Positions 1 to 64,000 of a stretch of 64,000 bases of DNA are shown here, piece by piece. How positions within the stretch are numbered: position 1 is the first letter of the stretch; each line of letters begins with the position of its first letter. A model generated the notes under the pieces. The model had not been told where the DNA came from, made no database searches, and was given only the letters and a program-made list of their open reading frames with translations. The stretch covers positions 62,001 to 126,000 of the forward strand of contig JACOUP010000002.1 in assembly GCA_016177765.1 (NCBI GenBank), read 5' to 3'. Source of the DNA: Deltaproteobacteria bacterium (lineage in GTDB: Bacteria > UBA10199 > JACPAL01 > JACOUP01). The translations under genes were made by a program, and so were the position numbers.

Positions 1-1
1 T

Positions 2-589
2 GTCCTCCATGCCGAAGAACGGACCCCCCAGTGGTTTTCCCTGGAGCTGAAAGGGGGGTTCTGGCTCCCGCAGGACAAGACGACAGACTCGCTACTGGGG
101 CTCTGTTGTCATGGGACGATCGGGACGGAGTTCGGATTCTTGTGGCAATCCAAATTCGGGGCTGAAATCGGCGTCGGTTTTCTCAAAGATGGCGGCCATG
201 CCCTTGGGAAGGGCAGCGGTCGTGTTTCCGGCGACACCTTTGATCTTCTTTTGCTCCCGATGAAGAACAATTTCACCTTCCGCGCCGATTTTCAGGAGAA
301 CCAGATCGTCGTTCCCTACGTGAAGAGTGGTTTTGATTACGTCTATTATCGCGAGAACCTGGAGGGAAAGGTCACCCAGGGGCTCAAGACCGGTTATCAC
401 GGGACGGCGGGGGTCCAGTTCCTGATGGAGTTTGCGGAATCGCTGACCCATGAGATGGAGCAGGAGATGGGGATTAACGACCTTTACCTGACCCTGGAGG
501 GACAGTTTGCCAAGGTGGATAGTTTCGGCAAAACGGGGCTGGATCTTTCCGGCTGGACCTTACAGGCGGGACTCCTCTTTGAATTTTAA
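2..589 (+). CDS. Outer-membrane beta-barrel protein, 3' part only
   Basis: The frame is open from the left edge to a stop at 587-589, so about the last 195 residues are visible and the start lies outside the window. The visible part is a series of alternating polar/hydrophobic stretches typical of barrel strands (for example FGFLWQSKFGAEIGVGFLKD and FTFRADFQENQIVVPYVKSG). It ends in LLFEF, and a terminal Phe is the usual BAM-recognised end of outer-membrane proteins. The pattern of a strand pair, a MEFAESLTHEMEQEMGIND-like segment, then DLSGWTL matches what I know of the MXAN_2562 family of deltaproteobacterial barrels. Family identity is recognition by eye; the ligand or role is unknown. A palindromic intergenic repeat and truA follow on the same strand. 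Confidence 0.65.
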   Translation, partial: VLHAEERTPQWFSLELKGGFWLPQDKTTDSLLGLCCHGTIGTEFGFLWQSKFGAEIGVGFLKDGGHALGKGSGRVSGDTFDLLLLPMKNNFTFRADFQENQIVVPYVKSGFDYVYYRENLEGKVTQGLKTGYHGTAGVQFLMEFAESLTHEMEQEMGINDLYLTLEGQFAKVDSFGKTGLDLSGWTLQAGLLFEF

Positions 590-590
590 T

Positions 591-643
591 GTACGGGCGG
601 CCCCATGTGGCCGCCCTGGGCAGACACGTAGGTCTGCCCCTAC
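591..643. repeat. Two tandem intergenic palindromes
   Basis: Two adjacent hairpin-forming palindromes fill the gap before truA: GGGCGGCC / GGCCGCCC, then GGGCAGAC / GTCTGCCC ending in CCCCTAC. The GTAGGGGC...GCCCCTAC edge recurs at 15303-15332, 15500-15536 and near 52630 and 53748. They could act as a terminator for the barrel gene or simply be dispersed repeats; no T-run follows. Confidence 0.6.
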
Positions 644-648
644 AACCA

Positions 649-1446
649 ATGGAAAAAACATTCAGGATGATTCTGGAATACGATGGCACCGACTTCAACG
701 GCTGGCAGTCCCAGGCCAGGGGGCGGACCGTCCAGCAGGTTCTGGAGAAAGGGTTGCATCGGCTCCTCCGGCAAAAAATAAAGGTGGTCGGGGCCAGCCG
801 GACCGATTCCGGGGTTCATGCCTTGGGACAGGTGGCGCATTTCAAGGTCAATTGGAGCGGGTCCTGTCTCGGGTTCCGCCCAGCCGTGCTCACCCGTTCC
901 GCTCGGCTGGGCGCCCGACCCTCGCCACCCGCTCCAATGTCTCGCCTCCGCCACTCCCTCAACGCCGTCTTGCCCGACGACGTTGTCGTCAGACAGATTG
1001 AAGAAATGGGGGCTTCTTTTCACGCCATCCGGTTGGCCAGGGAAAAGACCTATCTCTACCGGATCTGGAACCACTGGTCTCGCCCGGTCCTGGAAAAGGA
1101 TTTTGTCTGGCATGTTCGAGAACCTCTGGATTCACGGGCGATGAGGAAGGGGGCAAGGTATTTGGTTGGGCGGCATGATTTCTCGGCATTTAAAGGAAGG
1201 AACAGCGAAACCAAAACAAAAGTGAGAACAATTTATAAAATTAAAATATCCCCTTCCCTGATTCAAATCACCGGCAACGGTTTTTTAAAATATATGGTTC
1301 GCAATATTGTCGGGACTTTGGTAGAGGTAGGAAAGGGGAGGCGGTTGCCAGCCGAGGTGGGCAAAATTTTGTCGTCGAAGGATCGCAGAAAAGCGGGGAT
1401 GACTGCTCCCGCCCACGGGCTATTTTTGAAGGAGGTGGTTTACTGA
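649..1446 (+). CDS. truA: tRNA pseudouridine(38-40) synthase TruA
   Basis: TruA converts U38-U40 in the anticodon arm of many tRNAs to pseudouridine. The catalytic Asp is in GASRTDSGVHALGQ (about residue 53). Other family blocks are LEYDGTDFNGWQ at the start, EKTYLYRIWN, and the C-terminal MVRNIVGTLVEVG. The ATG at 649 gives the normal N-terminus; starts further upstream would read through the palindromes. The protein is 265 residues but carries about 26 extra residues (roughly 71-96, between HFKVNWSGS and MSRLRHSLNAVLP) encoded by the palindromic element at 851-938. Known TruA proteins have a short loop between a strand and a helix here, so the insertion probably sits on the surface. Its stop overlaps the murD start (TGATG). 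Confidence 0.95.
   Translation: MEKTFRMILEYDGTDFNGWQSQARGRTVQQVLEKGLHRLLRQKIKVVGASRTDSGVHALGQVAHFKVNWSGSCLGFRPAVLTRSARLGARPSPPAPMSRLRHSLNAVLPDDVVVRQIEEMGASFHAIRLAREKTYLYRIWNHWSRPVLEKDFVWHVREPLDSRAMRKGARYLVGRHDFSAFKGRNSETKTKVRTIYKIKISPSLIQITGNGFLKYMVRNIVGTLVEVGKGRRLPAEVGKILSSKDRRKAGMTAPAHGLFLKEVVY
851..938. repeat. 88-bp palindromic element inserted in frame in truA
   Basis: Perfect 12-bp terminal inverted repeats (ATTGGAGCGGGT at 851-862, ACCCGCTCCAAT at 927-938) enclose a second perfect 10-bp pair (CGCCCAGCCG at 877-886, CGGCTGGGCG at 904-913). The element is open in the truA frame and coincides with residues that have no counterpart in typical TruA. It encodes no transposase; it resembles a MITE or an RPE-like coding palindrome. 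Confidence 0.75.
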
Positions 1447-2852
1447 TGGAGCTGGCAGGGAAAAGGGTATTTATTTTAGGACTCGACCAAGGGGTTGTTT
1501 CTGCGGCTCAGTTCCTGACGGATCAGAAAGTTCGTGTGACTGTTTTTGCCAGAACGCCGCGTAGCATCCATGAAAAGGTCCTCGCTTCGTTAAAAAAGAT
1601 CTCTTGCGATGTCCAATGGGGAGAGGTGGAGGAAAAGAGATTGTGTGAGGCGGGTCTCTTGGTTGCCGCCCCCGGTTATCGGTTTTACCGCTGGCCGCTT
1701 TCATTGGCCCGCCGCAAGGGAGTTCCGATCTGCAGTCTTTTGGAACTGGCCGGCTCCTTTTACAAAAAACCGGTGATTGCCGTGACCGGTTCGAATGGAA
1801 AAACAAGCACCATTGTCCTTTTACAGGCCTTTCTTAAAAAAGGGGGGGTCTCCCATGCCGTGGCGGGGGGTAGCTTTGCCTCTTATTTTGATCTTCTGCA
1901 GGAAAAGGGGAATGTTGATTATTTTGTTCTGGAAACGGGGAGTTTTGAACTGGAAGGGACGCAGAAGTTCCATCCCTGGATTGCCGTTTTTCTGAATGTC
2001 GGCGCCGAACACCGGGACCGGCACGGGACGCTGAAAAAATACCTGGAGGCCAAAGGGAAAATTTTTGCCAATCAGCAAAAAGGGGATTTTATTGTCTACC
2101 GCCATGACAGCAAGCTGATTGCCGCCATGCTTTCGGAGAAAAAGGCGGTTGTGACGACGGTCCCTTTTTGTTCGTCAAAAAAGATTTCACCCGGAATTTA
2201 TCGGGATGGAAAGAAGTTGGTTTATGGTGACAAGGGGAAAGAGGAATCGTATTCACTCGAAGATTTTCAGCTGAAAGGGGTTCATAATATTGAAAACCTG
2301 ATGGCGGCGATTGTGGTTGCCCGTCTCTGCGGCGTTTCCGCCGGCACGATCCGGGAGACGATCGGTGATCTCCGGTGGTTGCCGCATCGGCTGGAAAGGA
2401 CGGATGAGATCCAGGGGGTCACCTTTTACAACGACGCCAAATCGACCAATACGGTGGCTACTGCCTGGGCGTTGGGGAGTTTTACCGACAAAGTCATTCT
2501 GATCATGGGGGGGCGTTGGCGGGGTGGCTCCGATCTGGAGGGGTTAACTCCATTCATTCGGAGCAAGGTTAAGATTCTTGTCATTATTGGTTCGAATCGG
2601 ATGGTTTTTCACAAAAATCTGGGGGATCTGGTCCCTACCTTTGTCGTTCCTAAAATAGCCGATGCGGTTGAACTGGCCTACAAGAAGGCGATAACGGGAG
2701 ATACCGTTCTTTTCTCCCCGGCGGCCCCCACCGAATTTTCGGTTCATCCGGACTTCAGGGCGCGGGGGGAAGATTTCAAAAAGGCGGTCAATTCTCTCAA
2801 GGAATCACTGGTCAAGAAGCGTCTGCGGAGTTCCAGGCAGGAAAGGGTCTAA
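1446..2852 (+). CDS. murD: UDP-N-acetylmuramoylalanine--D-glutamate ligase MurD
   Basis: MurD adds D-glutamate to UDP-MurNAc-L-Ala in the cytoplasmic part of peptidoglycan synthesis. The 468-residue protein has an N-terminal Rossmann-type UDP-binding domain (LAGKRVFILGLDQG), the Mur ligase ATP loop TGSNGKTS near residue 118, the central NAEHRDRH-type region, and the C-terminal DAKSTNTVATAWAL and ILIMGGRWRGG blocks. A strong Shine-Dalgarno (AAGGAGGTGG) sits just before the ATG, which overlaps the truA stop by one base. No other mur or fts genes are nearby, so it is outside a classical dcw cluster. Its 3' end overlaps the convergent coiled-coil gene by 4 bp. A second, truncated copy of its N-terminus is at 6122-6265. 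Confidence 0.93.
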   Translation: MELAGKRVFILGLDQGVVSAAQFLTDQKVRVTVFARTPRSIHEKVLASLKKISCDVQWGEVEEKRLCEAGLLVAAPGYRFYRWPLSLARRKGVPICSLLELAGSFYKKPVIAVTGSNGKTSTIVLLQAFLKKGGVSHAVAGGSFASYFDLLQEKGNVDYFVLETGSFELEGTQKFHPWIAVFLNVGAEHRDRHGTLKKYLEAKGKIFANQQKGDFIVYRHDSKLIAAMLSEKKAVVTTVPFCSSKKISPGIYRDGKKLVYGDKGKEESYSLEDFQLKGVHNIENLMAAIVVARLCGVSAGTIRETIGDLRWLPHRLERTDEIQGVTFYNDAKSTNTVATAWALGSFTDKVILIMGGRWRGGSDLEGLTPFIRSKVKILVIIGSNRMVFHKNLGDLVPTFVVPKIADAVELAYKKAITGDTVLFSPAAPTEFSVHPDFRARGEDFKKAVNSLKESLVKKRLRSSRQERV

Positions 2853-4417
2853 ACGTTAGCCACTTCCTCAGTGGGGTAATCCAGTTTTTTGGCAAAATCG
2901 ATCTGGTCATCCTTGCCGTCACGGGCATCGTCGTTGATCGGCATCGCCCCCGGATTGATAAACTGGTCGTCGCTGGTCTCAACATATTTGATTGTCTCAC
3001 TCTCATCCTGGCTGTGGTCCAGGTAGCGTGTCCCCGCCCGTTGTAGCTCAAAATTTGGGTCCTCCCAGGTGAGGGAGCCATCTTCCCTGTTGTAGATATC
3101 GAATGTTTGCCCGTTAAACGAGATCAGATCGGCACTCCAGTAGTCCTTGTTGGCATTGCCGTCCCGACCACTTCCGCCAGGAAGATCGGCATCGGCTGTC
3201 CTGACGTTGGCGCCCGGATAGAGGGTCTTCAGGTAGTCGATGACGGTATCACGGATATCTTGCATCGCCTCCTGTCTTCGATTCGAATTATTATCCTTTC
3301 GGTTGATATGGTCCATGGCATCTTCGAAGAGGGCCTTTTCCAGATTGTGCTGGGCCAATTCGGAACTGTCGGCAATGCGCGTTGCATAATCTTCGATTTC
3401 GGTCTGGATCTCCTCCATGTCTCCTTCGTAGGCGCCCTTGGCCGCTTGGTCCTTGCCAACGGCCCCCTCTATTTTGGGAGAGTTGCTTTCGGCATCGATG
3501 GCCGCAATAAAATCGAGAACCTTCTGATTGGGTGTGGCGGGAAGTTCTCCACGAGGGTCAAGACCCGCCTGCTCCGCAAGTCCGGCGATTGTCTCCTCAT
3601 CCAATCCTGTCTTTTGCGCCATCGCACCGACCCAGTCGGAATAATAGCTGTTGTTGAAGACCCGTTCCTCGATGGTTTGAAGCTCTGTGACCAGATCCGA
3701 GATCCGATCGGGGGCCGATTCGGCCAGCCCGACCAACCGGTCGACATCCGCTTTGAGCTCGTTCTTCATCTCATCCGACATCTCGGAGGTGTCAATACGG
3801 CCTTTGATCTCTTCCGCCCTCGCCCGAAACTCTTCCGGCGTATCGATATTCTCGTCACTCGCTACTTCTTCCGCTTCGTCGGCCGCGGCCGCGGTCCTTT
3901 CGGCCTCCCGTTCAGCCCGTTCGATCTGAAGACTGATTCTCGCCTTTTCCCTTTCAAGGGAGCTGGCTTCATTCTGGAATTCAGAAAGGCGGGCCTCAAT
4001 CTGTCGCATCAGCTCTTCCCCCTGGGCCCGTTGGGAACTGGCGGGATCCAAACTATCCAGAAATGCCTGAAGGTTCGCCTTGGTCTCGTTTAATCCTTGG
4101 AGTTCAATGTCAATCTCACCGAGCCGGTAATCGATCTCTTCAATTCGCGCGTAGAGGGCATCCAGTTCTTCTGAAGTGGCCGGGGCACCGGCAGTCTCAC
4201 CGGCTTCCCCATCCTCTTCCGGAGGGGGAACATCACTCGACATCGCGGTGACGCTGACAGAGTTTCCAGTAGAACCTTCGATATAACCGGTCTGATCTGC
4301 GGCGATTTCAAGGTCATTGGAGACCTGCGGCCGGGACTCTTCCGTTTTCGGCCGGCTATTGGCGGTCTCGGCAGGCGGCGGTGTCGGACGGGACGAATTG
4401 TTGACTCGGATATTCAT
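2849..4417 (-). CDS. Large acidic coiled-coil protein, paralogue A
   Basis: I do not recognise a named family. The 522-residue product has no signal peptide or membrane segment. Residues 1-75 are Pro/Ser-rich and probably disordered; about 80-190 are heptad-rich Glu/Leu/Arg coiled coil; a mixed alpha region follows. From about residue 385 comes a compact C-terminal domain (DTVIDYLKTLYPGANV, then ADLISFNGQTFDIYN) and a very acidic tail. The same order and the same C-terminal motifs recur in the gene at 7439-8917, so the two are paralogues. The start is supported by GGGAGAG upstream. A sigma-54-type promoter lies at 4505-4523, exactly 87 bases before the ATG. Lack of a Sec signal with a Pro-rich head would suit a structural cytoplasmic protein or a substrate of a specialised secretion system; neither can be shown here. 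Confidence 0.85.
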   Translation of the reverse strand: MNIRVNNSSRPTPPPAETANSRPKTEESRPQVSNDLEIAADQTGYIEGSTGNSVSVTAMSSDVPPPEEDGEAGETAGAPATSEELDALYARIEEIDYRLGEIDIELQGLNETKANLQAFLDSLDPASSQRAQGEELMRQIEARLSEFQNEASSLEREKARISLQIERAEREAERTAAAADEAEEVASDENIDTPEEFRARAEEIKGRIDTSEMSDEMKNELKADVDRLVGLAESAPDRISDLVTELQTIEERVFNNSYYSDWVGAMAQKTGLDEETIAGLAEQAGLDPRGELPATPNQKVLDFIAAIDAESNSPKIEGAVGKDQAAKGAYEGDMEEIQTEIEDYATRIADSSELAQHNLEKALFEDAMDHINRKDNNSNRRQEAMQDIRDTVIDYLKTLYPGANVRTADADLPGGSGRDGNANKDYWSADLISFNGQTFDIYNREDGSLTWEDPNFELQRAGTRYLDHSQDESETIKYVETSDDQFINPGAMPINDDARDGKDDQIDFAKKLDYPTEEVANV

Positions 4418-4504
4418 TTTATCATTCTCTCCCTATTATCGTTTTCTGAGAGCCCCCAAGTTGCTCTTCGAAAGGCCCTTATTGGGTTATCCCCGATAGG
4501 TTAT

Positions 4505-4523
4505 TAAGCAAACGGTGTGCCAA
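4505..4523 (-). promoter_or_regulatory. Sigma-54 (RpoN) type promoter for paralogue A
   Basis: On the minus strand the sequence reads TTGGCACACCGTTTGCTTA. It matches the -24/-12 consensus YTGGCAC-N5-TTGCW, with exactly 10 bases between GG and GC. It lies in the short AT-rich gap upstream of the coiled-coil gene and implies a leader of about 75-80 nt. The paralogue has the same element at the same distance. Confidence 0.75.
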
Positions 4524-4609
4524 CTTTTTAGTTAATAAGTATATAATATTATTATACTTTTTAGATAGGGGAGAGGGGTTTTGGGGTTTGAAGACCCCGA
4601 TTTGAGGGG

Positions 4610-5443
4610 TCATGTGGTGTGCAGGTTGGTTTTTAGCTGTTCAAAGACTTCCCCGTATCGCTGGATCCAGTTTTCTTCCGCGGGATCTTCCAGAAAGTGT
4701 CCGATATCCTTGAGAATCATTTTGGCATCGAAAGAGGCGACCTTTTCTTCCAGCGCCACTGATACTGCTTGGGAATCGACCAACTTTTTTTCTCTTAATC
4801 CCCTATTGAGATAATCCAAATCAAGCGGCGTTTTGCGGCCGAGGTACCAAATCAGGTCGTAATAATCCCGGCCGCGCGTGAAAGGTCTTTGCAAAATGGC
4901 CAGTACCTTGCCGGCAAACAGGGTGGGGAGTGTCTGTTTGAGAATGGGATAAATTTCGGAATACCGGTTGACAAAAAAGCTCTCCCGCCCCAGTTTTTTA
5001 AGATGCGGCGGGTGTGTATCGACCTCCAGTTTGATGTGGAGTTTTTGCTCCCTCCGGAACCCTTTCAGTTGAAGCCCTTCCCCCAGGTCGGAAATTTTTA
5101 AAAAGCCCTTCTGCACCGTTTTTTCTTCTTTGGCCGTGGCACGGACTGAAAAACCGAGTAGTCCTGTCTCTCTTTCCAGCAGACGCATCAGATCGGGAAA
5201 ACGGTAGTCTTTTGACGGCAGGTCGAGGCAGAAGTCGAGATCTTCCGAATAGCGTTTGAGGTCATAGCAGAGCCTGAGGCAGGTCCCCCCCATGAAGGAG
5301 AGGGCCGCCCCCTGTCTGGACTGGTAGATCATTTTGAGAATGAGGATTTGCAGATATTCCCTGGCGACATTGAGAATTTCATCTTCCGTTGCCAATTGAC
5401 GCGAGGCCCTGAACGTCGCAATAATTTTTTTAAGTTTTTCCAT
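4610..5443 (-). CDS. abiEii: AbiEii-type nucleotidyltransferase toxin
   Basis: This is the toxin of a type IV abortive-infection toxin-antitoxin system. AbiEii enzymes are GTP-binding nucleotidyltransferases that halt growth, typically after phage infection. The 277-residue protein has the diagnostic MGGTCLRLCYDLKRYSEDLD block near residue 52 (GGTxLR plus RxSEDLDF), followed by the central Lys/Asp region and GRDYYDLIWYLG. Its start overlaps the end of the antitoxin gene upstream by 14 bp, so the pair is one operon with antitoxin first, the usual AbiE order. The module lies between the two coiled-coil paralogues, in a stretch that also holds gene fragments. Confidence 0.88.
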   Translation of the reverse strand: MEKLKKIIATFRASRQLATEDEILNVAREYLQILILKMIYQSRQGAALSFMGGTCLRLCYDLKRYSEDLDFCLDLPSKDYRFPDLMRLLERETGLLGFSVRATAKEEKTVQKGFLKISDLGEGLQLKGFRREQKLHIKLEVDTHPPHLKKLGRESFFVNRYSEIYPILKQTLPTLFAGKVLAILQRPFTRGRDYYDLIWYLGRKTPLDLDYLNRGLREKKLVDSQAVSVALEEKVASFDAKMILKDIGHFLEDPAEENWIQRYGEVFEQLKTNLHTT

Positions 5444-6023
5444 GATTTTTTAAAAAGGCAATAAGTGCCTCCACTTTTTTAACGCCTGTTTTTTTCCCGT
5501 AACCCGCCAATTTTTTAAAATCAAGGTTTTCCAGATTTTGCCACCGCAGTTCATTAAAACAGTCCGGCGTAAGGGAGAGACGCCCGCTTTCCAGGTAGAA
5601 AAAATCGGCCACCGCTTTTTCCTTTTCGGCCATGAGCGTATCGGGGTCGAAGCCAAAAAAGAGCTTGGGCTGGATGTGCCGATAGATAAATTGGCCCAGC
5701 GGTGTTTTAAAACGGCGGGTTGTTTTGGGGGTCACCAGCGTCATGGCAAAGACGACATCGGGGATGAGACCATGAAAATGCAGGGCGCTCTCCAGGCTGA
5801 TGTAGGCCGGTGCATAAAGGGCTCGTGCGGCCTCGGATTGTTCCAGAACGCGGTCCGGAAAGGCATAAATGCCCCTCTTCAGACGAAGGATCTGCCCGGC
5901 TTGGCTCCATTGATGGAGTTGCAGGCGCACGGTTGTGTCTTTTGTCACCCACGCCAGCCGCAAGGCCTCCGCCGTACGGAAAACCGCCTTGGGCATCTTT
6001 TTTTGAAATTCATTATATTTCAT
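5430..6023 (-). CDS. abiEi: AbiEi-type antitoxin / autorepressor
   Basis: The 197-residue protein has the AbiEi layout: an N-terminal winged helix (TAEALRLAWVTKDTTVRLQL, then WSQAGQILRLKRGIYAFP) and a C-terminal antitoxin domain with the YISLESALHFHGLIP block. Known AbiEi proteins bind inverted repeats in their own promoter and neutralise AbiEii at a distance. The ATG at 6023 follows a strongly AT-rich promoter (6037-6064). Overlap with the toxin gene suggests translational coupling. Confidence 0.87.
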   Translation of the reverse strand: MKYNEFQKKMPKAVFRTAEALRLAWVTKDTTVRLQLHQWSQAGQILRLKRGIYAFPDRVLEQSEAARALYAPAYISLESALHFHGLIPDVVFAMTLVTPKTTRRFKTPLGQFIYRHIQPKLFFGFDPDTLMAEKEKAVADFFYLESGRLSLTPDCFNELRWQNLENLDFKKLAGYGKKTGVKKVEALIAFLKNHGKT

Positions 6024-6036
6024 TTAATTATACTTT

Positions 6037-6064
6037 ATTATAATCTAATGAAATTATAGTGCAA
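6037..6064 (-). promoter_or_regulatory. Sigma-70 type promoter of the AbiE operon
   Basis: On the minus strand TTGCAC, 16 bases, then TATAAT lies 13 bases before the abiEi ATG, leaving a very short leader. ATTATA/TATAAT inverted half-sites around the -10 could be AbiEi binding sites, by analogy with known autoregulation. The promoter is seen; the operator role is inferred. Confidence 0.6.
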
Positions 6065-6121
6065 GGGAAATTTTTACAAAGGGTTGCTAAAAAAGTGGGT
6101 CCGTGTTACCGCAAAGTTAAA

Positions 6122-6265
6122 GTGGATCTCGCAGGAAAGAAAATTTTTGTACTCGGCCTCGAGGAACAGGCCCTCTCCCTGATTCGGTTTCTCGTTTCCC
6201 AAAAGGCCCATGTCACCGCCTTCGACAAGGTATCGGAAGCGGCCGCCCTTGAAAAAGTCCTTTAG
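6122..6265 (+). pseudogene. murD N-terminal fragment
   Basis: A 47-codon frame starting at GTG 6122 reads LAGKKIFVLGLEEQALSLIR and onward to AALEKVL, then stops. It aligns without internal gaps to residues 1-46 of the murD product at 1446 (LAGKRVFILGLDQGVVSAAQ ... IHEKVL), matching nearly every structural position of the first Rossmann half. Nothing MurD-like follows in any frame. The frame is open back to GTG 6059, but that extra part has no MurD counterpart. It is probably a decayed partial duplication or a remnant of an old second murD. Confidence 0.65.
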
Positions 6266-6333
6266 GCCGCCGACCTTTATGGAACCACTCCCTTGTGGAA
6301 GGCGATCCTTGGCCATTTACGGGGGGGTTTTTC

Positions 6334-6582
6334 GTGAAAAAAAAGACGGGTCAGCTCCCCGCATGGGAGGAATTGCTCTCGGCACAAGCCGTTTTTCAAT
6401 CTCGTTTTCCGGAATCCGTTCTTGTTGGCGGAACCGCCGCGGCGCTTCATGCCGGTCATCGCGTTTCGATGGATGCCGATCATGTTTTGCCCGATCTTAA
6501 AAAACGATTTGCCAAAATTTTGGCCCAAGTCGAAAAAGAAGCGGGTTGGAAAACAAGCCGGCATTTCGCCCGAAGAATTTAA
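6334..6582 (+). pseudogene. Truncated nucleotidyltransferase (AbiEii-like) fragment
   Basis: The 82-codon frame from GTG 6334 (GGGGGG upstream) contains PESVLVGGTAAALHAGHRVS followed by MDADHVLPDLKKRF. This is the GG-x-A-A-x-x-x-x-x-HR-x-S-x-D-x-D start of small nucleotidyltransferases. Family members are far longer, and the frame stops soon after this motif, so catalytic parts are missing. It sits beside the intact AbiE operon and the murD fragment and is best read as a remnant; a genuine minimal protein cannot be excluded. Confidence 0.55.
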
Positions 6583-6602
6583 CAACCTCTGATTGTGTCC
6601 GG

Positions 6603-7244
6603 CTATAACTTCATGCCGACGGTCAACACCGCCCCGTTAAGGTTTGCCGTCGGGGCGAACCCTAGCGATAAGTTTCCGGTATCAACATCTTGATAAAGGC
6701 CTAATGTGCTGTTGGGATTATCGTGGATACTACCTGTTTCTTGTCCCCGAAGAAGTTGGATTTTTGCTTTGGCGGCATCAAGCTCGCTCTGTGAAGGGTA
6801 AACGAGGGCCCCGCTTATAAATGATCCTGCACTGGCAACGCTAAAGCTGGCACCCACGATTGGAATAGAAATGGGTGTTACGTCGTCACCAATCCAGTAG
6901 ATCAGCAAAGCAGCAGCCGGTATGAGAAAGACTCCGCTTGCAACATAGAGAATCGTACCCGTTGTTTTGGCTCGCTCAAGTCCTGCGAGCTCTTGTTCAG
7001 CCTTGATAAGTTGAAGAGAAAATGTAAGCGACTGTCTACCGGAAGTAGCTTCGTCGTGCAAACCTGGGACGCTGTTCGTTTCAACGCAAGAACCTTCCTC
7101 ACATACCCTTGTGCCCTTGCAATCCGTATCCTTAGTACATCCTTCTGCGGCTGCTAATCTTAAGCGAAACTCTGGAACTTCTGCTTCATGATTTGGGGGA
7201 ACCCCCGCTGGAAAAAGGGTTGGTAAAGAAAGAGTAAGGGCCAT
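6603..7244 (-). CDS. Two-TM protein with Cys-rich N-terminal motif
   Basis: Function unknown. The 213-residue product has no clear signal peptide. It carries a compact Cys motif (CTKDTDCKGTRVCEEGSCVE, about residues 36-55) of a kind common in secreted myxobacterial proteins. Two hydrophobic stretches follow near residues 95-120 and 128-148, then a short Gly/Asn-rich tail ending NGAVLTVGMKL. The start is firm: AAAGGAGG lies seven bases before the ATG. It lies between the two coiled-coil paralogues, on the same strand as both but with its own ribosome-binding site. Confidence 0.75.
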   Translation of the reverse strand: MALTLSLPTLFPAGVPPNHEAEVPEFRLRLAAAEGCTKDTDCKGTRVCEEGSCVETNSVPGLHDEATSGRQSLTFSLQLIKAEQELAGLERAKTTGTILYVASGVFLIPAAALLIYWIGDDVTPISIPIVGASFSVASAGSFISGALVYPSQSELDAAKAKIQLLRGQETGSIHDNPNSTLGLYQDVDTGNLSLGFAPTANLNGAVLTVGMKL

Positions 7245-7355
7245 ATTTTGCCTCCTTTTTCAGCCTTCCTCGGCGGGGTTGATCAGAAGGTTGCGTAAAA
7301 AAGTTTAAAAAAGGGAATCTTTTGAACTTCAGGGGTGGAGGGGGGTTGGAAACAA

Positions 7356-7378
7356 GTCAATAAGTCAAGTCTGACCCC
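7356..7378. repeat. Short dispersed motif in the 7245-7438 gap
   Basis: The 194-bp gap between the two-TM gene and paralogue B holds a GTCAATAAGTCAAG / TCTGACCCC motif. Its reverse form (GGGGTCAGACTTGACTTATT) is familiar as an intergenic motif in many bacterial genomes, often near Y1-type transposases. No transposase is present. I see nothing else in this gap. Confidence 0.4.
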
Positions 7379-7438
7379 AAAGGTTTTTTACGTTTAAGAA
7401 GAAGGGGAGGGGATTTTTAAAGGGGGTCTTCTAGTGAC

Positions 7439-8917
7439 TTAATCAGTTTCAAATTCATTGGTTGGGACGTTGTTATCCTCTGCCGTATCAGATAATTCAC
7501 CAGCAAATTCACCGTCGCGTTCATGATCAATATCGACATCAATTGTATTCATATAGTGATCATCATCGACGATAGTGACAGGCTTTGAGTCCCCTCCCTC
7601 GACATCACCCCATGTATCTTCAGGAGTGTCCCATTCAGTATATTCGGTATACTTGGAAGTTGTTGGTTCGGCAAAGCGCAATTGGGCCTTGTCGTTGTGG
7701 ACAACATCGTAGGTCTTGCCGTTAAATTCGATCAGGTCGGCGTTAATCCAATTTTTGTTGATATTTTCTGAGTCAAGGCTTCCCTTTTCGATAGTCGCTC
7801 CAGGGTAGAGTATCTTGAGCCCCTCAATAAGACTATCGCGGATCTGTTCTCTGCTTTCTATGTGCTCCTTATCTTTTTCAGTATTTCTTGAAATAACCCT
7901 TCCCGCCTCGCGAACCAGTCCTAGATCATAGGAATAGTCATCAGGATCGCTGGCAACATTGCCATTTTCTGATTGAATTCTGTCGTTAACACCATTTCGT
8001 TGGTCTTCTAATTCTCCGTTAAGCCGCTTGATGTCGGCCATCTCCGATTTAAACCCTTCTTTTAACTCAGCCAGGAAGAGGATCACTTTTTCAGTCGGAG
8101 GATTGGGAATATTTTTAAGGTCGATGTTCTGTTTTTGAGCCGCCTTCACGACTTCTTCGGGATCAACATCGGCCCACTCCGCCAGTTCCCTCGCCTTTTG
8201 GGGGAACTCTTTCGTGCCGTCATAATCCACTTTAACTTCGTCCAGCTTGCCGAGCAGTTCGTCCATTTTTTCAGGGTTCGGGTTTCTCCCCAGTTCGGCC
8301 AACAGAAGGTCCAGTTTACGGACCTTTTCCTCTTTCTCGTCATCAGAGAGGTTGGCATCGCCCTGGATTTCGGTCCTTAACTGGGCGATGTCTGCGGCGA
8401 CGGTGGCGGCGGAAGGACCTTGGTCCTCCGTAGTTGCACCCTCTTCCCCGGCTGTTTCCGCTTCAAACGCAATATCCTCCATCCGTTCCTGGATCGCCGT
8501 CTGTCGGTCTTCCAGTTCCCGGATCTTGCCGTCCAGTTTGGCGGAGACCGCCTGGTAGACCGGGTTGTTGGAATCCAGACCGGCCGAGTCGAGACGATCC
8601 CGGAGCTGATGCAACTTATTCAATTCCTTTTCGACTTGTCTCTGTTCCTTTACCAGGCCTTTTTGTTCTTCATGCAAGGCCCGCGGGTCAGAAGGGGTCG
8701 GGTCGCTCCCCGGTTCCATCGGGGGGGGGAGGTCCCCGGGGGCCGAAACATCAAGACCATTGGCCCGCCCTGAAAGACGGTTGTTTAGGGAACCACTATC
8801 AACTCGAATCTGCCGACCGGCCACCGTCAGCTCATTTTTTCCCTTCCGTTCAGGGGCTGGCTGTGAGGTACCGGCAGTTCCCGTAACTCGAATCGAAGTC
8901 GGTTTGTTCACATTCAT
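7439..8917 (-). CDS. Large acidic coiled-coil protein, paralogue B
   Basis: Paralogue of the gene at 2849-4417, family unknown. From ATG 8917 it is 492 residues: a disordered Pro/Arg/Gly-rich head, a coiled-coil block (LVKEQRQVEKELNKLHQLRD onward), a mixed helical middle, and a C-terminal domain matching paralogue A (DSLIEGLKILYPGATI, then NADLIEFNGKTYDV). An acidic tail follows. There is no signal peptide or membrane segment. An in-frame ATG exists at 8950, but 8917 is preferred: AAAGGG lies upstream, the N-terminus then begins MNVNKP, resembling MNIRVN of paralogue A, and the distance to the sigma-54 element becomes 87 bases, identical to paralogue A. Overall similarity is confined mainly to the C-terminal domain, so the duplication is old. 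Confidence 0.83.
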   Translation of the reverse strand: MNVNKPTSIRVTGTAGTSQPAPERKGKNELTVAGRQIRVDSGSLNNRLSGRANGLDVSAPGDLPPPMEPGSDPTPSDPRALHEEQKGLVKEQRQVEKELNKLHQLRDRLDSAGLDSNNPVYQAVSAKLDGKIRELEDRQTAIQERMEDIAFEAETAGEEGATTEDQGPSAATVAADIAQLRTEIQGDANLSDDEKEEKVRKLDLLLAELGRNPNPEKMDELLGKLDEVKVDYDGTKEFPQKARELAEWADVDPEEVVKAAQKQNIDLKNIPNPPTEKVILFLAELKEGFKSEMADIKRLNGELEDQRNGVNDRIQSENGNVASDPDDYSYDLGLVREAGRVISRNTEKDKEHIESREQIRDSLIEGLKILYPGATIEKGSLDSENINKNWINADLIEFNGKTYDVVHNDKAQLRFAEPTTSKYTEYTEWDTPEDTWGDVEGGDSKPVTIVDDDHYMNTIDVDIDHERDGEFAGELSDTAEDNNVPTNEFETD

Positions 8918-9004
8918 AGAGATACCCTTTTCACTTCTATTATCGGGCAACCGGATCAGCCCAGTTGCGCCGCAGGGTGTATTAAAAATCCTCCCACCCT
9001 CTCT

Positions 9005-9023
9005 AAAGCAAGAGACATGCCAT
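9005..9023 (-). promoter_or_regulatory. Sigma-54 (RpoN) type promoter for paralogue B
   Basis: Minus-strand ATGGCATGTCTCTTGCTTT has the -24 GG and -12 GC with the obligatory 10-base gap, and it aligns with the element before paralogue A. It sits 87 bases upstream of ATG 8917. Confidence 0.72.
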
Positions 9024-9063
9024 GGTTAATAGATTGAATTTATTGTATTATTTTGACACTCCT

Positions 9064-9097
9064 GAGGTCTATGCCCCTCACTTTGGGGTTAGACCTC
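9064..9097. promoter_or_regulatory. Hairpin between divergent genes
   Basis: Perfect 8-bp arms GAGGTCTA (9064-9071) and TAGACCTC (9090-9097), with an inner CCCC/GGGG helix and a small loop, lie between the sigma-54 promoter of paralogue B and the promoter of the ATPase gene. The position about 40 bp upstream of the sigma-54 core suits an operator or activator site, but no T-run supports a terminator. Role unknown. Confidence 0.45.
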
Positions 9098-9157
9098 TCC
9101 CCTTAAGCTACTATCCTTAAAAAGGAGTGAGTAGCTATTAAATACGCTTAATATTTA

Positions 9158-9185
9158 TTGACACTTATTTTTTATCATATATATT
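9158..9185 (+). promoter_or_regulatory. Sigma-70 promoter giving a nearly leaderless ATPase mRNA
   Basis: TTGACA at 9158-9163, 16 bases, then TATATT at 9180-9185. Transcription should begin at about the ATG (9192), so the messenger would be leaderless or nearly so. No Shine-Dalgarno precedes the ATG, which agrees. Confidence 0.65.
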
Positions 9186-9191
9186 AATACT

Positions 9192-10454
9192 ATGATAGAG
9201 CGTCAGTTAAAAGCTTGGTTGGGGGAGCAGGTACAGAATCCCCAAGTTGTTCAGATTCAGGGTTTGCGGCAGACCGGCAAGACCACCCTCATGGAACAGT
9301 TCCGTGAACAATTCCCCGGATCGCTCCATTATCCGCTCCAAAATTTGGTCATCTTGCAACGTTACCGTGGAGAACCGGAAAGATGGGTTCTCGAAATTGA
9401 GCAGGAGCTCTCAAAACGAGCGAAAGAGACCCCTGCTGTTTTGCCTGTTTTTGTTGATGAGGTTCAGAAGATACCGGCCTTCTATCAGGCCATTCAGGGT
9501 CTGTATGATGCGCACAAGGGAAGGATCAAGTTCTGGATATGGGGTTCCTCGGCACGGCCCATCAAGAGGAATGGGGCTGAAACACTGGCCGGGCGCGTTT
9601 TTACAAGAATTCTCTGGCCGTTTTCACAGTCTGAAGTTTTTCAGAAAGAAAGCGTTGTTTCCCATCTCGCCGCACCGGAGACCCTGTCCTCGTTGGGTAG
9701 TGCAGAACCGATCGGTTATTCGGAGTTTCTGACGCGGTTTTTTTCACAGAGCCTTCTCCCCGAACCTTATCTTGAAGAGGTCCGGGAAAAGTCCTTTGCC
9801 ATCCTCGAATCGTACCAAAGCACCTACCTTGAAAATGAAATAAGACGTGAAAATCTGGTTCGGGATATCGGCCTCTTTCAAAGGTTCCTGGTATTGGCCG
9901 CTTCCGAAAACGGGAATAACGCCAATTATGCGGCACAGGCCAAAGTTTTGGGGATTAGTCCGCTCACAGTGCAAAATTACTACCATCTGCTGGAAGACAC
10001 CTTTGTTTGCAGTCTGCTTCCGGCCTACAGCCAGTCTTTCAGGGTTCAGGTCGCTAAAAGCCCGCGCATTTGCTTTTCTGATGTGGGTCTCGCACGTTTT
10101 GTAGCTGGAGAACGAGGCCTCGTTCATGAGGGGACAGCCGCTTATGGCAAGATCTTCGAACCTTTCGTTGTCATGGAGGTTAAAAAACAGATAGACTATC
10201 ATCAGCTTCCCTGGAAACTGTTTTACTTCAGAACAAAAACAGGGGTGGAGGTCGATCTTGTTGTGAAAGCGCCCGGTCAGACATTTGCCTGTGAAATAAA
10301 ATCGGAGAAAAAAATCGGGCCGGGTGACTTCCGGGGTATTCAAAAATTGATGAATCTGGATCCAACCATTCAACATGGGATTGTTTTTTCGCTGGATCCT
10401 CGAATGGGACCGGTGGCCCCCCGTATTTATAATGTTCCTGTCTGGAATCTTTAA
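9192..10454 (+). CDS. AAA_14 / DUF4143 family ATPase
   Basis: Members of this widespread family join an N-terminal P-loop ATPase (AAA_14) to a C-terminal DUF4143 domain with a restriction-endonuclease-like fold. Their function is poorly known and they are often in mobile or defence regions. Visible here are Walker A GLRQTGKTT (about residues 24-32), Walker B VFVDEVQKI (about 99), sensor-like WGSSAR, a winged-helix segment AKVLGISPLTVQNYYHLLED, and the C-terminal FRTKTGVEVDLVV with CEIKSEKK, the PD-(D/E)xK-like core. Length (420) is normal. It has its own promoter and is followed by a repeat array, so it is probably a single-gene unit. Confidence 0.85.
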   Translation: MIERQLKAWLGEQVQNPQVVQIQGLRQTGKTTLMEQFREQFPGSLHYPLQNLVILQRYRGEPERWVLEIEQELSKRAKETPAVLPVFVDEVQKIPAFYQAIQGLYDAHKGRIKFWIWGSSARPIKRNGAETLAGRVFTRILWPFSQSEVFQKESVVSHLAAPETLSSLGSAEPIGYSEFLTRFFSQSLLPEPYLEEVREKSFAILESYQSTYLENEIRRENLVRDIGLFQRFLVLAASENGNNANYAAQAKVLGISPLTVQNYYHLLEDTFVCSLLPAYSQSFRVQVAKSPRICFSDVGLARFVAGERGLVHEGTAAYGKIFEPFVVMEVKKQIDYHQLPWKLFYFRTKTGVEVDLVVKAPGQTFACEIKSEKKIGPGDFRGIQKLMNLDPTIQHGIVFSLDPRMGPVAPRIYNVPVWNL

Positions 10455-10466
10455 ACCGGATCCCTT

Positions 10467-10494
10467 GGGTGAACCACCCTTGGGTGACTCACCC
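10467..10494. repeat. 15-bp palindromic unit array, 2 units
   Basis: Units GGGTG-AAC-CACCC (10467-10479) and GGGTG-ACT-CACCC (10482-10494) are joined by TT and lie 15 bp apart. They occupy the gap between the ATPase gene and the TPR gene. See the dispersed-repeat finding. Confidence 0.8.
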
Positions 10495-10532
10495 TTGACA
10501 AACCCCCCTTCGATCCCCCATGAAGAGGGGCG

Positions 10533-11393
10533 ATGAAAAAGGCCCTGCCCGTTCTCATTTTCCTTCTTGTTGCCTCTATTCAATTAGAGGCCGCTGAATC
10601 CCGGCCGGCCTCCGGGGAAATCTCCACCCCCCCGCCGGAAGAGGCGATCCAGAAGATCCGTGAGGGGTATCAGAAACATGATTATCGAAAGGTTTCACGG
10701 TATTGCAAGGATTTGCCAAGTGGGAGGATTCCCTTTTATATCCAGATGATCTGTGCCGAGTCCCATGCGGCGGCGGGAGAGACGGAGGCGGCGATTCGCC
10801 TGTTGCAATCCCTCTTGAGGGAGGACCCGCCAGGTCTGGACCGCCTCAAGGCCCAGTACGACCTGGCCAACCTCTATTTCATGCAGGGGCGTTACGCCGA
10901 ATCGCGAAAGGTCTTTGAGCAGGTTTTAGAAACGGCGACCGAGAGAGAGGAATGGGTCCGGAAGGCCCGCCAGAAGATTGTCCAGTTGCGGCAGAAGGAG
11001 GGGAAGTCGAAAGACCAAATTACCCTTCAACTCCTGGAGGTGGAAGAGAGGATTGAAAAGGGGATTGATCTGTATGCCACAAAAGGGGTTTTGAAGGAGA
11101 TCCTCTCCCGGACGGAGCGGCGGCAACCCCAACAAAATGAACAGGCCAAAGAATTATTGGAACGATTGAAGGATAAAGAGAGCAGTCTGGTCACAAGCGA
11201 ACTGGCCAATGTCCACCGGTTGTATCGTGAGGAAAAGAAGCTCGCTCAAGCGCGGGAGCTCCTGCAAAAACTGCTTTTGGCCCATCCGGATATGGAAGAA
11301 CGGCCCCATGTGGAGGCACTTCTTGAAGAGGTGGAGCATGAAGAGGAAGCGGACCAGCTCGATTTGGCAAAAAAAGGCAAGAAAAGACGTTAG
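10533..11393 (+). CDS. Periplasmic TPR-repeat protein
   Basis: A signal peptide (MKKALPVLIFLLVASIQLEA) precedes a 265-residue helical protein. At least two tetratricopeptide-like repeats are visible (AAGETEAAIRLLQSLLREDP and LANLYFMQGRYAESRKVFEQ), followed by Gln/Glu/Arg-rich helices and a Lys-rich end (KKGKKRR). TPR proteins are scaffolds for protein complexes; its partner is unknown. It sits alone between the repeat array and the convergent receiver gene, whose stop is 2 bp away. Confidence 0.8.
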   Translation: MKKALPVLIFLLVASIQLEAAESRPASGEISTPPPEEAIQKIREGYQKHDYRKVSRYCKDLPSGRIPFYIQMICAESHAAAGETEAAIRLLQSLLREDPPGLDRLKAQYDLANLYFMQGRYAESRKVFEQVLETATEREEWVRKARQKIVQLRQKEGKSKDQITLQLLEVEERIEKGIDLYATKGVLKEILSRTERRQPQQNEQAKELLERLKDKESSLVTSELANVHRLYREEKKLAQARELLQKLLLAHPDMEERPHVEALLEEVEHEEEADQLDLAKKGKKRR

Positions 11394-11395
11394 TC

Positions 11396-14449
<3,054 letters not shown>

Positions 14450-14489
14450 GGGAGACCCTTTCCTTTGAAGATTTGATTTGAGCCGGCGA

Positions 14490-14517
14490 ATTATAGTGAA
14501 TAGGGATTCCGAGTCAA
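14490..14517 (-). promoter_or_regulatory. Sigma-70 promoter of metK operon
   Basis: Minus strand TTGACT, 16 bases, TATAAT. The implied leader is only about 35 nt, too short for a SAM riboswitch. Confidence 0.7.
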
Positions 14518-14541
14518 GTGCGAAAAAGAGTTCTAGACAAA

Positions 14542-14570
14542 TTGACAGTGGGCTTGCCGGATGTTAGCCT
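14542..14570 (+). promoter_or_regulatory. Possible promoter of the cta genes
   Basis: TTGACA (14542-14547), 17 bases, TAGCCT: a perfect -35 with a weak -10. The start site would be within a few bases of ATG 14582. Confidence 0.4.
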
Positions 14571-14581
14571 TCGCGCCCGCT

Positions 14582-15538
14582 ATGATCGAACGGCGTCTTT
14601 TATATCTCCTGCTTGTCCTGGTTTTTCTGTTGCTCCTGATGGGGGGACTTGTCCACAACACCGGTTCATCGCTCGCCTGTCCCGATTGGCCGCTTTGTTA
14701 CGGCAGTCTCCTGCCGGAGATGACTGGAGGCATTGCGATTGAACACAGCCACCGGCTCGTGGCCACCGCTGTCGGCCTGATGACCGTTATCCTGGCCCTT
14801 TTGATCTGGAAGAGAAGAAAAGGGGATAGAGAATTGCGGCAGATGGCGATGGCCGCTGTTGTCCTGGTCGTGGTGCAAGGTCTCCTGGGAGGAATCACCG
14901 TTCTTTACCAACTGCCTCCTCTCGTTTCTATCAGTCACCTCGCTATCTCAATCGTCTTTTTTTCGCTGTTGGTGGTGATGGGGTGGAAAACTAAAGATCC
15001 CCTCCCTCGATGGGAGGGGATGAAGGGGAGGGTGGTCACGGGGTCACCCTCTCCCTTACCCTCCCCCCTCGAAGGGGGAGGGAGGATTCAACTCTACCTC
15101 CTCATCACCACAGGTTTGGTTTATCTCCAGATCCTCCTGGGTGCCGTTGTTCGACACGGCGGCCTCGGGATTGTTTGTCCGGATCTCCCTTTTTGCTATG
15201 GCAAAATCTGGCCGGAAGGGTCACTGTATCAGGGACACATGGCACACCGGTTTGGCGGGATTATTATCGCCCTTTTTGTCTTGGCGATTCCGTTTGTCCT
15301 ACGTAGGGGCAACCGGCCGGTCACCCCTACCGGTGGAATCATCCGTTGGTTCATCTTTGCAGGAATTATTTTGGTTCTTATTCAGATCATTTTGGGGGCG
15401 GCCTGCATCCTGACCGTTTTGGGGGTGGCGTCGGTAACGGCGCATCTGGGGGTGGCGGTTCTCTTGATGGGGACAATGGTCTCCCTGGTTTGTCTGACGA
15501 GTAGGGGGCGTCCGCCTCAGGCGGACGCCCCCTACTGA
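14582..15538 (+). CDS. ctaA: Heme A synthase CtaA (COX15 family)
   Basis: CtaA oxidises the methyl group of heme O to give heme A for cytochrome c oxidase, in the inner membrane. The protein shows the family's two-fold pattern: eight predicted helices, paired Cys motifs CPDWPLCYG and CPDLPFCYG, and heme-ligand histidines in IEHSHRLVAT, ISHLA, GHMAHRFGG and TAHLG. ATG 14582 is chosen over 14561 because it starts the first helix directly. Three palindromic repeats are read in frame: 14999-15084 adds about 28 residues (DPLPRWEGMKGR ... PSPLEGGG) in the loop between the two halves, 15303-15332 encodes RRGNRPVTPTGG in another loop, and 15500-15536 supplies the last residues up to the stop. ctaB follows 9 bp downstream. 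Confidence 0.9.
   Translation: MIERRLLYLLLVLVFLLLLMGGLVHNTGSSLACPDWPLCYGSLLPEMTGGIAIEHSHRLVATAVGLMTVILALLIWKRRKGDRELRQMAMAAVVLVVVQGLLGGITVLYQLPPLVSISHLAISIVFFSLLVVMGWKTKDPLPRWEGMKGRVVTGSPSPLPSPLEGGGRIQLYLLITTGLVYLQILLGAVVRHGGLGIVCPDLPFCYGKIWPEGSLYQGHMAHRFGGIIIALFVLAIPFVLRRGNRPVTPTGGIIRWFIFAGIILVLIQIILGAACILTVLGVASVTAHLGVAVLLMGTMVSLVCLTSRGRPPQADAPY
14999..15084. repeat. Compound G/C-rich palindromic repeat inside ctaA
   Basis: Module 1 (14999-15034) contains CCCTCCCTCGATGGGAGGGG and matches 60300-60335 at 35 of 36 positions. Module 2 (15047-15084) contains CCCTCTCCCTTACCCTCC and a CCCCCCTCGAAGGGGG hairpin, resembling 60241-60280. Both are open in the ctaA frame. The CCCT(C/A)ACCCTCTCCC type is a widely seen intergenic repeat in bacteria; here it is intragenic. 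Confidence 0.75.
15303..15332. repeat. GTAGGGGC-type palindrome inside ctaA
   Basis: GTAGGGGCAACCGGC faces GCCGGTCACCCCTAC, 15-bp arms with two mismatches that would be tolerable as wobble pairs in RNA. It encodes a polar loop of CtaA. Confidence 0.6.
15500..15536. repeat. Perfect palindrome at the ctaA 3' end
   Basis: AGTAGGGGGCGTCCGCCT, one base, then its exact reverse complement (18-bp arms). It encodes the C-terminal SRGRPPQADAPY of CtaA, overlaps its stop region, and could form a strong hairpin just before the ctaB ribosome-binding site. Confidence 0.75.
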
Positions 15539-15547
15539 GGAAATCTT

Positions 15548-16426
15548 ATGACCGAACGAGCCCTCTCCTGGACCGATACCGCCATTGACTTCCTGGCCCT
15601 GGTCAAGCCTCGTGTGACGGCCTTGGTGATGGCGACAACGGCCGGTGGCCTCTGGTTGACGCCCGGGCCTGTTGAACTCCAGCTCCTTTTTTATACGCTT
15701 TTCGGCACAGTTCTTCTTGTTGGGGCGGCGAACACCTTTAATATGTACCTCGAGAGGGACATCGATGCCCTGATGAAGAGGACGCGCGACCGGCCGTTGC
15801 CAGCCAAAAGGATGGCCCCCGAAAACGCCTTTGTCTTTGGTCTTGTCCTGGCCGGGATTGCGGTGGTGATCCTGACCCTGAAGGTCAACTCCCTGACAGC
15901 CCTGCTGGGGGTTTTGGCCTTTGTGAGCTACGTTCTTTTCTATACACCCCTGAAGCAAAAGACGACGCTCTCCCTACTCATTGGGGCGGTGCCGGGGGCG
16001 ATGCCCCCCTTAATGGGATGGACGGCAGGAATCGGCTCGCTGGATCTCCCGGGCCTTTTACTTTTTGGCCTCTTGTTTTGCTGGCAGGTCCCCCATTTCC
16101 TGGCGATCGCCCTCTTTCACAAGGAGGAATATGCCAGGGCCGGGATTAAGATCCTCCCTTTGGAAAAGGGAGAGACGGCGACCAAGCACTGCATGGTCCG
16201 TTATCTGGCTCTTTTAATTCCGGTCTCCCTTTTCCTTGTTCCGTTGGGGATTGCCGGGAAACTCTATTTCTGGACGGCGGTTGTCCTGAACGGTATTTTC
16301 TTTCTCTGGGGTTGCTATGGCCTGAGAAAGTCAGCCGGGGTCCGGTGGGCCCGGAGTTTTTTTGTCACTTCGATCATTTACCTGCCGGTTCTTCTCTTTG
16401 TTCTCGCCCTTGACAGTATCCATTGA
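15548..16426 (+). CDS. ctaB: Protoheme IX farnesyltransferase CtaB (heme O synthase)
   Basis: CtaB attaches farnesyl to heme b to make heme O, the substrate of CtaA. It is a 292-residue membrane protein of the UbiA superfamily. Asp-rich motif 1 appears as NTFNMYLERDIDALMKRTRD (about residues 59-78) and is followed by RPLPAKR; the second conserved loop is CWQVPHFLAIALFHKEEYAR. About eight helices are apparent. It follows ctaA after a palindrome and its stop overlaps the next ATG (TGATG), so ctaA-ctaB-DUF420 form one assembly operon. No oxidase subunit genes are in the window. Confidence 0.95.
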   Translation: MTERALSWTDTAIDFLALVKPRVTALVMATTAGGLWLTPGPVELQLLFYTLFGTVLLVGAANTFNMYLERDIDALMKRTRDRPLPAKRMAPENAFVFGLVLAGIAVVILTLKVNSLTALLGVLAFVSYVLFYTPLKQKTTLSLLIGAVPGAMPPLMGWTAGIGSLDLPGLLLFGLLFCWQVPHFLAIALFHKEEYARAGIKILPLEKGETATKHCMVRYLALLIPVSLFLVPLGIAGKLYFWTAVVLNGIFFLWGCYGLRKSAGVRWARSFFVTSIIYLPVLLFVLALDSIH

Positions 16427-16854
16427 TGGGCCTGGATCAAACAGGGTATTATTTGGCCTCCCTGAACGCCTTTCTGAACGGGAGTTCCGCCGTTTTGCTT
16501 TTTACCGGCTGGATGGCTGTTCGCAAAAAAAATGTTTCACTCCATCGAAAATGTATGGTGACGGCGTTTCTTATTTCAATTTTATTTCTTGTCTCCTATC
16601 TCACCCGTTTTTACCTGACAGGGACCCACCGGTTTGCCGGGAGTGGACTGCTTCGCACTGTTTATTTAACAATTCTCTTGACGCACACGACATTGGCGGC
16701 GACCGTTCCGTTTCTTGCCGTTCGCACACTCTTTCTGGCTCTTAAGGGAAGATTGGAAACCCACAAAAAGTGGGCGAGGGTGACCTTCCCGATCTGGATC
16801 TATGTCTCGGTAACGGGGGTGGTTGTCTATCTCATGCTCTATTGGCGGAAATAA
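16426..16854 (+). CDS. DUF420 (YozB/CtaM-like) membrane protein
   Basis: The 142-residue protein has four predicted helices and the conserved His-bearing segments of DUF420 (KNVSLHRKCMVTAFLISILF, LLTHTTLAATVPFLAVRT, THKKWARVTFPIWIYVSVTG). In Firmicutes a DUF420 protein (CtaM) is needed for heme-copper oxidase maturation; the link here is by homology and by direct coupling to ctaB. The last 23 bp overlap the convergent MFS gene. Confidence 0.85.
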   Translation: MGLDQTGYYLASLNAFLNGSSAVLLFTGWMAVRKKNVSLHRKCMVTAFLISILFLVSYLTRFYLTGTHRFAGSGLLRTVYLTILLTHTTLAATVPFLAVRTLFLALKGRLETHKKWARVTFPIWIYVSVTGVVVYLMLYWRK

Positions 16855-17962
16855 TCAGCACGAGCCCCATCAATCCGGCCGCCAGATAATAAGGAGAGCT
16901 GTGCCAGTGGTCGTAGAGGAGACCGGCAAAGACAGGGCCGATAACGCGTCCAAGACTCGTACTCGCCTGGAAGGTCCCCATGACGGCGCCGCGTACCTGC
17001 GGCAAGGCCTTTTTTGAAACGAGACTCAACAAGGATGGCTGGCTGATTCCTCTCCCCAGAGAGGCGAAGAGAAGCGGGATGATCAGCAGAAGGATTGAAG
17101 GAGCGCTGGGGATCAGGAGAAAGGCGATCGCCAGGATCGAGGTGCCCACCAGGAGCAGTTTTTGTTCGCCAAACCGGTGGGTTAACCGACGGATCAGACC
17201 CCCTTGCACGGCAATCATGACCAAGGCCATCAGGGCCAATAACCACCCGACCTGTTTTGCGCTATAGGCAAATCGATCCATCATGAAAAAGGCGAATGTC
17301 GATTCCAGTTGGGTGATGGATAGGGTGAAGATAAAATAAATGAGGCACATTCGGGCCACCGAGCGATCGGCAAGAACCGCTGTCTTGATGACCGCTTCCT
17401 CTTTTGGATTATGCCGTGCCGGTTCCCTCAGGTACCGGGAAGCATAGACCATATTGATCACGGAGAGCCCCGCCGCGGTGAGGATCGGGATATGGTAGCC
17501 GTAGGGCGAAAGGATCCCGCCCAGCATCGGGCCGAGGAGGAAACCGATGCCAAAGGCGGCGCCAATCAGCCCCATCCCTTTGGAACGGTTTTCATCGGTG
17601 GTGATGTCAGTGACAGTGGCCGAGGCGACACTGATATTGGCGGCGAAAACACCAGAGAGTAAACGACCGAGGAATATCACCGTCAGCGAATGAGCCAGAC
17701 CGAGAAGAACCAGCGAAAGACAGGACCCCGCTATGGTCAGGATCAGCGTCGGCTTTCTGCCAAAACGGTCCGAGAATCGGCCCCAGACCGGTGAAAAAAG
17801 AAACTGCATGGCTGAATAGGAGGTGAGGAGGAGCCCCAGGACAGCGGCATTCGCCCCGTACTGTTCGGCGTAAAAAGGTAAAATCGGCATGACGATCCCG
17901 AAACCGACAAGATCGAGGGCCACGACACTAAAAAGGATGAAAAGAGAGCGATCCTTTGACAT
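16832..17962 (-). CDS. MFS drug-efflux-type transporter (TetA-like)
   Basis: Twelve-helix major facilitator of about 376 residues with the motif-A signature GRFSDRFGRKPTLI after helix 2 and the motif-C-like GAAFGIGFLLGPMLGG in helix 5, typical of the DHA1/TetA drug:H+ antiporter group. ATG 17962 is preferred over 17983 because GAGGGC lies in front of it and helix 1 begins ten residues in. It is divergent from a GbsR-like regulator only about 55 bp away, so that regulator may control it. Substrate unknown. Confidence 0.87.
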   Translation of the reverse strand: MSKDRSLFILFSVVALDLVGFGIVMPILPFYAEQYGANAAVLGLLLTSYSAMQFLFSPVWGRFSDRFGRKPTLILTIAGSCLSLVLLGLAHSLTVIFLGRLLSGVFAANISVASATVTDITTDENRSKGMGLIGAAFGIGFLLGPMLGGILSPYGYHIPILTAAGLSVINMVYASRYLREPARHNPKEEAVIKTAVLADRSVARMCLIYFIFTLSITQLESTFAFFMMDRFAYSAKQVGWLLALMALVMIAVQGGLIRRLTHRFGEQKLLLVGTSILAIAFLLIPSAPSILLLIIPLLFASLGRGISQPSLLSLVSKKALPQVRGAVMGTFQASTSLGRVIGPVFAGLLYDHWHSSPYYLAAGLMGLVLIISANRA

Positions 17963-18017
17963 GGGCCCGCCCTCATACTTCATTGACAGGTTGTTCGTCC
18001 ACTGTTATTAGGGGACG

Positions 18018-18614
18018 ATGCAACTGGCTGTCGCCAAGAAGAGTGATTCGCTCAAGAGCGATTCGCCCGAAGGAAAACGGGAAGAACTGGGGCAGGCGAG
18101 GGACAGTTTTATTGAGAGTGTTGGCAAGATCACGGCCAACATGCTCGGGATGGTTTCCAAGGTGGGGGGTCAGATTTATGCCCTGCTTTTCCTTTCGCGA
18201 CAGCCGCTTTCCCTCGATGAGATTTCCGACATCCTCAAACTCTCCAAGGGGAATGTGAGCGTCAACATCCGGCTTTTGGAAGAAACGAAACTGGTTCGCA
18301 AGGTCTGGGTGAAAGGTTCCCGCAGGGATTACTATGAGGCCCACCGGGATTACCCCCGCCAGTTTTTAAAGGGGTTTTTCGACCGTGTCCGGGGGGGGAT
18401 CGAGGACTCCATCCGTTTGTTGCACCGGTGTCACAACCAGTTTGAAAAAGCCTCCGGTCAGCTGACCGGGCCGGATCTGGAAGACGGCCGGTTTATGGTC
18501 CAGCAGCTGGCCCTGCTCGCCTCTTTCTATGAGGCGGCCGGAGGGATGTTTGACGATTTCTACCAGGGGCGTTCTGTCGATACCGATCTCCTCCGTCGCG
18601 TCATCCTGGAATAG
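18018..18614 (+). CDS. GbsR/MarR-type transcriptional regulator
   Basis: The 198-residue product has a winged-helix domain (FLSRQPLSLDEISDILKLSK, then GNVSVNIRLLEETKLVRKVW, a wing GSRRDYYEA) and a C-terminal helical dimerisation part, the layout of the GbsR subfamily. The first 25 residues are a polar extension with two near-copies of a 15-bp unit (SDSLKSDSPEG). It starts divergently next to the MFS gene, a typical regulator-exporter pair, and is followed within 5 bp by the receiver-HAD gene. Confidence 0.82.
   Translation: MQLAVAKKSDSLKSDSPEGKREELGQARDSFIESVGKITANMLGMVSKVGGQIYALLFLSRQPLSLDEISDILKLSKGNVSVNIRLLEETKLVRKVWVKGSRRDYYEAHRDYPRQFLKGFFDRVRGGIEDSIRLLHRCHNQFEKASGQLTGPDLEDGRFMVQQLALLASFYEAAGGMFDDFYQGRSVDTDLLRRVILE
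18041..18068. repeat. Divergent copies of the 15-bp unit
   Basis: GAGTG-ATT-CGCTC (18041-18053) and GAGCG-ATT-CGCCC (18056-18068) lie 15 bp apart and mirror GGGTG-ATT-CACCC with paired or wobble changes in both arms. They could be decayed members of the family or a sister family; coincidence is possible. Confidence 0.4.
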
Positions 18615-18618
18615 TTTC

Positions 18619-19662
18619 ATGACAAAGCCGATCGTTGCCATCACCAATGACCTCTTCTTTTGGGCCAAGATCAAGACTATTGGAGAGGAACGGAAGATCC
18701 CCGTCCTGCAGCAGACCGATTTTCGCAAGGCCTATTCCTGCGTTAGTGCCAAGAGACCTTCCGCAGTCTTCCTGGATCTGGAGGCCCCGTATCTGGACCC
18801 GCTCGGAACCATCCTCTCCCTGAAGAGGGACCCCCTGACAACAAGGGTCCCGATTGTCGGCTATCACGGTTCCTCCAACCGGGACCTGTCCCAGAAGGCC
18901 AAAAATCTCGGGTGTGATCAGGTGATGACACGCCACGATTTTTCCCAGAAACTCCCGGAACTGATGGGGACCCAGGGTGCCTCTTCGGGACAGACGATTG
19001 CCTTTTTTGATGTGGATCGGACCTTGATTAGCGGCTACAGCGGTTTTTACGTCTCTCTGGAGTTGATTCGCCGCCGGGTCATGAAAAAGAGGCGGCTTCC
19101 CCTGGCCCTCTTTTACCAGCTGACGAGCCGGTTTCAACACGACAATGTGAAAAAAATGTATGAGACCGCCTGTGGTGACATGGCCGGTTTCGGGATCGAC
19201 CAGATCATGGAGATCGGTCGCGACTGTTTTGAAAAATCGATCCGCCCCCGTTTTTACAGGGAGGCCCTGGAGGTGGTGGAGGAACACAAAAGAAACGGGC
19301 GAATGATTGTTTTGCTGACCTCCGGTCCAACCATGGTCGTTCATTTTCTGGCGGATTATCTTGGTGTTGATCAGGTCTATGGTTCCGGTCCGCTCGTTGT
19401 CAAAGGGGTCCTGGAGCCAGAGGTCGGGGAACCGATCTGCTACAGTGAGGGAAAGGTCATCTTTGCGGAGCAGGTGGAAAGGGAACAGGGGGTTTCTTTG
19501 AGGCACTGTTATTATTATACAGATGACATCACGGACAAGCCTTTGCTGGAGAAAGTCGGTTTTCCAAGTGTGGTCAATCCCAGGAGAAATCTTGCGAAGA
19601 TAGCCAAAAAAAGAGGCTGGCCGATCTTGCGTTGGTCGGAAGTCGTCGGGGAGGATGCATGA
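18619..19662 (+). CDS. Receiver-like domain fused to HAD-IB phosphatase
   Basis: Residues 1-125 resemble a response-regulator receiver (a FLDLEAP acceptor-like Asp, VPIVGYHGSSNRD); the acidic pocket near the N-terminus is not obvious, so it may be a pseudo-receiver. Residues 135-347 are a HAD subfamily IB hydrolase like SerB or CicA: nucleophile motif AFFDVDRTLISGYSGF, motif II LLTSG, and motif IV YTDDITDKPLLEKVG. HAD-IB enzymes dephosphorylate small molecules such as phosphoserine or lysophospholipids. ATG 18619 is 5 bp after the regulator stop. The fusion is uncommon in my experience and suggests phospho-signal control of a phosphatase. Confidence 0.82.
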   Translation: MTKPIVAITNDLFFWAKIKTIGEERKIPVLQQTDFRKAYSCVSAKRPSAVFLDLEAPYLDPLGTILSLKRDPLTTRVPIVGYHGSSNRDLSQKAKNLGCDQVMTRHDFSQKLPELMGTQGASSGQTIAFFDVDRTLISGYSGFYVSLELIRRRVMKKRRLPLALFYQLTSRFQHDNVKKMYETACGDMAGFGIDQIMEIGRDCFEKSIRPRFYREALEVVEEHKRNGRMIVLLTSGPTMVVHFLADYLGVDQVYGSGPLVVKGVLEPEVGEPICYSEGKVIFAEQVEREQGVSLRHCYYYTDDITDKPLLEKVGFPSVVNPRRNLAKIAKKRGWPILRWSEVVGEDA

Positions 19663-20063
19663 CATCGTCACGAGCGCTTCGACTCCTTTGGTTTTTCGGC
19701 ATGGCATTGTGCCTGGTTGCGGGTTGTTCCGTTTCCCCCTCCGAAGAAACGGCTCGTCGCTTTGTGGATGTCTACTACCTCCAAATTGATCTCGAAGAGG
19801 CCCAAGGGGTCACGGAGGGCCTTGCCCGTGAAAAGATAGAGGGGGAGATCCGGCTCAAGACAGGGCAGACGATTGCGGCGGATACCCGAAAACCAAAGAT
19901 GAGTTATAAAAAGGCCGGGCACCAGATGGATGGGGAAGGGGAGGTCTATTTTTTTGAGTTGCGTATCCAACCAAAGGATTTCCCGGAGATTCAAAGAAAA
20001 TTACGGATCGTTGTGAGAAAGGGAGAAAAATCGTGGAAGGTCACACAATTCTCGGAGGGGTGA
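19659..20063 (+). CDS. Small lipoprotein
   Basis: From ATG 19659 (overlapping the previous stop as ATGA) the 134-residue product has a lipoprotein signal: basic MTSSRALR, a hydrophobic core, and lipobox LVAGC at about residues 20-24. The mature part is one small alpha/beta domain (ARRFVDVYYLQIDLEEA, VYFFELRIQPKDF, LRIVVRKGEKSWKVTQF) resembling DUF4878/NTF2-like accessory lipoproteins. Its stop codon TGA is contributed by the first 15-bp repeat unit (GGGTGA at 20058-20063). Confidence 0.8.
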   Translation: MTSSRALRLLWFFGMALCLVAGCSVSPSEETARRFVDVYYLQIDLEEAQGVTEGLAREKIEGEIRLKTGQTIAADTRKPKMSYKKAGHQMDGEGEVYFFELRIQPKDFPEIQRKLRIVVRKGEKSWKVTQFSEG

Positions 20064-20941
20064 TTCACCCGAGGGTGAGTCACCCCAGGGTGGTTCACCC
20101 TGGGGCCGTCCGCCGCTCCAATTTTTATCTCTCCCTCTTTTTTCTTCCGCCGCGGAAACGAAAGGCGATGACCGCCATTTATTCCTTTGCACGGCTTGTG
20201 GATGATATCGTTGACGAAGAGGGAGAGAGGGAAGAAAAAGAACGCGAACTCCAGTTCTGGAGAGAGGAGATCAAAAGGTGCCTGGAGGGGGCCGCCCAAA
20301 CACCGCTGGGACGGGAACTCTCCCTTGTCATTCAGGGTCACCAGCTTTCAGAAGTCTATTTTCAGGAGCTGATCAATGGGGTGGCGATGGACCTCTCCCG
20401 GGACCGTTATGCCACCTTCGAGGAACTTTGCGGTTACTGCTACGGTGTTGCTGGCACCGTTGGATCGATTTGTATGGAGCTCTTTGGGCTGAGGCATGAA
20501 CGGGCCATGGAGTATGCTAAGACCCTGGGGCGGGCCTTTCAATTGACGAATATTCTACGGGACATTATTGCCGATCTGGAACAAAATCGGGTTTATCTGC
20601 CGCAGGAGGATTTGAGGCGATTCGGTGTGACGGAAGAGGATCTCCGAGGTCATCGCGATAGCGATGCCTTTCGGACCCTGATCGGTTTTGAGGTTCAAAG
20701 GGCCTTCGCCTGTTTTCAACAGGTCCAGGGGCTCCTGACGCCGGAAGAAAAAAGAAAAATTGTCGCCGCCGACGTGATGGGGGCGGTTTATTCCAGGATC
20801 TTGCGGGAGATTGCCAAATCCCCTTCCCGTATTTTCAGGGAAAAAGTTTCTCTGGACCCGGTTACCAAACTTTCACTCGCCCTGCAAACCTGGTTTAAGA
20901 ACCAGTTTACGCAAAAGGGAAGGGGACCAGAAGAGAAATAG
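20033..20941 (+). CDS. hpnD: Squalene/phytoene synthase family enzyme, HpnD-like
   Basis: This family condenses two farnesyl (or geranylgeranyl) diphosphates; HpnD makes presqualene diphosphate. Both Asp-rich motifs are intact: RLVDDIVDEEGER near residue 58 and LTNILRDIIADLEQNRVYLP near 177, with YCYGVAGTVG between. The likely start is GTG 20033 with GGGAG seven bases upstream, overlapping the lipoprotein gene by 31 bp. The N-terminus then contains VIHPRVSHPRVVHPG from three 15-bp units; without it the length before RRSNFYLSL is what HpnD proteins usually have. GTG codons inside each unit (20060, 20075, 20090) are alternative starts. HpnD versus phytoene synthase cannot be settled by eye. Its 3' end overlaps the next gene by 69 bp. 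Confidence 0.75.
   Translation: MEGHTILGGVIHPRVSHPRVVHPGAVRRSNFYLSLFFLPPRKRKAMTAIYSFARLVDDIVDEEGEREEKERELQFWREEIKRCLEGAAQTPLGRELSLVIQGHQLSEVYFQELINGVAMDLSRDRYATFEELCGYCYGVAGTVGSICMELFGLRHERAMEYAKTLGRAFQLTNILRDIIADLEQNRVYLPQEDLRRFGVTEEDLRGHRDSDAFRTLIGFEVQRAFACFQQVQGLLTPEEKRKIVAADVMGAVYSRILREIAKSPSRIFREKVSLDPVTKLSLALQTWFKNQFTQKGRGPEEK
20058..20100. repeat. 15-bp unit array, 3 units, at a gene junction
   Basis: GGGTG-ATT-CACCC (20058), GGGTG-AGT-CACCC (20073) and GGGTG-GTT-CACCC (20088), exactly 15 bp apart. The first supplies the TGA stop of the upstream lipoprotein; all three are read as VxHP(R/G) in the squalene-synthase frame. Confidence 0.85.
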
Positions 20942-21808
20942 GGAGAGCAGTGCGACGGTATAAACCTCTCGTCGTGTCACCTTCTGCCCCTCGGGCAGGC
21001 GCAATGTTTTAAACCCGAGGAGGAGAGGAATCAGACAAACTCCCCTCAACCGGACCGACCAGAAAGGGATCTCCTGAATGTAGAGCCATCCCGATTCAAG
21101 GAGGTCTCTCGCCTGTTTCAGGTAGACAGCCTGGGATTCTAAGGGGTTGAGGTAGTTGCGGCCCCGTTCCTGATCCCGGTGTTGATCCCTCAGGATGTTC
21201 ACCCACTGCAACCCCTTGCCAAACCGGATCCCCAGATCGGCCATTCGCCCCAAGTCCCATTTTTTGAGGGAGTTAAAATGGGAAACCAGGACCCGGGTCC
21301 AAAATTTTCCGACAACACCGGCAACATAATAGGTGTATTGGTCCAGTTCCCGAGGATTGAGAGATCGTTTTGCCGAATGGCCCTGACCGAAAATTTTTAA
21401 ATCCATCACCATCCCCAAGGTGAGTTCCAGCACGAGGTCCTTGAGGAGTTGCTGATCGGCCGGGGGGAGTGATTCTAAAAGGGAGAAACAGGCGGAAAGG
21501 TTGGCCACCAACTTTTCTTCGTCCGGCAGGCCTCCTCCGGTAACAATTTTTGTGCTGATCTCGCTTAATTCCTGGGTATCGTTTTCCTCGATGAACTGTT
21601 TCCGGTAAAGGCTTAATATTTTCAGCCGCTCCTCGGCGGGGATCAGGTCGGTATCGGCAATCGTGTCTGCCGCCCGGCAGAAGAGATACCCGAGCCCCAT
21701 GGTGTGACGGATTTTTTTGGGGAGGAAGATGAGGCTGAGATAGATCGACCGCGAAACTCCTTTAAGGATTTTTTTGAGGTTGCACCCTTTCTGAACCCAG
21801 AAATTCAT
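20873..21808 (-). CDS. Squalene/phytoene synthase family enzyme (second)
   Basis: A second trans-isoprenyl head-to-head synthase, 311 residues from ATG 21808. Asp-rich motif 1 is CRAADTIADTDLIPAEERL (about residue 45) and motif 2 is NILRDQHRDQERGRNYLNPL (about 205), with DQYTYYVAGVVG between. The C-terminal hydrophobic stretch (VYTVALLSLFLFW) suggests membrane attachment as in squalene synthases. It is more similar in style to single-enzyme squalene synthase than to HpnC, judged by eye. It converges on the HpnD-like gene with 69 bp of coding overlap. Two such enzymes together suggest squalene or a C30/C40 product; no cyclase or carotenoid desaturase is visible here. Confidence 0.82.
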   Translation of the reverse strand: MNFWVQKGCNLKKILKGVSRSIYLSLIFLPKKIRHTMGLGYLFCRAADTIADTDLIPAEERLKILSLYRKQFIEENDTQELSEISTKIVTGGGLPDEEKLVANLSACFSLLESLPPADQQLLKDLVLELTLGMVMDLKIFGQGHSAKRSLNPRELDQYTYYVAGVVGKFWTRVLVSHFNSLKKWDLGRMADLGIRFGKGLQWVNILRDQHRDQERGRNYLNPLESQAVYLKQARDLLESGWLYIQEIPFWSVRLRGVCLIPLLLGFKTLRLPEGQKVTRREVYTVALLSLFLFWSPSLLRKLVLKPGLQGE

Positions 21809-21885
21809 CTCTGCAAAATAGGACAGGATCCTCAAAGGGGCAAGAAATATATTGAAGGGAACGAGTCAATGGGGTATTAAGCCGC

Positions 21886-22461
21886 ATGCCCAAGATTTAC
21901 ACTAAAACCGGGGATCAGGGAGAGACGGGGCTCTTTGGCGGTCGGCGTGTTTCCAAGGATCATCCCCGCATTGAGGCCTACGGCACGGTTGATGAGCTCA
22001 ACAGTTTTATCGGACTGGTCCGGGACTTCGATCCTCGCCTGGAAACGGTGCAAAATCATCTCTTTGACCTGGGTGCCTCTCTGGCCGCGCCGGCCGATCA
22101 AAAGACAAAGGGTGCTTCACCCAAGGGTGATTCACCCAAGGCGGAAAAAAAGGCGGCTCCTGTGGGAGGGACGGAGATCTGTTTTTTGGAGGGCTGGATC
22201 GATGAAGTTGAGGGGAAACTCTCCCCGCTAAAAAATTTCATCCTTCCGGGAGGGACCGTGACGGCGGTTCGCTTTCATCTGGCACGGTCGGTTTGCCGCC
22301 GGGCGGAGAGACGGGTGATTTCCCTTAAAGAGAAGGAAGGTGTTTTGCCGGAAATTATCGTCTATTTGAACCGGTTGTCCGACCTGTTGTTTGTCCTGGC
22401 CCGGGAGGCCAACCGAAGAGAAGAGGTGGCCGATATTCCCTGGACCAAAAGAGGAGTTTGA
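21886..22461 (+). CDS. PduO-type cob(I)alamin adenosyltransferase
   Basis: Transfers adenosyl from ATP to cob(I)alamin to make coenzyme B12. Visible are the N-terminal ATP-binding YTKTGDQGETGLFGGRRVSK, AYGTVDELNSFIGL, and the C-terminal RSVCRRAERRVISL and YLNRLSDLLFVLAR blocks of the PduO/Cob_adeno_trans family. Length 191. A loop after NHLFDLGASLAAP carries KGASPKGDSPKA from two 15-bp units plus a Lys-rich run, where most homologues have only a short linker, so the insertion appears tolerated. It ends just before greA. Confidence 0.92.
   Translation: MPKIYTKTGDQGETGLFGGRRVSKDHPRIEAYGTVDELNSFIGLVRDFDPRLETVQNHLFDLGASLAAPADQKTKGASPKGDSPKAEKKAAPVGGTEICFLEGWIDEVEGKLSPLKNFILPGGTVTAVRFHLARSVCRRAERRVISLKEKEGVLPEIIVYLNRLSDLLFVLAREANRREEVADIPWTKRGV
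22110..22137. repeat. 15-bp unit array, 2 units, in frame in pduO
   Basis: GGGTG-CTT-CACCC (22110-22122) and GGGTG-ATT-CACCC (22125-22137), read as KGASPKGDSPK in the adenosyltransferase. Confidence 0.85.
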
Positions 22462-22464
22462 GTG

Positions 22465-22947
22465 ATGCTACGCGGTCAGAAGGTTCCGATGACTCCGGAT
22501 GGTTTTAGGAAATTGCAGGAGGAGTTGAAACAGCTCAAGGCGGTGGAACGACCTAAAGCGGTGCAAGATATTGAAAACGCCCGCTCCCATGGGGATCTTT
22601 CGGAGAATGCCGAGTATGATGCCGCTAAGGAAAGACAGGCACTGCTCTCCAAAAGAATCGCCGAGGTGGAAGACACACTCTCCCGCGCGCAGGTGATCGA
22701 CCCTTCCAAGATGGATCATGAAAAAATTGTTTTTGGGGCCAGTGTCCGGCTTCTCGATACGGAATCGGGGGAAGAGATCAATTACCAGATTGTCGGCGCC
22801 ACCGAATCCAATATCAAGGCGGGAAAGATTTCCATTGAATCCCCGATTGCCAAATCACTCATCGGCAAGGGGGAAGAGGATGTCGTCAAGGTCACGACGC
22901 CGCGAGGGACAAAGGAATTTGAGATCCTTAAAATCCGTTATGGATAA
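22465..22947 (+). CDS. greA: Transcription elongation factor GreA
   Basis: GreA enters the RNA polymerase secondary channel and stimulates cleavage of backtracked RNA. The 160-residue product has the N-terminal coiled coil with the catalytic acidic tip (SHGDLSENAEYDAAKERQA) and the C-terminal FKBP-like domain (GKISIESPIAKSLIGKGEED and TPRGTKEFEI). ATG 22465 is used; a GTG directly before it is possible. GAGGAG precedes. Its stop overlaps the next gene's ATG by 8 bp. Confidence 0.96.
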   Translation: MLRGQKVPMTPDGFRKLQEELKQLKAVERPKAVQDIENARSHGDLSENAEYDAAKERQALLSKRIAEVEDTLSRAQVIDPSKMDHEKIVFGASVRLLDTESGEEINYQIVGATESNIKAGKISIESPIAKSLIGKGEEDVVKVTTPRGTKEFEILKIRYG

Positions 22948-23662
22948 AAAACCAAAGGGTGCTTCACCCAAGGGTGTGCCACCCAAGGGTGTGCCACCCA
23001 AGGGTGTGCCACCCAAGGCAATCCTCTTTGATTTTGACGGTGTCCTGGTCGATAACGAACCGATCCACCTCAAAATGTTCCAAAAAGTCCTGGCTGAAGA
23101 AGGCGTCCGGCTGACCCGGCAGGATTATTACACGAAATATCTGGGGATGGACGACAAAGGTTGCTTTTCGGCTGTTCTGAAAGCGGCGGGCCGGCCGACA
23201 TCCGTTGCTTATCTTCATCTGCTGACCCGGAGGAAGACCCGTTGCTATAAGGAGTTTGTCGCGAAACACCTCAAATTCTTGCCGGGGGTCAAAGAATTTA
23301 TCCAGGAGGCTTCAAAGAATTCTTGTTTGGGGATTGTCTCCGGGGCCCTTCGCGAAGAGATTTTGCTGATCCTTGGCCTCGGGGGGCTGAAAAAATATTT
23401 TTCAGTGATTGTCAGCGCAGAAGATGTCAAAAATGGCAAACCGAACCCGGAAGGGTACCTGCTGGGATTAAAAAAACTCTCTGCCTTTCACAAAGAAAAG
23501 ATTTTCCCCCGTGAAACGTTGGTCGTGGAAGACTCCCTATGGGGGATCGAAGCGGCCCACCGCGCCGGGATAAAATGCCTCGCTGTCACCACCTCGTACC
23601 CGGCCAGCCAACTCAAAAAAGCGGATTGGGTCGTCAAGGAACTTTCCCAATTTTTAATTTAA
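22940..23662 (+). CDS. HAD-superfamily phosphatase (beta-phosphoglucomutase-like) with repeat-encoded N-terminus
   Basis: A 240-residue HAD subfamily IA hydrolase: nucleophile motif ILFDFDGVLVDNEPIHLKMF, cap domain, motif II GIVSGAL, Lys in VKNGKPNPEGYLLGL, and motif IV LVVEDSLWGIEAAHRAG. It resembles phosphoglycolate phosphatases and beta-phosphoglucomutases; the substrate is unknown. ATG 22940 overlaps the greA stop (ATGGATAA). Between the start and the first strand lie four 15-bp units encoding KGASPKGVPPKGVPPKGVPPK, so the extra residues lie directly in front of the DFDG strand. Apart from this head the protein has normal length. The 3' end overlaps the convergent hydrolase gene by 9 bp. 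Confidence 0.9.
   Translation: MDKKPKGASPKGVPPKGVPPKGVPPKAILFDFDGVLVDNEPIHLKMFQKVLAEEGVRLTRQDYYTKYLGMDDKGCFSAVLKAAGRPTSVAYLHLLTRRKTRCYKEFVAKHLKFLPGVKEFIQEASKNSCLGIVSGALREEILLILGLGGLKKYFSVIVSAEDVKNGKPNPEGYLLGLKKLSAFHKEKIFPRETLVVEDSLWGIEAAHRAGIKCLAVTTSYPASQLKKADWVVKELSQFLI
22957..23014. repeat. 15-bp unit array, 4 units, longest in the window
   Basis: GGGTG-CTT-CACCC at 22957, then GGGTG-TGC-CACCC at 22972, 22987 and 23002, all with AA linkers. The last three units are identical, which points to recent tandem expansion. Confidence 0.9.
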
Positions 23663-24298
23663 AAAGGGATTGTTGGCCTTTTCAAGGCCGACGGTTGTCT
23701 TGGGGCCGTGCCCCGGGATGATGACCGTTTCTTCCGGGAGGATCAGCAGTTTCTTCTTGATCGACCGGATCTCCTGATCGTAATCCCCTTTCCATAAGTC
23801 AGTCCGGCCGATGCTTCCGGCAAACAGGGTGTCGCCGGCGAGCAGAAGAGGGGTCTTGCCCCCTTTGGGGAAATGAAAGGCACAGCTTCCCGGGGTGTGA
23901 CCCGGTGTGTGGATCACCTCTCCCTGAACTTTTCCCGCCTGGAGGGCTTGCCCCTCGGTCAAGTATTCATCCACCGGCACCGGCCTCATGGTTTTGGTCG
24001 GTGGAAGACCAAGGTAGGAAGCCTGCTCGGCGATCTTTTCGTAGAGAAAAAGATCTTCTTTGTGGATCAGGACACGGGCATTGGTCTCCCTTTGCAGTTC
24101 GGTGGTGGCCCCGATATGGTCGATATGGGTATGGGTGTGGAGGATCGATCGGACCAGGAGTCCCTGTTTTTTGATGATTTTTAGAATTTTCTCAACAGCG
24201 TCACCGGGATCGATCACGATCGCCTCTTTGGTCGCCGGATCCCCAAGGATGATGCAGTTACACTGAAAAAGACCGACAGGGATTACTTTGAGGATCAT
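23654..24298 (-). CDS. MBL-fold hydrolase, glyoxalase II-like (YcbL type)
   Basis: The 214-residue metallo-beta-lactamase-fold enzyme has the zinc motif THTHIDHIG (HxHxDH near residue 57), His in HTPGHTPGSCAF, Asp in LLAGDTLFAGSIGRTD, and a last ligand His in IIPGHGPKT. It resembles the YcbL/short glyoxalase II group acting on thioesters. ATG 24298 is chosen (AAGAG upstream, MILKVIPVG is a normal first strand); the frame is open further upstream but without homology. Confidence 0.88.
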   Translation of the reverse strand: MILKVIPVGLFQCNCIILGDPATKEAIVIDPGDAVEKILKIIKKQGLLVRSILHTHTHIDHIGATTELQRETNARVLIHKEDLFLYEKIAEQASYLGLPPTKTMRPVPVDEYLTEGQALQAGKVQGEVIHTPGHTPGSCAFHFPKGGKTPLLLAGDTLFAGSIGRTDLWKGDYDQEIRSIKKKLLILPEETVIIPGHGPKTTVGLEKANNPFLN

Positions 24299-24430
24299 TT
24301 TTCTCTTACAACACAATTCTTTTTTATTGACAAGGCGGCCCGGCCTCTGTAGAAGAATTTTAAATTTACTGAGTGTTTTCAATGGTTTAGAACGTTTAGA
24401 ACAACCGAAATAACATAAAGGAGTCTCAAG

Positions 24431-26398
24431 ATGGCTGTCGCCTACAACGAGCTAGAGAAGATGCAACAAGAAGCGTTGCGGGGTGATTCACCCAGGGGTG
24501 AACTCCACTCCCGACCCCTGGAAACAGGGCTGACCCCCCGTAAATACCTTGAACTGGTCTTGAGCCGAACCGCCAAGGTGGCGTGGTATCTGACCCAGTT
24601 TGTTAACACCTTAATCGGCGAGGGTCTGTCTTTTCAGGCCAAGTGGATGCCGGCACCGGCTGTGAAGAGCCGGGAAAAGACATTTCCCCAACTCGGATGG
24701 CCGCGAAAGACCGACTCGCTCTGTCCCAAGTGTGTTAAGGAGGTGCGGGAGGCGATCATTGCCGGGCATCAGGACTATACGGCCCTGATCCACTCGAAGC
24801 CGGGCGAGATCAAGGCGGCCATTGTTGAGAAGGATGGGAAGATCCTGATGGTCAAGGATTGTCCCAAGCATGGCCACTTTGAAGATGTCATGTCGATCGA
24901 TCCGGAATTCCTGGCAAGGATTGAAAAACTCTACCCAGGGCGGGATTTTAAATCGCCGAAGACAAACCTGCGCAATCATGGGAGCTCCTCGATCCAATAC
25001 GGGAGAGGGGCTGTTCTGACCGTTGACCTCACCAATCGGTGCAACATGATGTGTGACCCCTGCTTTATGGATGCCAATCAGGTCGGTTATGTCCACGAGC
25101 TCTCCTGGGAAGAAGTGCAACAGATTCTGGATAATTCCCTGCAGATCAAACCTCGGCGCCAGATGAGCGTTCAGTTCTCCGGCGGCGAGCCGACCCTTTC
25201 CCCCTACTTTCTGGATGCGATCCGGTATGCCAAACAGATCGGCTATTTTTCAGTGCAGGCGGCGACCAATGGGATCCGCTTTGCCGAGGATCCTGATTTT
25301 GCCAAAGCGGCCTATGAGGCCGGGATGCGCATCGCCTATCTCCAATTCGACGGCGTTGGCAACCTGAGCAATCAGCATCGCAAGATTTCGAACCTCTTTG
25401 ATGTCAAGCTGAGGGCTATCAACAATCTGGCAGCCGCAGGGATTGATGTCGTCCTCGTGATCACACTGGTCAATACGGTGAATAATGACCAGGTGGGGCC
25501 GATCATTGATTTCGCTATCCAGAATTCGGATAAAATCACCTTCTGTTCCTTTCAGCCGGTTTCCTTCACCGGACGTGATGAAGATGTGGATGATGAGACA
25601 AGAACAAAACAGCGCTATACCCTCTCCCATCTGGCCCATGATGTGAAGAAGCAGACCGGTATTTCAGAACCTTTGAGGGACTGGCTTCCCCTTTCAGCGA
25701 TCGGTCCCTTTTCGGACGTTGCCGATCTGATGAGAGGGCCGGAGAAGGAATGGGGGAGTCTCAAGTGTGGTTGTCATCCCAATTGCGGCATCGGGATGGG
25801 GCTTTTGGTCAACAAGAAGACCAAGGAGTGGTTGCCCCTTTCCCAATTCATGGATCTCCCCCAATTGATCAAGGATTTCGAGAAAATCCATGACAACGCC
25901 CGTGGCAGCTTCTGGACAAAGACCCAAGTGGCGATGTCGATCCTCCGGAACTACGATCCGATCAAATCACCCAAAAAACTGACCCTGAAAGATCTTCTCA
26001 AGAAGATTGACAAGCAGAGCGGCGGCACGGTCGGCGGCGGCGATTATGGTGTCGGGGCGGAGAGAAAGAAAGACACCTGGCTCTTCATGTTCATCGCGGG
26101 GATGTGGTTTCAGGATCTCTTCAACTATGACTTCCGCCGGACGGAGATGTGCATTATTCCGTATGCCACCCAGCTGGGGGAGGTTTCCTTCTGTGCCTAT
26201 AATACCGGTGTCGGCTGGAGGAACATTATTGAAAACATGTTCAAGAACGCATCAGTCGCCCAGTGGTACAAGGAAAAGGGGCGGCATACAGTCTACGCCG
26301 GCAACCGGCCAATGTCGATTCCCTCCTGGGAGCATGATGTCTGGGTTCCCGAGGATGCGGATACCAACATCAAAAAACTTCCGGTGTATCCTCACTAG
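24431..26398 (+). CDS. Large radical SAM enzyme, tetraether/membrane-spanning lipid synthase-like
   Basis: The 655-residue protein has an N-terminal Cys domain (LCPKCVKEV near residue 97 and MVKDCPKHGHFEDV near 140), a central radical SAM barrel with NRCNMMCDPCF (CX3CX2C, near 204) and SVQFSGGEPTLSPY, and further Cys clusters in LKCGCHPNCGIGMG (about 445) and RTEMCIIPYATQ with VSFCAYN near the end. This arrangement, CPxC / CPxHG, CX3CX2C, CxCHPxC, is what I know from Tes, the archaeal enzyme that joins lipid tails into tetraethers, and from bacterial homologues linked to membrane-spanning lipids. The neighbouring convergent gene is a phospholipid head-group transferase, which agrees. AAAGGAG precedes the ATG. 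One 15-bp repeat unit plus a decayed second one lies near the N-terminus (LRGDSPRGELHS). Confidence 0.78.
   Translation: MAVAYNELEKMQQEALRGDSPRGELHSRPLETGLTPRKYLELVLSRTAKVAWYLTQFVNTLIGEGLSFQAKWMPAPAVKSREKTFPQLGWPRKTDSLCPKCVKEVREAIIAGHQDYTALIHSKPGEIKAAIVEKDGKILMVKDCPKHGHFEDVMSIDPEFLARIEKLYPGRDFKSPKTNLRNHGSSSIQYGRGAVLTVDLTNRCNMMCDPCFMDANQVGYVHELSWEEVQQILDNSLQIKPRRQMSVQFSGGEPTLSPYFLDAIRYAKQIGYFSVQAATNGIRFAEDPDFAKAAYEAGMRIAYLQFDGVGNLSNQHRKISNLFDVKLRAINNLAAAGIDVVLVITLVNTVNNDQVGPIIDFAIQNSDKITFCSFQPVSFTGRDEDVDDETRTKQRYTLSHLAHDVKKQTGISEPLRDWLPLSAIGPFSDVADLMRGPEKEWGSLKCGCHPNCGIGMGLLVNKKTKEWLPLSQFMDLPQLIKDFEKIHDNARGSFWTKTQVAMSILRNYDPIKSPKKLTLKDLLKKIDKQSGGTVGGGDYGVGAERKKDTWLFMFIAGMWFQDLFNYDFRRTEMCIIPYATQLGEVSFCAYNTGVGWRNIIENMFKNASVAQWYKEKGRHTVYAGNRPMSIPSWEHDVWVPEDADTNIKKLPVYPH
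24481..24493. repeat. 15-bp unit in the radical SAM gene
   Basis: GGGTG-ATT-CACCC followed 2 bp later by a partial GGGTGAACTCC, probably a decayed second unit; in frame. Confidence 0.75.
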
Positions 26399-27255
26399 TT
26401 TTTTCGCGGCGGAAAGAGTTCATCCCACCAGGCGAGAAACCTGAAGGAAGGGTAGGTGGGCGGGTCGAGCCTCCGGATGATGTAAAACATCCGGTACAAA
26501 GCGGTCAGGTTCGTCATCACGGCAATTAATACCAGAACCCCGACAGTTACAAAATCAACGTGGACGTTGATGAAGGGAGAAAGGAAATAGGCCAGGATCG
26601 GGCTGAAGACCGAACCGACCCCCAGGTAGACAATCCTCTCGGCCCTCTGCATGATGCCGCCGCGGCACTCAACCCCGACCCCCTCACCCCGGGCACGGGT
26701 ATAAGAAACCATCATGGAGCCGACAAGGCCAAGAATGACAACAGGCAGGAGCCAGCTGTCCTTATAAAAACCGGCCAGCCCCAAAAAGACAACCGCCTCC
26801 CCGAAACGGTCCATCACCGAATCAAAAAAGGCCCCCGATTTGGATTCCCTGCCGGTTAACCGGGCAATTCTTCCATCGATAATGTCACAGGTCGCCCCGA
26901 AGATCATGGTCCAGCCGCCGAGTCCCAGCATCCCCTTGTAGAAAAAATAGGCTGAAACGGCTGAAAGAAGGAAACCACAAACCGTGAAAAAATTGGGTGT
27001 CAGGTGGAGTTTCACCGCTCCCCTTTCAAACGGCCCGATGAACCAATACCACCATTCCTTGAGAAACCGGCTCAAGAAACGGGAATGGGCCTTGCGGTCG
27101 ACATCTTCACTGTTCCGAACCCTTTTCTCATAAGTGAGTCCGAAAAAGAGAATGGTGAGCATGAGTGTTACGTTAAAGGCCAGCAACGGCCCGAGAGAGA
27201 GCCAGAGAGGATTGCTATTTTTCAAGGCAGTGATTTGGAGGATTTTTTCCAGCAT
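26395..27255 (-). CDS. CDP-alcohol phosphatidyltransferase
   Basis: Inner-membrane enzyme that transfers a phosphatidyl group from CDP-diacylglycerol to an alcohol. The catalytic signature D-x2-DG-x2-AR-x8-G-x3-D-x3-D is complete in CDIIDGRIARLTGRESKSGA plus FFDSVMDRFG (about residues 122-151). Around six helices are predicted. At 286 residues it is longer than PgsA because of an N-terminal helix and a soluble segment (TYEKRVRNSEDVDRKAHSRF). The substrate (glycerol-P, inositol-P or other) cannot be read from sequence. It overlaps the radical SAM gene by 4 bp, tail to tail. Confidence 0.87.
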   Translation of the reverse strand: MLEKILQITALKNSNPLWLSLGPLLAFNVTLMLTILFFGLTYEKRVRNSEDVDRKAHSRFLSRFLKEWWYWFIGPFERGAVKLHLTPNFFTVCGFLLSAVSAYFFYKGMLGLGGWTMIFGATCDIIDGRIARLTGRESKSGAFFDSVMDRFGEAVVFLGLAGFYKDSWLLPVVILGLVGSMMVSYTRARGEGVGVECRGGIMQRAERIVYLGVGSVFSPILAYFLSPFINVHVDFVTVGVLVLIAVMTNLTALYRMFYIIRRLDPPTYPSFRFLAWWDELFPPRKN

Positions 27256-27310
27256 TTGAGGTTTGAAAAATGCCTTAAAGTTATCATTGTGTCAACGGGT
27301 TTGCGAGTTA

Positions 27311-27363
27311 CCCTTCGACTTGGCTCAGGGTGTCCGGACATGGTGAGTTCAGTCGAACCATGC
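27311..27363. repeat. Intergenic CCCTTCGAC-type repeat
   Basis: CCCTTCGACTTGGCTCAGGG, TGTCCGGACA, then GTGAGTTCAGTCGAACCATG. This is a common bacterial intergenic repeat with TTCGAC / GTCGAA symmetry. It fills most of the 155-bp gap before the small TM gene. Confidence 0.6.
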
Positions 27364-27409
27364 GACTTGACGTTATTGTTTTCTTTTGTTACTGGATTGC
27401 TCAAGTTTG

Positions 27410-27577
27410 ATGGAAAACATTTTAAGAATCATCACCCAGCCGGATAATATTGCGATCCTTGTGATGTTGATTGCCGTTATCGCCTGTACGGTTGTTGCCT
27501 TCAGAGAAGCGATGATCAACGATCGATTCATCAAAAAAGGGGAGAAGGAAAAAATCTACGAAAGAATGACCCGCTGA
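27410..27577 (+). CDS. 55-residue single-TM protein
   Basis: MENILRIITQPDNIAILVML begins a small protein with one hydrophobic helix (residues 14-31) and a charged, cytoplasm-like tail (EAMINDRFIKKGEKEKIYER). Its stop overlaps the ompA-like ATG (TGATG), so it is translated with that gene. Such genes are easily missed. Function unknown; the coupling suggests an envelope role. Confidence 0.65.
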   Translation: MENILRIITQPDNIAILVMLIAVIACTVVAFREAMINDRFIKKGEKEKIYERMTR

Positions 27578-29472
27578 TGCGCTTGTTTTCTTTCAAATTC
27601 CCGGTTTATTTTTTTATGCTCTTCTCTTTTTTGTTTTGGCCGGCCGCCTCTTTTGCCAAGAGCGCTTCTTATGATGCCCTCCTCTTCAAGCCGGCTACCG
27701 ATACCGGACTTTATCTTGGCGTCTACGGGGCCGATAATCTCGACCAGTGGGATTACTCCTTCGGGCTTTATGCGGATTACTCCAAAAATGCCCTCAAGAC
27801 CTTTACCGGGGCGGGAGCCTTGATCGGTTCGGTGATCGATTATAATATCGTCGGGAATTTCTACGGGGCGGTGGGGCTCCTTCCTTTTTTGAGCGCCGGC
27901 CTTGATTTCCCGGTCGCCTTTCTGGAATCATTCAACGACCCGACCTCGGGGGGCAATTCCAAACAGGTTCAGGCGGGCGACCTCCGGCTGGATTTTAAAT
28001 TAAAGGCCCTGGATCATTATCGGTTTCCGGTCGGGATTGCGATTGTCCCCTTTGTTACTTTCCCAACAGGGTCTGATACCTATTTTACCGGTTCTGGAAA
28101 ATTCACCGGCGGGGGACTTGTCGTTATCGATTCGCCGCGGCTCTTCGACCGGTTTTCCGTTTCGCTGAATACCGGTTACCTGGCCAGGGCAAAGAGTACA
28201 GTCGTTTCCGGGACCACGATGGATGACGAGTTTTTGTACGGCCTTGGGGCCAATATTGCGGTCCACAAGTCGATTGATCTTATTGCCGAGGTTCGCGGCA
28301 GTACCCTCGTCTCCAATTTTTTCAAAAAATCAACCCAGTCGCCGCTCGAGGGGGAAGGGGCCATTCGTTACTATATCCCCAACATTCCCCTGGCCCTGAC
28401 GGCCGGTGGCGGTGCGGGAATTACGAAGGGAGTGGGGACGCCGCAATTTCGGGTCCTTGCCGGTGTTGCCTATGTCACCCCTCGTCCGTTCGGTGTCTCG
28501 GAATATTCCTTGTACGAATTCAGGGTTCCCCCAGAATCGGTCTATGAGCTTTCCGACAAATGTCCTTACAGTCAGGGAGATTTTGACACTTCCAAGGACA
28601 ATCCCCAGTGTTCCGAGGTTTACATCTTAAGAGAACTATCCGCCGAATGTCCTGAAGAGGCGTTGTATGACCCCCAGAGAGACAATCCCAACTGTGCCAA
28701 GGTCTATGTTTATCAGGAACAGGATAAAGATCGTGATGGCCTGACAGACTTCAAAGATCAGTGTCCCGGAGAGGCGGAGGTCTTCAACGGTTATCAGGAT
28801 GATGATGGCTGTCCGGATGACCTGAAGGCGCTTGTCCTGACGGAAGATCAGCTAGTGACACAACGGATCTTCTTCGACTTTGACAAGGCGACCTTGAAGC
28901 CGATCTCGGAAACGAATATAGAAGAGGTCGCCAAGGCACTCGTTCTGCATACTGAACTTCTGAAGGTTGAGGTCCGAGGTCACACGGACAATGTCGGCAA
29001 TTCCGATTATAACCTTGATCTCTCTCAAAGAAGGGCCAAGACAGTTATGGGTCTCCTTGTGGGTCAGGGGGTGGACAAAAAGAGACTCATCTCCAAGGGC
29101 TTGGGGGCCACCAAACCTCTGGGGACAAACCGGAACGAAGAGGGAAGGGCCAAGAACCGCCGTGTTGAATTCATCATCCTCAAGAGAGACGAGTCACAAC
29201 CAGTCGGCGAGAGTGTCCCGGCGCCAGCGCTGTTGCCGGAATCGGTTCCTGAATCACTGCCCTTGCCCCCACCTGAGGCCGGAGAGGTCCCTCCTTCCGG
29301 AGGGGGAGATGATGAGGATCTGAAGGAAGAGAAAAAGATTGTGAGAAAGGTCAAGACGATTCACAAGAAGGCTTCCCCTAAACCGCCGATGACGCCGGCA
29401 ACCGATGCTCCCGCACCAGAGACTGAAAGCGCGCCCCATCCAGAAACTCAAGAGGCGCCAGCTCTCCAATAG
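27577..29472 (+). CDS. OmpA-family protein: barrel, calcium-type repeats, OmpA peptidoglycan-binding domain
   Basis: A signal peptide (residues 1-27, ends AASFA) is followed by a 270-residue beta-barrel region, then Asp-rich thrombospondin type 3-like repeats (DKDRDGLTDFKDQCPGEAEV, YQDDDGCPDD), and an OmpA domain (FFDFDKATLKPISETN, VEVRGHTDNVGNSDYNLDLS, RRAKTVM, NRRVEFIIL) that binds diaminopimelate of peptidoglycan. The last 100 residues are a Pro/Glu/Lys-rich tail after the OmpA domain, which is unusual because OmpA is normally C-terminal. It tethers the outer membrane to the wall. The final 95 bp overlap the convergent gene. Confidence 0.92.
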   Translation: MRLFSFKFPVYFFMLFSFLFWPAASFAKSASYDALLFKPATDTGLYLGVYGADNLDQWDYSFGLYADYSKNALKTFTGAGALIGSVIDYNIVGNFYGAVGLLPFLSAGLDFPVAFLESFNDPTSGGNSKQVQAGDLRLDFKLKALDHYRFPVGIAIVPFVTFPTGSDTYFTGSGKFTGGGLVVIDSPRLFDRFSVSLNTGYLARAKSTVVSGTTMDDEFLYGLGANIAVHKSIDLIAEVRGSTLVSNFFKKSTQSPLEGEGAIRYYIPNIPLALTAGGGAGITKGVGTPQFRVLAGVAYVTPRPFGVSEYSLYEFRVPPESVYELSDKCPYSQGDFDTSKDNPQCSEVYILRELSAECPEEALYDPQRDNPNCAKVYVYQEQDKDRDGLTDFKDQCPGEAEVFNGYQDDDGCPDDLKALVLTEDQLVTQRIFFDFDKATLKPISETNIEEVAKALVLHTELLKVEVRGHTDNVGNSDYNLDLSQRRAKTVMGLLVGQGVDKKRLISKGLGATKPLGTNRNEEGRAKNRRVEFIILKRDESQPVGESVPAPALLPESVPESLPLPPPEAGEVPPSGGGDDEDLKEEKKIVRKVKTIHKKASPKPPMTPATDAPAPETESAPHPETQEAPALQ

Positions 29473-29860
29473 CCGACAGGTCGCTGGTAAAAGTGCCTGT
29501 GGTGATGAACAAGCCCTTGGAAGCCCGCTCCTGAAGAACGAGGTTTGAAAACTCGATGATCTCGGGGGAAGGGACAACCCCGTTCGGGTCCAAATAAAGG
29601 CAATGAATAATATAGCGGCCTCCCGTGAAGGGGGTGTTGTTTTTGGCATAAATGTCCGTTTGCCTTTCGCTGCCTTGGGAGATTTCGCCGACCTCCAGTT
29701 TCATCTGCTCCACAAGCTGGAGGCAGAGCTTGGCAAACTGTTTTGGTGTGTAAAGGGGTTCTTGTGATGACAGGTCTTTTTTCTTCTGGGTCCCGATCAA
29801 CAGGATCAAAAAAGAGCCGACGATGAGGGAAAAGAGGGTAATGAAGAAGACCGATCCCAT
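29378..29860 (-). CDS. Membrane-anchored Mrr-like (restriction-endonuclease-fold) protein
   Basis: An N-terminal helix (residues 3-23) is followed by a cytosolic domain whose second half, RASKGLFITTGTFTSDL then LEFLDGARFQSLV, resembles the end of Mrr-type restriction-endonuclease-like domains (GxxxTTGxFS ... LIDGxxL). The catalytic Asp/ExK part is not clear by eye, so activity is uncertain. 160 residues. The convergent OmpA gene overlaps 95 bp of its 3' end. It follows the TIGR04552 gene on the same strand with a 16-bp gap. Confidence 0.6.
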   Translation of the reverse strand: MGSVFFITLFSLIVGSFLILLIGTQKKKDLSSQEPLYTPKQFAKLCLQLVEQMKLEVGEISQGSERQTDIYAKNNTPFTGGRYIIHCLYLDPNGVVPSPEIIEFSNLVLQERASKGLFITTGTFTSDLSAIGELAPLEFLDGARFQSLVREHRLPASSAV

Positions 29861-29876
29861 AGGGGTGGTTTAACAG

Positions 29877-30944
29877 TCAACGACGCATGACGCGGCGAAG
29901 GACACCTGTCTTCTGTCGTTTTTTATACTCAGCATGGCCGTTGACCCCGGTATTATTGATTTCGTTGGTTTCCTCGTCGACAATCTGAAATTCAACAAGA
30001 ACGTAAACAAGGCTCCCCAGGGCATCTGAAAAGGGGCCTGTTGTCGTGGAAAGAAAACGGTCGAGTCGTATTGGCAGGTCCACGACAAACTTCACAACCC
30101 TGTAATTTTTTCCGGAATACTCCCTTTCACTATGCGGGTAGGGGAGTCGGAGCGAAAGGGAGCTGGCCAGTTTCTTGATCCGGCGGTTCATTTTACCGGA
30201 CAGGTATTCGGAGGCGGTCAGGAGCGGACGGGTGTCGATCAGCTGATTGACTGAGGCCCCGGGAATCAGGTAGTTGAAAGGGAGTATCTCTTTGAAGAGA
30301 TGAAGAACCATCTCCACAAGGTCTTCCTTTTTCCTAACGACAAGACGGTAACGGACACGGTCGTTGATCTGGGCCGCGATCGTTTCCTTTTTGGAGAGGA
30401 GTTTGGTGATCAAACTTTCCTTGGATTTCCGACCCCCCTCGTACTTCAGGAGTGGGGTTTCTTTTTTCAGAACCTTGGTCAGGGCTCTTTCAATCTTGTC
30501 TTCCACGAGGCTGTAGACATCTCTCAGGCTGATGGGGCAGTTGTAGAGCAATTCTCTTCCATCGATATGGTTGATGATGTTCATCGTCTTCAAGAGGACA
30601 CAGGCCTGCTCCGAGAACGGTTCTTCCTTTGATGTGAGAAACAGCGAAAGAAACCGGGCCGGCTCACGAATCTCTCTCGGCAGATCGTATTGAAGCTGAC
30701 TCTTGAGATAACCGCAGGCCTCGTTGTGGATGGCGGCCAGACGCTCCTGATCTTTGGGTCTGGTGATGTCGTACTCGTTGAGCTGGAGAAATCTCCTGAC
30801 TTCCTCCTCGGATTGGAAGCGGAAACGTCCGGTATCGATAATCGAGTTTCCTTCAAGGACAAGGGTAAGGATCGATTTTTCAGAATCCGAAAGTTTGTCG
30901 AGCGGGACCAGGGTCAATGGCAATAATCCTTGGTTAAAAGGCAC
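29877..30944 (-). CDS. TIGR04552-family protein
   Basis: The 355-residue soluble protein matches, from memory, the TIGR04552 family found in Myxococcales, Bdellovibrio and relatives. Blocks include EGNSIIDTGRF, LKTMNIINHIDGRELLYNCP, GGRKSKESLITKLLSKKETI, NDRVRYRLVVRKKEDLVEMV and LPFNYLIPGASVNQL. The middle part, with RxRxRLVxRxxxDL, recalls RelA/SpoT-type nucleotidyltransferases, but function is unknown. The start is probably GTG 30944. It supports a deltaproteobacterial-type host. Confidence 0.75.
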   Translation of the reverse strand: MPFNQGLLPLTLVPLDKLSDSEKSILTLVLEGNSIIDTGRFRFQSEEEVRRFLQLNEYDITRPKDQERLAAIHNEACGYLKSQLQYDLPREIREPARFLSLFLTSKEEPFSEQACVLLKTMNIINHIDGRELLYNCPISLRDVYSLVEDKIERALTKVLKKETPLLKYEGGRKSKESLITKLLSKKETIAAQINDRVRYRLVVRKKEDLVEMVLHLFKEILPFNYLIPGASVNQLIDTRPLLTASEYLSGKMNRRIKKLASSLSLRLPYPHSEREYSGKNYRVVKFVVDLPIRLDRFLSTTTGPFSDALGSLVYVLVEFQIVDEETNEINNTGVNGHAEYKKRQKTGVLRRVMRR

Positions 30945-30995
30945 CTTAAAATATCAGAAGAGACCAATAATGGCAATGAAATTACCGCTGTTCGA

Positions 30996-31024
30996 TTGAC
31001 AAGCCTTGGTGGGGATGTTACCGA
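30996..31024 (+). promoter_or_regulatory. Possible eno promoter
   Basis: TTGACA at 30996-31001 with a poor -10 (TTACCG or TACCGA, spacing 16-17) shortly before eno. Only the -35 is convincing. Confidence 0.35.
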
Positions 31025-31028
31025 CTGA

Positions 31029-32773
<1,745 letters not shown>

Positions 32774-33620
32774 AAACAGACCCGAAGCCGACTGCCTTCG
32801 CCCCCTTGGCAAAAATTTTCTGGATATCTTCATAATCCCAGATCGAGGGACCGATGATCGGAACTCTTGTCGTCTGAGCCATCTCTTCAACCATCTTCCA
32901 GGTATAAGGCTGGATAATCTTGCCTGACACACCGCCGCCGCCGAATCGGGCCAAGGGAGAAATTTTGTCGCCGAAAATCGCCTTCCAGGGGACGCTGTTG
33001 ATCGCGATCGCCTCCACGATCCCCTCCAGCCTCTTGGCGATGGTGGTGTAATCGTGGGTGAATGAAAGTTTGGCGATCAGCGGAAAGGGGGAAAGTTTTT
33101 TGGCTTCCTGACAGAGGGTCAGGATCTGTTCGGTATCGCTCCCCCGGCCGGCTGGACTGTTGGGACAAGAGAGATTGAGTTCGATTCCAAGAATTTTTTT
33201 GTCTTTCAACAGGGTGATCATCTCACCCAGTTCTTTTTTATCAGAGGCCTCGATAGAGACGATGATTTTATAATCTTTAGGGATTGTTGGTGCGACCTCT
33301 CGACACCACCAATCAATCCCTTTGTTGGTCAGACCGATTGCATTGATCGTTCCGACACGGCCGATCCTCTTGGCGACACTCCAAGGATGAGACCAACAGA
33401 GGTTTCCTTGGCGAGGAAGTCGGGTGAGTGTCTTGGTAACAATGGTGAAGAGTCTGGGATCCAGAAGTCCGCACCACCGGAGCGGCCACTCCCAAGGCCA
33501 GCCCTGCCCGTCAAAGGCGAGGGCCCCGGAGGCGACCATGAACTCAAATGAATGATTATTGGAAAAGGTGATCATTAGTTAAGTCTTGACTCTACAGGCC
33601 CTTTTTGAGATTTTTAGTCT

Positions 33621-34220
33621 ATGTTGTCAAGCAATGTTCTCGTCCTGAACCGTTCTTATATCCCGATCCACATTACTACCGTAAAAAGGGCTTTTTGTCT
33701 GATTTATCAAGGATTTGCCAAGGCTGTGGATAAACAGTTTGAGACCTTTGACTTCCAGTCCTGGAGCGAGCTTTCCGCCTCAACCCACGACGAGACGGTC
33801 GGTCTGGTGGGGCGGATTGTCAAGGTTCCGCGGGTGATCCTGCTGACCGCCTATGACCGAATCCCGAGACGAATCATCCGGTTCTCGCGGTTGAATGTCT
33901 ACCTGAGGGATAACAATACCTGTCAGTACTGTGGCCATAAGAGGATCCGAGGGGAGCTGAACCTGGATCATGTCATCCCCCGTTCCAAAGGGGGGAAGAC
34001 CTTGTGGGACAATGTGGTGGCCTGTTGTTTTGACTGTAACCGTCGCAAGGGGGGACGGCGGCCGGAGGAGGCGGGGATGAAATTGATCCGTCACCCGATT
34101 CGTCCGAAGTGGACCCCATTCATCGATTTCTCGATGAAGCAGATTCGTTACGAGGAATGGCGTCCCTTCTTTAACATCGTCGACTTTACCTATTGGAATC
34201 TCGAACTCAAAGAAGAATAA
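33621..34220 (+). CDS. HNH endonuclease family protein
   Basis: The 199-residue protein has a zinc-binding HNH module: CQYCG (about residue 100), LNLDHVIPRSKGG, NVVACCFDCNRRKGGR. The N-terminal part (VLNRSYIPIHITTVKRAFCL) matches a bacterial group of HNH proteins that are usually chromosomal housekeeping genes rather than homing nucleases. Its cellular role is unknown. Confidence 0.88.
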   Translation: MLSSNVLVLNRSYIPIHITTVKRAFCLIYQGFAKAVDKQFETFDFQSWSELSASTHDETVGLVGRIVKVPRVILLTAYDRIPRRIIRFSRLNVYLRDNNTCQYCGHKRIRGELNLDHVIPRSKGGKTLWDNVVACCFDCNRRKGGRRPEEAGMKLIRHPIRPKWTPFIDFSMKQIRYEEWRPFFNIVDFTYWNLELKEE

Positions 34221-34224
34221 ACAA

Positions 34225-34237
34225 GGGTGGTTTACCC
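34225..34237. repeat. 15-bp unit at the rluD ribosome-binding site
   Basis: GGGTG-GTT-TACCC, one mismatch from the unit, fills the 18-bp gap between the HNH stop and the rluD ATG, exactly where the Shine-Dalgarno should be. Confidence 0.6.
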
Positions 34238-34238
34238 C

Positions 34239-35141
34239 ATGGAGAGCATTGTTTCCTCCTCTGAAGCGGGTCTCCGTTTGGATCTGTTTCTTTCCACAAA
34301 AGATCCCGATCATTCCCGTTCTTTTTTTAAAAAGTTGATTGAAGAAGGGAATGTGCTGGTTAATGGGTTTCAGAAAAAAGTAAATTATTCCGTTAGGGAA
34401 GGGGAGGAGATCTCTTGCACGATTCCTCCGTCTAAAAAAGGGATGATTGAGCCTGAAGAAATGCCCCTCACTATCCTCTACGAAGATGAGGACCTGATTG
34501 TGTTGGACAAACCGGCCGGTCTTGTGGTCCATCCCGCCGCCGGGCATCAATCCGGGACCCTTGTGAACGCCCTTTTGCACCACTGTCGCGGGCTTTCAGT
34601 GATCGGTGGGGTGGAGCGTCCCGGGATTGTGCACCGGTTGGATAAGGAGACTTCAGGCGTTTTGGTTGTTGCGAAGAATGACTTCAGTCATCATTCCCTT
34701 TCGCAACAGTTTAAGGAACATCAGGTTCAAAAGGTTTATCTCGCCTTGGTTCAAGGGGAGGTCAAAAAGGAAGAGGGGGTTCTCGCATCCTCTCTGGGGA
34801 GGCATCCGGTTCACCGGAAGAAGATTTCCTCACGGGGCCGGCACGGAAAAGAGGCGGTCAGTCATTATAAGGTTTCCAAACGGTTCAAAGGATACACCCT
34901 GGTTGAGGTGAAACCACAGACCGGCAGGACGCATCAGATCCGTGTTCATCTCTCGGAGGCCGGTTATCCGATTGCCGGGGATTCCTTGTATGGAGGGAAA
35001 AAGAGTCCTTTCCTGAATCGTTTTTTCCTGCATGCCACCTCACTTTCCTTTGATCATCCGCGAGAGGGTAAAAGGATGCAGTTCAAAAGCCCCTTGCCGC
35101 CGGAGCTGGACCAGTTTATTAACTCCCTACAAGTAAAGTGA
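34239..35141 (+). CDS. rluD: 23S rRNA pseudouridine synthase, RluD type
   Basis: Isomerises uridines in 23S rRNA. An N-terminal S4 RNA-binding domain (LFLSTKDPDHSRSFFKKLIE, GNVLVNG) precedes the catalytic domain with motif GIVHRLDKETSGVLVVAKND (catalytic Asp near residue 136), then QVQKVYLALVQG and PQTGRTHQIRVHL. 300 residues from ATG 34239. RluC/A-type activity is possible. Its stop overlaps the next start (TGATG). Confidence 0.93.
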   Translation: MESIVSSSEAGLRLDLFLSTKDPDHSRSFFKKLIEEGNVLVNGFQKKVNYSVREGEEISCTIPPSKKGMIEPEEMPLTILYEDEDLIVLDKPAGLVVHPAAGHQSGTLVNALLHHCRGLSVIGGVERPGIVHRLDKETSGVLVVAKNDFSHHSLSQQFKEHQVQKVYLALVQGEVKKEEGVLASSLGRHPVHRKKISSRGRHGKEAVSHYKVSKRFKGYTLVEVKPQTGRTHQIRVHLSEAGYPIAGDSLYGGKKSPFLNRFFLHATSLSFDHPREGKRMQFKSPLPPELDQFINSLQVK

Positions 35142-35812
35142 TGATTCATTCGAAAATTTTGAACAATATTCCTGGGATCCAACACGGTTTTGGGACGCGG
35201 TTTGATGCCGCTCCTCCCAACACCCATCTCTTGCAACAGGTTCATGGCAAAAAGGTTGTTGTGATCAGGAGGGGAGATGAAGCGCCCGTTATTGAATCTA
35301 AGGGTGATTCACCCAAAGCGGATGCCTGGGTCACGAACGACCCCTCTCTCATCATAGGAATCAAGACGGCCGATTGCGTTCCGATTCTTCTCTATGACCC
35401 GGTCCAGAAGGGTGTGGCCGCCGTTCATGCCGGGTGGAAGGGGAGTTTGGCGAACATCTCCGGTGAGGTCGTAAAAATAATGCAGGAGGAATTTTACTCC
35501 AAACCCTCAGACCTTGTGGCGGCGATCGGTCCGGCGGTTGGCTTTCACTGTTATGAAGTCGGTTCTGATGTTGCCGATCATTTTAAGAAGGAATTTGGCG
35601 AAGACAGACAAGTTTTACAGAAGTTTGGGAGGAAATTCCTCTTGGATACCCAAGCCGTGAATCGGAGACAACTCCATGAGGCGGGACTCCTGCCTGAAAA
35701 AATTGAAATTCTTTCCTATTGCACCCATTGTCGCTCGGATCTCCTGCACTCCGTCCGCCGCGATGGCGACGAAGCCGGCCGGCAGGTAAGTTGGGTTGAA
35801 TTGTTGGGTTAA
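35141..35812 (+). CDS. YfiH/PgeF family purine-nucleoside / cell-wall editing enzyme
   Basis: The 223-residue protein belongs to the YfiH (DUF152, laccase-domain) family: zinc-site ADCVPILLYDPVQKGVAAVH followed by AGWKG, GFHCYEVG, and SYCTHCRSDLLHS. Members edit peptidoglycan precursors (PgeF) or act on purine nucleosides (LACC1-like). An in-frame 15-bp unit adds SKGDSPKADAW in a loop after the first strands. Translation is coupled to rluD, a common neighbour of this family. Confidence 0.9.
   Translation: MIHSKILNNIPGIQHGFGTRFDAAPPNTHLLQQVHGKKVVVIRRGDEAPVIESKGDSPKADAWVTNDPSLIIGIKTADCVPILLYDPVQKGVAAVHAGWKGSLANISGEVVKIMQEEFYSKPSDLVAAIGPAVGFHCYEVGSDVADHFKKEFGEDRQVLQKFGRKFLLDTQAVNRRQLHEAGLLPEKIEILSYCTHCRSDLLHSVRRDGDEAGRQVSWVELLG
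35302..35314. repeat. 15-bp unit in frame in yfiH
   Basis: A single perfect GGGTG-ATT-CACCC, read as KGDSPK. Confidence 0.8.
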
Positions 35813-36129
35813 CCGATCTTATCGATCAGTTTCTTCAATTCCCCGGAGGTGTGCAGGTCGCGGATGATGTCGCAGCCGCCGACGAATTCACCATTGATAA
35901 AGATCTGTGGCACAGTCGGCCATTGGGAGTATTCTTCGAGCGCCCCCCAAAGCTCTTCATCGGCCAGGACATCGACCGATTCAAAGGGGACTTTGTAGGT
36001 CTTGAGGACTTCGACCGCGGCGGCCGAAAAACCACAACGGGGGGCCTCCTTTTGTCCCTTCATAAAAATGATAACCTTATTTCTTTTGACCTGTTCTTCA
36101 ACCTTCTTGATCAGTTCGGGTGATGACAT
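35809..36129 (-). CDS. grxD: Monothiol glutaredoxin (Grx4/GrxD)
   Basis: The 106-residue protein has the CGFS active site (EAPRCGFSAAAVEVL, about residue 32), the TVPQIF cis-Pro loop and GGCDIIRDL. CGFS glutaredoxins bind and pass on [2Fe-2S] clusters, usually with BolA. The bolA gene lies 10 bp upstream on the same strand, supporting an iron-sulphur pair; many Fe-S enzymes are encoded nearby. Confidence 0.95.
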   Translation of the reverse strand: MSSPELIKKVEEQVKRNKVIIFMKGQKEAPRCGFSAAAVEVLKTYKVPFESVDVLADEELWGALEEYSQWPTVPQIFINGEFVGGCDIIRDLHTSGELKKLIDKIG

Positions 36130-36139
36130 GGTGTTCTCC

Positions 36140-36406
36140 TTATTTTTTTTCTTCTTCCGGTGTTAATGTATTTAACGATAGCGCATGAATCCCCCCTCCT
36201 TGGGCCTCCATGGAGGAGTGGAGGATCGTATACATCATCCGGTGCCTCGCCACGAGGTTCTTGCCGACAAATTGAGGGCTGACGACTGTTACCTGATAAT
36301 GATCCATCGTCCCTGTCAGATCCTTCACCCTCACCTCGGCCCCGGGAAGCGCCTGCTCTACCTTTATGACGATCTCATGAGGGTCCATCATTTTGATGAT
36401 GTCCAA
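36140..36406 (-). CDS. bolA: BolA family protein
   Basis: The 88-residue product has the BolA class II KH-like fold: VKDLTGTMDHYQVTVVSPQF and LVARHRMMYTILHSSMEAQG, with the conserved His that joins the Grx-BolA [2Fe-2S] cluster. First gene of bolA-grxD. No good ribosome-binding site precedes either in-frame ATG (36406 or 36388). Confidence 0.92.
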   Translation of the reverse strand: MDIIKMMDPHEIVIKVEQALPGAEVRVKDLTGTMDHYQVTVVSPQFVGKNLVARHRMMYTILHSSMEAQGGGIHALSLNTLTPEEEKK

Positions 36407-36482
36407 TTGCTAACTGATTTTGTCATACTTGGCAAGGGGGTTTTAATTGAAAAATCTATTTAAATCTCAATGAGTTTCACGC

Positions 36483-36518
36483 GTGCCTGGTACAAATGAC
36501 CCTCGTGGTGCCAGGCAC
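36483..36518. repeat. GTGCC(T/A)GG-type inverted repeat
   Basis: GTGCCTGG at 36483-36490 faces CCAGGCAC at 36511-36518 in the 120-bp gap after the barrel gene. Similar GGTGCCAGGCACC motifs are common intergenic repeats. It could also terminate the minus-strand barrel gene. Confidence 0.45.
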
Positions 36519-36529
36519 CGTTGTAAGTA

Positions 36530-37747
36530 CTAGTATTTGATGGTGAAACCCCCTGTCCCGTCGACGCCGACCTGCGATCCCCCCATGAGCGCCAGTTCCC
36601 CATAGACGCCGACGCTGAGAGGACCAGTTCGAACTTCGAGAGCATGCATTCCCAAGGAAAATCGGCCCAAGGGGTCCCAAGATCGCAGGTGCTCCGTTCC
36701 ATCCGGTTTTTTAACGGCAGTTCTGTTGTACAGGAAACCCATGCCGAGTGTCGCAAAGGGGGCCAATGCACGGATGCGTGGGTGGAGATCCGGGGCGAGC
36801 GGTTGTAATTCAAATTCACGGATGATGAAACCCATCGCCGACTGGGAATGACGTTCAAACTTTTCATCCCCCAAAAGATTCCGAAGACTCTCATCCAATG
36901 GCAGATCCCTCTTGGGCTGAAAAGAATCAGTGGATTTACCGTACAGGAATCGGACATGGATCGGCCCACGCCCCAAAAACCAGCCGACTGGTCTGGCGGC
37001 CCCCCAACCGGCGGTATTCACCTGTAAGTCAACCGCAAGGTCGGCACCGTAGATGAACATGGTATCGTTAGGATAAGCCCCTTCCAGATTCACCGGGTCG
37101 TGGCCTACAAAACGGGCAAAACCGGCAACCAGTGGTGTGGCGATGACTCGATGGAATCTTTTGCGATCTGGGGAAAACGGGCTTCCGGTCAGGATTTCGT
37201 ACCGTTGCTGGATCGGGGGGTGGGCCTGCAGGAGCCGTCCCAATTCTGAAAGGCCGTTGGATCGATAGCGTTGTCGTTCCTGGCCGGTGACGATTCCGGG
37301 AGAGGCCTCGTCGGTCAGGGTATCCTGCACAATGGCGACCTGGTCCGGGTGAAGACCGAGTTCGACCAGTCTTTTTTGCTCTTCGTCATCAAACTTACCA
37401 TCATTCGCGTAGGCCTGCGAGATCTCCCGTGAAACGACCTCGAAGTCGATCAGATGCAGGGCGTGCAGACGACGGAGGAGGGGGGGCTGTTCCCGGAGGA
37501 TTGCCCCCAATTCAAAGAGATCGGCTGTGATGTAATCAACCATCTCCTCATCGGTCACAATTCCAGGAGAACCGGCATCCTTTAATGATTGTTCAATCAG
37601 GACGACCCCTTCCGCCGTGAGGCCCGCCTCCTGGATCCTTTGGATTTCCGCCGGACTGAAAGAGCCATCGTCGGCGTAGGCCTCGGTGATAAGGGCCGCT
37701 ACTTCAGACGCGTCGATTTTTCTGAGTGTGACCGGGTCATCCGCCAT
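36530..37747 (-). CDS. Protein with tandem EF-hand-like modules and a C-terminal barrel-like part
   Basis: Function unknown, 405 residues, no signal peptide visible. Residues 1-75 and 88-160 are two copies of one module, each with a Ca-loop-like stretch (YADDGSFSPAEIQRI and YANDGKFDDEEQKRL) and a following SPGIVT segment. From about residue 200 come amphipathic strands, Gly- and aromatic-rich (TMFIYGADLAVDLQVNT, FATLGMGFLYNRT, FSLGMHALEV) and a final FTIKY, as in outer-membrane proteins. A barrel without a Sec signal is contradictory, so either the true start is upstream or the barrel reading is wrong. It lies 37 bp after tldD on the same strand. Confidence 0.72.
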   Translation of the reverse strand: MADDPVTLRKIDASEVAALITEAYADDGSFSPAEIQRIQEAGLTAEGVVLIEQSLKDAGSPGIVTDEEMVDYITADLFELGAILREQPPLLRRLHALHLIDFEVVSREISQAYANDGKFDDEEQKRLVELGLHPDQVAIVQDTLTDEASPGIVTGQERQRYRSNGLSELGRLLQAHPPIQQRYEILTGSPFSPDRKRFHRVIATPLVAGFARFVGHDPVNLEGAYPNDTMFIYGADLAVDLQVNTAGWGAARPVGWFLGRGPIHVRFLYGKSTDSFQPKRDLPLDESLRNLLGDEKFERHSQSAMGFIIREFELQPLAPDLHPRIRALAPFATLGMGFLYNRTAVKKPDGTEHLRSWDPLGRFSLGMHALEVRTGPLSVGVYGELALMGGSQVGVDGTGGFTIKY

Positions 37748-37784
37748 GCACCGGTATTCTTCGGCGGGGGAGCAGATGAGTTGC

Positions 37785-39173
37785 TTACTTTTCCTGGCAC
37801 CCTCCGACAGTTAATTCCGGAATCCGAAGGGTCGGTTGAGCGTCTCCTACCGGGACCCCTTGGCCATCCTTGCCGCAGGTGCCGATCCCAAAGCCCAAGT
37901 CGGAGCCGACCCTATCGATGGTGCGGAGGACCTCCGGGCCATTACCGGTCAACATCGCCCCACGGACCGGTTCGCCGATCCGGCCATTTTCGATCAGGTA
38001 CCCTTCGTTGACCTCAAAGACAAAATCACCGTTGACCGTATTCACCTGACCGCCCCCCATCTTTTTGACAAAGAGTCCCTTGGGGGTGGAACGGAGAATA
38101 GAGGCGGGGTCATCGGTGCCGGGGGCAATGATCGTGTTAGTCATCCGGCAGATCGGTTTGAAGCGGTAACTTTCCCGCCGTCCATTGCCGGTTGAAGGGA
38201 CGCCATCCTTCATTCCCATCAGATGATCATACATGTAATTTTTCAAAATCCCTTTGTCGACAAGGACCGTTTTTTCCGAAGGGGTTCCTTCATCATCGAA
38301 AAGGAACGAGCCACGACGGGTCGGCAGGGTGGCATCGTCCCAGATGGTGATCTGGGGAGTGGCAATTTTTTGCCCCTTTTTCCCGTGGTAAACGGAGAGT
38401 TTTTCACTGGCCAGATCTGCTTCAAGGCCGTGACCGATCGCCTCGTGGACCATGGTTCCACCCGCCTCCGAGGAAAGAACAACCGGCATCCGACCGGCCG
38501 GAGATTGCTTGGCCTTGAGGGCTAGGAAGGCCTGACGGACCGCCTCCCTGGCCACCTTCTCTGGTGTTTCTTTTTCCAACAGTTCCAACCCGAGATACCC
38601 CCCGACAGGGTAATAACCGGTTTGGATCAGGCCGTTGGTCGCCGCAGTGATATGGACAAAAAAGAGGGTGTAGCTCCTTTCTTCTTCGGTCAAGGCACCC
38701 AGCGAATTGGCAATCCAGAGGTTTTTACGATTGTCTCCATAGACCACCTTGACCTGTTTGACCGGACCACCGGCCTCCCACCCGATACGGGCCGCCTCAG
38801 TGACAAAACCGACCTTCTTTTCCAGTTCCGTTTTCCAGGGAGGGATTTCAACAGGGAGTGAAAGCCCGGAGGATGTTGATTTGAGTTTGATCGGCCGGCC
38901 AAAGGTTTTTGCCTGGACCGCCTCAGAAATCTTCCCGGCCAAGGCGAGGAGTGCTTTTTCAGATATTTCGTTGGTGTAGCCGTAGGCGGTTTGATGATTA
39001 TGAATAACACGGATTCCCACCCCCCGGTCCACTCCCTGAACGATCTTTTCTATCTTTTTGTCCTCAGAGATGATCTGTGTCGGCTCCGATTCCTCGGCGT
39101 AAATTTCAGCAAAATCGCCGCCGTTTTTAAGGGCTGTTTTTAAAATTTTTTGGCAGTCGAAATTTTGAATCAT
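37785..39173 (-). CDS. tldD: TldD metallopeptidase
   Basis: TldD and TldE form a metalloprotease that processes peptides such as microcin B17 and CcdA. The 462-residue protein has the zinc motif EAGGTMVHEAIGHGLEADL (HExxxH near residue 235), GTPSEKTVLVDKGILKNYMY, and RRESYRFKPICRMTNTIIAPG. No tldE is next to it in the window. Its ATG overlaps the stop of the upstream radical SAM gene (TGATG), so the two are one transcriptional and translational unit. Confidence 0.93.
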   Translation of the reverse strand: MIQNFDCQKILKTALKNGGDFAEIYAEESEPTQIISEDKKIEKIVQGVDRGVGIRVIHNHQTAYGYTNEISEKALLALAGKISEAVQAKTFGRPIKLKSTSSGLSLPVEIPPWKTELEKKVGFVTEAARIGWEAGGPVKQVKVVYGDNRKNLWIANSLGALTEEERSYTLFFVHITAATNGLIQTGYYPVGGYLGLELLEKETPEKVAREAVRQAFLALKAKQSPAGRMPVVLSSEAGGTMVHEAIGHGLEADLASEKLSVYHGKKGQKIATPQITIWDDATLPTRRGSFLFDDEGTPSEKTVLVDKGILKNYMYDHLMGMKDGVPSTGNGRRESYRFKPICRMTNTIIAPGTDDPASILRSTPKGLFVKKMGGGQVNTVNGDFVFEVNEGYLIENGRIGEPVRGAMLTGNGPEVLRTIDRVGSDLGFGIGTCGKDGQGVPVGDAQPTLRIPELTVGGCQEK

Positions 39174-40441
39174 CAGTTGAGAATATCCATAAAAGCAGAG
39201 ACTGAAAAGAGCGCCTTACCAACCCCTGCCGGGCCATAACCGGGAGGGAGGGGAAGGTTATGCTTATAAAATGTTTCACGGTAAACTTCAAGGAGTCTGA
39301 GATAATAATCCAGGGGGGGTGGTTCCGGGTTGGTGGTGTAAAGGGTTGTTCCCGGTTCGACGCACCAGACGGTAAAGCGGGGGGCGATCCCGCGGGACAT
39401 AAAATAGTTGAGGCCTTCCTCGGTCGAACGGATCGCCTCAGAGACGGTTTGAAAACCGTGGGGTTTTGACATTTCGATTCCAGCTACGAAATTGGGAATC
39501 ACTTGGGAAGGGCCAAAGATTTCGGCGGCATCCAGAATCCTTTTGATCCATTCATCGCGGCCGATCATTTTTTCTTTTCCAGGGCAAAGTTGGACAAAGA
39601 GGTTTTTGTCCCAGACCTCAAAATTGGGGTGGTAGATTTGGTAGCCCGCTTTTTTCAGTTGTTTGACATTTTTTAGAGGAAGGGCCTGAACCACCGCCTT
39701 GGGGATCCAGCGCCCTGGGAATTTTGATTCAATCGCCTCGGCATAACGGGCGTAGAATGCCGCCTCATCCATTCCTTCCAGTGTTGAGGTAATGCTGCCG
39801 CCGGTAACAGTGTAGGCCTGGCTGACCCGTTCTGTATCTTTCTCTTTGATGATTTTCAGCCCTTCCAGGATCTCTTCCACCTGTTTGACACCGGTGTAAG
39901 AACGCTCCTTTTTCTGTTGGCGGTAGTTTTCATTGATATCGCAGAACTGGCATTCTTCTTTTTCCCCCCAGTATTGGCAGAGCCGGAAGGCGGTGAGGTA
40001 GATCAGATAACCCCATTCAATCGTTGGTGCGATATCCTGCACCGGTTTGCCGCTTGAAAGTGGTTCGTCGTAGTAAGCAGGACGCGAAGGGGGGAGAACG
40101 GTTGCGAGAGTTTCCCCCCCTTGACACAATCGAAACTCTCCCTCCTGCCAGTTAATCTGATAGGGGGAATGGGGATTCAGACGAACGGAGACGATGGTCC
40201 TTTTTAAATCATAAGGCCCCCCGGTCAGTGCAATTTCTTCAGGGGCCGCTGTTTTTTCAAGAGGGCTCAACTCTTTTTGCAAAACCCTGTCGAAGGAAAA
40301 AATAAAATAGGACTTTTCCTTTTTGCCGGACATCCTTTGAAGGGCCTCTTCCGTAAAGGCGATTCCAAGCCGGAGCAAGTCAGTCTTCAGGATCGCCTCT
40401 GGAGGCAGGTCACCGAAAGATTTGATGAGGGTGTCCATCAT
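39173..40441 (-). CDS. Radical SAM enzyme with atypical CX8CX2C cluster motif
   Basis: The 422-residue protein has three closely spaced cysteines in FRLCQYWGEKEECQFCDINE (CX8CX2C, about residues 148-160), a barrel with YTVTGGSITSTLEG (GGE-like position), and a C-terminal SxxAFMDIL. The canonical radical SAM spacing is CX3CX2C; this longer first loop is known from only a few subfamilies. The N-terminal 130 residues form an extra domain. It is coupled to tldD downstream. Together a radical SAM enzyme and TldD could modify and then process a peptide, but no precursor gene is evident. Confidence 0.8.
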   Translation of the reverse strand: MMDTLIKSFGDLPPEAILKTDLLRLGIAFTEEALQRMSGKKEKSYFIFSFDRVLQKELSPLEKTAAPEEIALTGGPYDLKRTIVSVRLNPHSPYQINWQEGEFRLCQGGETLATVLPPSRPAYYDEPLSSGKPVQDIAPTIEWGYLIYLTAFRLCQYWGEKEECQFCDINENYRQQKKERSYTGVKQVEEILEGLKIIKEKDTERVSQAYTVTGGSITSTLEGMDEAAFYARYAEAIESKFPGRWIPKAVVQALPLKNVKQLKKAGYQIYHPNFEVWDKNLFVQLCPGKEKMIGRDEWIKRILDAAEIFGPSQVIPNFVAGIEMSKPHGFQTVSEAIRSTEEGLNYFMSRGIAPRFTVWCVEPGTTLYTTNPEPPPLDYYLRLLEVYRETFYKHNLPLPPGYGPAGVGKALFSVSAFMDILN

Positions 40442-40536
40442 TCAAAATGATGAAATCATATCCCTTTTTGTGAGTCAATATCTCCGACTTAAGTTTTAGA
40501 GATTCCTAAGGCCCTTTTTTCTGGTAGAATGATCCG

Positions 40537-40860
40537 ATGCTGGTACGGGTCCTATTTCTTATTTTTGCGGTGATGATTGTTCTGCCTGGTCTTGGATTTG
40601 CGGGATCGGATCTCCTGCCGGATCGGTTCAATGGTCCCCTGGTCTATGAAACTTCTTTGGGGGTTGGTCTGATCAAGGGTTACGATTTTTTTGAGGGGGA
40701 AGAATTCAAAAGGGCGATCACCAGTCTGCCGGGGGCAGGACTGATTTGTTCTTATGGGACCCGGGCGGCGCAACCGGGCAACCGTCCTTTGACATACCCG
40801 ACCCTTCTGCCGAGGCCGCGTTGGAAACGGTCAATCTTTTGCCTCAATATTCCCTTCTGA
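40537..40860 (+). pseudogene. Truncated or frameshifted secreted protein
   Basis: A clear signal peptide (MLVRVLFLIFAVMIVLPGLG, cleavage near FAG) and about 45 plausible residues are followed by low-quality sequence (GTRAAQPGNRPLTYPTLLPR). From about 40800 a different frame (+1 relative) reads SAEAALETVNLLPQYSLL, which looks like genuine coding. A frameshift near 40745 in a longer gene cut by the convergent DUF3047 gene would explain this; a sequencing error is possible. Confidence 0.5.
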
Positions 40861-41574
40861 AATCCGAAAATCGTCGTAGTCGCAGATGGCAGGGGTTTTT
40901 GTGCCATCGCCATCGGTCAAAAGGCCGAATCCCACTGGGTCTTTATCAGGACTGGACTTAAAGAGACGCTGGTATTCTTTGACGATGTTGAGAGAGACGG
41001 TTTGCCACTGGCCAAGGTTTTGGGAACCACTGGCGGCCGTCACGACATAAAAATCACCGGGGGTATCCTCAGTGACCGTTCCGACCGGGAGATCAGTGCT
41101 CCAGACATATTTGACCGCTTTTCCTCCATAGCCGCCAAAGATGATGTAAACGCCGCAGGCGTTATCATTAAACTTCTCGTGGTTTTTCGGAGTGGGGATC
41201 GCCTTGGCCCGCCATCGCCAGGAGATGTTGGGCCATCGGGAGAGCTCCCAGTAAAACCGCTTGAAGATCTGTACGCCAATATCTTGAGTTTCTCCTGAGG
41301 CCGTCGCGTTGAGGTAGTGATTATCACCCTCTGTCTGGACCGAATAGACCTGCATCGCCTTCCCTCTCTGAAAGGGGTAGGTTCTGAACCTCGTCGGGAA
41401 CTTGCCGACCGGCTCTGTATTAAAACCTTCTATGACCCGGAGTGGGGGCAATGGTTTGAGGCTGTAAGGGTTCGCCCAGAGTCCCCAAGGAGGGGAAAGG
41501 AGAAAAACCGTCACAAAAAAGTAGCCCTTGCAGAGGCGACTTTGTTTGGTTATCTTAGGAGACCTATGTGGCAT
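40831..41574 (-). CDS. DUF3047 family periplasmic protein
   Basis: The 247-residue protein has an N-terminal signal (FFVTVFLLSPPWGLWA) and DUF3047 hallmarks: ISWRWRAKAIPTP, FNDNACGVYIIFGGYGG, VKYVWSTDLPVGT and a final ICDYDDFRI. The domain probably has a jelly-roll fold; function unknown. The next upstream gene on the other strand is the glycosyltransferase, divergent by 93 bp. Confidence 0.85.
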   Translation of the reverse strand: MPHRSPKITKQSRLCKGYFFVTVFLLSPPWGLWANPYSLKPLPPLRVIEGFNTEPVGKFPTRFRTYPFQRGKAMQVYSVQTEGDNHYLNATASGETQDIGVQIFKRFYWELSRWPNISWRWRAKAIPTPKNHEKFNDNACGVYIIFGGYGGKAVKYVWSTDLPVGTVTEDTPGDFYVVTAASGSQNLGQWQTVSLNIVKEYQRLFKSSPDKDPVGFGLLTDGDGTKTPAICDYDDFRISEGNIEAKD

Positions 41575-41666
41575 CAGTGCTTCAAATTTATTTTCAGAGT
41601 CGGTCAGGTAATTTCCTATGCTGTCCGGTTCAGTCTACTCGTCTTCATAGGGACAAGCAACAAATT

Positions 41667-42818
41667 ATGGGACGTGGAATAAAAAAGATCGGCATTGTCA
41701 CGGAATATTTCTACCCGCATCTGGGGGGGATTACCGAGCATGTTTACTATTTCTCCAAGGAACTGGCCAGGAGGGGATTTGAGGTCGTTCTCCTGACAGG
41801 ATTCAAGGGAGAAGAGCTCGAGGTCGAACTTCCGCCGTCGGTGAGGATTATCCGTTTGGGAAAGAGCATTTCCATTTTTTCAAATAACTCTTATGGCAGG
41901 GTGACCATCGGCACCAATCTGGGGAGAAAAATCAAAAAGGTTTTAGCCGATGAGCAGTTTGATCTCCTTCATATTCATTCGCCGATCATGATGACACTCC
42001 CCCTCCTTTTCCAGAAATATACCAATACGGTGACTATCGGCACTTTTCATACCTATTTTGACACCCTTTTCCCCTATAAAATTTGGCGGAAGACGTCTCA
42101 GCGTTATCTTGACAAACTGGACGGTCGGATTGCCGTTTCGCAATCTTGCATCGATGCAATGAATCGATATTTCCGGGGAGACTATACGATCATTCCCAAC
42201 GGGGTCGAGACCTCCTGGTTTTCCACCCCTTCAGGCCGGATCCAAAAATATGACGATGGGTCGCAAAATATCCTGTTTCTCGGGCGGCTTGATCCCCGTA
42301 ACGGCCTCAATATATTGTTGGATGCTTTTCCGCATATTGAACGGAAACTTCCGAATGCCAGACTCATCGTTGTCGGAGACGGGCCGATGCGGCATTTCTT
42401 TGAGAAAAGGGCCGGCACCTTGATCAACCGCAAGATATTTTTTGAGGGGCAGATCAATGGAAATCGTCCCGACTATTTTGCCACCAGTCACGTCTTTTGT
42501 TACCCGGCCACCAAGGCCTCTTTCGGCATCACCCTCCTTGAGGCGATGGCCGCCGGAACGCCGGTTGTCGCGGCCGATAATCCCGGTTTTAAGGGGCTCA
42601 TCCGGCATGGGGTCAACGGGTTTCTTGTCCCCAAGGACAACCCTCCCATCCTTGCCGAGGCCCTGGTCAAAATTTTGGACGAAAAGGGCCTCGCCCAGAA
42701 GTTGGTTGAGGGGGGACGGGCGGAGGCGGAAAGACATTCTTGGGCCAAGGTGACGGATAGGGTCATCGAGTTCTACAACCAGATTTATTTGCAAAAGAAG
42801 GGAGTTCCGTTTGGGTGA
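41667..42818 (+). CDS. GT4 glycosyltransferase (PimA-like)
   Basis: The 383-residue GT-B enzyme has an N-terminal GIVTEYFYPHLGGITEHV acceptor loop, HIHSPIMMTLPLL, GTFHTYF, and a C-terminal donor domain with FLGRLDPRNGLNILLDAF, VVGDGP and SFGITLLEAMAAGTPVVAAD (EX7E). The pattern resembles phosphatidylinositol mannosyltransferases acting on membrane lipids. ATG 41667 starts directly before the first strand. Its stop TGA lies in a 15-bp repeat unit. First gene of an envelope operon with the deacetylase and MMPL genes. Confidence 0.88.
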   Translation: MGRGIKKIGIVTEYFYPHLGGITEHVYYFSKELARRGFEVVLLTGFKGEELEVELPPSVRIIRLGKSISIFSNNSYGRVTIGTNLGRKIKKVLADEQFDLLHIHSPIMMTLPLLFQKYTNTVTIGTFHTYFDTLFPYKIWRKTSQRYLDKLDGRIAVSQSCIDAMNRYFRGDYTIIPNGVETSWFSTPSGRIQKYDDGSQNILFLGRLDPRNGLNILLDAFPHIERKLPNARLIVVGDGPMRHFFEKRAGTLINRKIFFEGQINGNRPDYFATSHVFCYPATKASFGITLLEAMAAGTPVVAADNPGFKGLIRHGVNGFLVPKDNPPILAEALVKILDEKGLAQKLVEGGRAEAERHSWAKVTDRVIEFYNQIYLQKKGVPFG

Positions 42819-43653
42819 ACTACCCTTGCCGTTCAGGGTTTACGTCGAGGTCTTCCTTATCGTTCTGGGTGGTGTCGGGCTTGGTTTTCTCCTTCTCATC
42901 CGTTTCTTGCGCTCCTTTAAATCAGGCCAACCGATTCGGATCCTCAGGAGGGGGCTGGTTTTTTTATTTTATGGGATTATGGCCTTCTTGGCCTGTTCTG
43001 CTTTTATTCCTTGTTTTAATCCCTGGGGAGAAACTCTCTGTCACGGCCCCCGTTCCGAGAAACTGGTGGCTTTAACCTTTGATGACGGGCCGAACGAACC
43101 GTACACCTCTCAAATTCTGGATATCCTTAAAGGGTACGACGTCCCCGCGGCATTTTTTGTGGTTGGTAAAAATGTGGAGCGATACCCTGGAGTGGTGGAG
43201 AGGATGAACCGTGAAGGCTTCCTGGTAGGGAACCATACCTGGGATCATCGTCCTCTTGTCTGGATGAGGTCTGACGAGGCCGAAAAAGAAATCCTGGGAT
43301 GGGAAAGAGCGATGAATGGTCTTGGAACACCTCCCGCAAAACTTTTTAGGGCTCCCCATGGTTGGAAGAGTCCGTGGCTGGTTTCTTTGTTAAAGGGGAG
43401 GGGGTATCGTTTCATCGGGTGGAGTCGGGGTGTCTGGGACAGTGATCAGCCAGGGGTTGATATTTTGTTCAACCGGTTGACGAAAGAAATGACAAATGGA
43501 GAGATTATTCTTCTTCATGACGGGGCCGAGGCTCGCGCGGGGGTGGATCGGAGCCAAACGGTTACCATTCTTCCCGCCGTCATTGAATCGTACCGAAAGA
43601 ACGGGTTTCAATTTGTTTCCCTGGAGGAATTTTTGAAACGAGCCCCTCGATGA
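42811..43653 (+). CDS. Membrane-anchored polysaccharide deacetylase (NodB family)
   Basis: The 280-residue protein has two N-terminal TM helices followed by a NodB domain: VALTFDDGPNEPYTSQILD (metal Asp), VGNHTWDHRPL (His pair), LFRAPHGWKSPW, and IILLHDGA. Such enzymes N-deacetylate amino sugars of polysaccharides or glycolipids. TTG 42811 is a likely start, inside the repeat unit and overlapping the glycosyltransferase by 8 bp; the next gene overlaps by 4 bp. The active site is probably periplasmic. Confidence 0.87.
   Translation: MGELPLPFRVYVEVFLIVLGGVGLGFLLLIRFLRSFKSGQPIRILRRGLVFLFYGIMAFLACSAFIPCFNPWGETLCHGPRSEKLVALTFDDGPNEPYTSQILDILKGYDVPAAFFVVGKNVERYPGVVERMNREGFLVGNHTWDHRPLVWMRSDEAEKEILGWERAMNGLGTPPAKLFRAPHGWKSPWLVSLLKGRGYRFIGWSRGVWDSDQPGVDILFNRLTKEMTNGEIILLHDGAEARAGVDRSQTVTILPAVIESYRKNGFQFVSLEEFLKRAPR
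42813..42825. repeat. 15-bp unit at the glycosyltransferase/deacetylase junction
   Basis: GGGTG-AAC-TACCC, one mismatch from the unit. Its GGGTGA provides the stop of the upstream gene. Confidence 0.6.
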
Positions 43654-46055
43654 AAGGTCTGCCGCATCTCTATAAAATAGGGATCCGTTACCCCAAATCG
43701 GTGATCGGGATAGCGCTGCTTTTTTCCTGCCTTTCGGTTGTCGTGGCCAGAAATCTGAAGATTGAAACCAGCATGACGGCCCTGGCCCCGAAGGATTCCG
43801 AAAGTGTCCGGGGGGAGAAGGAGTTCAAACGCTATTTTGGAAGCAACAGTTATCTCCTCTTGACTGTGGAAGGGCCCAACGCGGAGGTGGCAGAACATTT
43901 TGCCGACGAATTGTCCTCCCGAATGGAGGGACTCACAGAGGTCGTTTACATCGATTACCGCCGTCCCGTTGACTACTTCAAAAAACGGCAATGGCTCTAT
44001 CTCGAACTGGATGACTTGAAGGAGATTGAGCGGCGTATCGACCGGACCTTGAGGCTTCAAAAAAAAGGACTCAGTTTTGTTTTTAGCGACCTGATGGATT
44101 TTGCCGATGAAGAGGATCGCCCGGACCTCAATTTTGACGACATTTTTAAAAAGTATGAACAAAAACTGTGGCGTTTTTCCAAGTATGAAGCCAATGAGGC
44201 GGGCAATTTCATTGTGATGAGGGTCAAGGTCCAGGAGGGGACTGAGGATATTGAATCGGCCCGGAACCTTGTCAACAAGATCAAAAAAACGGAGCAGGAG
44301 CTCAAACAGCAGAGAGACAGTTACCAACCGGTCACAGTGGGTTACACCGGCACCTTGCAGACGACGATCGAGGAATCGGACCAGATCAAGAAAGAGATGG
44401 CGATTGTCTCCGCGGTGGTTGCCTTCATCCTTATTCTGATCCTCTATCTTTATTTCCGAAGGGGAGAGGCGATCTTTTTGATCGGTCTTCCGCTGCTGGC
44501 CGGCATCCTCTGGACAGGGGGGATCATTTACTGGTCTCTGGGGCATCTCAATTTGGTGACCAGTTTTGCCGGCGGCATCCTTGCCGGCCTTGGCAGTGAC
44601 TATGGCATTTATCTCTTGAGCCGATTTTATCTGGAAAGGGAAGGGGGCAAAGATTTTCAGACCGCCTGTCGTCTGACCTTTGAAAACACCGGTCAGGCCA
44701 CCTATGGCTCAATGGTGACAACGGCAGGGGCCTTTGTCGCCTTGTTGTTCTCCAAGTTTGGCGTCTTTTTTGAGTTCGGTCTCTTGGGGGCGATCGGCGT
44801 TGTTCTTAATTATCTGGCGATGATCATTGTTCTGCCAAGCCTGCTCACCTTTTTTGACCGTCAGAAGGAAAAGGCCGGCGTCTCTCTGTTGAGTGCACGA
44901 TTCTCAGGCTTTCGTAGCGGCCCCCTGATGAGCCGACCGGTTGCGGTTGTTCTGGCGGCCGGGTTGCTTATCACCGCGGCCGCTTTTACCGTCCCCTCCG
45001 GTTCAAAGATCCACTTCAATGAAGATATGATGGTGAATAAAAAACTCCCGGGGAACCGCCTCTATTCAAAAATGGATACGATTAAGGGAACCCCCTTCAG
45101 TCCGACAATCCTGATCACCAATGGGATTAAAGAAACCGAAAAGACGGTCAAGACCCTGGATCAGCTGATTGAAAAGGATAAAACCAAGAGACTTGTTTTT
45201 GATCAGACTGTCGGTCTGCCCAGCCTGATTCCCCCCGCGCAACCCGAGAAAAAGAAGGTTATTGACTCGATTGCCCACAAGATTGTGGATCTTCAATGGA
45301 TCTCCAGAAAGCAGAAGCTCGATTTTCTCCTGGGTTTCAAGGAGACACTCCGCTCCCCGCCGGTCACCCGTGAAAATCTCCCTGTTGAGGTGAAGCGGGC
45401 CTTTGAATCACCGACCCACAAGGATATTTTTGCCGTCTATCTTTTTCCCGCCTTTTCCCGCCTCTCTTCGGAATCGCTCCGGCGATACCATGACGGGATC
45501 GATGCCTTGAAGAGGGAGATGACAGCCCTTCATTTTACGGCGGTCGATGGGACCTTTGTCTATGATGAGATTGTCAAACTGATTGAAAAGGAGTCTCCTC
45601 GGGGGATGATGCTGATCGTTCTTCTTTTGACGGCCGTGATGTACCTTTTGAGCCGTTCTGTGGTCAGGACCTTCCTGATCATGTTAAATCTGCTGACCAG
45701 CCTTGTCCTTCTTTCGGCAATTCTGGTTATTGCCAATATCCCGCTCAACGTGATGAACATCGCCGCGATTCCTGTCATCCTGGGGACCGGGATCGACAGC
45801 TTCGTCCACTTTGCCCAGCGGTATGATGAGAGCGGCGATATGGCGGCTACCCTCAGGGAAAAAATCCCCGCGATTATTTTTTCCAACCTGACGACAATTA
45901 TTGGTTTTGGCGGTTTTCTGCTTGTCTCGAACCCGGGACTTCGATCCGTCGGGTGGGTCGCCGTCATCGGCCTGACCTGCGTAACCCTCCTTAGCACCTT
46001 TGTCTTCCCGCGGTGCCTTATTCTTGAGGGAGGCTCAAGGAGGAGGTGGGGGTAA
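43650..46055 (+). CDS. MMPL/RND superfamily lipid exporter (HpnN-like)
   Basis: The 801-residue inner-membrane protein has the duplicated RND layout: a TM helix, a large periplasmic domain (from LKIETSMTALAPKDSESVRG), a six-helix bundle with GGILAGLGSDYGIYLLSRF (proton-relay Asp), then a second half ending with IPVILGTGIDSFVHFAQRYD. This resembles HpnN and MmpL transporters that move hydrophobic lipids such as hopanoids or glycolipids to the outer membrane. Co-transcription with a GT4 enzyme and a deacetylase suggests that it exports the glycolipid they make. The two squalene-type synthases are elsewhere in the window. Its 3' end overlaps the PAP2 gene by 38 bp. Confidence 0.87.
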   Translation: MKGLPHLYKIGIRYPKSVIGIALLFSCLSVVVARNLKIETSMTALAPKDSESVRGEKEFKRYFGSNSYLLLTVEGPNAEVAEHFADELSSRMEGLTEVVYIDYRRPVDYFKKRQWLYLELDDLKEIERRIDRTLRLQKKGLSFVFSDLMDFADEEDRPDLNFDDIFKKYEQKLWRFSKYEANEAGNFIVMRVKVQEGTEDIESARNLVNKIKKTEQELKQQRDSYQPVTVGYTGTLQTTIEESDQIKKEMAIVSAVVAFILILILYLYFRRGEAIFLIGLPLLAGILWTGGIIYWSLGHLNLVTSFAGGILAGLGSDYGIYLLSRFYLEREGGKDFQTACRLTFENTGQATYGSMVTTAGAFVALLFSKFGVFFEFGLLGAIGVVLNYLAMIIVLPSLLTFFDRQKEKAGVSLLSARFSGFRSGPLMSRPVAVVLAAGLLITAAAFTVPSGSKIHFNEDMMVNKKLPGNRLYSKMDTIKGTPFSPTILITNGIKETEKTVKTLDQLIEKDKTKRLVFDQTVGLPSLIPPAQPEKKKVIDSIAHKIVDLQWISRKQKLDFLLGFKETLRSPPVTRENLPVEVKRAFESPTHKDIFAVYLFPAFSRLSSESLRRYHDGIDALKREMTALHFTAVDGTFVYDEIVKLIEKESPRGMMLIVLLLTAVMYLLSRSVVRTFLIMLNLLTSLVLLSAILVIANIPLNVMNIAAIPVILGTGIDSFVHFAQRYDESGDMAATLREKIPAIIFSNLTTIIGFGGFLLVSNPGLRSVGWVAVIGLTCVTLLSTFVFPRCLILEGGSRRRWG

Positions 46056-47166
46056 CCTGTTTTTTTTCGTGAAGGTGCGTGCCCAGGTGTTTCAACCAGG
46101 ACCAGGCCCTGTCGGTTTGTTCGCCAAGGGTACAGGCGATTGGCACCAGAATAATCCCGGCAACGACGTCGATGGTGTAGTGATACCTCAAATAAATTGT
46201 TGATACCACCAGACTGGTTGCCGGCAGGAGAAAATACCAGAAGAGCCTTCGTCGGTAACGAAAAGCAAAAACGAGACAGATCAGGGTATTGGCGGTGTGG
46301 AGACTGGGGAAGACATCCCTCATGTTGGAAAAACTCTGGTAGAGATGGTTATTCAGTTGCGTCAGGAGGCCTCCCTCCAGAGGAATCATGTACAAATGGG
46401 ACAGCCCGTAATAAGGGCCGATCCCGGGAACCAGGATGTAGCCGACAAAACCGATGTAACAGCTGTAGAGATAGGCGAGCATGAATCTCCGAAAGGAGGT
46501 CTCCCGGTCGACGGGGCTTCTGTAAAGGGAGAACCCCAGAAACATCGGGTAGAGGAGATAGGAATGATAAATGGCCGAGAAAAAGTCGTTGAGACCGGGA
46601 GAGACAAGTCTTTCCATCCAGACCGAGAGGTGGGACCCAAACAGGTTCAGGTCCCACTGGATCAGCATTGCATCCATGACCTTGGGGTTGAGGGTGACCA
46701 CGAGGTCGTGCATATTTTCGTAAATAAGCGCCATGATGACGAAGGGGAGCCATGATTTGACCAGTTGGGTTATGGTGAATCCGGAAATCTTCCGGTGCTG
46801 GACAATCCAGGCAAAAGCGGAGACGATTGCGATGTGCAAAAAGAATCGTCCTGCAACGGCGTAAAAATAAGGCCAGTTGAAGGGGCCTGTTGATTGATTC
46901 CGGACGTGGGCTGTCAGCGCCCAGAGAATTGTTCCAACCGGGAGGATGGCGAGCAAGACCGCCAACCAGAGGTAAGGGATCAGACGACGGTTGCCGAGCA
47001 TGAGGACCCAGAAAAAGGCGGCCGGCAGGAGGATCGGCCACTTGAAAGTATCCCAGGTGGTGACACGGGGGAGATAAAGGGCAAGGGCCACCACCAGAAA
47101 TATCCCCGCCAGGATATACTCCGGCTTCAGGTTCTCAATGGCAATTTTGCGGATTTTCCAGAGCAT
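46018..47166 (-). CDS. PAP2-superfamily protein, Ipt1/Aur1-like
   Basis: The 382-residue membrane protein has about ten helices and the PAP2 catalytic pair MRDVFPSLHTANT (about 291) and LRYHYTIDVVAG (about 337), in the arrangement of the inositolphosphotransferase/Aur1 group (PF14378). Such enzymes move phospho-head groups between lipids or dephosphorylate them. It sits between the lipid exporter and a flippase-like gene. A 46-bp gap without features separates it from the next gene. Confidence 0.87.
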   Translation of the reverse strand: MLWKIRKIAIENLKPEYILAGIFLVVALALYLPRVTTWDTFKWPILLPAAFFWVLMLGNRRLIPYLWLAVLLAILPVGTILWALTAHVRNQSTGPFNWPYFYAVAGRFFLHIAIVSAFAWIVQHRKISGFTITQLVKSWLPFVIMALIYENMHDLVVTLNPKVMDAMLIQWDLNLFGSHLSVWMERLVSPGLNDFFSAIYHSYLLYPMFLGFSLYRSPVDRETSFRRFMLAYLYSCYIGFVGYILVPGIGPYYGLSHLYMIPLEGGLLTQLNNHLYQSFSNMRDVFPSLHTANTLICLVFAFRYRRRLFWYFLLPATSLVVSTIYLRYHYTIDVVAGIILVPIACTLGEQTDRAWSWLKHLGTHLHEKKQVTPTSSLSLPQE

Positions 47167-47211
47167 GAGGTTTGCTGTTTATGCGAAGTTGATTATGATG
47201 TCCAGAAGCTT

Positions 47212-48102
47212 TTAGGAATTCAAGTCGGCTTCTTTGAGGGTACTGTTACGCATCAGGAACCTTCGGCCACCCAGCGTCGCTACCGCAATACTGCCAGCAC
47301 AGGTGCTGAGGACATAAGAGACAGCTCTTTCCAGGAGTGTAATGGCAATCGCCGTCTCCAAACTGACGCCAAAGAGGTGGAGGGCGGCTGTCAGGCCTCC
47401 TTCAGTCGGCCCCAGTCCTCCCAGACTGGGCATGATACTGCAGATCAGGATCACAATGGAAAGCGTTGCCGCTTGAGTGATGGAGAGATGGACTCCGAAG
47501 GCGGCGGAAACAACCATCAGCCTCAAAAGATCCTGAAGCCAGACTAGCGAGGAAAATCCGATAGCGCCGCCGAAATTCTTTGGGTTGATACGGAAGGAGT
47601 GGACCAGTCTTCGACGTGACAAGACCCATTCACGAAATTTTCCAATAGACCGGTAGCTGAGGAATAGCCCGATCATCAGGACGAGAATGAGAAGGGCGAT
47701 CAAAATAATGTTATTGAAGCGGTGAAAAAGTCTGAGGAGTGTTGGAAAGGAGAGGGCTACGACAAAGAGCGAAGGGACCAACGCGGCAACCCTGTCGTAG
47801 AAGATGGAGACAAAGGCCTTCTTCAGATCGATGGGCGTCCATTTTCGCAAAAGGGTGATCCGGGAGACCTCCCCCCCGATCCGGCTTGAAGGGAGGATGT
47901 TGCTCACAAAGATGCCGATGATGATACCGATAGAGGTTTGACTGAGCCGAACGGGGCAGCCGAGACCGAGCAAAATTTTCTTCCAACGGGCCCCGCTGAT
48001 CACAACGCTGACGGTATAAAGGGCCACCGCAGTCAGGACGTAGGAGAGACGAACCTCTCCCAGCGAATAAACAGCTTTAACAAAGGAAGACCAAAGATTC
48101 AT
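47212..48102 (-). CDS. Flippase-like membrane protein (LPG synthase TM domain family, UPF0104)
   Basis: The 296-residue protein has about eight helices with family motifs RWKKILLGLG, GIFVSNILPSSRIGGEVSRI, DRVAALVPSLFVVAL and LGGLGPTEGGLTAALHLFGV, as in AglD/MprF-like TM regions (PF03706). Bacterial members often accompany glycosyltransferases or carotenoid/hopanoid genes. Substrate unknown. It is separated from the upstream lipoprotein gene by a repeat hairpin. Confidence 0.87.
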   Translation of the reverse strand: MNLWSSFVKAVYSLGEVRLSYVLTAVALYTVSVVISGARWKKILLGLGCPVRLSQTSIGIIIGIFVSNILPSSRIGGEVSRITLLRKWTPIDLKKAFVSIFYDRVAALVPSLFVVALSFPTLLRLFHRFNNIILIALLILVLMIGLFLSYRSIGKFREWVLSRRRLVHSFRINPKNFGGAIGFSSLVWLQDLLRLMVVSAAFGVHLSITQAATLSIVILICSIMPSLGGLGPTEGGLTAALHLFGVSLETAIAITLLERAVSYVLSTCAGSIAVATLGGRRFLMRNSTLKEADLNS

Positions 48103-48142
48103 TGGAAGATTGAGTCTGGAAGAATCGTTGGATCAAGTCAAG

Positions 48143-48200
48143 GGGTGGTTCACCCAAGGGTGCTTCACCCAGAGGTATGTGAGGTCTGGGTGAAGCACCC
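48143..48200. repeat. Three 15-bp units, two forming a 16-bp hairpin
   Basis: GGGTG-GTT-CACCC (48143), GGGTG-CTT-CACCC (48158) and, inverted, GGGTG-AAG-CACCC (48188). GGGTGCTTCACCCAGA (48158-48173) is exactly complementary to 48185-48200, with an 11-nt loop. Located just after the minus-strand lipoprotein gene, it would make a strong RNA hairpin and may serve as a terminator or processing site, although no U-run is seen. Confidence 0.8.
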
Positions 48201-48204
48201 CTGT

Positions 48205-49422
48205 TTAGTAGGCCGGGATGACGAAATTATTGCCGGCATTGTCGATTAGGTCCGTATCATTACCTTCAAAAAACAGCTTGTCTTCAAAAGAGTTATCCAG
48301 AGCAGGACTGATCGTGAAAGGGAAGGGATTCTCTCCCCAGGCCAGGCTTGATTCAAGGCCAGTGCAATTTGTCTGGTCCACGGGAGTAGGGATCTCTGAA
48401 TTGTCTGTACGCTGGGTGCAGAAGGTTGCCGGGATGTTGCTCAATTCCTGTCTGTTGGAATTAATCTTGAGCAGGGAGTAGCCGTTTTGGTAGTCCCCTC
48501 GTCCTAACACCTTGGTGACGGCAGGTGATGCGGAGGCGTCGCTGTCAAATTTAGTCACAGTAAAATCGCCGACACCACCAATGGCAGTGCCGGAACTATC
48601 CATGGTGACACGGCCTGTGAGGCGGCTGCGGCTTTTAAAAATGATGTCATCACCGGTTCCAAAATTCTCGTCTAAGCCGCTATAGGAAGAACCGTGGGCA
48701 AAATTGAGATCGAGGGAACCAATGGTATTCTCACCTTCCTTCACTTCCGCATAGGTGGCAACTCTGACAATACGGATGCGGACCAGACTGCCGCGCGTCT
48801 CCGCTTGTTCCGTATTGGCACTTGTTGTGTCGGACATATTGGCGATTCTGACAACACCGCTGTTATCTTTCCCGTAGATTGTTGTCTCCTGACTGTTGGG
48901 TACTTCACCCAAGGGTGAATCACCCTTTGTTGTGATGACACAGTCAAAATAACGATTGTCTGCGGTGCCGTTGTCGATTGTTCCATAGAAAGCGATCGGG
49001 ATTAAATCTCCCGCCGTCAGCGGGGAGGCCCCTGTGCAATCAACATTCTTGTCTTTGGAAAAGACTTCCTCCAGCTTCCCCCTCAAATGACCGAGAAGAA
49101 CCCGAATCTTGGTGACGACACGGGGGTATTGATTGGGGTCCCCGAAGATATCGGTCAAGACATAAACATTATCTGTGTTGGTATAGGTGGTCCAGTCATC
49201 GCTGGTACCGGTGGTCAGGGCGGAAAGTCCCGAAGAAGCACTCCCCGAACTATTGATATTCGGGAGGAGCGCCGAACCTGCAGTTTCGACCCTTAACGCC
49301 ACTGTTGAGGCATCAATGTTGTTGGCTGTGGTGTTCGTCTCCTCTTCAGAGGTGGGGTTGCTACTGCAGTGCGCCAGTGAAAGCCCCAACACGAGGGTGA
49401 TGAGTATTCTGCTGGTTTTCAT
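48205..49422 (-). CDS. Outer-membrane lipoprotein, unknown family
   Basis: From the internal ATG near 49422 the product (about 405 residues) has a lipoprotein signal MKTSRILITLVLGLSLAHC with Cys at residue 19, a Thr/Ser/Asn-rich linker, and a long beta-rich, acidic domain (IPIAFYGTIDNGTADNRYFD, SRLTGRVTMDSSGTAIGGVG) ending FVIPAY. An excellent Shine-Dalgarno (GGGAGGAG) precedes this ATG. The frame continues upstream without a stop to 49635; ATG 49575 there also has a perfect ribosome-binding site (see the leader entry). Two 15-bp units are read in frame (TTKGDSPLGEVPNS). Function unknown. Confidence 0.8.
   Translation of the reverse strand: MKTSRILITLVLGLSLAHCSSNPTSEEETNTTANNIDASTVALRVETAGSALLPNINSSGSASSGLSALTTGTSDDWTTYTNTDNVYVLTDIFGDPNQYPRVVTKIRVLLGHLRGKLEEVFSKDKNVDCTGASPLTAGDLIPIAFYGTIDNGTADNRYFDCVITTKGDSPLGEVPNSQETTIYGKDNSGVVRIANMSDTTSANTEQAETRGSLVRIRIVRVATYAEVKEGENTIGSLDLNFAHGSSYSGLDENFGTGDDIIFKSRSRLTGRVTMDSSGTAIGGVGDFTVTKFDSDASASPAVTKVLGRGDYQNGYSLLKINSNRQELSNIPATFCTQRTDNSEIPTPVDQTNCTGLESSLAWGENPFPFTISPALDNSFEDKLFFEGNDTDLIDNAGNNFVIPAY
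48898..48925. repeat. 15-bp unit array, 2 units, in the lipoprotein gene
   Basis: GGGTA-CTT-CACCC (48898) and GGGTG-AAT-CACCC (48913), 15 bp apart. Read on the minus strand as KGDSPLGEVP, the same frame choice (KGxSP) as in pduO. Confidence 0.8.
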
Positions 49423-49575
49423 AAATCTCCTCCCTTTCTTGGATTGGTTGTCATAAAGGTTCATGAGTTCCAAAAACGTGTTTGGTTTATGGGGAAGAGA
49501 GAGGTAGAAACGATGAAGCTCCGGGAAGCTCTCTTCGATCTCTTTCCAATTTCTCTCTGTGATGAATCCGGTCAT
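49423..49575 (-). other. In-frame 51-codon leader ORF running into the lipoprotein gene
   Basis: ATG 49575 has AAAGGAGGG six bases upstream. It encodes a soluble-looking peptide (MTGFITERNWKEIEESFPEL, LHKPNTFLELMNLYDNQ-like sequence) that continues without a stop into the lipoprotein signal peptide. Either a separate small protein has lost its stop, or two forms are made: a long one with a buried signal and a normal lipoprotein from the inner ATG. The peptide matches nothing I know. Confidence 0.5.
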
Positions 49576-49763
49576 TTTCAGCCCTCCTTTATTCACACCC
49601 CGATTATAACGACGAGCTTTCCGGCCCACAATCAAAAAATATATTTTTCATGTTCATTTGAACACATTTATTATTATAAATAATTGTAATTATTAGTTAT
49701 TTTATAAGTAAAATTTAGAATTTACAATACTTAGACTTGTATATGAACACGATAGGGACGGAA

Positions 49764-49801
49764 GGTACCGGGTACCTTTTGGCCAAAAGGTACCCGGTAC
49801 C
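49764..49801. repeat. Perfect 38-bp palindrome beside tRNA-Leu
   Basis: Two exact 19-bp arms (GGTACCGGGTACCTTTTGG and its complement) meet without a loop, 10 bp beyond the tRNA-Leu 3' end. GGTACC-type palindromes are seen as intergenic repeats in other bacteria. It may help tRNA 3' processing or termination, but no T-run follows on the minus strand. Confidence 0.75.
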
Positions 49802-49811
49802 TGGGGTTATG

Positions 49812-49897
49812 TGCCCAGGGCCGGAGTCGAACCGGCACGCCCCTTTCAGGGCTTGGGATTTTAAGTCCCATGCGTCTTCCTGTTCCGCCACCCGGGC
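49812..49897 (-). tRNA. tRNA-Leu (anticodon UAA)
   Basis: The minus strand folds as an 86-nt class II tRNA: acceptor GCCCGGG/CCTGGGC, anticodon stem TGGGA/TCCCA with loop CTTAAAA (anticodon TAA), a long variable arm (AAGCCCTGAAAGGGGCG), and the T arm GGTTCGACTCC. The discriminator is A and CCA is not encoded. The 392-bp gene-free stretch 49576-49967 holds only this tRNA, the palindrome and AT-rich promoter-like DNA. Confidence 0.95.
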
Positions 49898-49967
49898 AAA
49901 ACAACAGGTTCGGGATGCCATTTTCCCTGTGGAAAAGCAAGCCAGAGATGTGTAGACTAGCGCCCCG

Positions 49968-51098
49968 GTGAGACGACTATTTCTTCCAGGACTGTTTCTC
50001 CTCTTTTTGGTCCTTGCCAGCCCGGTGGCCGGGGCGGCGGAGGGGATACCTGTCGCCGCTATCTATGCGATGACCGGCCGCGGGGCCAGCTCCAACCTTC
50101 GTCACCTTCAAGGAGTTCAACTGGCGGTCGATCAGATCAATGCCGCCGGAGGGCTTTTGGGTCGACCGATTGAGTTGATCCCGCTGGACAATGAAAGCAC
50201 CGCAGTCGGGGCCGCCATGGCGGCTAAAGAGGCGGTGAAGAAAAAGGTGGCGGCGATCCTCGGCTCCTCCTGGAGCGCTCACTCTCTGGCAATTGCCCCG
50301 ATCGCCCAGGCCGCCAAGATTCCGATGATCAGCAATTATTCCAGCAATCCCAAATTGACCTTGATCGGCGATTATATTTTCCGTATGTGTTATATTGATA
50401 CCTTTCAGGCAGCGGTGATGGCCCGTTTTGCCCGGGAGAATCTGCAGCTTAAAAAAATTTCCATCCTTTACGAAGCGGGGAACGATTACAGCACCGATCT
50501 TGCCAATTATTTTGAAAAAGAATTCCGGCGTCGGGGAGGGGAGGTTGTTACCAAGCGGTCCTACCTGAAGGACTCGCTCGATTATGCGGCCGAATTAGGT
50601 GAGATCCGGCAGGCCAAAGCGGAGGCGATCTTTCTGCCGGGGTATGAAAAGGAACCGGGTCTGATCATCAACCAGTCCTACAAAATGGGGATGAACCTCC
50701 CTGTTCTGGGAACCGATAGCTGGGGGGACAAGGTCCCCAAGTATGTGGGAGGGGCGATCAAAGAGGCGTATGAAGTACAGGCCTGGAACCCCGAAATTCC
50801 GGATCCTGAAAACCAGAAGTTTATCAGAGAATATCAAAAAAAGTTTGGGGACAAAGAGGAGATCCTGGCAGGCGTTGCCCTGGCCTATGATGCCACGCTG
50901 TTGCTGGCGGATGCCATCCGGCGGGCCCATTCGCTGAGTCCAAGACTGATCCGCGATGCCTTGGCGCGTACCGAGAATTTTGTCGGCATTTCCGGCCGTA
51001 TCCGGTTTGACAAAAACCGGAATCCCATCAAACCGGCCGTCATCAATCGGTACTTGAACAGTGACCAGTACCATTATTATATGACGATCAACCCATGA
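49968..51098 (+). CDS. Periplasmic amino-acid/amide-binding protein (Peripla_BP_6)
   Basis: The 376-residue type I periplasmic-binding protein has a signal peptide (RRLFLPGLFLLFLVLASPVA, cleavage AGA-AE), IYAMTGRGASSNLRHLQGVQ, AVDQINAAGGLLGRPIELI, AILGSSWSAHSLAIAP and VGISGRIRFDKNRNPIKP, as in LivJ/amide-urea receptors. The start is GTG 49968. No permease or ATPase follows; its last 4 bp overlap a sensor kinase, so it probably delivers ligand to the kinase rather than to a transporter. Confidence 0.9.
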   Translation: MRRLFLPGLFLLFLVLASPVAGAAEGIPVAAIYAMTGRGASSNLRHLQGVQLAVDQINAAGGLLGRPIELIPLDNESTAVGAAMAAKEAVKKKVAAILGSSWSAHSLAIAPIAQAAKIPMISNYSSNPKLTLIGDYIFRMCYIDTFQAAVMARFARENLQLKKISILYEAGNDYSTDLANYFEKEFRRRGGEVVTKRSYLKDSLDYAAELGEIRQAKAEAIFLPGYEKEPGLIINQSYKMGMNLPVLGTDSWGDKVPKYVGGAIKEAYEVQAWNPEIPDPENQKFIREYQKKFGDKEEILAGVALAYDATLLLADAIRRAHSLSPRLIRDALARTENFVGISGRIRFDKNRNPIKPAVINRYLNSDQYHYYMTINP

Positions 51099-52534
51099 AA
51101 TCTTTGGTCAAGGAAATCAATGCCGCCATCGCCCTCACCCTTTTGGTGGTGGCCCTCCTTTTTGTGGCTATTTTTTTTCCGTACCAGAAGAGGGAAAAGG
51201 ATCGTTTTCTCAAGGAGCGTCTCTTTTTCCTTCAGACCTTTGTGAAGAGCGAGGAAAGGACGCTCGTTGATCCGATCTTTGAGAATAACCCGGGGGTCTT
51301 GAGGCAGCACTTGAGCCGGCTTGCCAAGACGGAAGGAATAGAATCGATCGCCGTCTTTGACGCCGCCGGCCAACTCCTGGCAGACCACCCGGAGGACCCT
51401 CAGGGGCACAATCTGGGGCCGGAACAGAGGGAAGAGGTTGTTAAAAAAGAGGGGGGCTCCTTCCAGATTGCCTCCTGGAATGGGGAACAAGCGATGATTT
51501 ACCGGGCCCCCTTTCAGGTGGTGCAAGAGACCATCGGGTATATTCAGGTTGTCTATTCGCTCAGAGATGTGGCCCGTATCCAAAAGGCATCGCTCCTTTT
51601 CTTTTTTCTTTTTCTGACCACCTTGGTGGGAACGTCAACATTCCTCCTCAATTTGATGATGTCCAATTTAGTGACGCGGCCGATTAGGCGACTCGTGAAG
51701 GCTACGGAAGCGGTGGAGGGGGGGAAGCTGGATGTACGGGCCAAGAGGGCCAGGAATGACGAGATCGGGCAATTGAACGAATCGTTCAATAAGATGATCG
51801 CCCGTTTGCAGGGGAGTTTTGAGGAGATTGAGAAACAAAACATCGAACTGAAAGAACTGGATCGGCTGAAAGACGAATTTCTGGCGAATGTCTCCCATGA
51901 GATCCGGACCCCTCTGCATGCGATTATCGGCTTCTCGGAGGGGATGTTAGAGGAGATCCGGGAATCGGAACAGAAGAAATACCTCCAGACCATCTTGGAC
52001 AATGGCCGGTCGCTTTCAGCCCTTGTGGAGAGGCTTCTTGATTTCTCCGAGATCCGGGCCCAGCAGATGGGGTTGGGGCGGGAGTTTTTCCCGATACAGA
52101 GGGTGACGGACAATGTCCTGCTGATGGCCCAGCGGTTGATCGGTGAAAAACCGATTCATTTGGTGGATCAAATCCCCAAGGAACTTTCTCCTGTCTATGC
52201 CGATCCCCTTCGGGTCCAGCAGATCTTTCTCAATCTTCTGGAAAATGCGGTCAAATTTACGGAAGGTGGAGAAATTACGCTCATGGCCGGGGAAAGACCG
52301 GAGGCGATCCAATTTGCGGTAAAAGACACCGGGATTGGGATCCCGCAGGAAACGATGAAGTATATTTTTGAGGAATTCCGTCAGGGGGACGGTTCCACCA
52401 AGCGGAAATATGGAGGGACCGGCCTCGGCCTTTCCATTGTGAAAAAACTGGTTCGTCTTCATGGCGGAGAAATTTGGGTCGAGAGCATTGAGGGGAAGGG
52501 AAGCACCTTTTCCTTTACACTGCCAAAGGCGTAA
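51095..52534 (+). CDS. Membrane sensor histidine kinase
   Basis: The 479-residue protein has TM1 (residues 9-28), a periplasmic sensing domain of about 140 residues, TM2 (about 167-190), HAMP (RPIRRLVKATEAVEGGKLDV), a coiled linker, HisKA FLANVSHEIRTPLHAIIGFS (phospho-His about 270), and HATPase with N box LNLLENAVKF, G1 VKDTGIGI, F box and G2 YGGTGLGLSIVKKL. Coupled to a periplasmic-binding protein gene, it likely senses ligand-bound receptor. No response regulator is adjacent; the orphan receiver at 11396 is a remote candidate only. Confidence 0.93.
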   Translation: MKSLVKEINAAIALTLLVVALLFVAIFFPYQKREKDRFLKERLFFLQTFVKSEERTLVDPIFENNPGVLRQHLSRLAKTEGIESIAVFDAAGQLLADHPEDPQGHNLGPEQREEVVKKEGGSFQIASWNGEQAMIYRAPFQVVQETIGYIQVVYSLRDVARIQKASLLFFFLFLTTLVGTSTFLLNLMMSNLVTRPIRRLVKATEAVEGGKLDVRAKRARNDEIGQLNESFNKMIARLQGSFEEIEKQNIELKELDRLKDEFLANVSHEIRTPLHAIIGFSEGMLEEIRESEQKKYLQTILDNGRSLSALVERLLDFSEIRAQQMGLGREFFPIQRVTDNVLLMAQRLIGEKPIHLVDQIPKELSPVYADPLRVQQIFLNLLENAVKFTEGGEITLMAGERPEAIQFAVKDTGIGIPQETMKYIFEEFRQGDGSTKRKYGGTGLGLSIVKKLVRLHGGEIWVESIEGKGSTFSFTLPKA

Positions 52535-52552
52535 AGTAGGGTGCGGCGTTTT

Positions 52553-52624
52553 GGCGCGGTAGCAAAGTGGTAATGCATCGGTCTGCAAAACCGATATACG
52601 GCGGTTCGATTCCGCCCCGCGCCT
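52553..52624 (+). tRNA. tRNA-Cys (anticodon GCA)
   Basis: Cloverleaf with acceptor GGCGCGG/CCGCGCC, anticodon stem TCGGT/ACCGA with loop CTGCAAA (anticodon GCA), T arm GGCGGTTCGATTCCGCC and discriminator U, as expected for Cys. CCA is not encoded. It starts 18 bp after the kinase stop and may be co-transcribed with it. Confidence 0.95.
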
Positions 52625-52629
52625 CATTA

Positions 52630-52646
52630 TAGGGGCTCGCGTCGCC
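52630..52646. repeat. Left copy of a 17-bp inverted repeat flanking the ComEC-like gene
   Basis: TAGGGGCTCGCGTCGCC here is exactly complementary to 53732-53748. Together they bracket the gene at 52708-53670, directly after tRNA-Cys. The core belongs to the GTAGGGGC palindrome group. A CTCCA-CGGGC / GCCCG-A-TGGAG hairpin follows at about 52650-52673. Confidence 0.6.
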
Positions 52647-52707
52647 CCCTCCACGGGCAGAGCCCGATGGAGCCTCCCCCTCAACGCCGCTCTGCGGCTG
52701 TTTCTTC

Positions 52708-53670
52708 TTACTCGTTCTCCCCGGTTATGGAGTAACCTTTTTCGTTGACGTCGATTTCAATCGTCCCCATCTGGTCGGTTCGATAAGCCGGGATCCCCCT
52801 TTCTTCCAATCTTTTTAAAACAGCCGGGTGTGGATGGCCGTAGTCGTTTTCTTTCCCGACCGAAATAATGACCGCCTCCGGCTTGAGCGTCTTCAGGAAA
52901 TTTTCATGAGTACTGGTCTGACTTCCGTGGTGGCCCAGATGGAGCAGGTCGATGTCGCCAACCAGTTCCCCTAACCTGGTTTCCAGGTCGGTCGTCTCTG
53001 TGATTCCCGAGGGTCCGCCTCCGGTGAGATCCCCTGTCGTCAGATAGCGAAAATTGCCGAACTCAATCAACAGGACGGCAGAGCGACCGTTTTCATCCTC
53101 TTGGGGGAGGGTTAAGGAAAGGCCGTCTTCGTATTTTCCATTAATCAGGGGGGTCGAGATCGTCATTTCACCCAAAGGCCATTGCTGACCCGGAGGAATC
53201 TCCCGTCTCCACGGTCCGGTGAGTGAGCGATAACCGGCGTAAAACGCCTTATCCTCGGCGGAATTATTTCCCCGATCCCAAATGCCATCCGTTGGAACCC
53301 AGTCGTCATCCGTTCCGAGGGTCCCATCCCGGCCGGGTAACAGGTCGAAGAGCCCGCCAATATGGTCCCCGTCGTAATGGGAGACAAAAAGGAGGTCGAT
53401 TTTTCCGATCCCGGCCTCCTCCAGATACGGGATAATCCTGTTTTTGCCGGAGCCCAACGGGCCGGCATCGATCAAGACCGTTTTTCCTGAAAGAGAAATG
53501 AGGAGTGTGGCATCCCCCTGGCCAACATCGAGGGCAACGATCCTCAGAATGGCATCGGTTTTTCCGCTGTTGTCTCCAGTTTCGGAGGAACCAGAGGTTC
53601 TTTCCTGGGGAAGATCCGGGAGGGGGGAACAGGAGGAGAGCAGGACAAAAAGCAGAAAAAGTTTCTTCAT
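52708..53670 (-). CDS. ComEC-like MBL-fold lipoprotein
   Basis: The 320-residue protein has a lipoprotein signal (MKKLFLLFVLLSSC, Cys 14) and a metallo-beta-lactamase domain of the ComEC/Rec2 C-terminal type: ALDVGQGDATLLIS, LIDAGPLGSGKNR, VSHYDGDHIGGLFDLLPG, YLTTGDLTGGG, HLGHHGSQTST and ISVGKENDYGHPHPAVLKRL. It lacks the ComEC membrane channel, so it is a stand-alone secreted hydrolase, possibly a nuclease or phosphodiesterase. A Ca-like GTDDDW insertion lies after the HxxxDH motif. The gene is bracketed by inverted repeats. Confidence 0.88.
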   Translation of the reverse strand: MKKLFLLFVLLSSCSPLPDLPQERTSGSSETGDNSGKTDAILRIVALDVGQGDATLLISLSGKTVLIDAGPLGSGKNRIIPYLEEAGIGKIDLLFVSHYDGDHIGGLFDLLPGRDGTLGTDDDWVPTDGIWDRGNNSAEDKAFYAGYRSLTGPWRREIPPGQQWPLGEMTISTPLINGKYEDGLSLTLPQEDENGRSAVLLIEFGNFRYLTTGDLTGGGPSGITETTDLETRLGELVGDIDLLHLGHHGSQTSTHENFLKTLKPEAVIISVGKENDYGHPHPAVLKRLEERGIPAYRTDQMGTIEIDVNEKGYSITGENE

Positions 53671-53731
53671 GATCGTGAAAGAGATGCAAATAACGTGCCT
53701 TTAACGAACGGATGATAACAAGGTGGTTTGT

Positions 53732-53748
53732 GGCGACGCGAGCCCCTA
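53732..53748. repeat. Right copy of the 17-bp inverted repeat
   Basis: GGCGACGCGAGCCCCTA, the reverse complement of 52630-52646. Confidence 0.6.
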
Positions 53749-53755
53749 GAGAACA

Positions 53756-53790
53756 GTTCGAAAATCGAACCCACGGTTCGAAAAACGAAC
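53756..53790. promoter_or_regulatory. Two tandem 15-bp operator-like palindromes
   Basis: GTTCGAAAATCGAAC (53756-53770) and GTTCGAAAAACGAAC (53776-53790), start to start 20 bp apart. Both have perfect GTTCG/CGAAC arms and A-rich centres. Tandem, near-identical palindromes two helical turns apart are typical of a repressor operator. They lie upstream of the secreted-protein gene at 53977. Confidence 0.5.
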
Positions 53791-53795
53791 TCTTT

Positions 53796-53949
53796 CAAAT
53801 CATCAGGAGGGGATCCCCTTCCAGTACCGGGAGTCCATTCCGCTCCGGCCGCGGAATGTCTCCCTGCGGTCTCGGCCCCATATTTTGTGGGCCATAGGGT
53901 GATGGGGCCTGTGACAGCTACTTTCAGGGAATCCCCTCCTGATGATTTG
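53796..53949. repeat. 154-bp element with 23-bp terminal inverted repeats
   Basis: CAAATCATCAGGAGGGGAT plus CCCC (53796-53818) pairs with 53927-53949 at 22 of 23 positions. Inside are smaller hairpins (GGCCCCATATTTTGTGGGCC and CCGCTCCGGCCGCGG). It could be a MITE or a structured leader RNA of the following gene. With the operators it makes up the 306-bp gene-free gap 53671-53976. Confidence 0.65.
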
Positions 53950-53976
53950 GCACTTTATTTGCAGAAGACAAGAAAC

Positions 53977-54576
53977 ATGAAGCAGAATCTCTTATTGGTT
54001 GTTTTTATTTTTTTCACCTCGAACCTCTTGGCCGTTGACCGATCGGGGGGTCCGGATAACGAGCCAACCGTTCAGGAGGTTCAGGAGGCGGCCCTCCGGT
54101 ATACCGGTTCCAATCCGATGGAGTTGGAATCCTTGAAAAAAAAGGCAAGATGGTCTGCGGCAATGCCGAGGTTGCAGTTCGGCTACGCCAGGGAACTCAA
54201 AGATGTCATCAGTCTGTCCTCGAAAGACAGTGTGCAGGTCAGTGGCGGCAATGTCTTTATTGGCCCCGATGAGAATGATCTTTCGAAGAATTTTAACAGC
54301 GGGACCAGTGTGGATGTCCGCGCCGTCTGGTATCTGAACGAACTTGTTTTTAACAAGGACCTGTTGGATGTCGGGGTGGAACAGAGGAATTGGAACCGAG
54401 AGAGAAGCCGCATTGCGAGCGAGGTCGCAGAGCTCTACTATGCCCGCCGGAGGGTTCAGGAAGAAACTGTCAATAATGTCCACGGCCGGTGGCTGAAAAT
54501 TGCTGAATTGACGGCCCAGCTCGATGCCCTGACAGGGGGGTGGTTTAGTCAGCATCTGGGAAGGGCCCAACCATGA
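53977..54576 (+). CDS. Secreted protein with TolC-like helical segment
   Basis: From ATG 53977 the 199-residue product has a signal peptide (MKQNLLLVVFIFFTSNLLAV) and a sequence reminiscent of half an outer-membrane-factor protein: ESLKKKARWSAAMPRLQFGY, VRAVWYLNELVFNKDLLDVG, then a long helix SRIASEVAELYYARRRVQEE. It is far shorter than TolC (over 400), so it is either a small relative or a partial copy. Its last 4 bp overlap the next gene. Confidence 0.7.
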   Translation: MKQNLLLVVFIFFTSNLLAVDRSGGPDNEPTVQEVQEAALRYTGSNPMELESLKKKARWSAAMPRLQFGYARELKDVISLSSKDSVQVSGGNVFIGPDENDLSKNFNSGTSVDVRAVWYLNELVFNKDLLDVGVEQRNWNRERSRIASEVAELYYARRRVQEETVNNVHGRWLKIAELTAQLDALTGGWFSQHLGRAQP

Positions 54577-55682
54577 GGCGATGGCTGTTTTTGGTCTTCC
54601 TTTGGGTGAATCACCTTGTTTACGGCTGTGGGACCCCGGACATGACCCTCCGTTCACTTTCTTCGGACCAGCCGTATGTTTTGCAGGCAACCCCGATGCA
54701 GGAAGAGATCCCGCCGGATACCCTTTTTCATCTTTCCTTTTCACGCCCCCTGGATCTGGCGAGCATTGATGAGAAGGCGGTTTTGGTTGTTGAAGGGCAG
54801 TTCTCGTTTGAGCCGTACAAGAGTATGTCCAAGATGATCCAGGAGATTGAGGAGGGGAAGATTGCCTCTCATCCGGTCTTGAGACAGCTCTCTGAAGAGA
54901 AATCAAAACTGGCGATTCAACCCAGGATCCCGCTCCAACCGGGGGCATGGTATTCCCTGGTGGTGACTTCCAGACTCATGACGGAGGATCAGTTTTCTTT
55001 TAATCAAACCCCGGCCGATTCAGCCACCCCGTTTGTCAAGTATTACTATGTCCTGGAAGAGGGGGCCTCCCCGAAAGGCTCTGGGGGAAAGGCCCCGGCG
55101 GGAAACCTCACCGGTTCCTCCTCGACCTCATCAAAATCCTCCCCCGACCGTCCCCCCCCTCAAGTCACACTGAACGAAATCTATTATGATGCCGTCGGGA
55201 GCGATACCGATGGGGTCTTGTTTGTGGAGTTGAAGGGGAAGGAAGGGGAAGATCTCTCCGACCTTCAGGTTCTTTTTGTGAATGGGGATGATGGCAAGAT
55301 TAGTGACAGTTTTGTCCTGCCGAGCGGGTCGGTTATCAAAGAAGGGGGTCTTTTTGTGATTGCCGACAGTTCTACCGGGAGTTCTACTTCCAGCCGCGTG
55401 ACGACTTATGACTTTCTGGATAATTTTGATCCCCAGAACGGTCCCGATGCGGTTCAGCTCGTTTTTAATGGAGAGATCCTGGATGCCTTGGCCTATGGTC
55501 CCGTGACAGTCACAACGGCTGAAAACGGCCTGTCCCTCGTTGAAGGGAGTCCAGCCGTTCCGGTCCCTTCCGGCCACAGCCTTTCCAGGACTGAGGGGGC
55601 GGCCGATACGAATGACAATTCGGTCGATTTTGTGGAAAATACGATCCCTTCTCCGGGTACCAGTGCTGTGACGAGAAAGTAG
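54573..55682 (+). CDS. Surface lipoprotein with Ig-like (SbsA) and lamin-tail domains
   Basis: The 369-residue product has a lipoprotein-like signal (RRWLFLVFLWVNHLVYGC), an N-terminal Big_5/SbsA Ig-like domain (EIPPDTLFHLSFSRPLDLAS, LQPGAWYSLVV), a Ser/Gly/Pro linker, and a C-terminal lamin-tail domain (VTLNEIYYDAVGSDTDGVLF, LDNFDPQNGPDAVQLVFNGE). Such secreted LTD proteins are surface or nuclease-associated. A near-copy of the 15-bp unit (GGGTG-AAT-CACCT at 54604) lies in the signal peptide. Confidence 0.82.
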   Translation: MRRWLFLVFLWVNHLVYGCGTPDMTLRSLSSDQPYVLQATPMQEEIPPDTLFHLSFSRPLDLASIDEKAVLVVEGQFSFEPYKSMSKMIQEIEEGKIASHPVLRQLSEEKSKLAIQPRIPLQPGAWYSLVVTSRLMTEDQFSFNQTPADSATPFVKYYYVLEEGASPKGSGGKAPAGNLTGSSSTSSKSSPDRPPPQVTLNEIYYDAVGSDTDGVLFVELKGKEGEDLSDLQVLFVNGDDGKISDSFVLPSGSVIKEGGLFVIADSSTGSSTSSRVTTYDFLDNFDPQNGPDAVQLVFNGEILDALAYGPVTVTTAENGLSLVEGSPAVPVPSGHSLSRTEGAADTNDNSVDFVENTIPSPGTSAVTRK

Positions 55683-55712
55683 AATATGAAGTTGACTAAA
55701 GAACACAGACTT

Positions 55713-56570
55713 TTAGTCCTTAAAAAAAATCCCGATAGCGGTCCCCACCAGAAAAAGGATCGAAACAACCCCATTCGCGGTAAAGAAAGCGGCATTCACA
55801 CGGGAGAGGTTGTCCGGTTTGACGAGCCGGTGTTGGTAGAAAAGGAAAAAACCGATCAGAAGATTTGCCCCGTAATAAGTCCAGCCCATCCCTGTCAGCA
55901 GGCCAAAAAAGATCAGAAGCAGGAAGGTCAGAAGGTGCAAGAGGCTTGAAAGATGAAGCGCGTTGGAAAGGCCAAGCCGGACCACCAGGGAATGAAGCCC
56001 CGATTTTTTGTCGAACTCGTAGTCCTGGGTGGCATAGATGATGTCGAAGCTAGCGACCCAAAAAAGGACGGCGATCCCTAAAACAACCGGCTTCCAGGAC
56101 CACTCTCCCGTAACGGCGAGCCAGGAGCCGACAGGGGAGATCCCCAAACCGAGGCCCAGGAAAAAATGGGAGAGAGAGGTAAAACGCTTTGTGATGGAAT
56201 AAAAGAGGATGATGGTGAGGGCGACAGGGGAGAGGAAAAAACAGAGCCGGTTGATGAAAAATGTGACGGCCGCAAAGAAGAGAGAAGAGACAACAAAAAA
56301 AGCAAAGACCTGTTTCTTGGAAAGGATTTTTTGGGGGATTTCCCTCATTTGAGTGCGCGGGTTTTGGGCGTCAATGTCGGAATCAACGAGGCGGTTGAAG
56401 GCCATCGCTGAGGATCGGGCCAGGATCATGGCGACGACGATCAAGAAAAAAGTGCGGAGCGGTGGGAACCCATGAGCCGCTACGAGCATCGAGGAGAGGG
56501 CGAACGGGAGGGCAAATAGGGAGTGGGAAAATTTAATGAGGGAAAAGTAGTTTTTTAATTTTAAAATCAT
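55713..56570 (-). CDS. mqnP: UbiA-family prenyltransferase, menaquinone (MqnP-like)
   Basis: The 285-residue integral membrane prenyltransferase has Asp-rich motif 1 FNRLVDSDIDAQNPRTQMRE (about residues 58-77) and motif 2 YATQDYEFDKKSGLHSL (about 180), with about nine helices. UbiA-type enzymes attach the polyprenyl chain to an aromatic acid. Being the last gene of an operon with mqnX, ubiD, menG and ubiX, it should prenylate 1,4-dihydroxy-6-naphthoate in the futalosine route. Its ATG overlaps the ubiX stop (ATGA). Confidence 0.9.
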   Translation of the reverse strand: MILKLKNYFSLIKFSHSLFALPFALSSMLVAAHGFPPLRTFFLIVVAMILARSSAMAFNRLVDSDIDAQNPRTQMREIPQKILSKKQVFAFFVVSSLFFAAVTFFINRLCFFLSPVALTIILFYSITKRFTSLSHFFLGLGLGISPVGSWLAVTGEWSWKPVVLGIAVLFWVASFDIIYATQDYEFDKKSGLHSLVVRLGLSNALHLSSLLHLLTFLLLIFFGLLTGMGWTYYGANLLIGFFLFYQHRLVKPDNLSRVNAAFFTANGVVSILFLVGTAIGIFFKD

Positions 56571-57112
56571 GACCCGTAACGGGGGCGGAGATTATTTTCA
56601 ACCCCCATATGGTCTAAGACTCTGGCAACGACGGTATCAACCGCCTCTTCGAGGGTTTTAGGCTTGCTGTAGAAGGAGGGGATTGCCGGGATGATAATCG
56701 CCCCGGCCAGGGCCAGGAGACGGATGTTTTCAATATGGATCAGGCTCCAAGGGGTTTCCCTCGGGACTAAAATTATTTTTCGGTGTTCCTTAAAAAAAAC
56801 ATCAGCTGTTCTGGAGAGCAGATCATCCGAAAAACCGTGGGCGATTCGGCCGATCATCCCCATGCTGGAGGGGATAACGACCAGTTGGTCATATTTTGCG
56901 GAGCCGCTGGCAAACGGGGCGGTAAAGTCGCGCGGGCCAAAGATAGGACGGTCATAACGGTTGTAACTGATCCCCAATTCCTCCTCAGCGATCTTGTGGG
57001 CATTTTCGGAGATGACCAGTGAGACTTCATGCGAGGTGGTGGCGAGACCTTCAAGCAGACGCTTCGGGTAGATTGCCCCGCTCGCGCCACTGATGCCGAC
57101 GACAATCTTCAC
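56567..57112 (-). CDS. ubiX: Flavin prenyltransferase UbiX (MqnM role)
   Basis: UbiX makes prenylated FMN, the cofactor of UbiD decarboxylases. The 181-residue protein shows VGISGASGAIYPKRLLEGL, LVISENAHKIAEEELG, VVIPSSMGMIGRIAHGFSDD and ILVPRETPWSLIHIENI. Overlaps of 4 bp on both sides place it tightly in the menaquinone operon. The ubiD homologue two genes upstream is its expected client. Confidence 0.95.
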   Translation of the reverse strand: MKIVVGISGASGAIYPKRLLEGLATTSHEVSLVISENAHKIAEEELGISYNRYDRPIFGPRDFTAPFASGSAKYDQLVVIPSSMGMIGRIAHGFSDDLLSRTADVFFKEHRKIILVPRETPWSLIHIENIRLLALAGAIIIPAIPSFYSKPKTLEEAVDTVVARVLDHMGVENNLRPRYGS

Positions 57113-57801
57113 GAAGCCCTCTCTGCCGTAATCAGTGTGGAGACGCCGCCGCTTTGAAGGGTGATATCGACCTTGATGAACCCTTGAGTGTGCAACAATC
57201 CCCGATACTCAGTGGAGGTGTAGAACTCCTTGACGGAATCATGGAGGTATTTGTAGGCGTTTTTATGCCGTGAAACGAGTCGGCCTATGATCGGGATCAG
57301 GGTGTGACCATAGGTGGCATGAAAGAGACGGCTGACCCATCGGTCCGGCCTGAAAAATTCGAGGATGACGAGCCTCCCACCCGGTTTGATCACACGGTAA
57401 AGTTCGGCCAACGCCTTTGGATTATCGTCGATGTTTCTCATCCCGTAGGCGCACATCGCCCCATCGAAGCTTCGATCCTTGAAAGGGAGGGCGAGACCAT
57501 CCCCACAAAACGGGCGGATCTGATTCTGACAACGAAAGGGGATCCGTTTTTTCCCCTCATTGAGCATTTCTTCGGAAAAATCGACGGCATCGATCTGAAC
57601 CGTGTCATTCTTTCTGCAGAGTTCGAGCGACATTGAAAGGGTCCCGGCACAGAGGTCCAGCACGCGGGCAAATTGCGGTGAGGTCAGAGGACTGACCGCC
57701 TGACGGCGCCACTGTCGATCGACCGAAAATGAAAGAAGACTGTTCAAGAGGTCATATTTCGGGGCGATGCGGCTGAAGAGTTCTCTCACTTCGGTGGACA
57801 T
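57109..57801 (-). CDS. menG: Demethylmenaquinone methyltransferase (UbiE/MenG)
   Basis: Class I SAM-dependent methyltransferase for the last step of menaquinone synthesis. From ATG 57801 it is 230 residues: FSRIAPKYDLLNSLLSFSVD, SAM site VLDLCAGTLSMSLELCRK, GDGLALPFKDRSFDGAMCAY, GMRNIDDNPKALAELYRVIK and PGGRLVILEF. The usual glycine-rich LDLAxGTG has S in place of the last G, a small change. The start is 1 bp after the ubiD stop, with GGGGAT upstream. Confidence 0.93.
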   Translation of the reverse strand: MSTEVRELFSRIAPKYDLLNSLLSFSVDRQWRRQAVSPLTSPQFARVLDLCAGTLSMSLELCRKNDTVQIDAVDFSEEMLNEGKKRIPFRCQNQIRPFCGDGLALPFKDRSFDGAMCAYGMRNIDDNPKALAELYRVIKPGGRLVILEFFRPDRWVSRLFHATYGHTLIPIIGRLVSRHKNAYKYLHDSVKEFYTSTEYRGLLHTQGFIKVDITLQSGGVSTLITAERAS

Positions 57802-57802
57802 T

Positions 57803-59287
57803 TTATTTGATCCCCAATTTTGTCCAGAGGGCATCGATCTTTGTTTTGACCTCCGGACTCATCTGGATGACGTCAGGCCATTCACGGCATCCCGGCTCGT
57901 CTTTCCATTTTCGGGTCCCGTCGATCCCTATTTTGGAACCGACTCCAAATGTGGGAGAGGCATGGTCGAGCGCATCGGTCGCCCCCTCGGAAAATAGAAA
58001 ATCTCTTTTGGGGTCTAGATTGGCGGTAAGGTGCCAGGTGACCTCCTTCAAATTTTGGACATTGACATCGTGATCGACAACAACAACGCATTTGGTGAAC
58101 ATCAATTGTCCGGTTCCCCAAAGGGAATGCATGATCTTTCGGGCATGGCCGGGGTACCCCTTCTTGATCGAAACAATTGCCAGATTATGAAAGGCCCCTT
58201 CAATCGGGAGGTGCATATCAACAATCTCCGGAAAGGTTGTTCGTAGAAGCGGGAGAAAAATCCGTTCGGTCGCCTTGCCGAGATAGGCATCCTCCATCGG
58301 CGGCGGACCGACGATGGTCGAGGGGAAGATAGCCTCCTTGCGGTGGGTGATCGCCGTCACATGAAAGAGTGGGTAGTTATCGGTGAGTGAGTAGTAACCG
58401 GTATGGTCGCCAAACGGTCCCTCCTTCACCGGAGACTCTGTTGGGTCAACAAATCCTTCGATGACAAAATCGGCATCGGCCGGGACCTCAAGGTCGATCG
58501 TTTTACATTTGACCATCTCGAACCCTTTTTTCCTCAAAAAACCGGCAAAAAGAATCTCGTCCATCATGTCCGGCAGTGGGGCACTTCCGGCATAGGTCAG
58601 GACCGGGTCCCCTCCGAGAAATACCGCCACATCAATCTTCTTTTTGATCTCTTTGTATTTGTCGAAATGTCGGGAGCCGACCTTGTGGATCTGCCAGTGC
58701 ATGGCGGTTGTTTTTTCGTCAAAGATCTGAATCCGGTAGAGGCCGACGTTACGGATCCCTGTTTCCGGGTCTTTGGTGATCACATTCCCAAGGGTGATAT
58801 ATGGCCCACCATCCCCGGGCCAACACTTGGGGATCGGCAATCGGTAAAGATTGGGCGGGTCGATCACCACCTCCTGACAGGGGTGATTCACCCCAGCCCC
58901 GCGCGAAACAGATTTTGGGGTGAAAGAGGCGAGTTTCACCAGTTCCGGGAGCATTTTTAGTTTCTCCATGAAACCAGAAGGGGGTTTTGTCTTTAAAAGT
59001 TCTTCAATTTGTTTCGCGATCTCTTCCACGGACTCCACCCCCAGGGCCCAGGCCATCCGTTGTTCGCTTCCGTACATATTCATCAGGACCGGAAATTCCG
59101 ATTTTTTATCCTTCCCATCCGGGCCGCGGTGGATCACATTTTCAAAGAGGAGGGCAGGGCCACCCTTTTTGACGACACGGTCGGCGACCTCCGTTAATTC
59201 CAGTTCCGCCCTCAGAGGCTCACGGATTCGTAAAAGTTCGTTCTTGGACTCTAAAAATTGAACGAAATCCTTTAGTGAGTGGTACAT
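57803..59287 (-). CDS. mqnL: UbiD-family decarboxylase (MqnL role)
   Basis: Prenyl-FMN-dependent decarboxylase, 494 residues. Visible are LFENVIHRGPDG, a metal/prFMN region RNVGLYRIQIFDEKTTAMHW, FAGFLRKKGFEMVKCKTIDL, VIEGFVDPTESPVKEGPFGD, HTGYYS (E-R-E type centre nearby), and HLPIEGAFHNLAIVSIKKGY. In the futalosine pathway MqnL removes the carboxylate from the prenylated naphthoate. A 15-bp repeat unit is read in frame in SRGAGVNHPCQEVV, where most UbiD have only xGPCQEVV, indicating a short insertion. It overlaps mqnX by 16 bp. Confidence 0.92.
   Translation of the reverse strand: MYHSLKDFVQFLESKNELLRIREPLRAELELTEVADRVVKKGGPALLFENVIHRGPDGKDKKSEFPVLMNMYGSEQRMAWALGVESVEEIAKQIEELLKTKPPSGFMEKLKMLPELVKLASFTPKSVSRGAGVNHPCQEVVIDPPNLYRLPIPKCWPGDGGPYITLGNVITKDPETGIRNVGLYRIQIFDEKTTAMHWQIHKVGSRHFDKYKEIKKKIDVAVFLGGDPVLTYAGSAPLPDMMDEILFAGFLRKKGFEMVKCKTIDLEVPADADFVIEGFVDPTESPVKEGPFGDHTGYYSLTDNYPLFHVTAITHRKEAIFPSTIVGPPPMEDAYLGKATERIFLPLLRTTFPEIVDMHLPIEGAFHNLAIVSIKKGYPGHARKIMHSLWGTGQLMFTKCVVVVDHDVNVQNLKEVTWHLTANLDPKRDFLFSEGATDALDHASPTFGVGSKIGIDGTRKWKDEPGCREWPDVIQMSPEVKTKIDALWTKLGIK
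58881..58893. repeat. 15-bp unit in frame in mqnL (ubiD)
   Basis: A perfect GGGTG-ATT-CACCC, encoding GVNH just before the conserved PCQEVV on the minus strand. Confidence 0.75.
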
Positions 59288-60543
59288 AAAGTTTTCCCGT
59301 TGATCATCATGAAGGAGACTTTTTCTGTCTCGAACAATGCCTTGAATGGATCGGTTGACCGGAGCGGCAGACCGATAATATCTGCCTTCTTCCCCGGTTC
59401 AAGGCTCCCTGACTCTTTTTCTCGGAGTAGCGCCTTTGCCCCGTTGAGGGTTGCCATTTTCAGGATCTCGTCATCCGGCATCTTTGTCTTCTCCCGAAGC
59501 AGTTTCATTTCCCAGAGCATCGATAACTTTTCGTTGGAGGCGAGGCTGTCGGTGCCGAGGGCCACCGTCACCCCGGCCTCCTTCAACTCCTCCAGCGGAA
59601 AACGCCGGTGGCCGAAGTATCGGTGACTCCCGGGACAGTGGATAACAGAGCTTTCTCCCTTCTGCAAGAGACGTATTTCCTCAGGTGTCAGGGTGTTCCC
59701 ATGCACAATCAAAAGATTTTTGGTCAGCCGGTGGTGGGCCGCCAGCCACTGGATCGGTGACGTCCGGGGAAATAGAAGACTCCCATCCCGTTCAGTCACC
59801 AGCTCCGCAAGCGGCCCCGATCGGTTTCTAAAAAATTGGTCTTCTTCTTCAGATTCCAGCAGGTGGATCGAAACCAATCCTTCCGCTGTCTCCAAAATCT
59901 TTTCGGTGGCGTGGGGATGAACGGAATAAAAAGAATGGGGTGTCAGGTAGATCTCCCCCTCCTGACCGATCAGGCTCTCAATCTTCCAGTTCATCGCCTT
60001 GGCGAAACCGGCCCGAGCCCTCTCCTCCGTCGGGCCGATCACTTCAACGAAGGTGACTGTCCGGAAGGCAATGGCATGGAGACAATCGGGCGGAAGGTCC
60101 GAGCTCAGATGAAGCGCCGCCGTGGTGACACCGCTTTCCAACAAAGCCTGCGCCGATTTTTTGGCTCGAGCGGTTAATTCATTTTGTGAGCTTTTCCCTT
60201 GCAGGGTGATCATTGTTCGAACCCACTGTGTAAAACTCTTCCCCCCCTCACCCTTACCCTCTCCCGCCAGGGGAGAGGGGATATTTTGGAGTAAATTATC
60301 CCCTCCCTTGATGGGAGGGGATGAAGGGGAGGGTGACAGTTGAAAAAATTCAAGATGGGCATGGGCGTTGATCAATCCGGGAAGAAGGATCGTTTCGGGA
60401 AGTTCCACAACCTTTTCTTCCGGACGCCGGATAATTTCTTGCGCCCCTCCCACTTCTTCGATAATATCCCCACGCACCCGGATCGCCCCGTTTTTGATCG
60501 GTGGGACGTTGACCGGCAAGATCCAGGGGGCCTTAAGGAGCAT
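59272..60543 (-). CDS. mqnX: Aminodeoxyfutalosine deaminase (MqnX-like amidohydrolase)
   Basis: Zinc amidohydrolase of the TrzN/SAH-deaminase group: LPGLINAHAHLEFF (metal HxH), SIHLLESEEEDQFFR, LLIVHGNTLTPEEI, SVIHCPGSHRYFGH and VTVALGTDSLASNEKLSMLW. In bacteria lacking MqnF/futalosine hydrolase, this group deaminates aminodeoxyfutalosine; the operon context strongly supports that role. ATG 60543 gives the normal first strand (LLKAPWILPVNVPPIKNGAI); longer starts would run into gpsA. About 30 residues after HAHLEFF (SPSPSSPPIKGGD ... SPLAGEGKGEGG) come from the repeat at 60241-60336. The gene is divergent from gpsA with only 9 bp between start codons. Confidence 0.85.
   Translation of the reverse strand: MLLKAPWILPVNVPPIKNGAIRVRGDIIEEVGGAQEIIRRPEEKVVELPETILLPGLINAHAHLEFFQLSPSPSSPPIKGGDNLLQNIPSPLAGEGKGEGGKSFTQWVRTMITLQGKSSQNELTARAKKSAQALLESGVTTAALHLSSDLPPDCLHAIAFRTVTFVEVIGPTEERARAGFAKAMNWKIESLIGQEGEIYLTPHSFYSVHPHATEKILETAEGLVSIHLLESEEEDQFFRNRSGPLAELVTERDGSLLFPRTSPIQWLAAHHRLTKNLLIVHGNTLTPEEIRLLQKGESSVIHCPGSHRYFGHRRFPLEELKEAGVTVALGTDSLASNEKLSMLWEMKLLREKTKMPDDEILKMATLNGAKALLREKESGSLEPGKKADIIGLPLRSTDPFKALFETEKVSFMMINGKTLCTTH
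60241..60336. repeat. Compound G/C-rich palindromic repeat inside mqnX
   Basis: Module 2 (60241-60280, CCCTCACCCTTACCCTCTCC ... GGGGAGAGGGG) and module 1 (60300-60335), joined by an AT-rich 19-bp spacer. Module 1 is 35/36 identical to the ctaA copy. The order of modules is opposite to that in ctaA. Confidence 0.78.
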
Positions 60544-60552
60544 GAGGACTTC

Positions 60553-61578
60553 ATGACAAAAAGGGATAAAAAAGGCAAGGTGGCGGTTATCGGTGGTGGT
60601 GCTTGGGGGACCGCTTTGGCGCAACACTTCGCCCGAAAGGGTTATCCGGTAAATCTGTGGGCGCTTGAAGGAGAAGTCATCCACTCCATTAATCGCCGTC
60701 ATCGGAACGATTTTCTGCCGGGGGTCCGATTGCACCCCGGTTTAAAGGCAACCGGCTCTTTAAAGGAGGCCTGTCACGGAAGCGGTCTTGTCATCTTTGC
60801 CAACCCGGCCCAATACTTGAGAAGCGTTTTGAAAGAGGCAAGCTCTTTTCTTGCTTCTTCCATGGTCCTTGTCAGTGTTTCGAAAGGGATCGAAACCACC
60901 AGCGGCAAGTTGTTGGCCGAAATTTACGAGGAATTATTACCTCCTTCCATTTATCGAAAAGTCGCCTTCCTCTCGGGCCCCAGTTTTGCAAGGGAAGTAG
61001 GGCTGGGTCAGCCGACGGCAGTGACCGTTGCCGCCCTGAACCGTTCCGTGGCCAAGAGTGTCCAAAGGTATTTTGCGGCCCCTCTCTTTCGGGTTTACAC
61101 CTCAGCAGATATTATCGGCGTGGAATTGGGAGGGGCTTTAAAAAATGTGATCGCGATCGCCGCCGGTATTGCGGATGGGCTTGGGTTTGGTTTTAGCACC
61201 CGGGCCGGGATGATGACCCGCGCCCTTCATGAAATGACCCGTTTGGGGATTCGGATGGGGGCTTCACCGCTCACCTTTATGGGACTCTCCGGATTGGGGG
61301 ACCTGATCCTGACCTGTACCGGGGATCTTTCCAGGAACAGAAAGGTGGGGATGGAACTGGCTCGAGGGAAGAAGATCAGCTCTATCCTGAAATCAATGAA
61401 ATCAGTCGCCGAAGGGGTGCCCACGGCAAAGGCAGTTCATCAATTATCCCGTCGTTACAAGGTGGAGATGCCGATTTGCGAACAGGTCTATCAGATTCTC
61501 TATAAGGGAAAGTCCCCCCGTCAGGCGGTGCACGATCTGGCGGCACGACAACTCAAGAGGGAGACGGATGGGTTCTAA
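60553..61578 (+). CDS. gpsA: Glycerol-3-phosphate dehydrogenase [NAD(P)+] GpsA
   Basis: Makes sn-glycerol-3-phosphate from dihydroxyacetone phosphate for phospholipid synthesis. The 341-residue product has the dinucleotide fold KVAVIGGGAWGTALAQHFAR, ANPAQYLRSVL, SVSKGIETTSGKLLAEIYEE, FLSGPSFAREVGLGQPTAVT, the catalytic Lys in GGALKNVIAIAAGIADGLGF and TCTGDLSRNRKVG. ATG 60553 has GAGGA just upstream; upstream extensions lack homology. Its last 11 bp overlap mqnC. Confidence 0.95.
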   Translation: MTKRDKKGKVAVIGGGAWGTALAQHFARKGYPVNLWALEGEVIHSINRRHRNDFLPGVRLHPGLKATGSLKEACHGSGLVIFANPAQYLRSVLKEASSFLASSMVLVSVSKGIETTSGKLLAEIYEELLPPSIYRKVAFLSGPSFAREVGLGQPTAVTVAALNRSVAKSVQRYFAAPLFRVYTSADIIGVELGGALKNVIAIAAGIADGLGFGFSTRAGMMTRALHEMTRLGIRMGASPLTFMGLSGLGDLILTCTGDLSRNRKVGMELARGKKISSILKSMKSVAEGVPTAKAVHQLSRRYKVEMPICEQVYQILYKGKSPRQAVHDLAARQLKRETDGF

Positions 61579-62608
61579 AAGAATCAGAGCCGATGAGGCG
61601 CTGGCGCTCTTTGATCTTCCACTTGAAGACTTGAAAAGGCTTGCCCAGGAACGCCGGGTTCAAATCTTACCGGCGGACCAGGCGACTTACCTCATCATGC
61701 GGATTGTGAGCTATACCAACGTCTGTGTGGCCGACTGTTCCTACTGCGCCTTTTATCGCCGACCGGGAGATCCGGAGGCCTATGTCCTGACCGAACGGGA
61801 GATTTTCAAAAAGATTGATGAACTGCTGGCCTGCGGCGGGAGTCTGGTGGCGATGGAAGGGGGGTTCAACCCTGACTTAAAGATTGATCATTACGAAAAA
61901 TTATTTCAGGCGGTTCGCCGAAGGTACGGTGCTTCGATCGAGATCTATGGCCCCACTTCGGTGGAGATCCTCTATATCGCCAATCATTCCCAGATTTCTG
62001 TCGAAGAGGCATTGTCCCGCCTGTGGGATTCCGGACTGCGCTGGATCCCGGGGGGAGGGGCAGAGATCCTGACGCCGGGATGGCGAAAAAAACTCTCCCC
62101 GAGGAAATACAGCATTGAGCAATACTTTCGTGTCATGGAGCTGGCGCGGAAAAAGGGGTTCGGGACAACGGCGACGATGGTGATCGGTTTTGGGGAAGAT
62201 AACAAGGCCCGTCTGGAGCACCTGGCCCGCCTGCGGGAGTTTCAGGACAAAGACGGCAATTTCGCAAGTTTCCTCTGTTGGACCTACCAGCCGGACAACA
62301 CGGTTCTCGCCGGAGGGAGGGTTTCCAACGAGGAATACTTGAAGACCATCGCCATCTCTCGGCTCTTTTTGGATAACATCCCCCATATCCGTGCCTCATT
62401 GCTGACCGAAGGAGAGGCAGGGGTTAAGGCGCTCCTTTGCGGGGCGGATGATTTTGATATCCCGCTCGAAGATCAGGTGACTGAGAAGGCCGGGGTCAAT
62501 CTGGAGACAAACATCCCTCGCGTGCTGGGATGGCTTGAAAGTTTGGGCTTGCAACCGGTCCGCCGCCAGCCCTGGTCTTTGCCACAACGACTTGGATTAA
62601 CCGGTTAG
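61568..62608 (+). CDS. mqnC: Cyclic dehypoxanthine futalosine synthase MqnC
   Basis: Radical SAM enzyme that cyclises dehypoxanthine futalosine, the step before MqnD. The 346-residue protein has the cluster motif VCVADCSYCAFYRRPGD (CX3CX2C, about residue 57), MEGGFNPDLKIDHYEKL, EIYGPTSVEILYIA, PGGGAEILTPGWRKKLSPRK, TMVIGFGED and DNTVLAGG. These are hallmark MqnC blocks, separating it from MqnE. Translation is coupled to gpsA. The end overlaps the convergent nucleotidyltransferase gene by 12 bp. Confidence 0.95.
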   Translation: MGSKRIRADEALALFDLPLEDLKRLAQERRVQILPADQATYLIMRIVSYTNVCVADCSYCAFYRRPGDPEAYVLTEREIFKKIDELLACGGSLVAMEGGFNPDLKIDHYEKLFQAVRRRYGASIEIYGPTSVEILYIANHSQISVEEALSRLWDSGLRWIPGGGAEILTPGWRKKLSPRKYSIEQYFRVMELARKKGFGTTATMVIGFGEDNKARLEHLARLREFQDKDGNFASFLCWTYQPDNTVLAGGRVSNEEYLKTIAISRLFLDNIPHIRASLLTEGEAGVKALLCGADDFDIPLEDQVTEKAGVNLETNIPRVLGWLESLGLQPVRRQPWSLPQRLGLTG

Positions 62609-63640
62609 CAGTCTGGAAATTTCTGGAGGGAGGCGATGAAGGGAGTCTGAAATCGCCGATTTCCATCCCTTCCCGCGGCCCAGGGCTTCTTTGTAAACTC
62701 TCTGAAGCTCTTCGGGGCGCTCTTCCGCGCAGGTTGTAATCAACTGGGAGGCTTGCGCCCTATCCTTCAGGCGTTTTGTGTTTTCAGAGGCCGGCCGCCG
62801 GGCCGCAACAATCAGTTTATGAATGGCGTAGCGGGCCGGGTCCGGCACGGTGACAGGGATTCCTCCTCGAGGCCCCATCAGGACTGCCACCGTGGGGCCT
62901 TTGATGAGAAAATCCAGAAAATGGAGGGGCTGGGCGCCGATGAAAGGAAGGTTGGGGAAAGAGACGCGCTTGCCGGGTCGGCCCCTGAGGGGAGTCAGAA
63001 AGTCGATCCTTAGGCCACCTGGACCAACAAACGAAGAGGGGAGCGTTTTGTGCGACAACTCCGGCACCGAATAAAAATTCCGGCCCTGGATGGCGATGAA
63101 TCCCTCGGGCTGAACGATCTCAATGGGCGAATCTTCGGATCGTGTCGACCGATCATGGACCACGTCGATATCGAGCGTCTTTAACGATTCTTTGTCGAAA
63201 AAATGACCCAGCATTCCCGAATACGCGGCGAACGCGTGTGATCCGACAAGAACCCCCCGGTTAAAAACCAGATTCCACTGGGAAAGTTTCTCGATCAAGG
63301 ATGATGTCAGAGAATCCAGAACGGGAAATCCGGCTTTCCGGAAAATGGTGATTTTTTTCCTTTCCTGAAAGATCAATTGGCGGATCTGATTTTTCCTCTC
63401 CTTTTGATTTTTCCGGATAGCGGTGATTTCTTTATCACTCTTCGCGGTGATAGGACCGATGTAGTCCTGAACCGCCTGCCCTTTGAGGGTGTGCTGTTGA
63501 TACCAATATTCCTTCCCTTTGACTTTTTTTCGGGTGACCGTTCCCTCAACACGCAAATCTCTTTCGAGGGCTGTTCTTTTAAGAACGATCTCCTGAAATT
63601 CCTGAAAAAGATTCCTGACGGCCAGATCGACAGATTCCAT
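62597..63640 (-). CDS. GSU2403-type nucleotidyltransferase-fold protein
   Basis: The 347-residue protein matches the GSU2403 family (PF12281-like). It has an N-terminal helical part with YWYQQHTLKGQAVQDYIGP, then a nucleotidyltransferase core: NRGVLVGSHAFAAYSGMLG (GSx9-type) and LKTLDIDVVHDR (DxD), followed by GGLRIDFLTPLRG (third Asp) and DPARYAIHKLIVA. Family members occur in accessory and toxin-antitoxin-like contexts; no partner gene is present. The promoter is embedded in an inverted repeat (63642-63687). It interrupts the menaquinone genes, lying between mqnC and mqnA, suggesting insertion. Confidence 0.82.
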   Translation of the reverse strand: MESVDLAVRNLFQEFQEIVLKRTALERDLRVEGTVTRKKVKGKEYWYQQHTLKGQAVQDYIGPITAKSDKEITAIRKNQKERKNQIRQLIFQERKKITIFRKAGFPVLDSLTSSLIEKLSQWNLVFNRGVLVGSHAFAAYSGMLGHFFDKESLKTLDIDVVHDRSTRSEDSPIEIVQPEGFIAIQGRNFYSVPELSHKTLPSSFVGPGGLRIDFLTPLRGRPGKRVSFPNLPFIGAQPLHFLDFLIKGPTVAVLMGPRGGIPVTVPDPARYAIHKLIVAARRPASENTKRLKDRAQASQLITTCAEERPEELQRVYKEALGRGKGWKSAISDSLHRLPPEISRLLTG

Positions 63641-63641
63641 C

Positions 63642-63687
63642 AGTTATACGTTATAAACCGGTTTTTAGCCTGAATCAACGTATAACT
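63642..63687 (-). promoter_or_regulatory. Promoter framed by an 11-bp inverted repeat
   Basis: AGTTATACGTT (63642-63652) and AACGTATAACT (63677-63687) are perfect inverted repeats, centres 35 bp apart. On the minus strand TTGATT, 17 bases, TATAAC lies between and overlaps both arms, just before ATG 63640. A repressor bound there would cover -35 and -10; the leader is almost absent. Confidence 0.65.
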
Positions 63688-63692
63688 TTTTT

Positions 63693-64000
63693 CTAGACGA
63701 TAAAATGGGGTTCCCAGCCCTTGGCGGCAAGGCCCAATTCCGCGGCATAGCGATGAAAGAGGACGATCCCTTTCTTTTCCGCCTCTCCTAACTCATAGGA
63801 AAGGTTTTCAGTAAAATATTCCTTGAGAAAGGCGGTCGAAAACTCCCGTGTGATCGGAATGATCGTTTCGAGGTTTTTGAGGGAGCGGTCACGGCAGTTT
63901 TTTAATTTTCGAATGATGGAGGCGTCGACAGTTGAAGAACGGCTGATCCAGCCGGCAAAGACGAAAGGGAGTCTGGTCCAGGAGGTCCATTCAAGCCCCA
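63693..64000 (-). CDS. mqnA: Chorismate dehydratase MqnA, 3' end only
   Basis: The last 101 codons of a frame that continues past the right edge. The visible part contains EWTSWTRLPFVFAGWISRSS, matching the EWxxxTxLPFVFAxW motif of the MqnA/MqnD family, and ends HRYAAELGLAAKGWEPHFIV. MqnA, the first enzyme, dehydrates chorismate to 3-enolpyruvylbenzoate. MqnA is favoured over MqnD because of the LPFVFA motif and the C-terminal helix spacing. mqnE, mqnB and mqnD are not in the window. Confidence 0.8.
   Translation of the reverse strand, partial: GLEWTSWTRLPFVFAGWISRSSTVDASIIRKLKNCRDRSLKNLETIIPITREFSTAFLKEYFTENLSYELGEAEKKGIVLFHRYAAELGLAAKGWEPHFIV

Follow-up and report, generated by a model that had tools for sequence, protein, structure and literature searches.

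A sigma-54-associated family of coiled-coil proteins paired with a divergent MurD-type ligase in an uncultured bacterial class

Results

Two paralogous genes lie behind sigma-54-type elements

The window analysed here, a stretch of 64,000 nucleotides from the assembly of a Deltaproteobacteria bacterium, carries two paralogous genes on its minus strand: gene A (2849-4417, 522 aa) and gene B (7439-8917, 492 aa). For gene B the ATG at 8917 was taken as the start, a TTG start of the open reading frame at 8950 being less likely. Each gene is preceded on the same strand by a sigma-54 (-24/-12) element, TTGGCACACCGTTTGCTTA at 4505-4523 for A and ATGGCATGTCTCTTGCTTT at 9005-9023 for B, and both elements match TGGCAY-N5-TTGCW with the GG-N10-GC spacing. 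The A element ends at 4505 and the ATG of A lies at 4417, while the B element ends at 9005 and the ATG of B at 8917, an interval of 87 nt in each case. A preliminary description of this DNA had reported two RpoN -24/-12 elements with a strict GG-GC gap, each 87 bases before an ATG, and both are present as described and on the right strands.

To score these elements, we used a weight matrix of the published sigma-54 consensus type, which was not fitted to the A and B sites. When each 350-nt upstream region was shuffled 200 times on a dinucleotide basis, no shuffle scored as well as the native element, either for A (0/200) or for B (0/200). None of five control genes in the window (MurD2, AbiEii, AbiEi, the open reading frame at 6603-7244 and the AAA_14 ATPase) beat all of its shuffles. 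On this sequence evidence, A and B are very probably under sigma-54 control, and transcription would be expected to proceed from the two elements.

The stretches between element and ATG (4418-4504 for A and 8918-9004 for B, both on the minus strand) have CGATAATAG in common. Their similarity is not significant, the global alignment score being reached by 81 of 2000 shuffles, which agrees with the earlier remark that the leaders are otherwise unlike. An RNA element in these leaders was considered and dropped, as the fold z-scores are -0.7 for A and -1.5 for B, the similarity is not significant and there is no Rfam match there.

A and B belong to a class-restricted protein family

A and B align in BLASTP with an E value of 9e-21 and 24% identity over 474 aa, which upholds their description as paralogues. 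Both proteins are acidic and, by inspection, have no signal peptide. An AlphaFold model of A (11 homologues as input, mean pLDDT 68) predicts a disordered Pro-rich head (residues 1-77), a coiled coil (82-185), a helical bundle (194-399) and a small alpha/beta C-terminal domain up to residue 459, followed by a disordered tail. The signal-less architecture of Pro-rich head, coiled coil and C-terminal domain proposed earlier is therefore borne out by inspection and modeling.

Neither protein matches a family above threshold in Pfam, NCBIfam, PHROGs, PADLOC or the PDB sequences, where weak coiled-coil matches were all that was seen, and neither has a fold relative at E 0.001. The C-terminal domain, singled out in the preliminary description as a route to family members, matched no known domain in these libraries. 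A role in defence was also considered and rejected, since A gives weak coiled-coil matches only and B and MurD2 give none. The earlier suggestion of a family of structural or secreted type is supported, and neither sequence nor fold libraries hold a described relative of it.

A profile built for the family found it in 9 of 385 genomes, all of the same class, and two scans of genome contigs meant to widen the family gave nothing more. What the members share is a module of about 170 positions, marked by the stretches GLDL..LP.PP....FL.EL and, further on, LYPG...AD.I.F.G, and this module recurs more weakly in several large neighbouring proteins of relatives. The predicted model of a large partner protein (pLDDT 53) was of too low a quality for a fold search. 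The disordered heads, which have no signal peptide, are similar in make-up in the family and in the large partner proteins.

Gene A is convergent with a second, divergent MurD

Gene A converges on MurD2 (1446-2852, plus strand), a second MurD-family ligase gene that overlaps the end of A by 4 nt. The preliminary description had passed over this paralogue, the most informative neighbour at the locus. MurD2 resembles MurD, the UDP-MurNAc-L-Ala:D-Glu ligase, in its match to TIGR01087 (294 bits, cut-off 212) and in its P-loop, catalytic His and catalytic Lys, which are retained in 7/7 MurDs paired with the family. It differs from an ordinary MurD in being a second copy outside the dcw cluster, the ordinary copy, MurD1, lying separately in a full dcw cluster (C8:797698-799068). 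It also falls in a separate group: among 34 MurDs placed in a tree, the seven copies paired with the family make up one side of a 99/99 branch, with long end branches and an unsure inner order. Finally, the motifs known to form the D-Glu site of MurD are changed. None of the seven paired copies retains the SPACxS-xD motif of ordinary MurDs; three of them, including the copy in the window, keep the Lys of DDSKGTN, and the other four have it replaced. The copy of one relative is also without the N-terminal domain.

A MurD-type gene convergent with a family gene occurs in seven genomes (G000, the genome under study, and G009, G019, G015, G008, G024 and G029) that cover six genera and four families. 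The gap between the two genes is -11 to +18 nt in six of the seven, and the MurD-like gene of G024 is cut short. With fragments of single genes set aside, a second MurD was counted in seven genomes, all of which have the family, while genomes without the family have one MurD. G042, at 80% completeness, has only a shorter paralogue and one MurD. In relatives the far side of the pair is usually taken up by a protein kinase gene; unlike in these, there is no Ser/Thr kinase gene beside MurD2 in the genome under study. G009 also encodes a MurE-like ligase that has no N-terminal domain. Its gene runs 17 bp into the end of a gene of the same orientation for a large protein whose head resembles those of the family, and a full MurE is present in the dcw cluster of the same genome. 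Gene A, whose tail-to-tail position with MurD2 is common to six other genomes, is best taken as the ancestral copy. Gene B would be a duplicate in which a sigma-54 promoter was either kept or regained.

Mur ligase copies apart from the dcw cluster have been described elsewhere, namely a second murC in Frankia (PMC7231273) and the pseudomurein ligases of archaea (PMC11915815). The likeness lies in a duplicated Mur ligase apart from the dcw operon, and the difference in the tie to a coiled-coil family and to putative sigma-54 control at the present locus.

The pairing could be old synteny without a functional link, with genuine sigma-54 promoters driving A and B as cytoplasmic coiled-coil proteins of an ordinary kind, under the same sort of control as many other genes. 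This would fit the lack of a sigma-54 element before MurD2, the fact that convergent genes are not co-transcribed and the location of B away from MurD2. However, the pair is kept across six genera and four families despite strong divergence of both proteins, and the second MurD occurs only alongside the family, and we consider unlinked synteny unlikely. From the genomic association, which is strong, a functional tie between the A family and MurD2 is reasonably probable.

It is also conceivable that a dedicated system exports or injects the family proteins. Their Pro/Asn/Tyr-rich disordered heads would then serve as secretion signals, while the paired Mur ligases would protect or remodel the wall of the producer. 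The similar signal-less heads of family and large partner proteins, together with a coiled coil plus conserved C-terminal module, would suit such substrates, but the surroundings of these genes yielded no secretion system and the fold matches, including those to coiled-coil parts of a secretion translocator, were not significant, which makes this explanation improbable.

Sigma-54 elements recur before family genes in other genera

A strong sigma-54 element was found for 7 of the 11 family members, either directly before the gene or before a co-oriented upstream partner. The distance from element to gene is 36 nt for the family gene of G029, and likewise 36 nt in G019 for a gene that lies upstream of the family gene in the same orientation; for three shorter paralogues of genus g19 it is 118-119 nt. 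In all these cases the element beats all shuffles. A further large-family open reading frame of G019 (L147) has an exact site upstream. The linkage implied by reading the A and B elements as RpoN-type promoters thus holds in other genera (G029, G019 and g19). On the other hand, no clear element is present in the 350 nt before the family genes next to MurD2 in G015, G008, G024 and G009, so that the coupling to sigma-54 is not universal. From these promoter sequences, sigma-54 control of the family is predicted to be recurrent rather than universal. The 87-nt spacing was rejected as a conserved family trait, the relatives showing 36 or 118-119 nt.

A and B are part of a broader set of sigma-54 sites

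In the genome under study (1.92 Mb, 96.5% complete), TGGCAYNNNNNTTGCW (TGGCAY-N5-TTGCW) has 27 exact sites, compared with 1 for a reversed-pattern control; two or three of the 27 look like chance matches. Judging signal peptides by eye, at least 14 of the 27 sites precede genes with a lipoprotein or ordinary signal peptide at the start of the product, and these exported targets include a porin-like protein, a subtilase and an NHL-repeat protein. The remaining sites precede two REP-type transposases, a small response-regulator open reading frame, A, B and a few unknowns. Within the window, two further sigma-54-like elements, both 14 nt before an ATG, correct the earlier impression that those of A and B stand alone: an exact match, TGGCACTTTATTTGCA (53948-53963, plus strand), before the ATG at 53978 of a signal-peptide gene, and a one-mismatch match, AGGCACGTTATTTGCA (53685-53700, minus strand), before the ATG at 53670 of a lipoprotein gene.

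Since the 27 sites mostly precede lipoprotein and secreted-protein genes, A and B do not form a private regulon. The preliminary description had proposed a dedicated RpoN regulon and, as a check on it, a scan for further copies of the element and an adjacent NtrC-type activator. The genome scan did yield further copies, mostly before other genes, while no activator adjoins A or B. The pairing of A with an altered MurD in seven genomes suggests instead an envelope-related set of genes that has not been described before. The theme of exported targets fits the published picture of sigma-54 as a controller of the bacterial exterior (PMC3162934). The present set resembles the known sigma-54 envelope regulons (PMC3162934) in the sequence and spacing of the -24/-12 element, in its NtrC-type activators and in its mainly lipoprotein and envelope targets, and differs from them in that A and B come from an undescribed family of one uncultured class and that rpoN is missing from the assembly.

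Activators are intact while rpoN is missing from the assembly

The genome encodes eight sigma-54 activators (PF00158), on contigs C1, C8 and C13, all with an intact G(A/S)FTGA loop. Three of the eight carry FHA domains, and a Ser/Thr kinase gene lies within about 6 kb of each of these three. In G015, a fusion of kinase, GAF and sigma-54 activator is encoded near the family locus. FHA-domain sigma-54 activators that work with Ser/Thr kinases are known from myxobacteria; the three FHA-type activators with nearby kinases resemble those systems, from which they differ in that their link to A and B is a candidate one only.

A search for the sigma-54 DNA-binding family gave no match in the assembly under study or in the only other genome searched from its taxonomic family, compared with a match in 56 of the 58 other relatives searched. 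Using the RpoN protein of a relative as query gave no match in this genome or in its sister genome (G001) and a strong match in two same-order genomes. In a same-order relative the gene order is pyrG-rpoN-(hpf-ptsN)-hprK-rapZ-HPr-metK. Neither an hpf-ptsN-hprK query, which had no positive control, nor a rapZ-hprK-pyrG query, which matched its controls G002 and G005, found a true match in the genome under study. A position of rpoN beside metK, as in G004, was also considered and is not seen in the window.

The gene pyrG is normally indispensable. Because it is missing along with other genes of the rpoN neighbourhood, an assembly gap is the likeliest reason for the absence of rpoN. In the sister genome pyrG is present and rpoN is not behind it, so that a moved operon or a real loss of rpoN keeps some residual probability. 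The preliminary description had held that a genome without rpoN would speak against its reading; taken literally, the assembly is such a genome, but a gap explains this better, with pyrG and its neighbours missing and the activators and sites intact. It is very improbable that the lineage lost rpoN and that the elements are left over from it or occur by chance: although rpoN, hpf, ptsN, hprK and rapZ have no match in either this genome or its sister, the excess of 27 sites over 1 and the eight intact activators argue against a real loss, the elements recur before homologues in genera whose genomes carry rpoN, and the missing pyrG suggests a gap.

Discussion

Overall, we favor with moderate confidence a protein family that is related to the envelope, switched by sigma-54 and coupled to a Mur ligase put to a new use. 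In this model, A and B would belong to a class-restricted family of acidic coiled-coil proteins without signal peptides, and sigma-54 RNA polymerase would transcribe them within a broad envelope regulon. Their activators would be enhancer-binding proteins, some with FHA domains and encoded near Ser/Thr kinases, and these two features suggest that the switch probably runs from a kinase through an FHA-type activator to the sigma-54 promoter. MurD2 would be a Mur ligase that has retained ATP-dependent acyl-ligase chemistry with a changed amino-acid site. The family proteins would then most likely act at the envelope, as a scaffold, an exported structural protein or a substrate, in the same process as MurD2. 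An envelope role is the likeliest one for A and B, because envelope proteins make up most of the sigma-54 targets and the partner is derived from an enzyme that builds the wall, and we give it about even chances.

On this reading, two orphan proteins join a family whose regulation and enzyme partner are conserved. The MurD copy, with its ligase core, its altered amino-acid-site motifs and the constant company of one protein family, offers a starting point for finding a new use of Mur ligases within an uncultured lineage.

A bolder reading, which we regard as doubtful, is a Mur-ligase-based protein system. Here MurD2, in one relative with a MurE-like ligase that has no UDP-sugar domain, would attach amino acids or peptides either to the coiled-coil proteins themselves or to some non-murein substrate that these bind. 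The module, under the control of sigma-54 and a kinase, would build or modify an envelope structure.

Genes flanking the coiled-coil paralogues

The interval between the paralogous coiled-coil genes A and B is occupied in part by an AbiEi/AbiEii toxin-antitoxin pair (4610-6023, minus strand), which lies immediately upstream of A and on the same strand. Between AbiE and an ORF at 6603 lies an apparent remnant of a nucleotidyltransferase-like gene (6080-6600), recognized by eye from VLVGGTAAALHAGHR in one frame. Gene B is divergent from a gene for an AAA_14/DUF4143 ATPase (9192-10454, plus strand; PDC-S01 model). Further AAA/DUF4143-like genes are found on contig C8 of the source genome, close to lipoprotein genes that appear, by sequence, to be sigma-54-driven.

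In the same-class genome G009, a MurE-like ligase lacking the N-terminal domain (L079:12083-13327, minus strand) is encoded by a gene that overlaps that of a large co-oriented protein by 17 bp.

Sigma-54 elements and candidate regulators

No pyrG, rpoN, hprK or rapZ was found in the source genome assembly (96.5% complete). Close to the family locus of G015, a relative of the same class, lies a gene for a kinase-TPR-GAF-sigma-54-activator fusion (L082:11613-16238). In another, G019, the N-terminal part of a similar kinase (L081:1-930) comes with a sigma-54 site of its own.

Exact sigma-54 sites also lie approximately 12 nt before the starts of two genes for REP-type (Y1) transposases in the source genome (loci L007 and L017, around position 1501). 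Within the window, a pair of divergent sigma-54-like elements occupies 53685-53963, with an exported-protein gene 14 nt beyond each. Three tandem copies of TGGCACACCCTTGGGT (22966-23011, minus strand), within an ORF encoding PKGVPPKG repeats, bear a chance likeness to one half of a sigma-54 site.

What the first reader, a model, noticed from the sequence alone, without database searches (positions are those of the whole stretch)
10467..58893. A dispersed 15-bp coding palindrome (GGGTG-NNN-CACCC + 2 nt) at about a dozen loci
Seen directly: units occur at 10467 (x2), 20058 (x3), 22110 (x2), 22957 (x4), 24481 (x1 plus a decayed one), 34225, 35302, 42813, 48143 (x3), 48898 (x2), 54604 (near-copy) and 58881. 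Tandem units are always 15 bp apart, so no insertion can shift a frame. The arms are constant and the central triplet varies freely (ATT, CTT, TGC, AGT, GTT, ACT, AAC, AAT). In genes they are read as K-G-x-(S/P)-P or V-x-H-P-R. Only two of three frames are open when the centre begins with A, because GGGTGA gives a stop. Rickettsia RPEs and cyanobacterial HIP/STRR repeats are the nearest concepts, but this unit is unlike those I know. A mechanism that copies and expands a frame-neutral palindrome across unrelated genes is implied.
Basis: partly seen in the sequence, partly recalled or inferred. Interest (0 to 1): 0.85.

Follow-up and report, generated by a model that had tools for sequence, protein, structure and literature searches.

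The report
Fifteen-base hairpin inserting inside bacterial genes
In one little-known family of bacteria, a tiny 15-base palindromic DNA unit has been copied into hundreds of places, mostly inside genes, where a copy typically adds five amino acids without shifting the reading frame.

Summary
The repeat is real: 18 exact GGGTGNNNCACCC in the window against 0.07 expected, and 340 in the 1.92-Mb genome against 3 for the reversed control. Of 46 genomes held for the phylum, only the two of this family are enriched (340, 79); the other 44 have 0-5 each, 58 in all against 103 for the control. The unit is a directional 15-mer, AAGGGTG-NTT-CACCC. In the 39% of the genome held, 126 of 154 units lie inside genes. 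They are insertions: of 24 gapped orthologue sites between the two family members, 17 gaps are multiples of five codons, including 10 residues in the window's pduO. Carriers in one or the other genome include ribosomal L18 and S2, EF-Ts, an Era-like GTPase, IspD and peptide deformylase. Empty sites carry an AAGG-like word in 16 of 24 cases, 6.7 expected, the word chosen after seeing them. The dyad is kept by paired arm changes. I read it as a non-autonomous mobile micro-palindrome that enters AAGG-like sites; the mover is unknown. It works like Rickettsia palindromic elements and intragenic REPs but meets neither definition.

The parts
10467..10494 (-). two tandem units, intergenic (12 bp after the gene ending 10454, 38 bp before the gene at 10533); NTT-like strand is minus
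20058..20100 (+). three tandem units; the first overlaps the end of the gene call 19707-20063, the others are intergenic
22110..22137 (+). two tandem units in pduO (21886-22461), read KGASPKGDSPK; 10 residues absent in the G001 orthologue, and a gap in PDB homologues
22957..23014 (+). four tandem units at the N-terminus of a HAD-type phosphatase (22940-23662), PKGASPKGVPPKGVPPKGVPPK; not seen in the G001 orthologue, whose called N-terminus differs
24481..24508 (+). one exact unit and a decayed neighbour (24496, 3 arm mismatches) near the N-terminus of a Tes-like radical SAM gene (24431-26398)
34225..34237 (+). one-mismatch copy (GGGTGGTTTACCC) between genes; chance not excluded
35302..35314 (+). 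one unit in pgeF/yfiH (35141-35812), ESKGDSPKAD; no net insertion against the best PDB homologues
42813..42825 (.). one-mismatch copy at a gene junction; chance not excluded
48143..48200 (+). intergenic: two tandem units and, 30 bp on, one inverted unit
48898..48925 (.). two units in register (one with one arm mismatch) inside the gene 48205-49575 on the minus strand, read KGDSPLGEVP
54604..54616 (.). near copy (one mismatch); chance not excluded
58881..58893 (+). one unit (NTT strand plus) in a UbiD-family gene on the minus strand (57803-59287), read AGVNHPCQ; the best PDB homologue has a 4-residue gap there and one residue less just before

Best explanation
It is a non-autonomous mobile micro-palindrome. 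The unit is 15 bp, AA-GGGTG-NTT-CACCC. SHOWN: units are present as insertions in one of two genera and absent in the other at most comparable sites; most gaps are exact multiples of 15 bp; the empty sites tend to carry an AAGG-like word; arrays are flanked by AA and, on the 3' side of the NTT strand, by G-rich sequence (AAGGG); the dyad is kept by paired changes of the two arms. INFERRED: a copy of TGNTTCACCCAAGGG goes in after a pre-existing (A)AGG(G), giving AAGGG-TGNTTCACCC-AAGGG. Each new junction CCCAAGGG is again a good target, so arrays grow by repeated insertion. The 13-base hairpin in single-stranded DNA is the recognised form, and copying happens in trans on DNA exposed at replication forks, by a factor present in this family (an HUH-type or other single-strand-acting nuclease is my first guess). 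Because 15 bp is five codons and two of three frames have no stop, copies inside genes add K-G-x-S-P (or V-x-H-P) and survive where a loop or end tolerates them.
For: Counts and family restriction. 126 of 154 units inside genes. 24 gapped orthologue sites, 17 of them exact multiples of 5 aa (about 5 expected if every length were alike, p = 1e-7), in genes identified by Pfam. Outgroups at the clean sites lack the inserts: GcvT has 10 aa in G000, 5 in G001, 0 in G002; an aldehyde dehydrogenase has 5 aa in G000, 0 in G004. Target: [AGC]AGG at 16 of 24 empty sites, 6.7 expected from random positions of the same genes, p = 8e-5; AAGG 9 of 24, 3.0 expected, p = 0.002. 3' flank +3..+5 is G in 67, 80 and 61 of 126 arrays, about 34 expected, and in 14, 14 and 11 of 23 intergenic/edge arrays. 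Two-base direct repeats flank 66 of 135 arrays, 28.9 expected; inverted 2, 29.0 expected. Paired arm change GGGCG/CGCCC 9 times against 3 and 1 of the single-sided forms. Dispersal is not local: neighbouring arrays share a centre in 14 of 33 pairs, 12.3 expected. Orientation follows replication: 36 of 50 clusters on contig C8 have the NTT unit on the leading strand, p = 0.003 against one half.
Against: No mover identified. Three Y1 (HUH) transposase genes exist in G000 but none was found in G001 (82% complete), and G005 has ten without enrichment of the repeat. The [AGC]AGG word was chosen after seeing the sites. The leading-strand bias weakens to p = 0.015 when AAGGG supply is taken into account, and gene direction is partly confounded with it. 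With two genomes of the family, gain against loss is settled by outgroups at a few sites only, and no insertion was seen at strain level. 7 of 24 gaps are not multiples of five, and the RecG gap of 10 holds a single unit.
Confidence: 0.55

Rival explanations
1. No dedicated enzyme: replication template switching. A nascent strand ending in AAGGG slips onto a CCCTT of a unit elsewhere, copies 15 bases up to the next AAGGG while the hairpin folds, and returns to its own template.
For: Explains the 15-bp quantum, the AAGGG on both sides, the AAGG-like word at empty sites, mixed centres within arrays and a strand bias.
Against: Template switching should favour near donors, but neighbouring arrays share centres no more than expected (14 of 33, 12.3 expected) and arrays are only weakly clustered (12 distances under 500 bp, 7.9 +/- 2.6 expected). 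It does not by itself explain restriction to one family or the paired arm changes.
Confidence: 0.22
2. A site kept by selection for a DNA-binding protein (chromosome organisation or regulation), in the way of HIP1, KOPS or uptake signals (recalled), spread by selection rather than by mobility.
For: Perfect dyad with few decayed copies (AA-flanked NTT units: 55 exact, 11 with one mismatch, 10 with two), genome-wide spread, leading-strand bias.
Against: Such sites arise by point mutation; here they come as 15-bp insertions, and only 2 of 29 comparable rows are shared between the two genera.
Confidence: 0.08
3. Typical REP element moved by a RAYT (Y1 tyrosine transposase).
For: Short hairpin, high copy number, three Y1 genes in G000; GTAG REPs with 5-bp stems and intragenic REPs are known (PMC3733652, passages and section 15 read).
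Against: No GTAG or CGTC tag; no exact unit lies in the 3.3-kb loci of two of the three Y1 genes, though one sister form GGGCG...CGCCC does; no Y1 found in G001; ten Y1 in G005 without enrichment; most copies are intragenic.
Confidence: 0.08
4. A peptide linker KGDSP selected at the protein level.
For: 101 of 126 coding units lie in the K/L-G-x-S-P frame; some synonymous variants, e.g. GGGTG/CCCCC five times. If the longer word AAGGG is taken as target, its frame supply (38% of sense cases start a codon) does not explain the bias.
Against: 22 of 154 units are intergenic and 25 of 126 coding ones are read in other frames; paired changes such as GAGCG/CGCTC alter the peptide but keep the dyad; with the word AAGG much of the frame bias follows its frame supply.
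Confidence: 0.04

Closest known systems
Rickettsia palindromic elements (RPE)
   Same: Palindromic, dispersed, inserted in frame into unrelated genes (review PMC10969869, passages and section 13 read). Similar in-frame palindromic coding inserts of several codons are cited for Wolbachia and Methanocaldococcus jannaschii (PMC2996958, passage).
   Different: RPEs are ~150 bp with 44 insertions first reported; here the unit is 15 bp, often tandem, present 340 times, with an AAGG-like target. R. conorii RPE sequences end in CGTC (PMC3733652, passage); this unit does not. I did not compare with RPE sequences themselves.
REP / GTAG and CGTC palindromic repeats, RAYT-mobilised
   Same: Short stem-loop (stems down to 5 bp), loops of 2-3 nt in many families, high copy number, some intragenic (PMC3733652).
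   Different: No GTAG/CGTC tag; 82% intragenic in the sample instead of mostly intergenic; direct 15-bp tandems, whereas head-to-head dimers predominate in REPs.
Mitochondrial GC clusters / repetitive hairpin elements (yeast GC42, sponge RHE)
   Same: Small palindromes spreading without a gene of their own; GC42 has a putative two-base (AG) target duplication (PMC4478555, abstract, introduction and section 17 read; PMC2800124, abstract and section 23 read).
   Different: Organellar; sponge ones in intergenic regions; GC42 is 42 bp; no codon quantum described in what I read.
PARCEL repeats
   Same: Palindromic coding repeats in tandem (PMC2996958, abstract and passages read).
   Different: 25-residue repeats in ORFs without assigned function, not five-codon inserts in housekeeping genes.

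Membership tests
Rickettsia palindromic elements | element of about 150 bp | tested here: not met
   unit is 15 bp; longest array in the sample 4 units
Rickettsia palindromic elements | in-frame insertion into unrelated protein-coding genes | tested here: met
Rickettsia palindromic elements | sequence of a known RPE family | not tested
   no RPE sequence was compared
REP (GTAG/CGTC) | non-paired GTAG or CGTC tag at one end | tested here: not met
   flanks are AA / AAGGG
REP (GTAG/CGTC) | mainly intergenic | tested here: not met
   126 of 154 units inside genes, 22 intergenic, 6 at edges
REP (GTAG/CGTC) | associated RAYT (Y1 transposase) flanked by the repeat | tested here: inconclusive
   3 Y1 in G000, 0 in G001 (82% complete); no exact unit in the loci of two of the three G000 genes, the third not looked at
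MITE | terminal inverted repeats of a resident insertion sequence with target-site duplication | tested here: inconclusive
   two-base direct flanks in 66 of 135 arrays, 61 of them AA or TT, so they may be part of the unit; no parent insertion sequence sought
Retro-element (RVT_1) | reverse transcriptase in the genome | tested here: not met
   no PF00078 match in G000 (96.5% complete) or G001 (82% complete)
Minisatellite expansion | copies made by tandem duplication only | tested here: not met
   108 separate clusters, 75 of them single exact units

The most novel reading that the evidence does not exclude
Possibly the smallest self-spreading DNA element of bacteria: a five-codon hairpin with its own target preference (AAGG-like), whose length and lack of stops make insertion into essential genes nearly harmless, moved by a still unnamed family-specific machine and steadily adding five-residue inserts to the proteome, ribosomal proteins included.
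Probability: 0.4. Interest if true: 0.9.

Novelty: new variant of a known kind. Interest (0 to 1): 0.75.

Why it matters
Palindromic elements inside genes are known, but those I read of are longer (REPs 20-40 bp and mostly intergenic, RPEs ~150 bp with 44 insertions first reported). Here hundreds of copies of a 15-bp unit sit mostly inside genes, several in widely conserved proteins, and the empty sites can be read off in a sister genus. This gives a direct count of how tolerant conserved proteins are to short insertions and a clean system for how gene-less palindromes move, which the papers on GC clusters and CGTC repeats leave open. The unit strings that I searched occur in no paper of the library held.

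Tried and rejected
Chance: rejected. Assembly or binning artefact: unlikely, since two different genome records carry it at mostly different sites. General bacterial motif: 14 contigs hold a tandem doublet; two (L019, L025) belong to the family member. Of the 12 others I counted the genomes of 10: 4-15 copies each, controls 0-25. Two of these stand well above their control (10 against 0, 12 against 3), but all were picked for having a doublet; I did not follow them. Phage carriage: no doublet in viral contigs. Reverse transcription: no RVT_1 in either carrier. RAYT: see rivals. Other palindromes of this build in the order: in 84-100 kb samples of four genomes no 5-3-5 palindrome came near the 34 that 104 kb of this genome shows; the highest was AGTTG, 7 in G005, not followed. 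Local spreading: not seen in 108 arrays over 699,038 bases. Frame bias as pure selection: with AAGG as target 63% of sense cases start a codon, with AAGGG only 38%, against 74 of 88 sense units, so part of the bias may be supply and I do not claim it as proof of selection. Ends of genes are preferred: 31 of 136 units within 20 codons of an end, against 11.9% of codons. I did not predict any structure and did not find the mobilising gene. Literature searches on palindromic in-frame repeats listed RPE, REP, MITE, PARCEL and organellar papers as the nearest, beside unrelated ones.
Full report
OBSERVATION. The pattern GGGTGNNNCACCC occurs 18 times in the window; 100 dinucleotide shuffles give a mean of 0.07. 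With up to one mismatch there are 22 against 2.6. The whole genome (G000, 1,921,761 bases in 19 contigs, 96.5% complete) holds 340 copies, the reversed pattern 3.

WHO HAS IT. The only other genome held of the family (G001, another genus, 1.4 Mb, 82% complete) holds 79, control 1. It has the same counts (79 and 1) as the record behind L019, JAUSKE01, titled Deltaproteobacteria bacterium isolate E14_metabat.bin.352, with a doublet at the same place in a contig of the same length. Of 46 genomes held for the phylum, the 44 others have 0-5 copies, 58 in all against 103 for the reversed control; six of the 44 exceed their own control, by at most four. The directional 15-mer AAGGGTGNTTCACCC occurs 172 and 39 times in the two carriers, twice in G049 and not in the other 43. 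In a collection of one genome for each of 84,980 species the doublet was found on 14 contigs, two of them of the family member; the genomes of 10 of the other 12 have 4-15 copies with controls of 0-25. I do not know the name of the window's organism.

ANATOMY. In 719,918 readable bases of G000 held here there are 154 exact units. They form 108 clusters (75 single, 21 double, 11 triple, 1 quadruple); 43 of 46 steps inside clusters are 15 bp. The arm spacing of 3 is specific: spacings 0-2 and 4-11 give 0-4 each. In tandems the sequence reads GGGTG-NNN-CACCC-AA-GGGTG. The centre is NTT on one strand in 105 of 154 for N = A, C or G. Sister forms keep the dyad: with NTT centres and purine flanks, GGGTG/CACCC 114, GGGCG/CGCCC 9, GAGCG/CGCTC 2, while single-sided GGGCG/CACCC occurs 3 times and GGGTG/CGCCC once; four other mixed forms make up 5 more (G000 and G001 stretches together). 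A composite form with an inner CACAC-AATG-GTGTG dyad recurs at four places.

WHERE IT SITS. With my own gene caller (757 genes in the first set, 90.6% coding in the G000 stretches), 126 of 154 units lie inside genes, 22 between genes, 6 at gene edges. In genes 101 of 126 are read xxG-GGT-GNN-NCA-CCC (mostly K or L-G-x-S/P/T/A-P), 15 as V-x-H-P, 10 in the frame where an A-centre would give a stop. Part of this bias may need no selection: sense AAGG words in these genes start a codon in 63% of cases, though sense AAGGG words only in 38%. Units are enriched near gene ends: 31 of 136 within 20 codons, against 11.9% of codons.

INSERTION. Reciprocal best matches between the G000 stretches and 570,057 bases of G001 gave 152 pairs of at least 45% identity, median 75%. 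Unit-bearing sites gave 24 gapped comparisons (gaps 5 aa x10, 10 x4, 15 x2, 20 x1; and 4 x3, 3, 6, 12, 14), 2 rows with a unit shared at the same place (GcvT and the N-terminus of the kinase-like gene L039_2-1234), 3 rows without gap or unit (two of them at the N-terminus of a radical SAM gene, LipA by my recall, where both genomes carry units at shifted places), and 20 units too near an end or beyond a partial orthologue. So 17 of 24 gaps are multiples of five; in 16 of these the length also equals five times the number of exact or degenerate units that I see in the alignment, while the RecG gap of 10 holds one unit, and the GcvT gap is an extra degenerate unit beside the shared one. Genes named by Pfam include ribosomal L18, S17, L3 and S2, EF-Ts, an Era-like GTPase, Rpe, peptide deformylase, GcvT, a CCA/poly(A) polymerase-like enzyme, Fmt, IspD, RecG and an EngA-like GTPase; in S17, Rpe, Fmt, RecG, EF-Ts and the EngA-like gene the exact unit is in G001 only, and in L3 and S2 it lies in a C-terminal tail. 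In the window, pduO has KTKGASPKGDSPKAEKK where G001 has KAKAEKK. Among outgroups of the order, GcvT shows 10 aa in G000, 5 in G001, 0 in G002, and an aldehyde dehydrogenase 5 aa in G000, 0 in G004; several more distant matches are too messy to read. PDB homologues have gaps at the units of PduO (13-16 residues), UbiD (4, and 1 just before), Lpd (about 6) and IspD (5); in PgeF no net insertion is visible. In IspD one unit lies just before the PKQF motif, which I recall to be close to the active site.

TARGET. Oriented by the centre, 126 of 134 arrays (8 could not be oriented or lacked flank) show A at -2/-1 (94, 92) and +1/+2 (97, 94), and G at +3..+5 (67, 80, 61; about 34 expected from composition); on the 5' side C at -3..-5 is only mildly raised (56, 49, 36). 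Among the 23 intergenic or edge arrays G is 14, 14 and 11, so this is not only codon choice. At the 24 gapped sites the empty orthologue carries [AGC]AGG within 9 bases of the junction in 16 cases; random places of the same genes give 6.7 (p = 8e-5); AAGG 9 against 3.0 (p = 0.002); CCAA-like words 5 against 2.1 (p = 0.06). I chose these words after seeing the sites, which makes the p-values optimistic.

MECHANISM. The shown parts are insertion, quantum, target word and dyad constraint. Arrays seem to form mostly by repeated arrival: adjacent exact units agree in their centre in 11 of 44 pairs, 6.2 +/- 2.1 expected. Arms of in-register neighbours are not always exact: besides exact ones, 15 had one mismatch and 7 had two. 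Neighbouring arrays share centres in 14 of 33 pairs, 12.3 expected, so donors are not local. On the 1.36-Mb contig C8, whose GC skew changes sign between the stretches starting at 710 and 775 kb, 36 of 50 unit clusters have the NTT strand on the leading strand (p = 0.003; p = 0.015 against AAGGG supply; clusters below 475 kb taken from the list, the rest from the stretches held). This fits single-stranded DNA at forks, but gene direction is partly mixed in: within leading-strand genes 26 sense, 11 antisense; within lagging-strand genes 6 sense, 5 antisense; intergenic 6 leading, 2 lagging. Neither carrier has an RVT_1 match. Y1 transposases do not follow the repeat. The mover is therefore unknown; I favour a trans-acting single-strand enzyme over pure template switching because of the lack of locality and the family restriction.

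COMPARISON. In behaviour it is nearest to Rickettsia palindromic elements (in-frame, unrelated genes; PMC10969869 section 13) and to intragenic REPs (PMC3733652, section 15). It fails defining features of both (size; GTAG/CGTC tag and intergenic habit). Yeast mitochondrial GC42 is near in being a small palindrome with a putative two-base target repeat (PMC4478555, section 17). Searches of the held library for the unit strings found nothing, and a search with the phylum name UBA10199 (my guess, not given by a tool) listed one paper on soil genomes that I did not read. Preprints and most subscription papers are not in that library.

LIMITS. Two genomes only; G001 is 82% complete and was sampled partly by unit content; gene calls are mine; gain against loss is polarised at few sites; no strain-level polymorphism; no mobilising gene.

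Noticed in passing
window 36507-36519 and other loci: A second dispersed palindrome, GGTGCCAGGCACC / GGTGCCTGGCACC, is over-represented (its 12-mer core 13 times in the sample, 0.08 expected); nine exact 13-mers were listed, one in the window.
   Followed up: partly
L039 10856-10987: Two GTAG-containing REP-like palindromes TGTAGGGGCG...CGCCCCTACA lie side by side; k-mers of this kind are over-represented in the sample.
   Followed up: partly
G000:C8:833546-833890, C8:481451-481789, C3:20333-20671: Three Y1 (IS200/RAYT-type) transposase matches, none found in the sister genome.
   Followed up: partly
window 24431-26398: Radical SAM protein matching the tetraether lipid synthase family Tes (E 1.5e-97, 327 bits, below its curated cut-off of 450); I recall this enzyme mainly from archaea. 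It also carries a unit.
   Followed up: no
window 27577-29472: Large OmpA-type protein with a match to the outer-membrane exchange protein TraB (186 bits, below its cut-off of 700).
   Followed up: no
L037 15016, L039 4298, L036 9651, L038 8229: A composite double unit GGGTGNGTCACACAATGGTGTGTCACCC recurs at four places, which suggests that two-unit blocks are also copied as one.
   Followed up: partly
G049:C16:7977 and C26:33037: Two exact AAGGGTGNTTCACCC in a genome of another family of the class; about 0.02 expected by a rough equal-base estimate. May be a trace of an older or transferred repeat.
   Followed up: no
records behind L020 and L024: Two unrelated genomes reached through the doublet scan have GGGTGNNNCACCC above their control (10 against 0, all with centre CGA or TCG; 12 against 3).
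   Followed up: no

Follow-up and report, generated by a model that had tools for sequence, protein, structure and literature searches.

A radical SAM gene and a phosphotransferase gene converge in the window

In the window, that is the whole stretch of 64,000 nucleotides that was analysed, the gene of a radical SAM protein (rSAM) and that of a CDP-alcohol phosphotransferase (P0002) are positioned tail to tail, as had been described in a first-pass annotation of this DNA, and overlap by 4 bp. The rSAM gene starts with an ATG, is preceded by AAGGAG 8 nt 5' of this codon and comprises 655 codons. Since the two genes are convergent and overlap, they do not share a common transcript in the window genome. 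This genome has a size of 1.92 Mb and is 96.5% complete, and its phylum was sampled by 46 genomes, all belonging to one class. The following features are referred to in the text:

18018 to 18614, + strand: MarR/GbsR-type helix-turn-helix regulator (PF12802), 5.8 kb from the rSAM gene
24431 to 26398, + strand: Tes-like radical SAM (rSAM) gene, 655 aa, proposed lipid tail-to-tail coupling enzyme of the three-site clade
24536 to 24616, + strand: predicted N-terminal helix, residues 36-62 (AlphaFold2, pLDDT about 81-93), preceding the rubredoxin site
24722 to 24871, + strand: rubredoxin-like iron site with C98, C101, C144 and H147 (CxxC...CxxH, PF23545)
24965 to 24988, + strand: site of the absent N-terminal auxiliary [Fe4S4]N cluster, with N179, H183 and S186 in place of MJ0619 C73, C77 and C80
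25040 to 25063, + strand: radical SAM [4Fe-4S] motif C204-x3-C208-x2-C211 (CX3CX2C), invariant in 127/127 clade members
25766 to 25786, + strand: C446-x-C448-H-P-x-C452 in the C-terminal cluster region, invariant in 127/127
26102 to 26194, + strand: C-terminal auxiliary cluster ligands and catalytic loop, with M558, C574, Y578 and C588
26395 to 27255, - strand: CDP-alcohol phosphotransferase P0002, 286 aa, phosphatidylinositol-phosphate-synthase-like, convergent with rSAM

Two squalene/phytoene synthase genes are located 2.6-4.4 kb upstream of the window rSAM gene. In eight sister-family loci (L055, L057-L061, L064 and L068), an orthologue of the MarR/GbsR-type regulator is found directly upstream of rSAM.

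The rSAM protein is related to Tes in sequence and predicted fold

In Pfam searches the rSAM protein matched PF04055 (Radical_SAM, E=5e-18) and, with residues 91-155, PF23545 (HMPTM zinc ribbon, 7.8e-14), a model that takes its name from the old annotation of MJ0619. Its top NCBIfam family was Tes (NF045702, about 327 bits, E=1.5e-97), and the closest solved protein by sequence was GDGT-MAS/Tes (7TOL/7TOM; phmmer 6e-65, profile 8e-110), with about 31% identity to MJ0619. The score of 327-328 bits does not reach the equivalog cut-off of NF045702 (450 bits). Likewise, clade members from Acidipila, Bryobacteraceae and Sorangium scored 323-336 bits, and 4/4 scanned members remained below the cut-off, whereas five Tes proteins of the window's phylum that carry the N-terminal cluster (N-cluster Tes) reached 482-527 bits. 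The second NCBIfam family, the radical SAM (seleno)protein TrsS (NF045646), was a weaker match than Tes, with 213 bits against a cut-off of 490. Selenocysteine was discarded as a candidate, the in-frame TGA codons of some acidobacterial homologues being ordinary terminal stops.

The AlphaFold2 model of the rSAM protein had a pTM of 0.84 and a mean pLDDT of 75, with the cluster loops at low confidence. Foldseek ranked 7TOM and 7TOL first (TM 0.80, target length), and in a structural alignment 472 of the 498 residues of 7TOM were superimposed with a Z of 33.1 and an rmsd of 3.4, while the next structural family, MoaA, gave a Z of 18.4. The model reproduces the overall Tes fold, including the rubredoxin, the radical SAM and the C-terminal cluster domains. 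Structure prediction had been proposed earlier as a check, and it returned the GDGT-MAS fold; by alignment, however, one of the extra cluster sites is lacking. The predicted helix of residues 36-62 is outside the part that aligns with MJ0619, the 7TOM alignment beginning at model residue 90. Its hydrophobic moment is modest, and it may touch the membrane.

One of the four metal sites of archaeal Tes is missing throughout the clade

Residues were compared in an alignment of 127 three-site clade members, MJ0619 and 11 bacterial N-cluster Tes-type proteins. MJ0619 is numbered as in Lloyd et al. (PMC9433317), which equals the chain numbering minus 20 and was anchored on Met439 and Tyr459; the C-terminal cluster set C338/C455/C470 was assigned by alignment. 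The Cys motifs quoted in the first-pass annotation all exist in the rSAM protein (C98PKC101, C144PKH147G, C204-x3-C208-x2-C211, C446-G-C448-H-P-N-C452, C574 and C588).

Much of GDGT-MAS/Tes (MJ0619; 7TOL, 7TOM; NF045702) is retained, with a common fold over about 470 residues. C98, C101, C144 and H147 of the rubredoxin-like site are identical in 127/127 clade members, C144 and H147 corresponding to MJ0619 C33 and H36, and the CX3CX2C motif is shared. In the C-terminal region C452 corresponds to C338, and M558, C574, Y578 and C588, which are invariant in 127/127, correspond to the labile Met439, C455, Tyr459 and C470, respectively. Met439 and Tyr459 were reported to be completely conserved across 1000 archaeal homologues (PMC9433317). 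The Tyr459 equivalent was found in 127/127 three-site members versus 5/11 of the N-cluster bacterial Tes. MJ0619 F106 and the loop residues Q268, S271 and R275 of that enzyme are kept as well. The invariance of the ligands and catalytic residues across 127 proteins is a sign of strong purifying selection on the catalytic function.

Unlike MJ0619, the rSAM protein has an N-terminal extension with the predicted helix, and the invariant C446 and C448 are extra relative to the archaeal enzyme. MJ0619 has Ser334 at the C448 column, and C448 is common to most N-cluster bacterial proteins. Arg210, which contacts 5'-deoxyadenosine in MJ0619, is replaced by Lys318 and is variable in the clade; His458 is replaced by Pro577, which is invariant in the clade. 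A further difference concerns the [Fe4S4]N cluster. None of its Cys (columns C73, C77 and C80) was present in any of the 127 clade members, in which these columns hold variable residues, His and Ser, respectively, whereas 11/11 N-cluster Tes-type proteins carry all three. The archaeal Cys layout that had been assigned to the protein therefore applies to its rubredoxin, radical SAM and C-terminal ligands but not to N179, H183 and S186, and the expectation of four metal sites has to be given up, the N-terminal auxiliary [4Fe-4S] site being absent in 127/127. The alignment defines a three-site Tes-type clade that has lost one of the four metal sites of the archaeal enzyme.

The three-site clade extends over Acidobacteriota and Myxococcota

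The 127 three-site members belong to the phylum of the window genome, to Acidobacteriota and Myxococcota, and to a few other groups. In an IQ-TREE analysis the clade was separated from N-cluster Tes with an SH-aLRT of 100, in agreement with the split in NCBI scores (482-527 versus 323-336 bits). The depth of this split is uncertain: the only archaeal sequence, MJ0619, was taken as residues from the PDB alignment and is long-branched, as is L048 in the quick tree. Phylogeny, another check that had been proposed, identifies a Tes-type relative, but in a fully supported clade apart from N-cluster Tes.

Outside the phylum, close relatives (57-70% identity) were found in Acidobacteriota and Myxococcota (Sorangium, Polyangium and Minicystis), and single matches occurred in contigs titled Gemmatimonadetes and Acidimicrobiia. 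A Tes-type match was detected in 136/247 sampled Acidobacteriota genomes; assigned by best E-value, about 117 of these have a member of the three-site clade and 19 the N-cluster type only. Acidipila rosea (class Terriglobia) has one Tes-type gene only, which belongs to the three-site clade. Within the window's phylum the three-site clade (23 genomes) and N-cluster Tes (5 genomes) were never found in one genome, counted without correction for relatedness, which fits alternative enzymes for one job. In Acidobacteriota, both branches can share a genome. At two loci (L184 and L185) an N-cluster Tes gene is located about 3-6 kb from the clade member, and no lipid gene was recognised in between. The recurrent neighbours of the acidobacterial clade genes are mostly QueG-like or unrelated, and no terpenoid genes were found among the recurrent neighbours at acidobacterial and myxobacterial loci.

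The neighbouring phosphotransferase is a core head-group gene

P0002 matched PF01066 (4e-16) and contains the complete CDP-alcohol motif DxxDGxxAR...GxxxDxxxD, as DIIDGRIARLTGRESKSGAFFDSVMD. It is closest to phosphatidylinositol (PI)-phosphate and archaetidylinositol-phosphate synthases, matching three models of this family below their curated cut-offs (NF040950, 146 bits, cut-off 180; NF052561, 142 bits, cut-off 350; NF045883, 116 bits, cut-off 170). The window genome also encodes a myo-inositol-phosphate synthase (PF07994, 349.5 bits, G000:C8:1323981), in keeping with an inositol head group.

In 17 of the 23 rSAM-bearing genomes of the phylum the phosphotransferase gene immediately adjoins rSAM, in 6 of them in the convergent orientation of the window and in 11 co-directionally with a short gap. 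The phosphotransferase itself is present in 43/46 genomes of the phylum, with or without rSAM. In G002, a sister genus, both flanks of the locus are syntenic and the phosphotransferase persists at 77.5% identity, while the rSAM gene and its metallo-beta-lactamase neighbour are absent, indicating that rSAM is dispensable. In seven sister genomes without rSAM the phosphotransferase forms part of a longer open frame (about 760-784 aa); in both of the frames that were scanned, it is fused to a PF01663 phosphodiesterase-type domain. Outside the phylum, adjacency of the two genes was not seen in Acidobacteriota or Myxococcota.

The phosphotransferase is therefore a core PI-phosphate-synthase-like head-group gene that is linked to rSAM and not its dedicated partner, as it occurs in many genomes that lack rSAM. 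The lipid context which had been read from the gene pair is borne out as a linkage, but not as a dedicated pairing. A dedicated two-gene lipid cassette was rejected on account of the 43/46 occurrence and the non-adjacent genes of Acidobacteriota and Myxococcota.

A proposed tail-coupling enzyme without the N-terminal cluster

Branched GDGTs (brGDGTs) underlie widely used past-climate temperature and pH proxies, and the bacteria that make them as well as their tail-joining enzyme are only partly known. Mss, ascribed to Sahonero-Canavesi et al. 2022, is reportedly a bacterial membrane-spanning lipid synthase that couples fatty-acid tails. AlphaFold models of Mss were reported to show the catalytic architecture of Tes (PMC13274423), and metagenome surveys keep Mss separate from Tes homologues (PMC11868695). 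MJ0619 was shown to couple two phytanyl chains via an intermediate that is bonded to a C-terminal cluster sulphur, and activity was retained in a methionine mutant (PMC9433317). Zeng et al. 2022 proposed 456 bacterial Tes homologues, including those of Acidobacteria and Proteobacteria, as brGDGT makers (PMC8941075); they probably include clade members under the same proposed role and appear to be treated there as one set. Here, two branches are distinguished, N-cluster proteins above the NCBI cut-off (members tested in the window's phylum) and three-site proteins below it. As of 2025 the brGDGT role of bacterial Tes homologues was described as unconfirmed (PMC11868695). Iso-diabolic acid is made in acidobacterial subdivisions 1, 3, 4 and 6 (PMC13274423) and amounts to 12-30% in Edaphobacter species, which like Acidipila belong to the Terriglobia (PMC11354219). 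Solibacter usitatus has brGDGTs without detectable iso-diabolic acid and two Tes homologues (PMC10087280), implying no simple relation of gene to product.

We consider it probable, at roughly 0.6, that the rSAM protein is a Tes-type enzyme that would link two saturated lipid tails at their methyl ends and thereby give rise to membrane-spanning lipids. This reading is favoured because of the match to Tes in sequence and fold, the invariant catalytic residues, the tree and the synteny with a head-group gene, all of which uphold the Tes relationship proposed in the first-pass annotation (NF045702, E=1.5e-97; 7TOL, 6e-65). It is further supported by the distance between 7TOM and MoaA in the structural comparison and by the spread of the clade in the phylum of the best-known iso-diabolic acid and brGDGT makers (about 117/247 genomes). 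Lipid pathway genes of the window genome were checked by targeted search, and a BcrAD_BadFG/DUF2229 activase of 1159 aa, its gene coupled to a downstream one, adds to this support; we take it to be of the protein type of the ester-to-ether enzymes PlsA/Ger. Judged from sequence, membrane-spanning lipids in the window organism are plausible.

In such a reaction, two SAM-derived 5'-deoxyadenosyl radicals would each take a hydrogen, one after the other, from the two tails. The C-terminal cluster would hold the first tail radical in the form of a carbon-sulphur bond until the second attacks the stored tail and an sp3-sp3 C-C bond is made, as was demonstrated for MJ0619. The most likely substrate would be a bacterial fatty-acyl or alkyl phospholipid, perhaps iso-branched, with its head group already attached; inositol-type head groups are possible in view of the linked PI-phosphate-synthase-like gene and the myo-inositol-phosphate synthase. 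Electrons would probably reach the radical cluster without a surface N cluster.

Several observations weigh against tail coupling. The score of 327 versus 450 bits, the missing [Fe4S4]N site and Lys318 in place of Arg210 set the protein apart from Tes, and the substrate cannot be read from an identity of about 31% to MJ0619. Some Acidobacteriota may use Mss as a separate enzyme, and both the case of Solibacter usitatus and the dispensability of rSAM in the sister genus have to be considered. A Tes-like active site might instead carry out another radical reaction on membrane lipids, such as in-chain cross-linking, cyclisation, desaturation or thiolation of tails, and yield no membrane-spanning lipid. 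The long branch that separates the clade from archaeal Tes, the extra invariant CxC beside the C-terminal cluster, the invariant Pro577, the loss of Arg210 and the absent N cluster would agree with this, and the radical SAM enzymes Grs and Gms perform other chemistry on the same lipids as Tes (PMC11186832). We nevertheless regard it as rather unlikely, given the invariance of Met439, Tyr459 and the three C-cluster Cys, which are associated with coupling, and the wide distribution of the clade among the Acidobacteriota.

It seems improbable that the Tes fold was recruited to a non-membrane substrate, for instance a long-chain cofactor, a quinone or a hopanoid/carotenoid side chain, with the phospholipid gene as inherited synteny. 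The head-group linkage outlasts a change of orientation, with a short-gap co-directional pair in 11 genomes, and terpenoid genes are not among the recurrent acidobacterial and myxobacterial neighbours; in favour of it are the persistence of the phosphotransferase without rSAM in G002, the squalene/phytoene synthase genes upstream and a neighbour that is not conserved outside the phylum. Archaeal-type isoprenoid tetraethers, that is true GDGTs made by a bacterium whose lipids resemble those of archaea, could be suspected from the best model of P0002, archaetidylinositol phosphate synthase (146 bits, below 180). However, P0002 matches bacterial PI-phosphate synthase models nearly as well, and a clade spread over ordinary Acidobacteriota and Myxococcota makes true GDGTs very improbable. 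We regard it as just as improbable that the protein is a Tes relative that has degenerated or lost its activity and persists in some other function: it lacks one metal site out of four, but the other ligands and the catalytic residues are invariant in 127 proteins from several phyla.

Returning to tail coupling, we suggest tentatively, and with more doubt than for the enzyme itself, that the clade may constitute a distinct bacterial tail-coupling class without [Fe4S4]N. It would then be the missing synthase of iso-diabolic acid and brGDGT cores in Acidobacteriota, and membrane-spanning lipids would be predicted in cultured myxobacteria (Sorangium, Polyangium and Minicystis) and in the window's uncultured phylum, for which no report of such lipids was found in the literature consulted. 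Both bacterial Tes homologues and their proposed role in the synthesis of membrane-spanning lipids are already published (PMC8941075, PMC11868695). A subfamily that lacks the N-terminal cluster, has an invariant CxCHPxC and includes cultured myxobacteria was not found stated in the literature consulted and is new here. If the clade couples tails, Tes chemistry would not require the N-terminal cluster. Being sharply bounded and differing from archaeal Tes in one clean structural feature, the clade provides a specific gene to delete or express, and since culturable myxobacteria and acidobacteria carry it, the question can be put to the test now.

Distribution of the radical SAM gene and its paralogues

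When the window was compared with L223, a locus from the sister genus, the radical SAM and metallo-beta-lactamase genes were found to form one block (window 23636-26407), which is present in the window and cleanly absent from the sister genus, with synteny kept on both flanks. In Acidobacteriota, a second, more diverged paralogue subclade was detected (50-57% identity to the window protein, e.g. in genomes G082, G095, G143, G162 and G198), in which the three-site architecture (rubredoxin site, radical SAM cluster and C-terminal cluster ligands) is unchanged and which often co-occurs with the main copy.

A QueG-like epoxyqueuosine reductase gene recurrently adjoins or lies near the radical SAM gene in two phyla, in differing orientations:
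L063, L066, L067 and 11 acidobacterial loci (L080, L100, L107 and others): QueG-like gene near the radical SAM gene

QueG-like epoxyqueuosine reductase has two [4Fe-4S] clusters.

Phosphotransferase fusions and other genes

In seven genomes of the window's phylum lacking the radical SAM gene, the phosphotransferase lies within an open frame of ~760-784 aa. The two long frames scanned, from among these seven genomes, encode fusions of the phosphotransferase with a PF01663 phosphodiesterase/alkaline-phosphatase-type domain, which is perhaps a PI-phosphate phosphatase.
Loci L217-L221, from sister genomes in this phylum: long phosphotransferase frames, ~2.3 kb each

Elsewhere in the window's genome lies a gene pair that may represent a PlsA/Ger-type enzyme converting ester to ether lipids:
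G000:C8 ~624349-629410 (L216:2350-7411): tandem BcrAD_BadFG/DUF2229 activase, 1159 aa, and an overlapping 533-aa gene without a Pfam match

Further genes were noted in the window:
27577-29472 (+): large outer membrane protein with an OmpA domain
20033-20941 (+) and 20873-21835 (-): a pair of squalene/phytoene synthase genes, overlapping tail-to-tail

Most of the OmpA-domain protein aligns with the model for TraB, an outer membrane exchange protein, at 186 bits against a cut-off of 700. One of the two synthases is HpnD-like, scoring above the HpnD cut-off, and the other is divergent.
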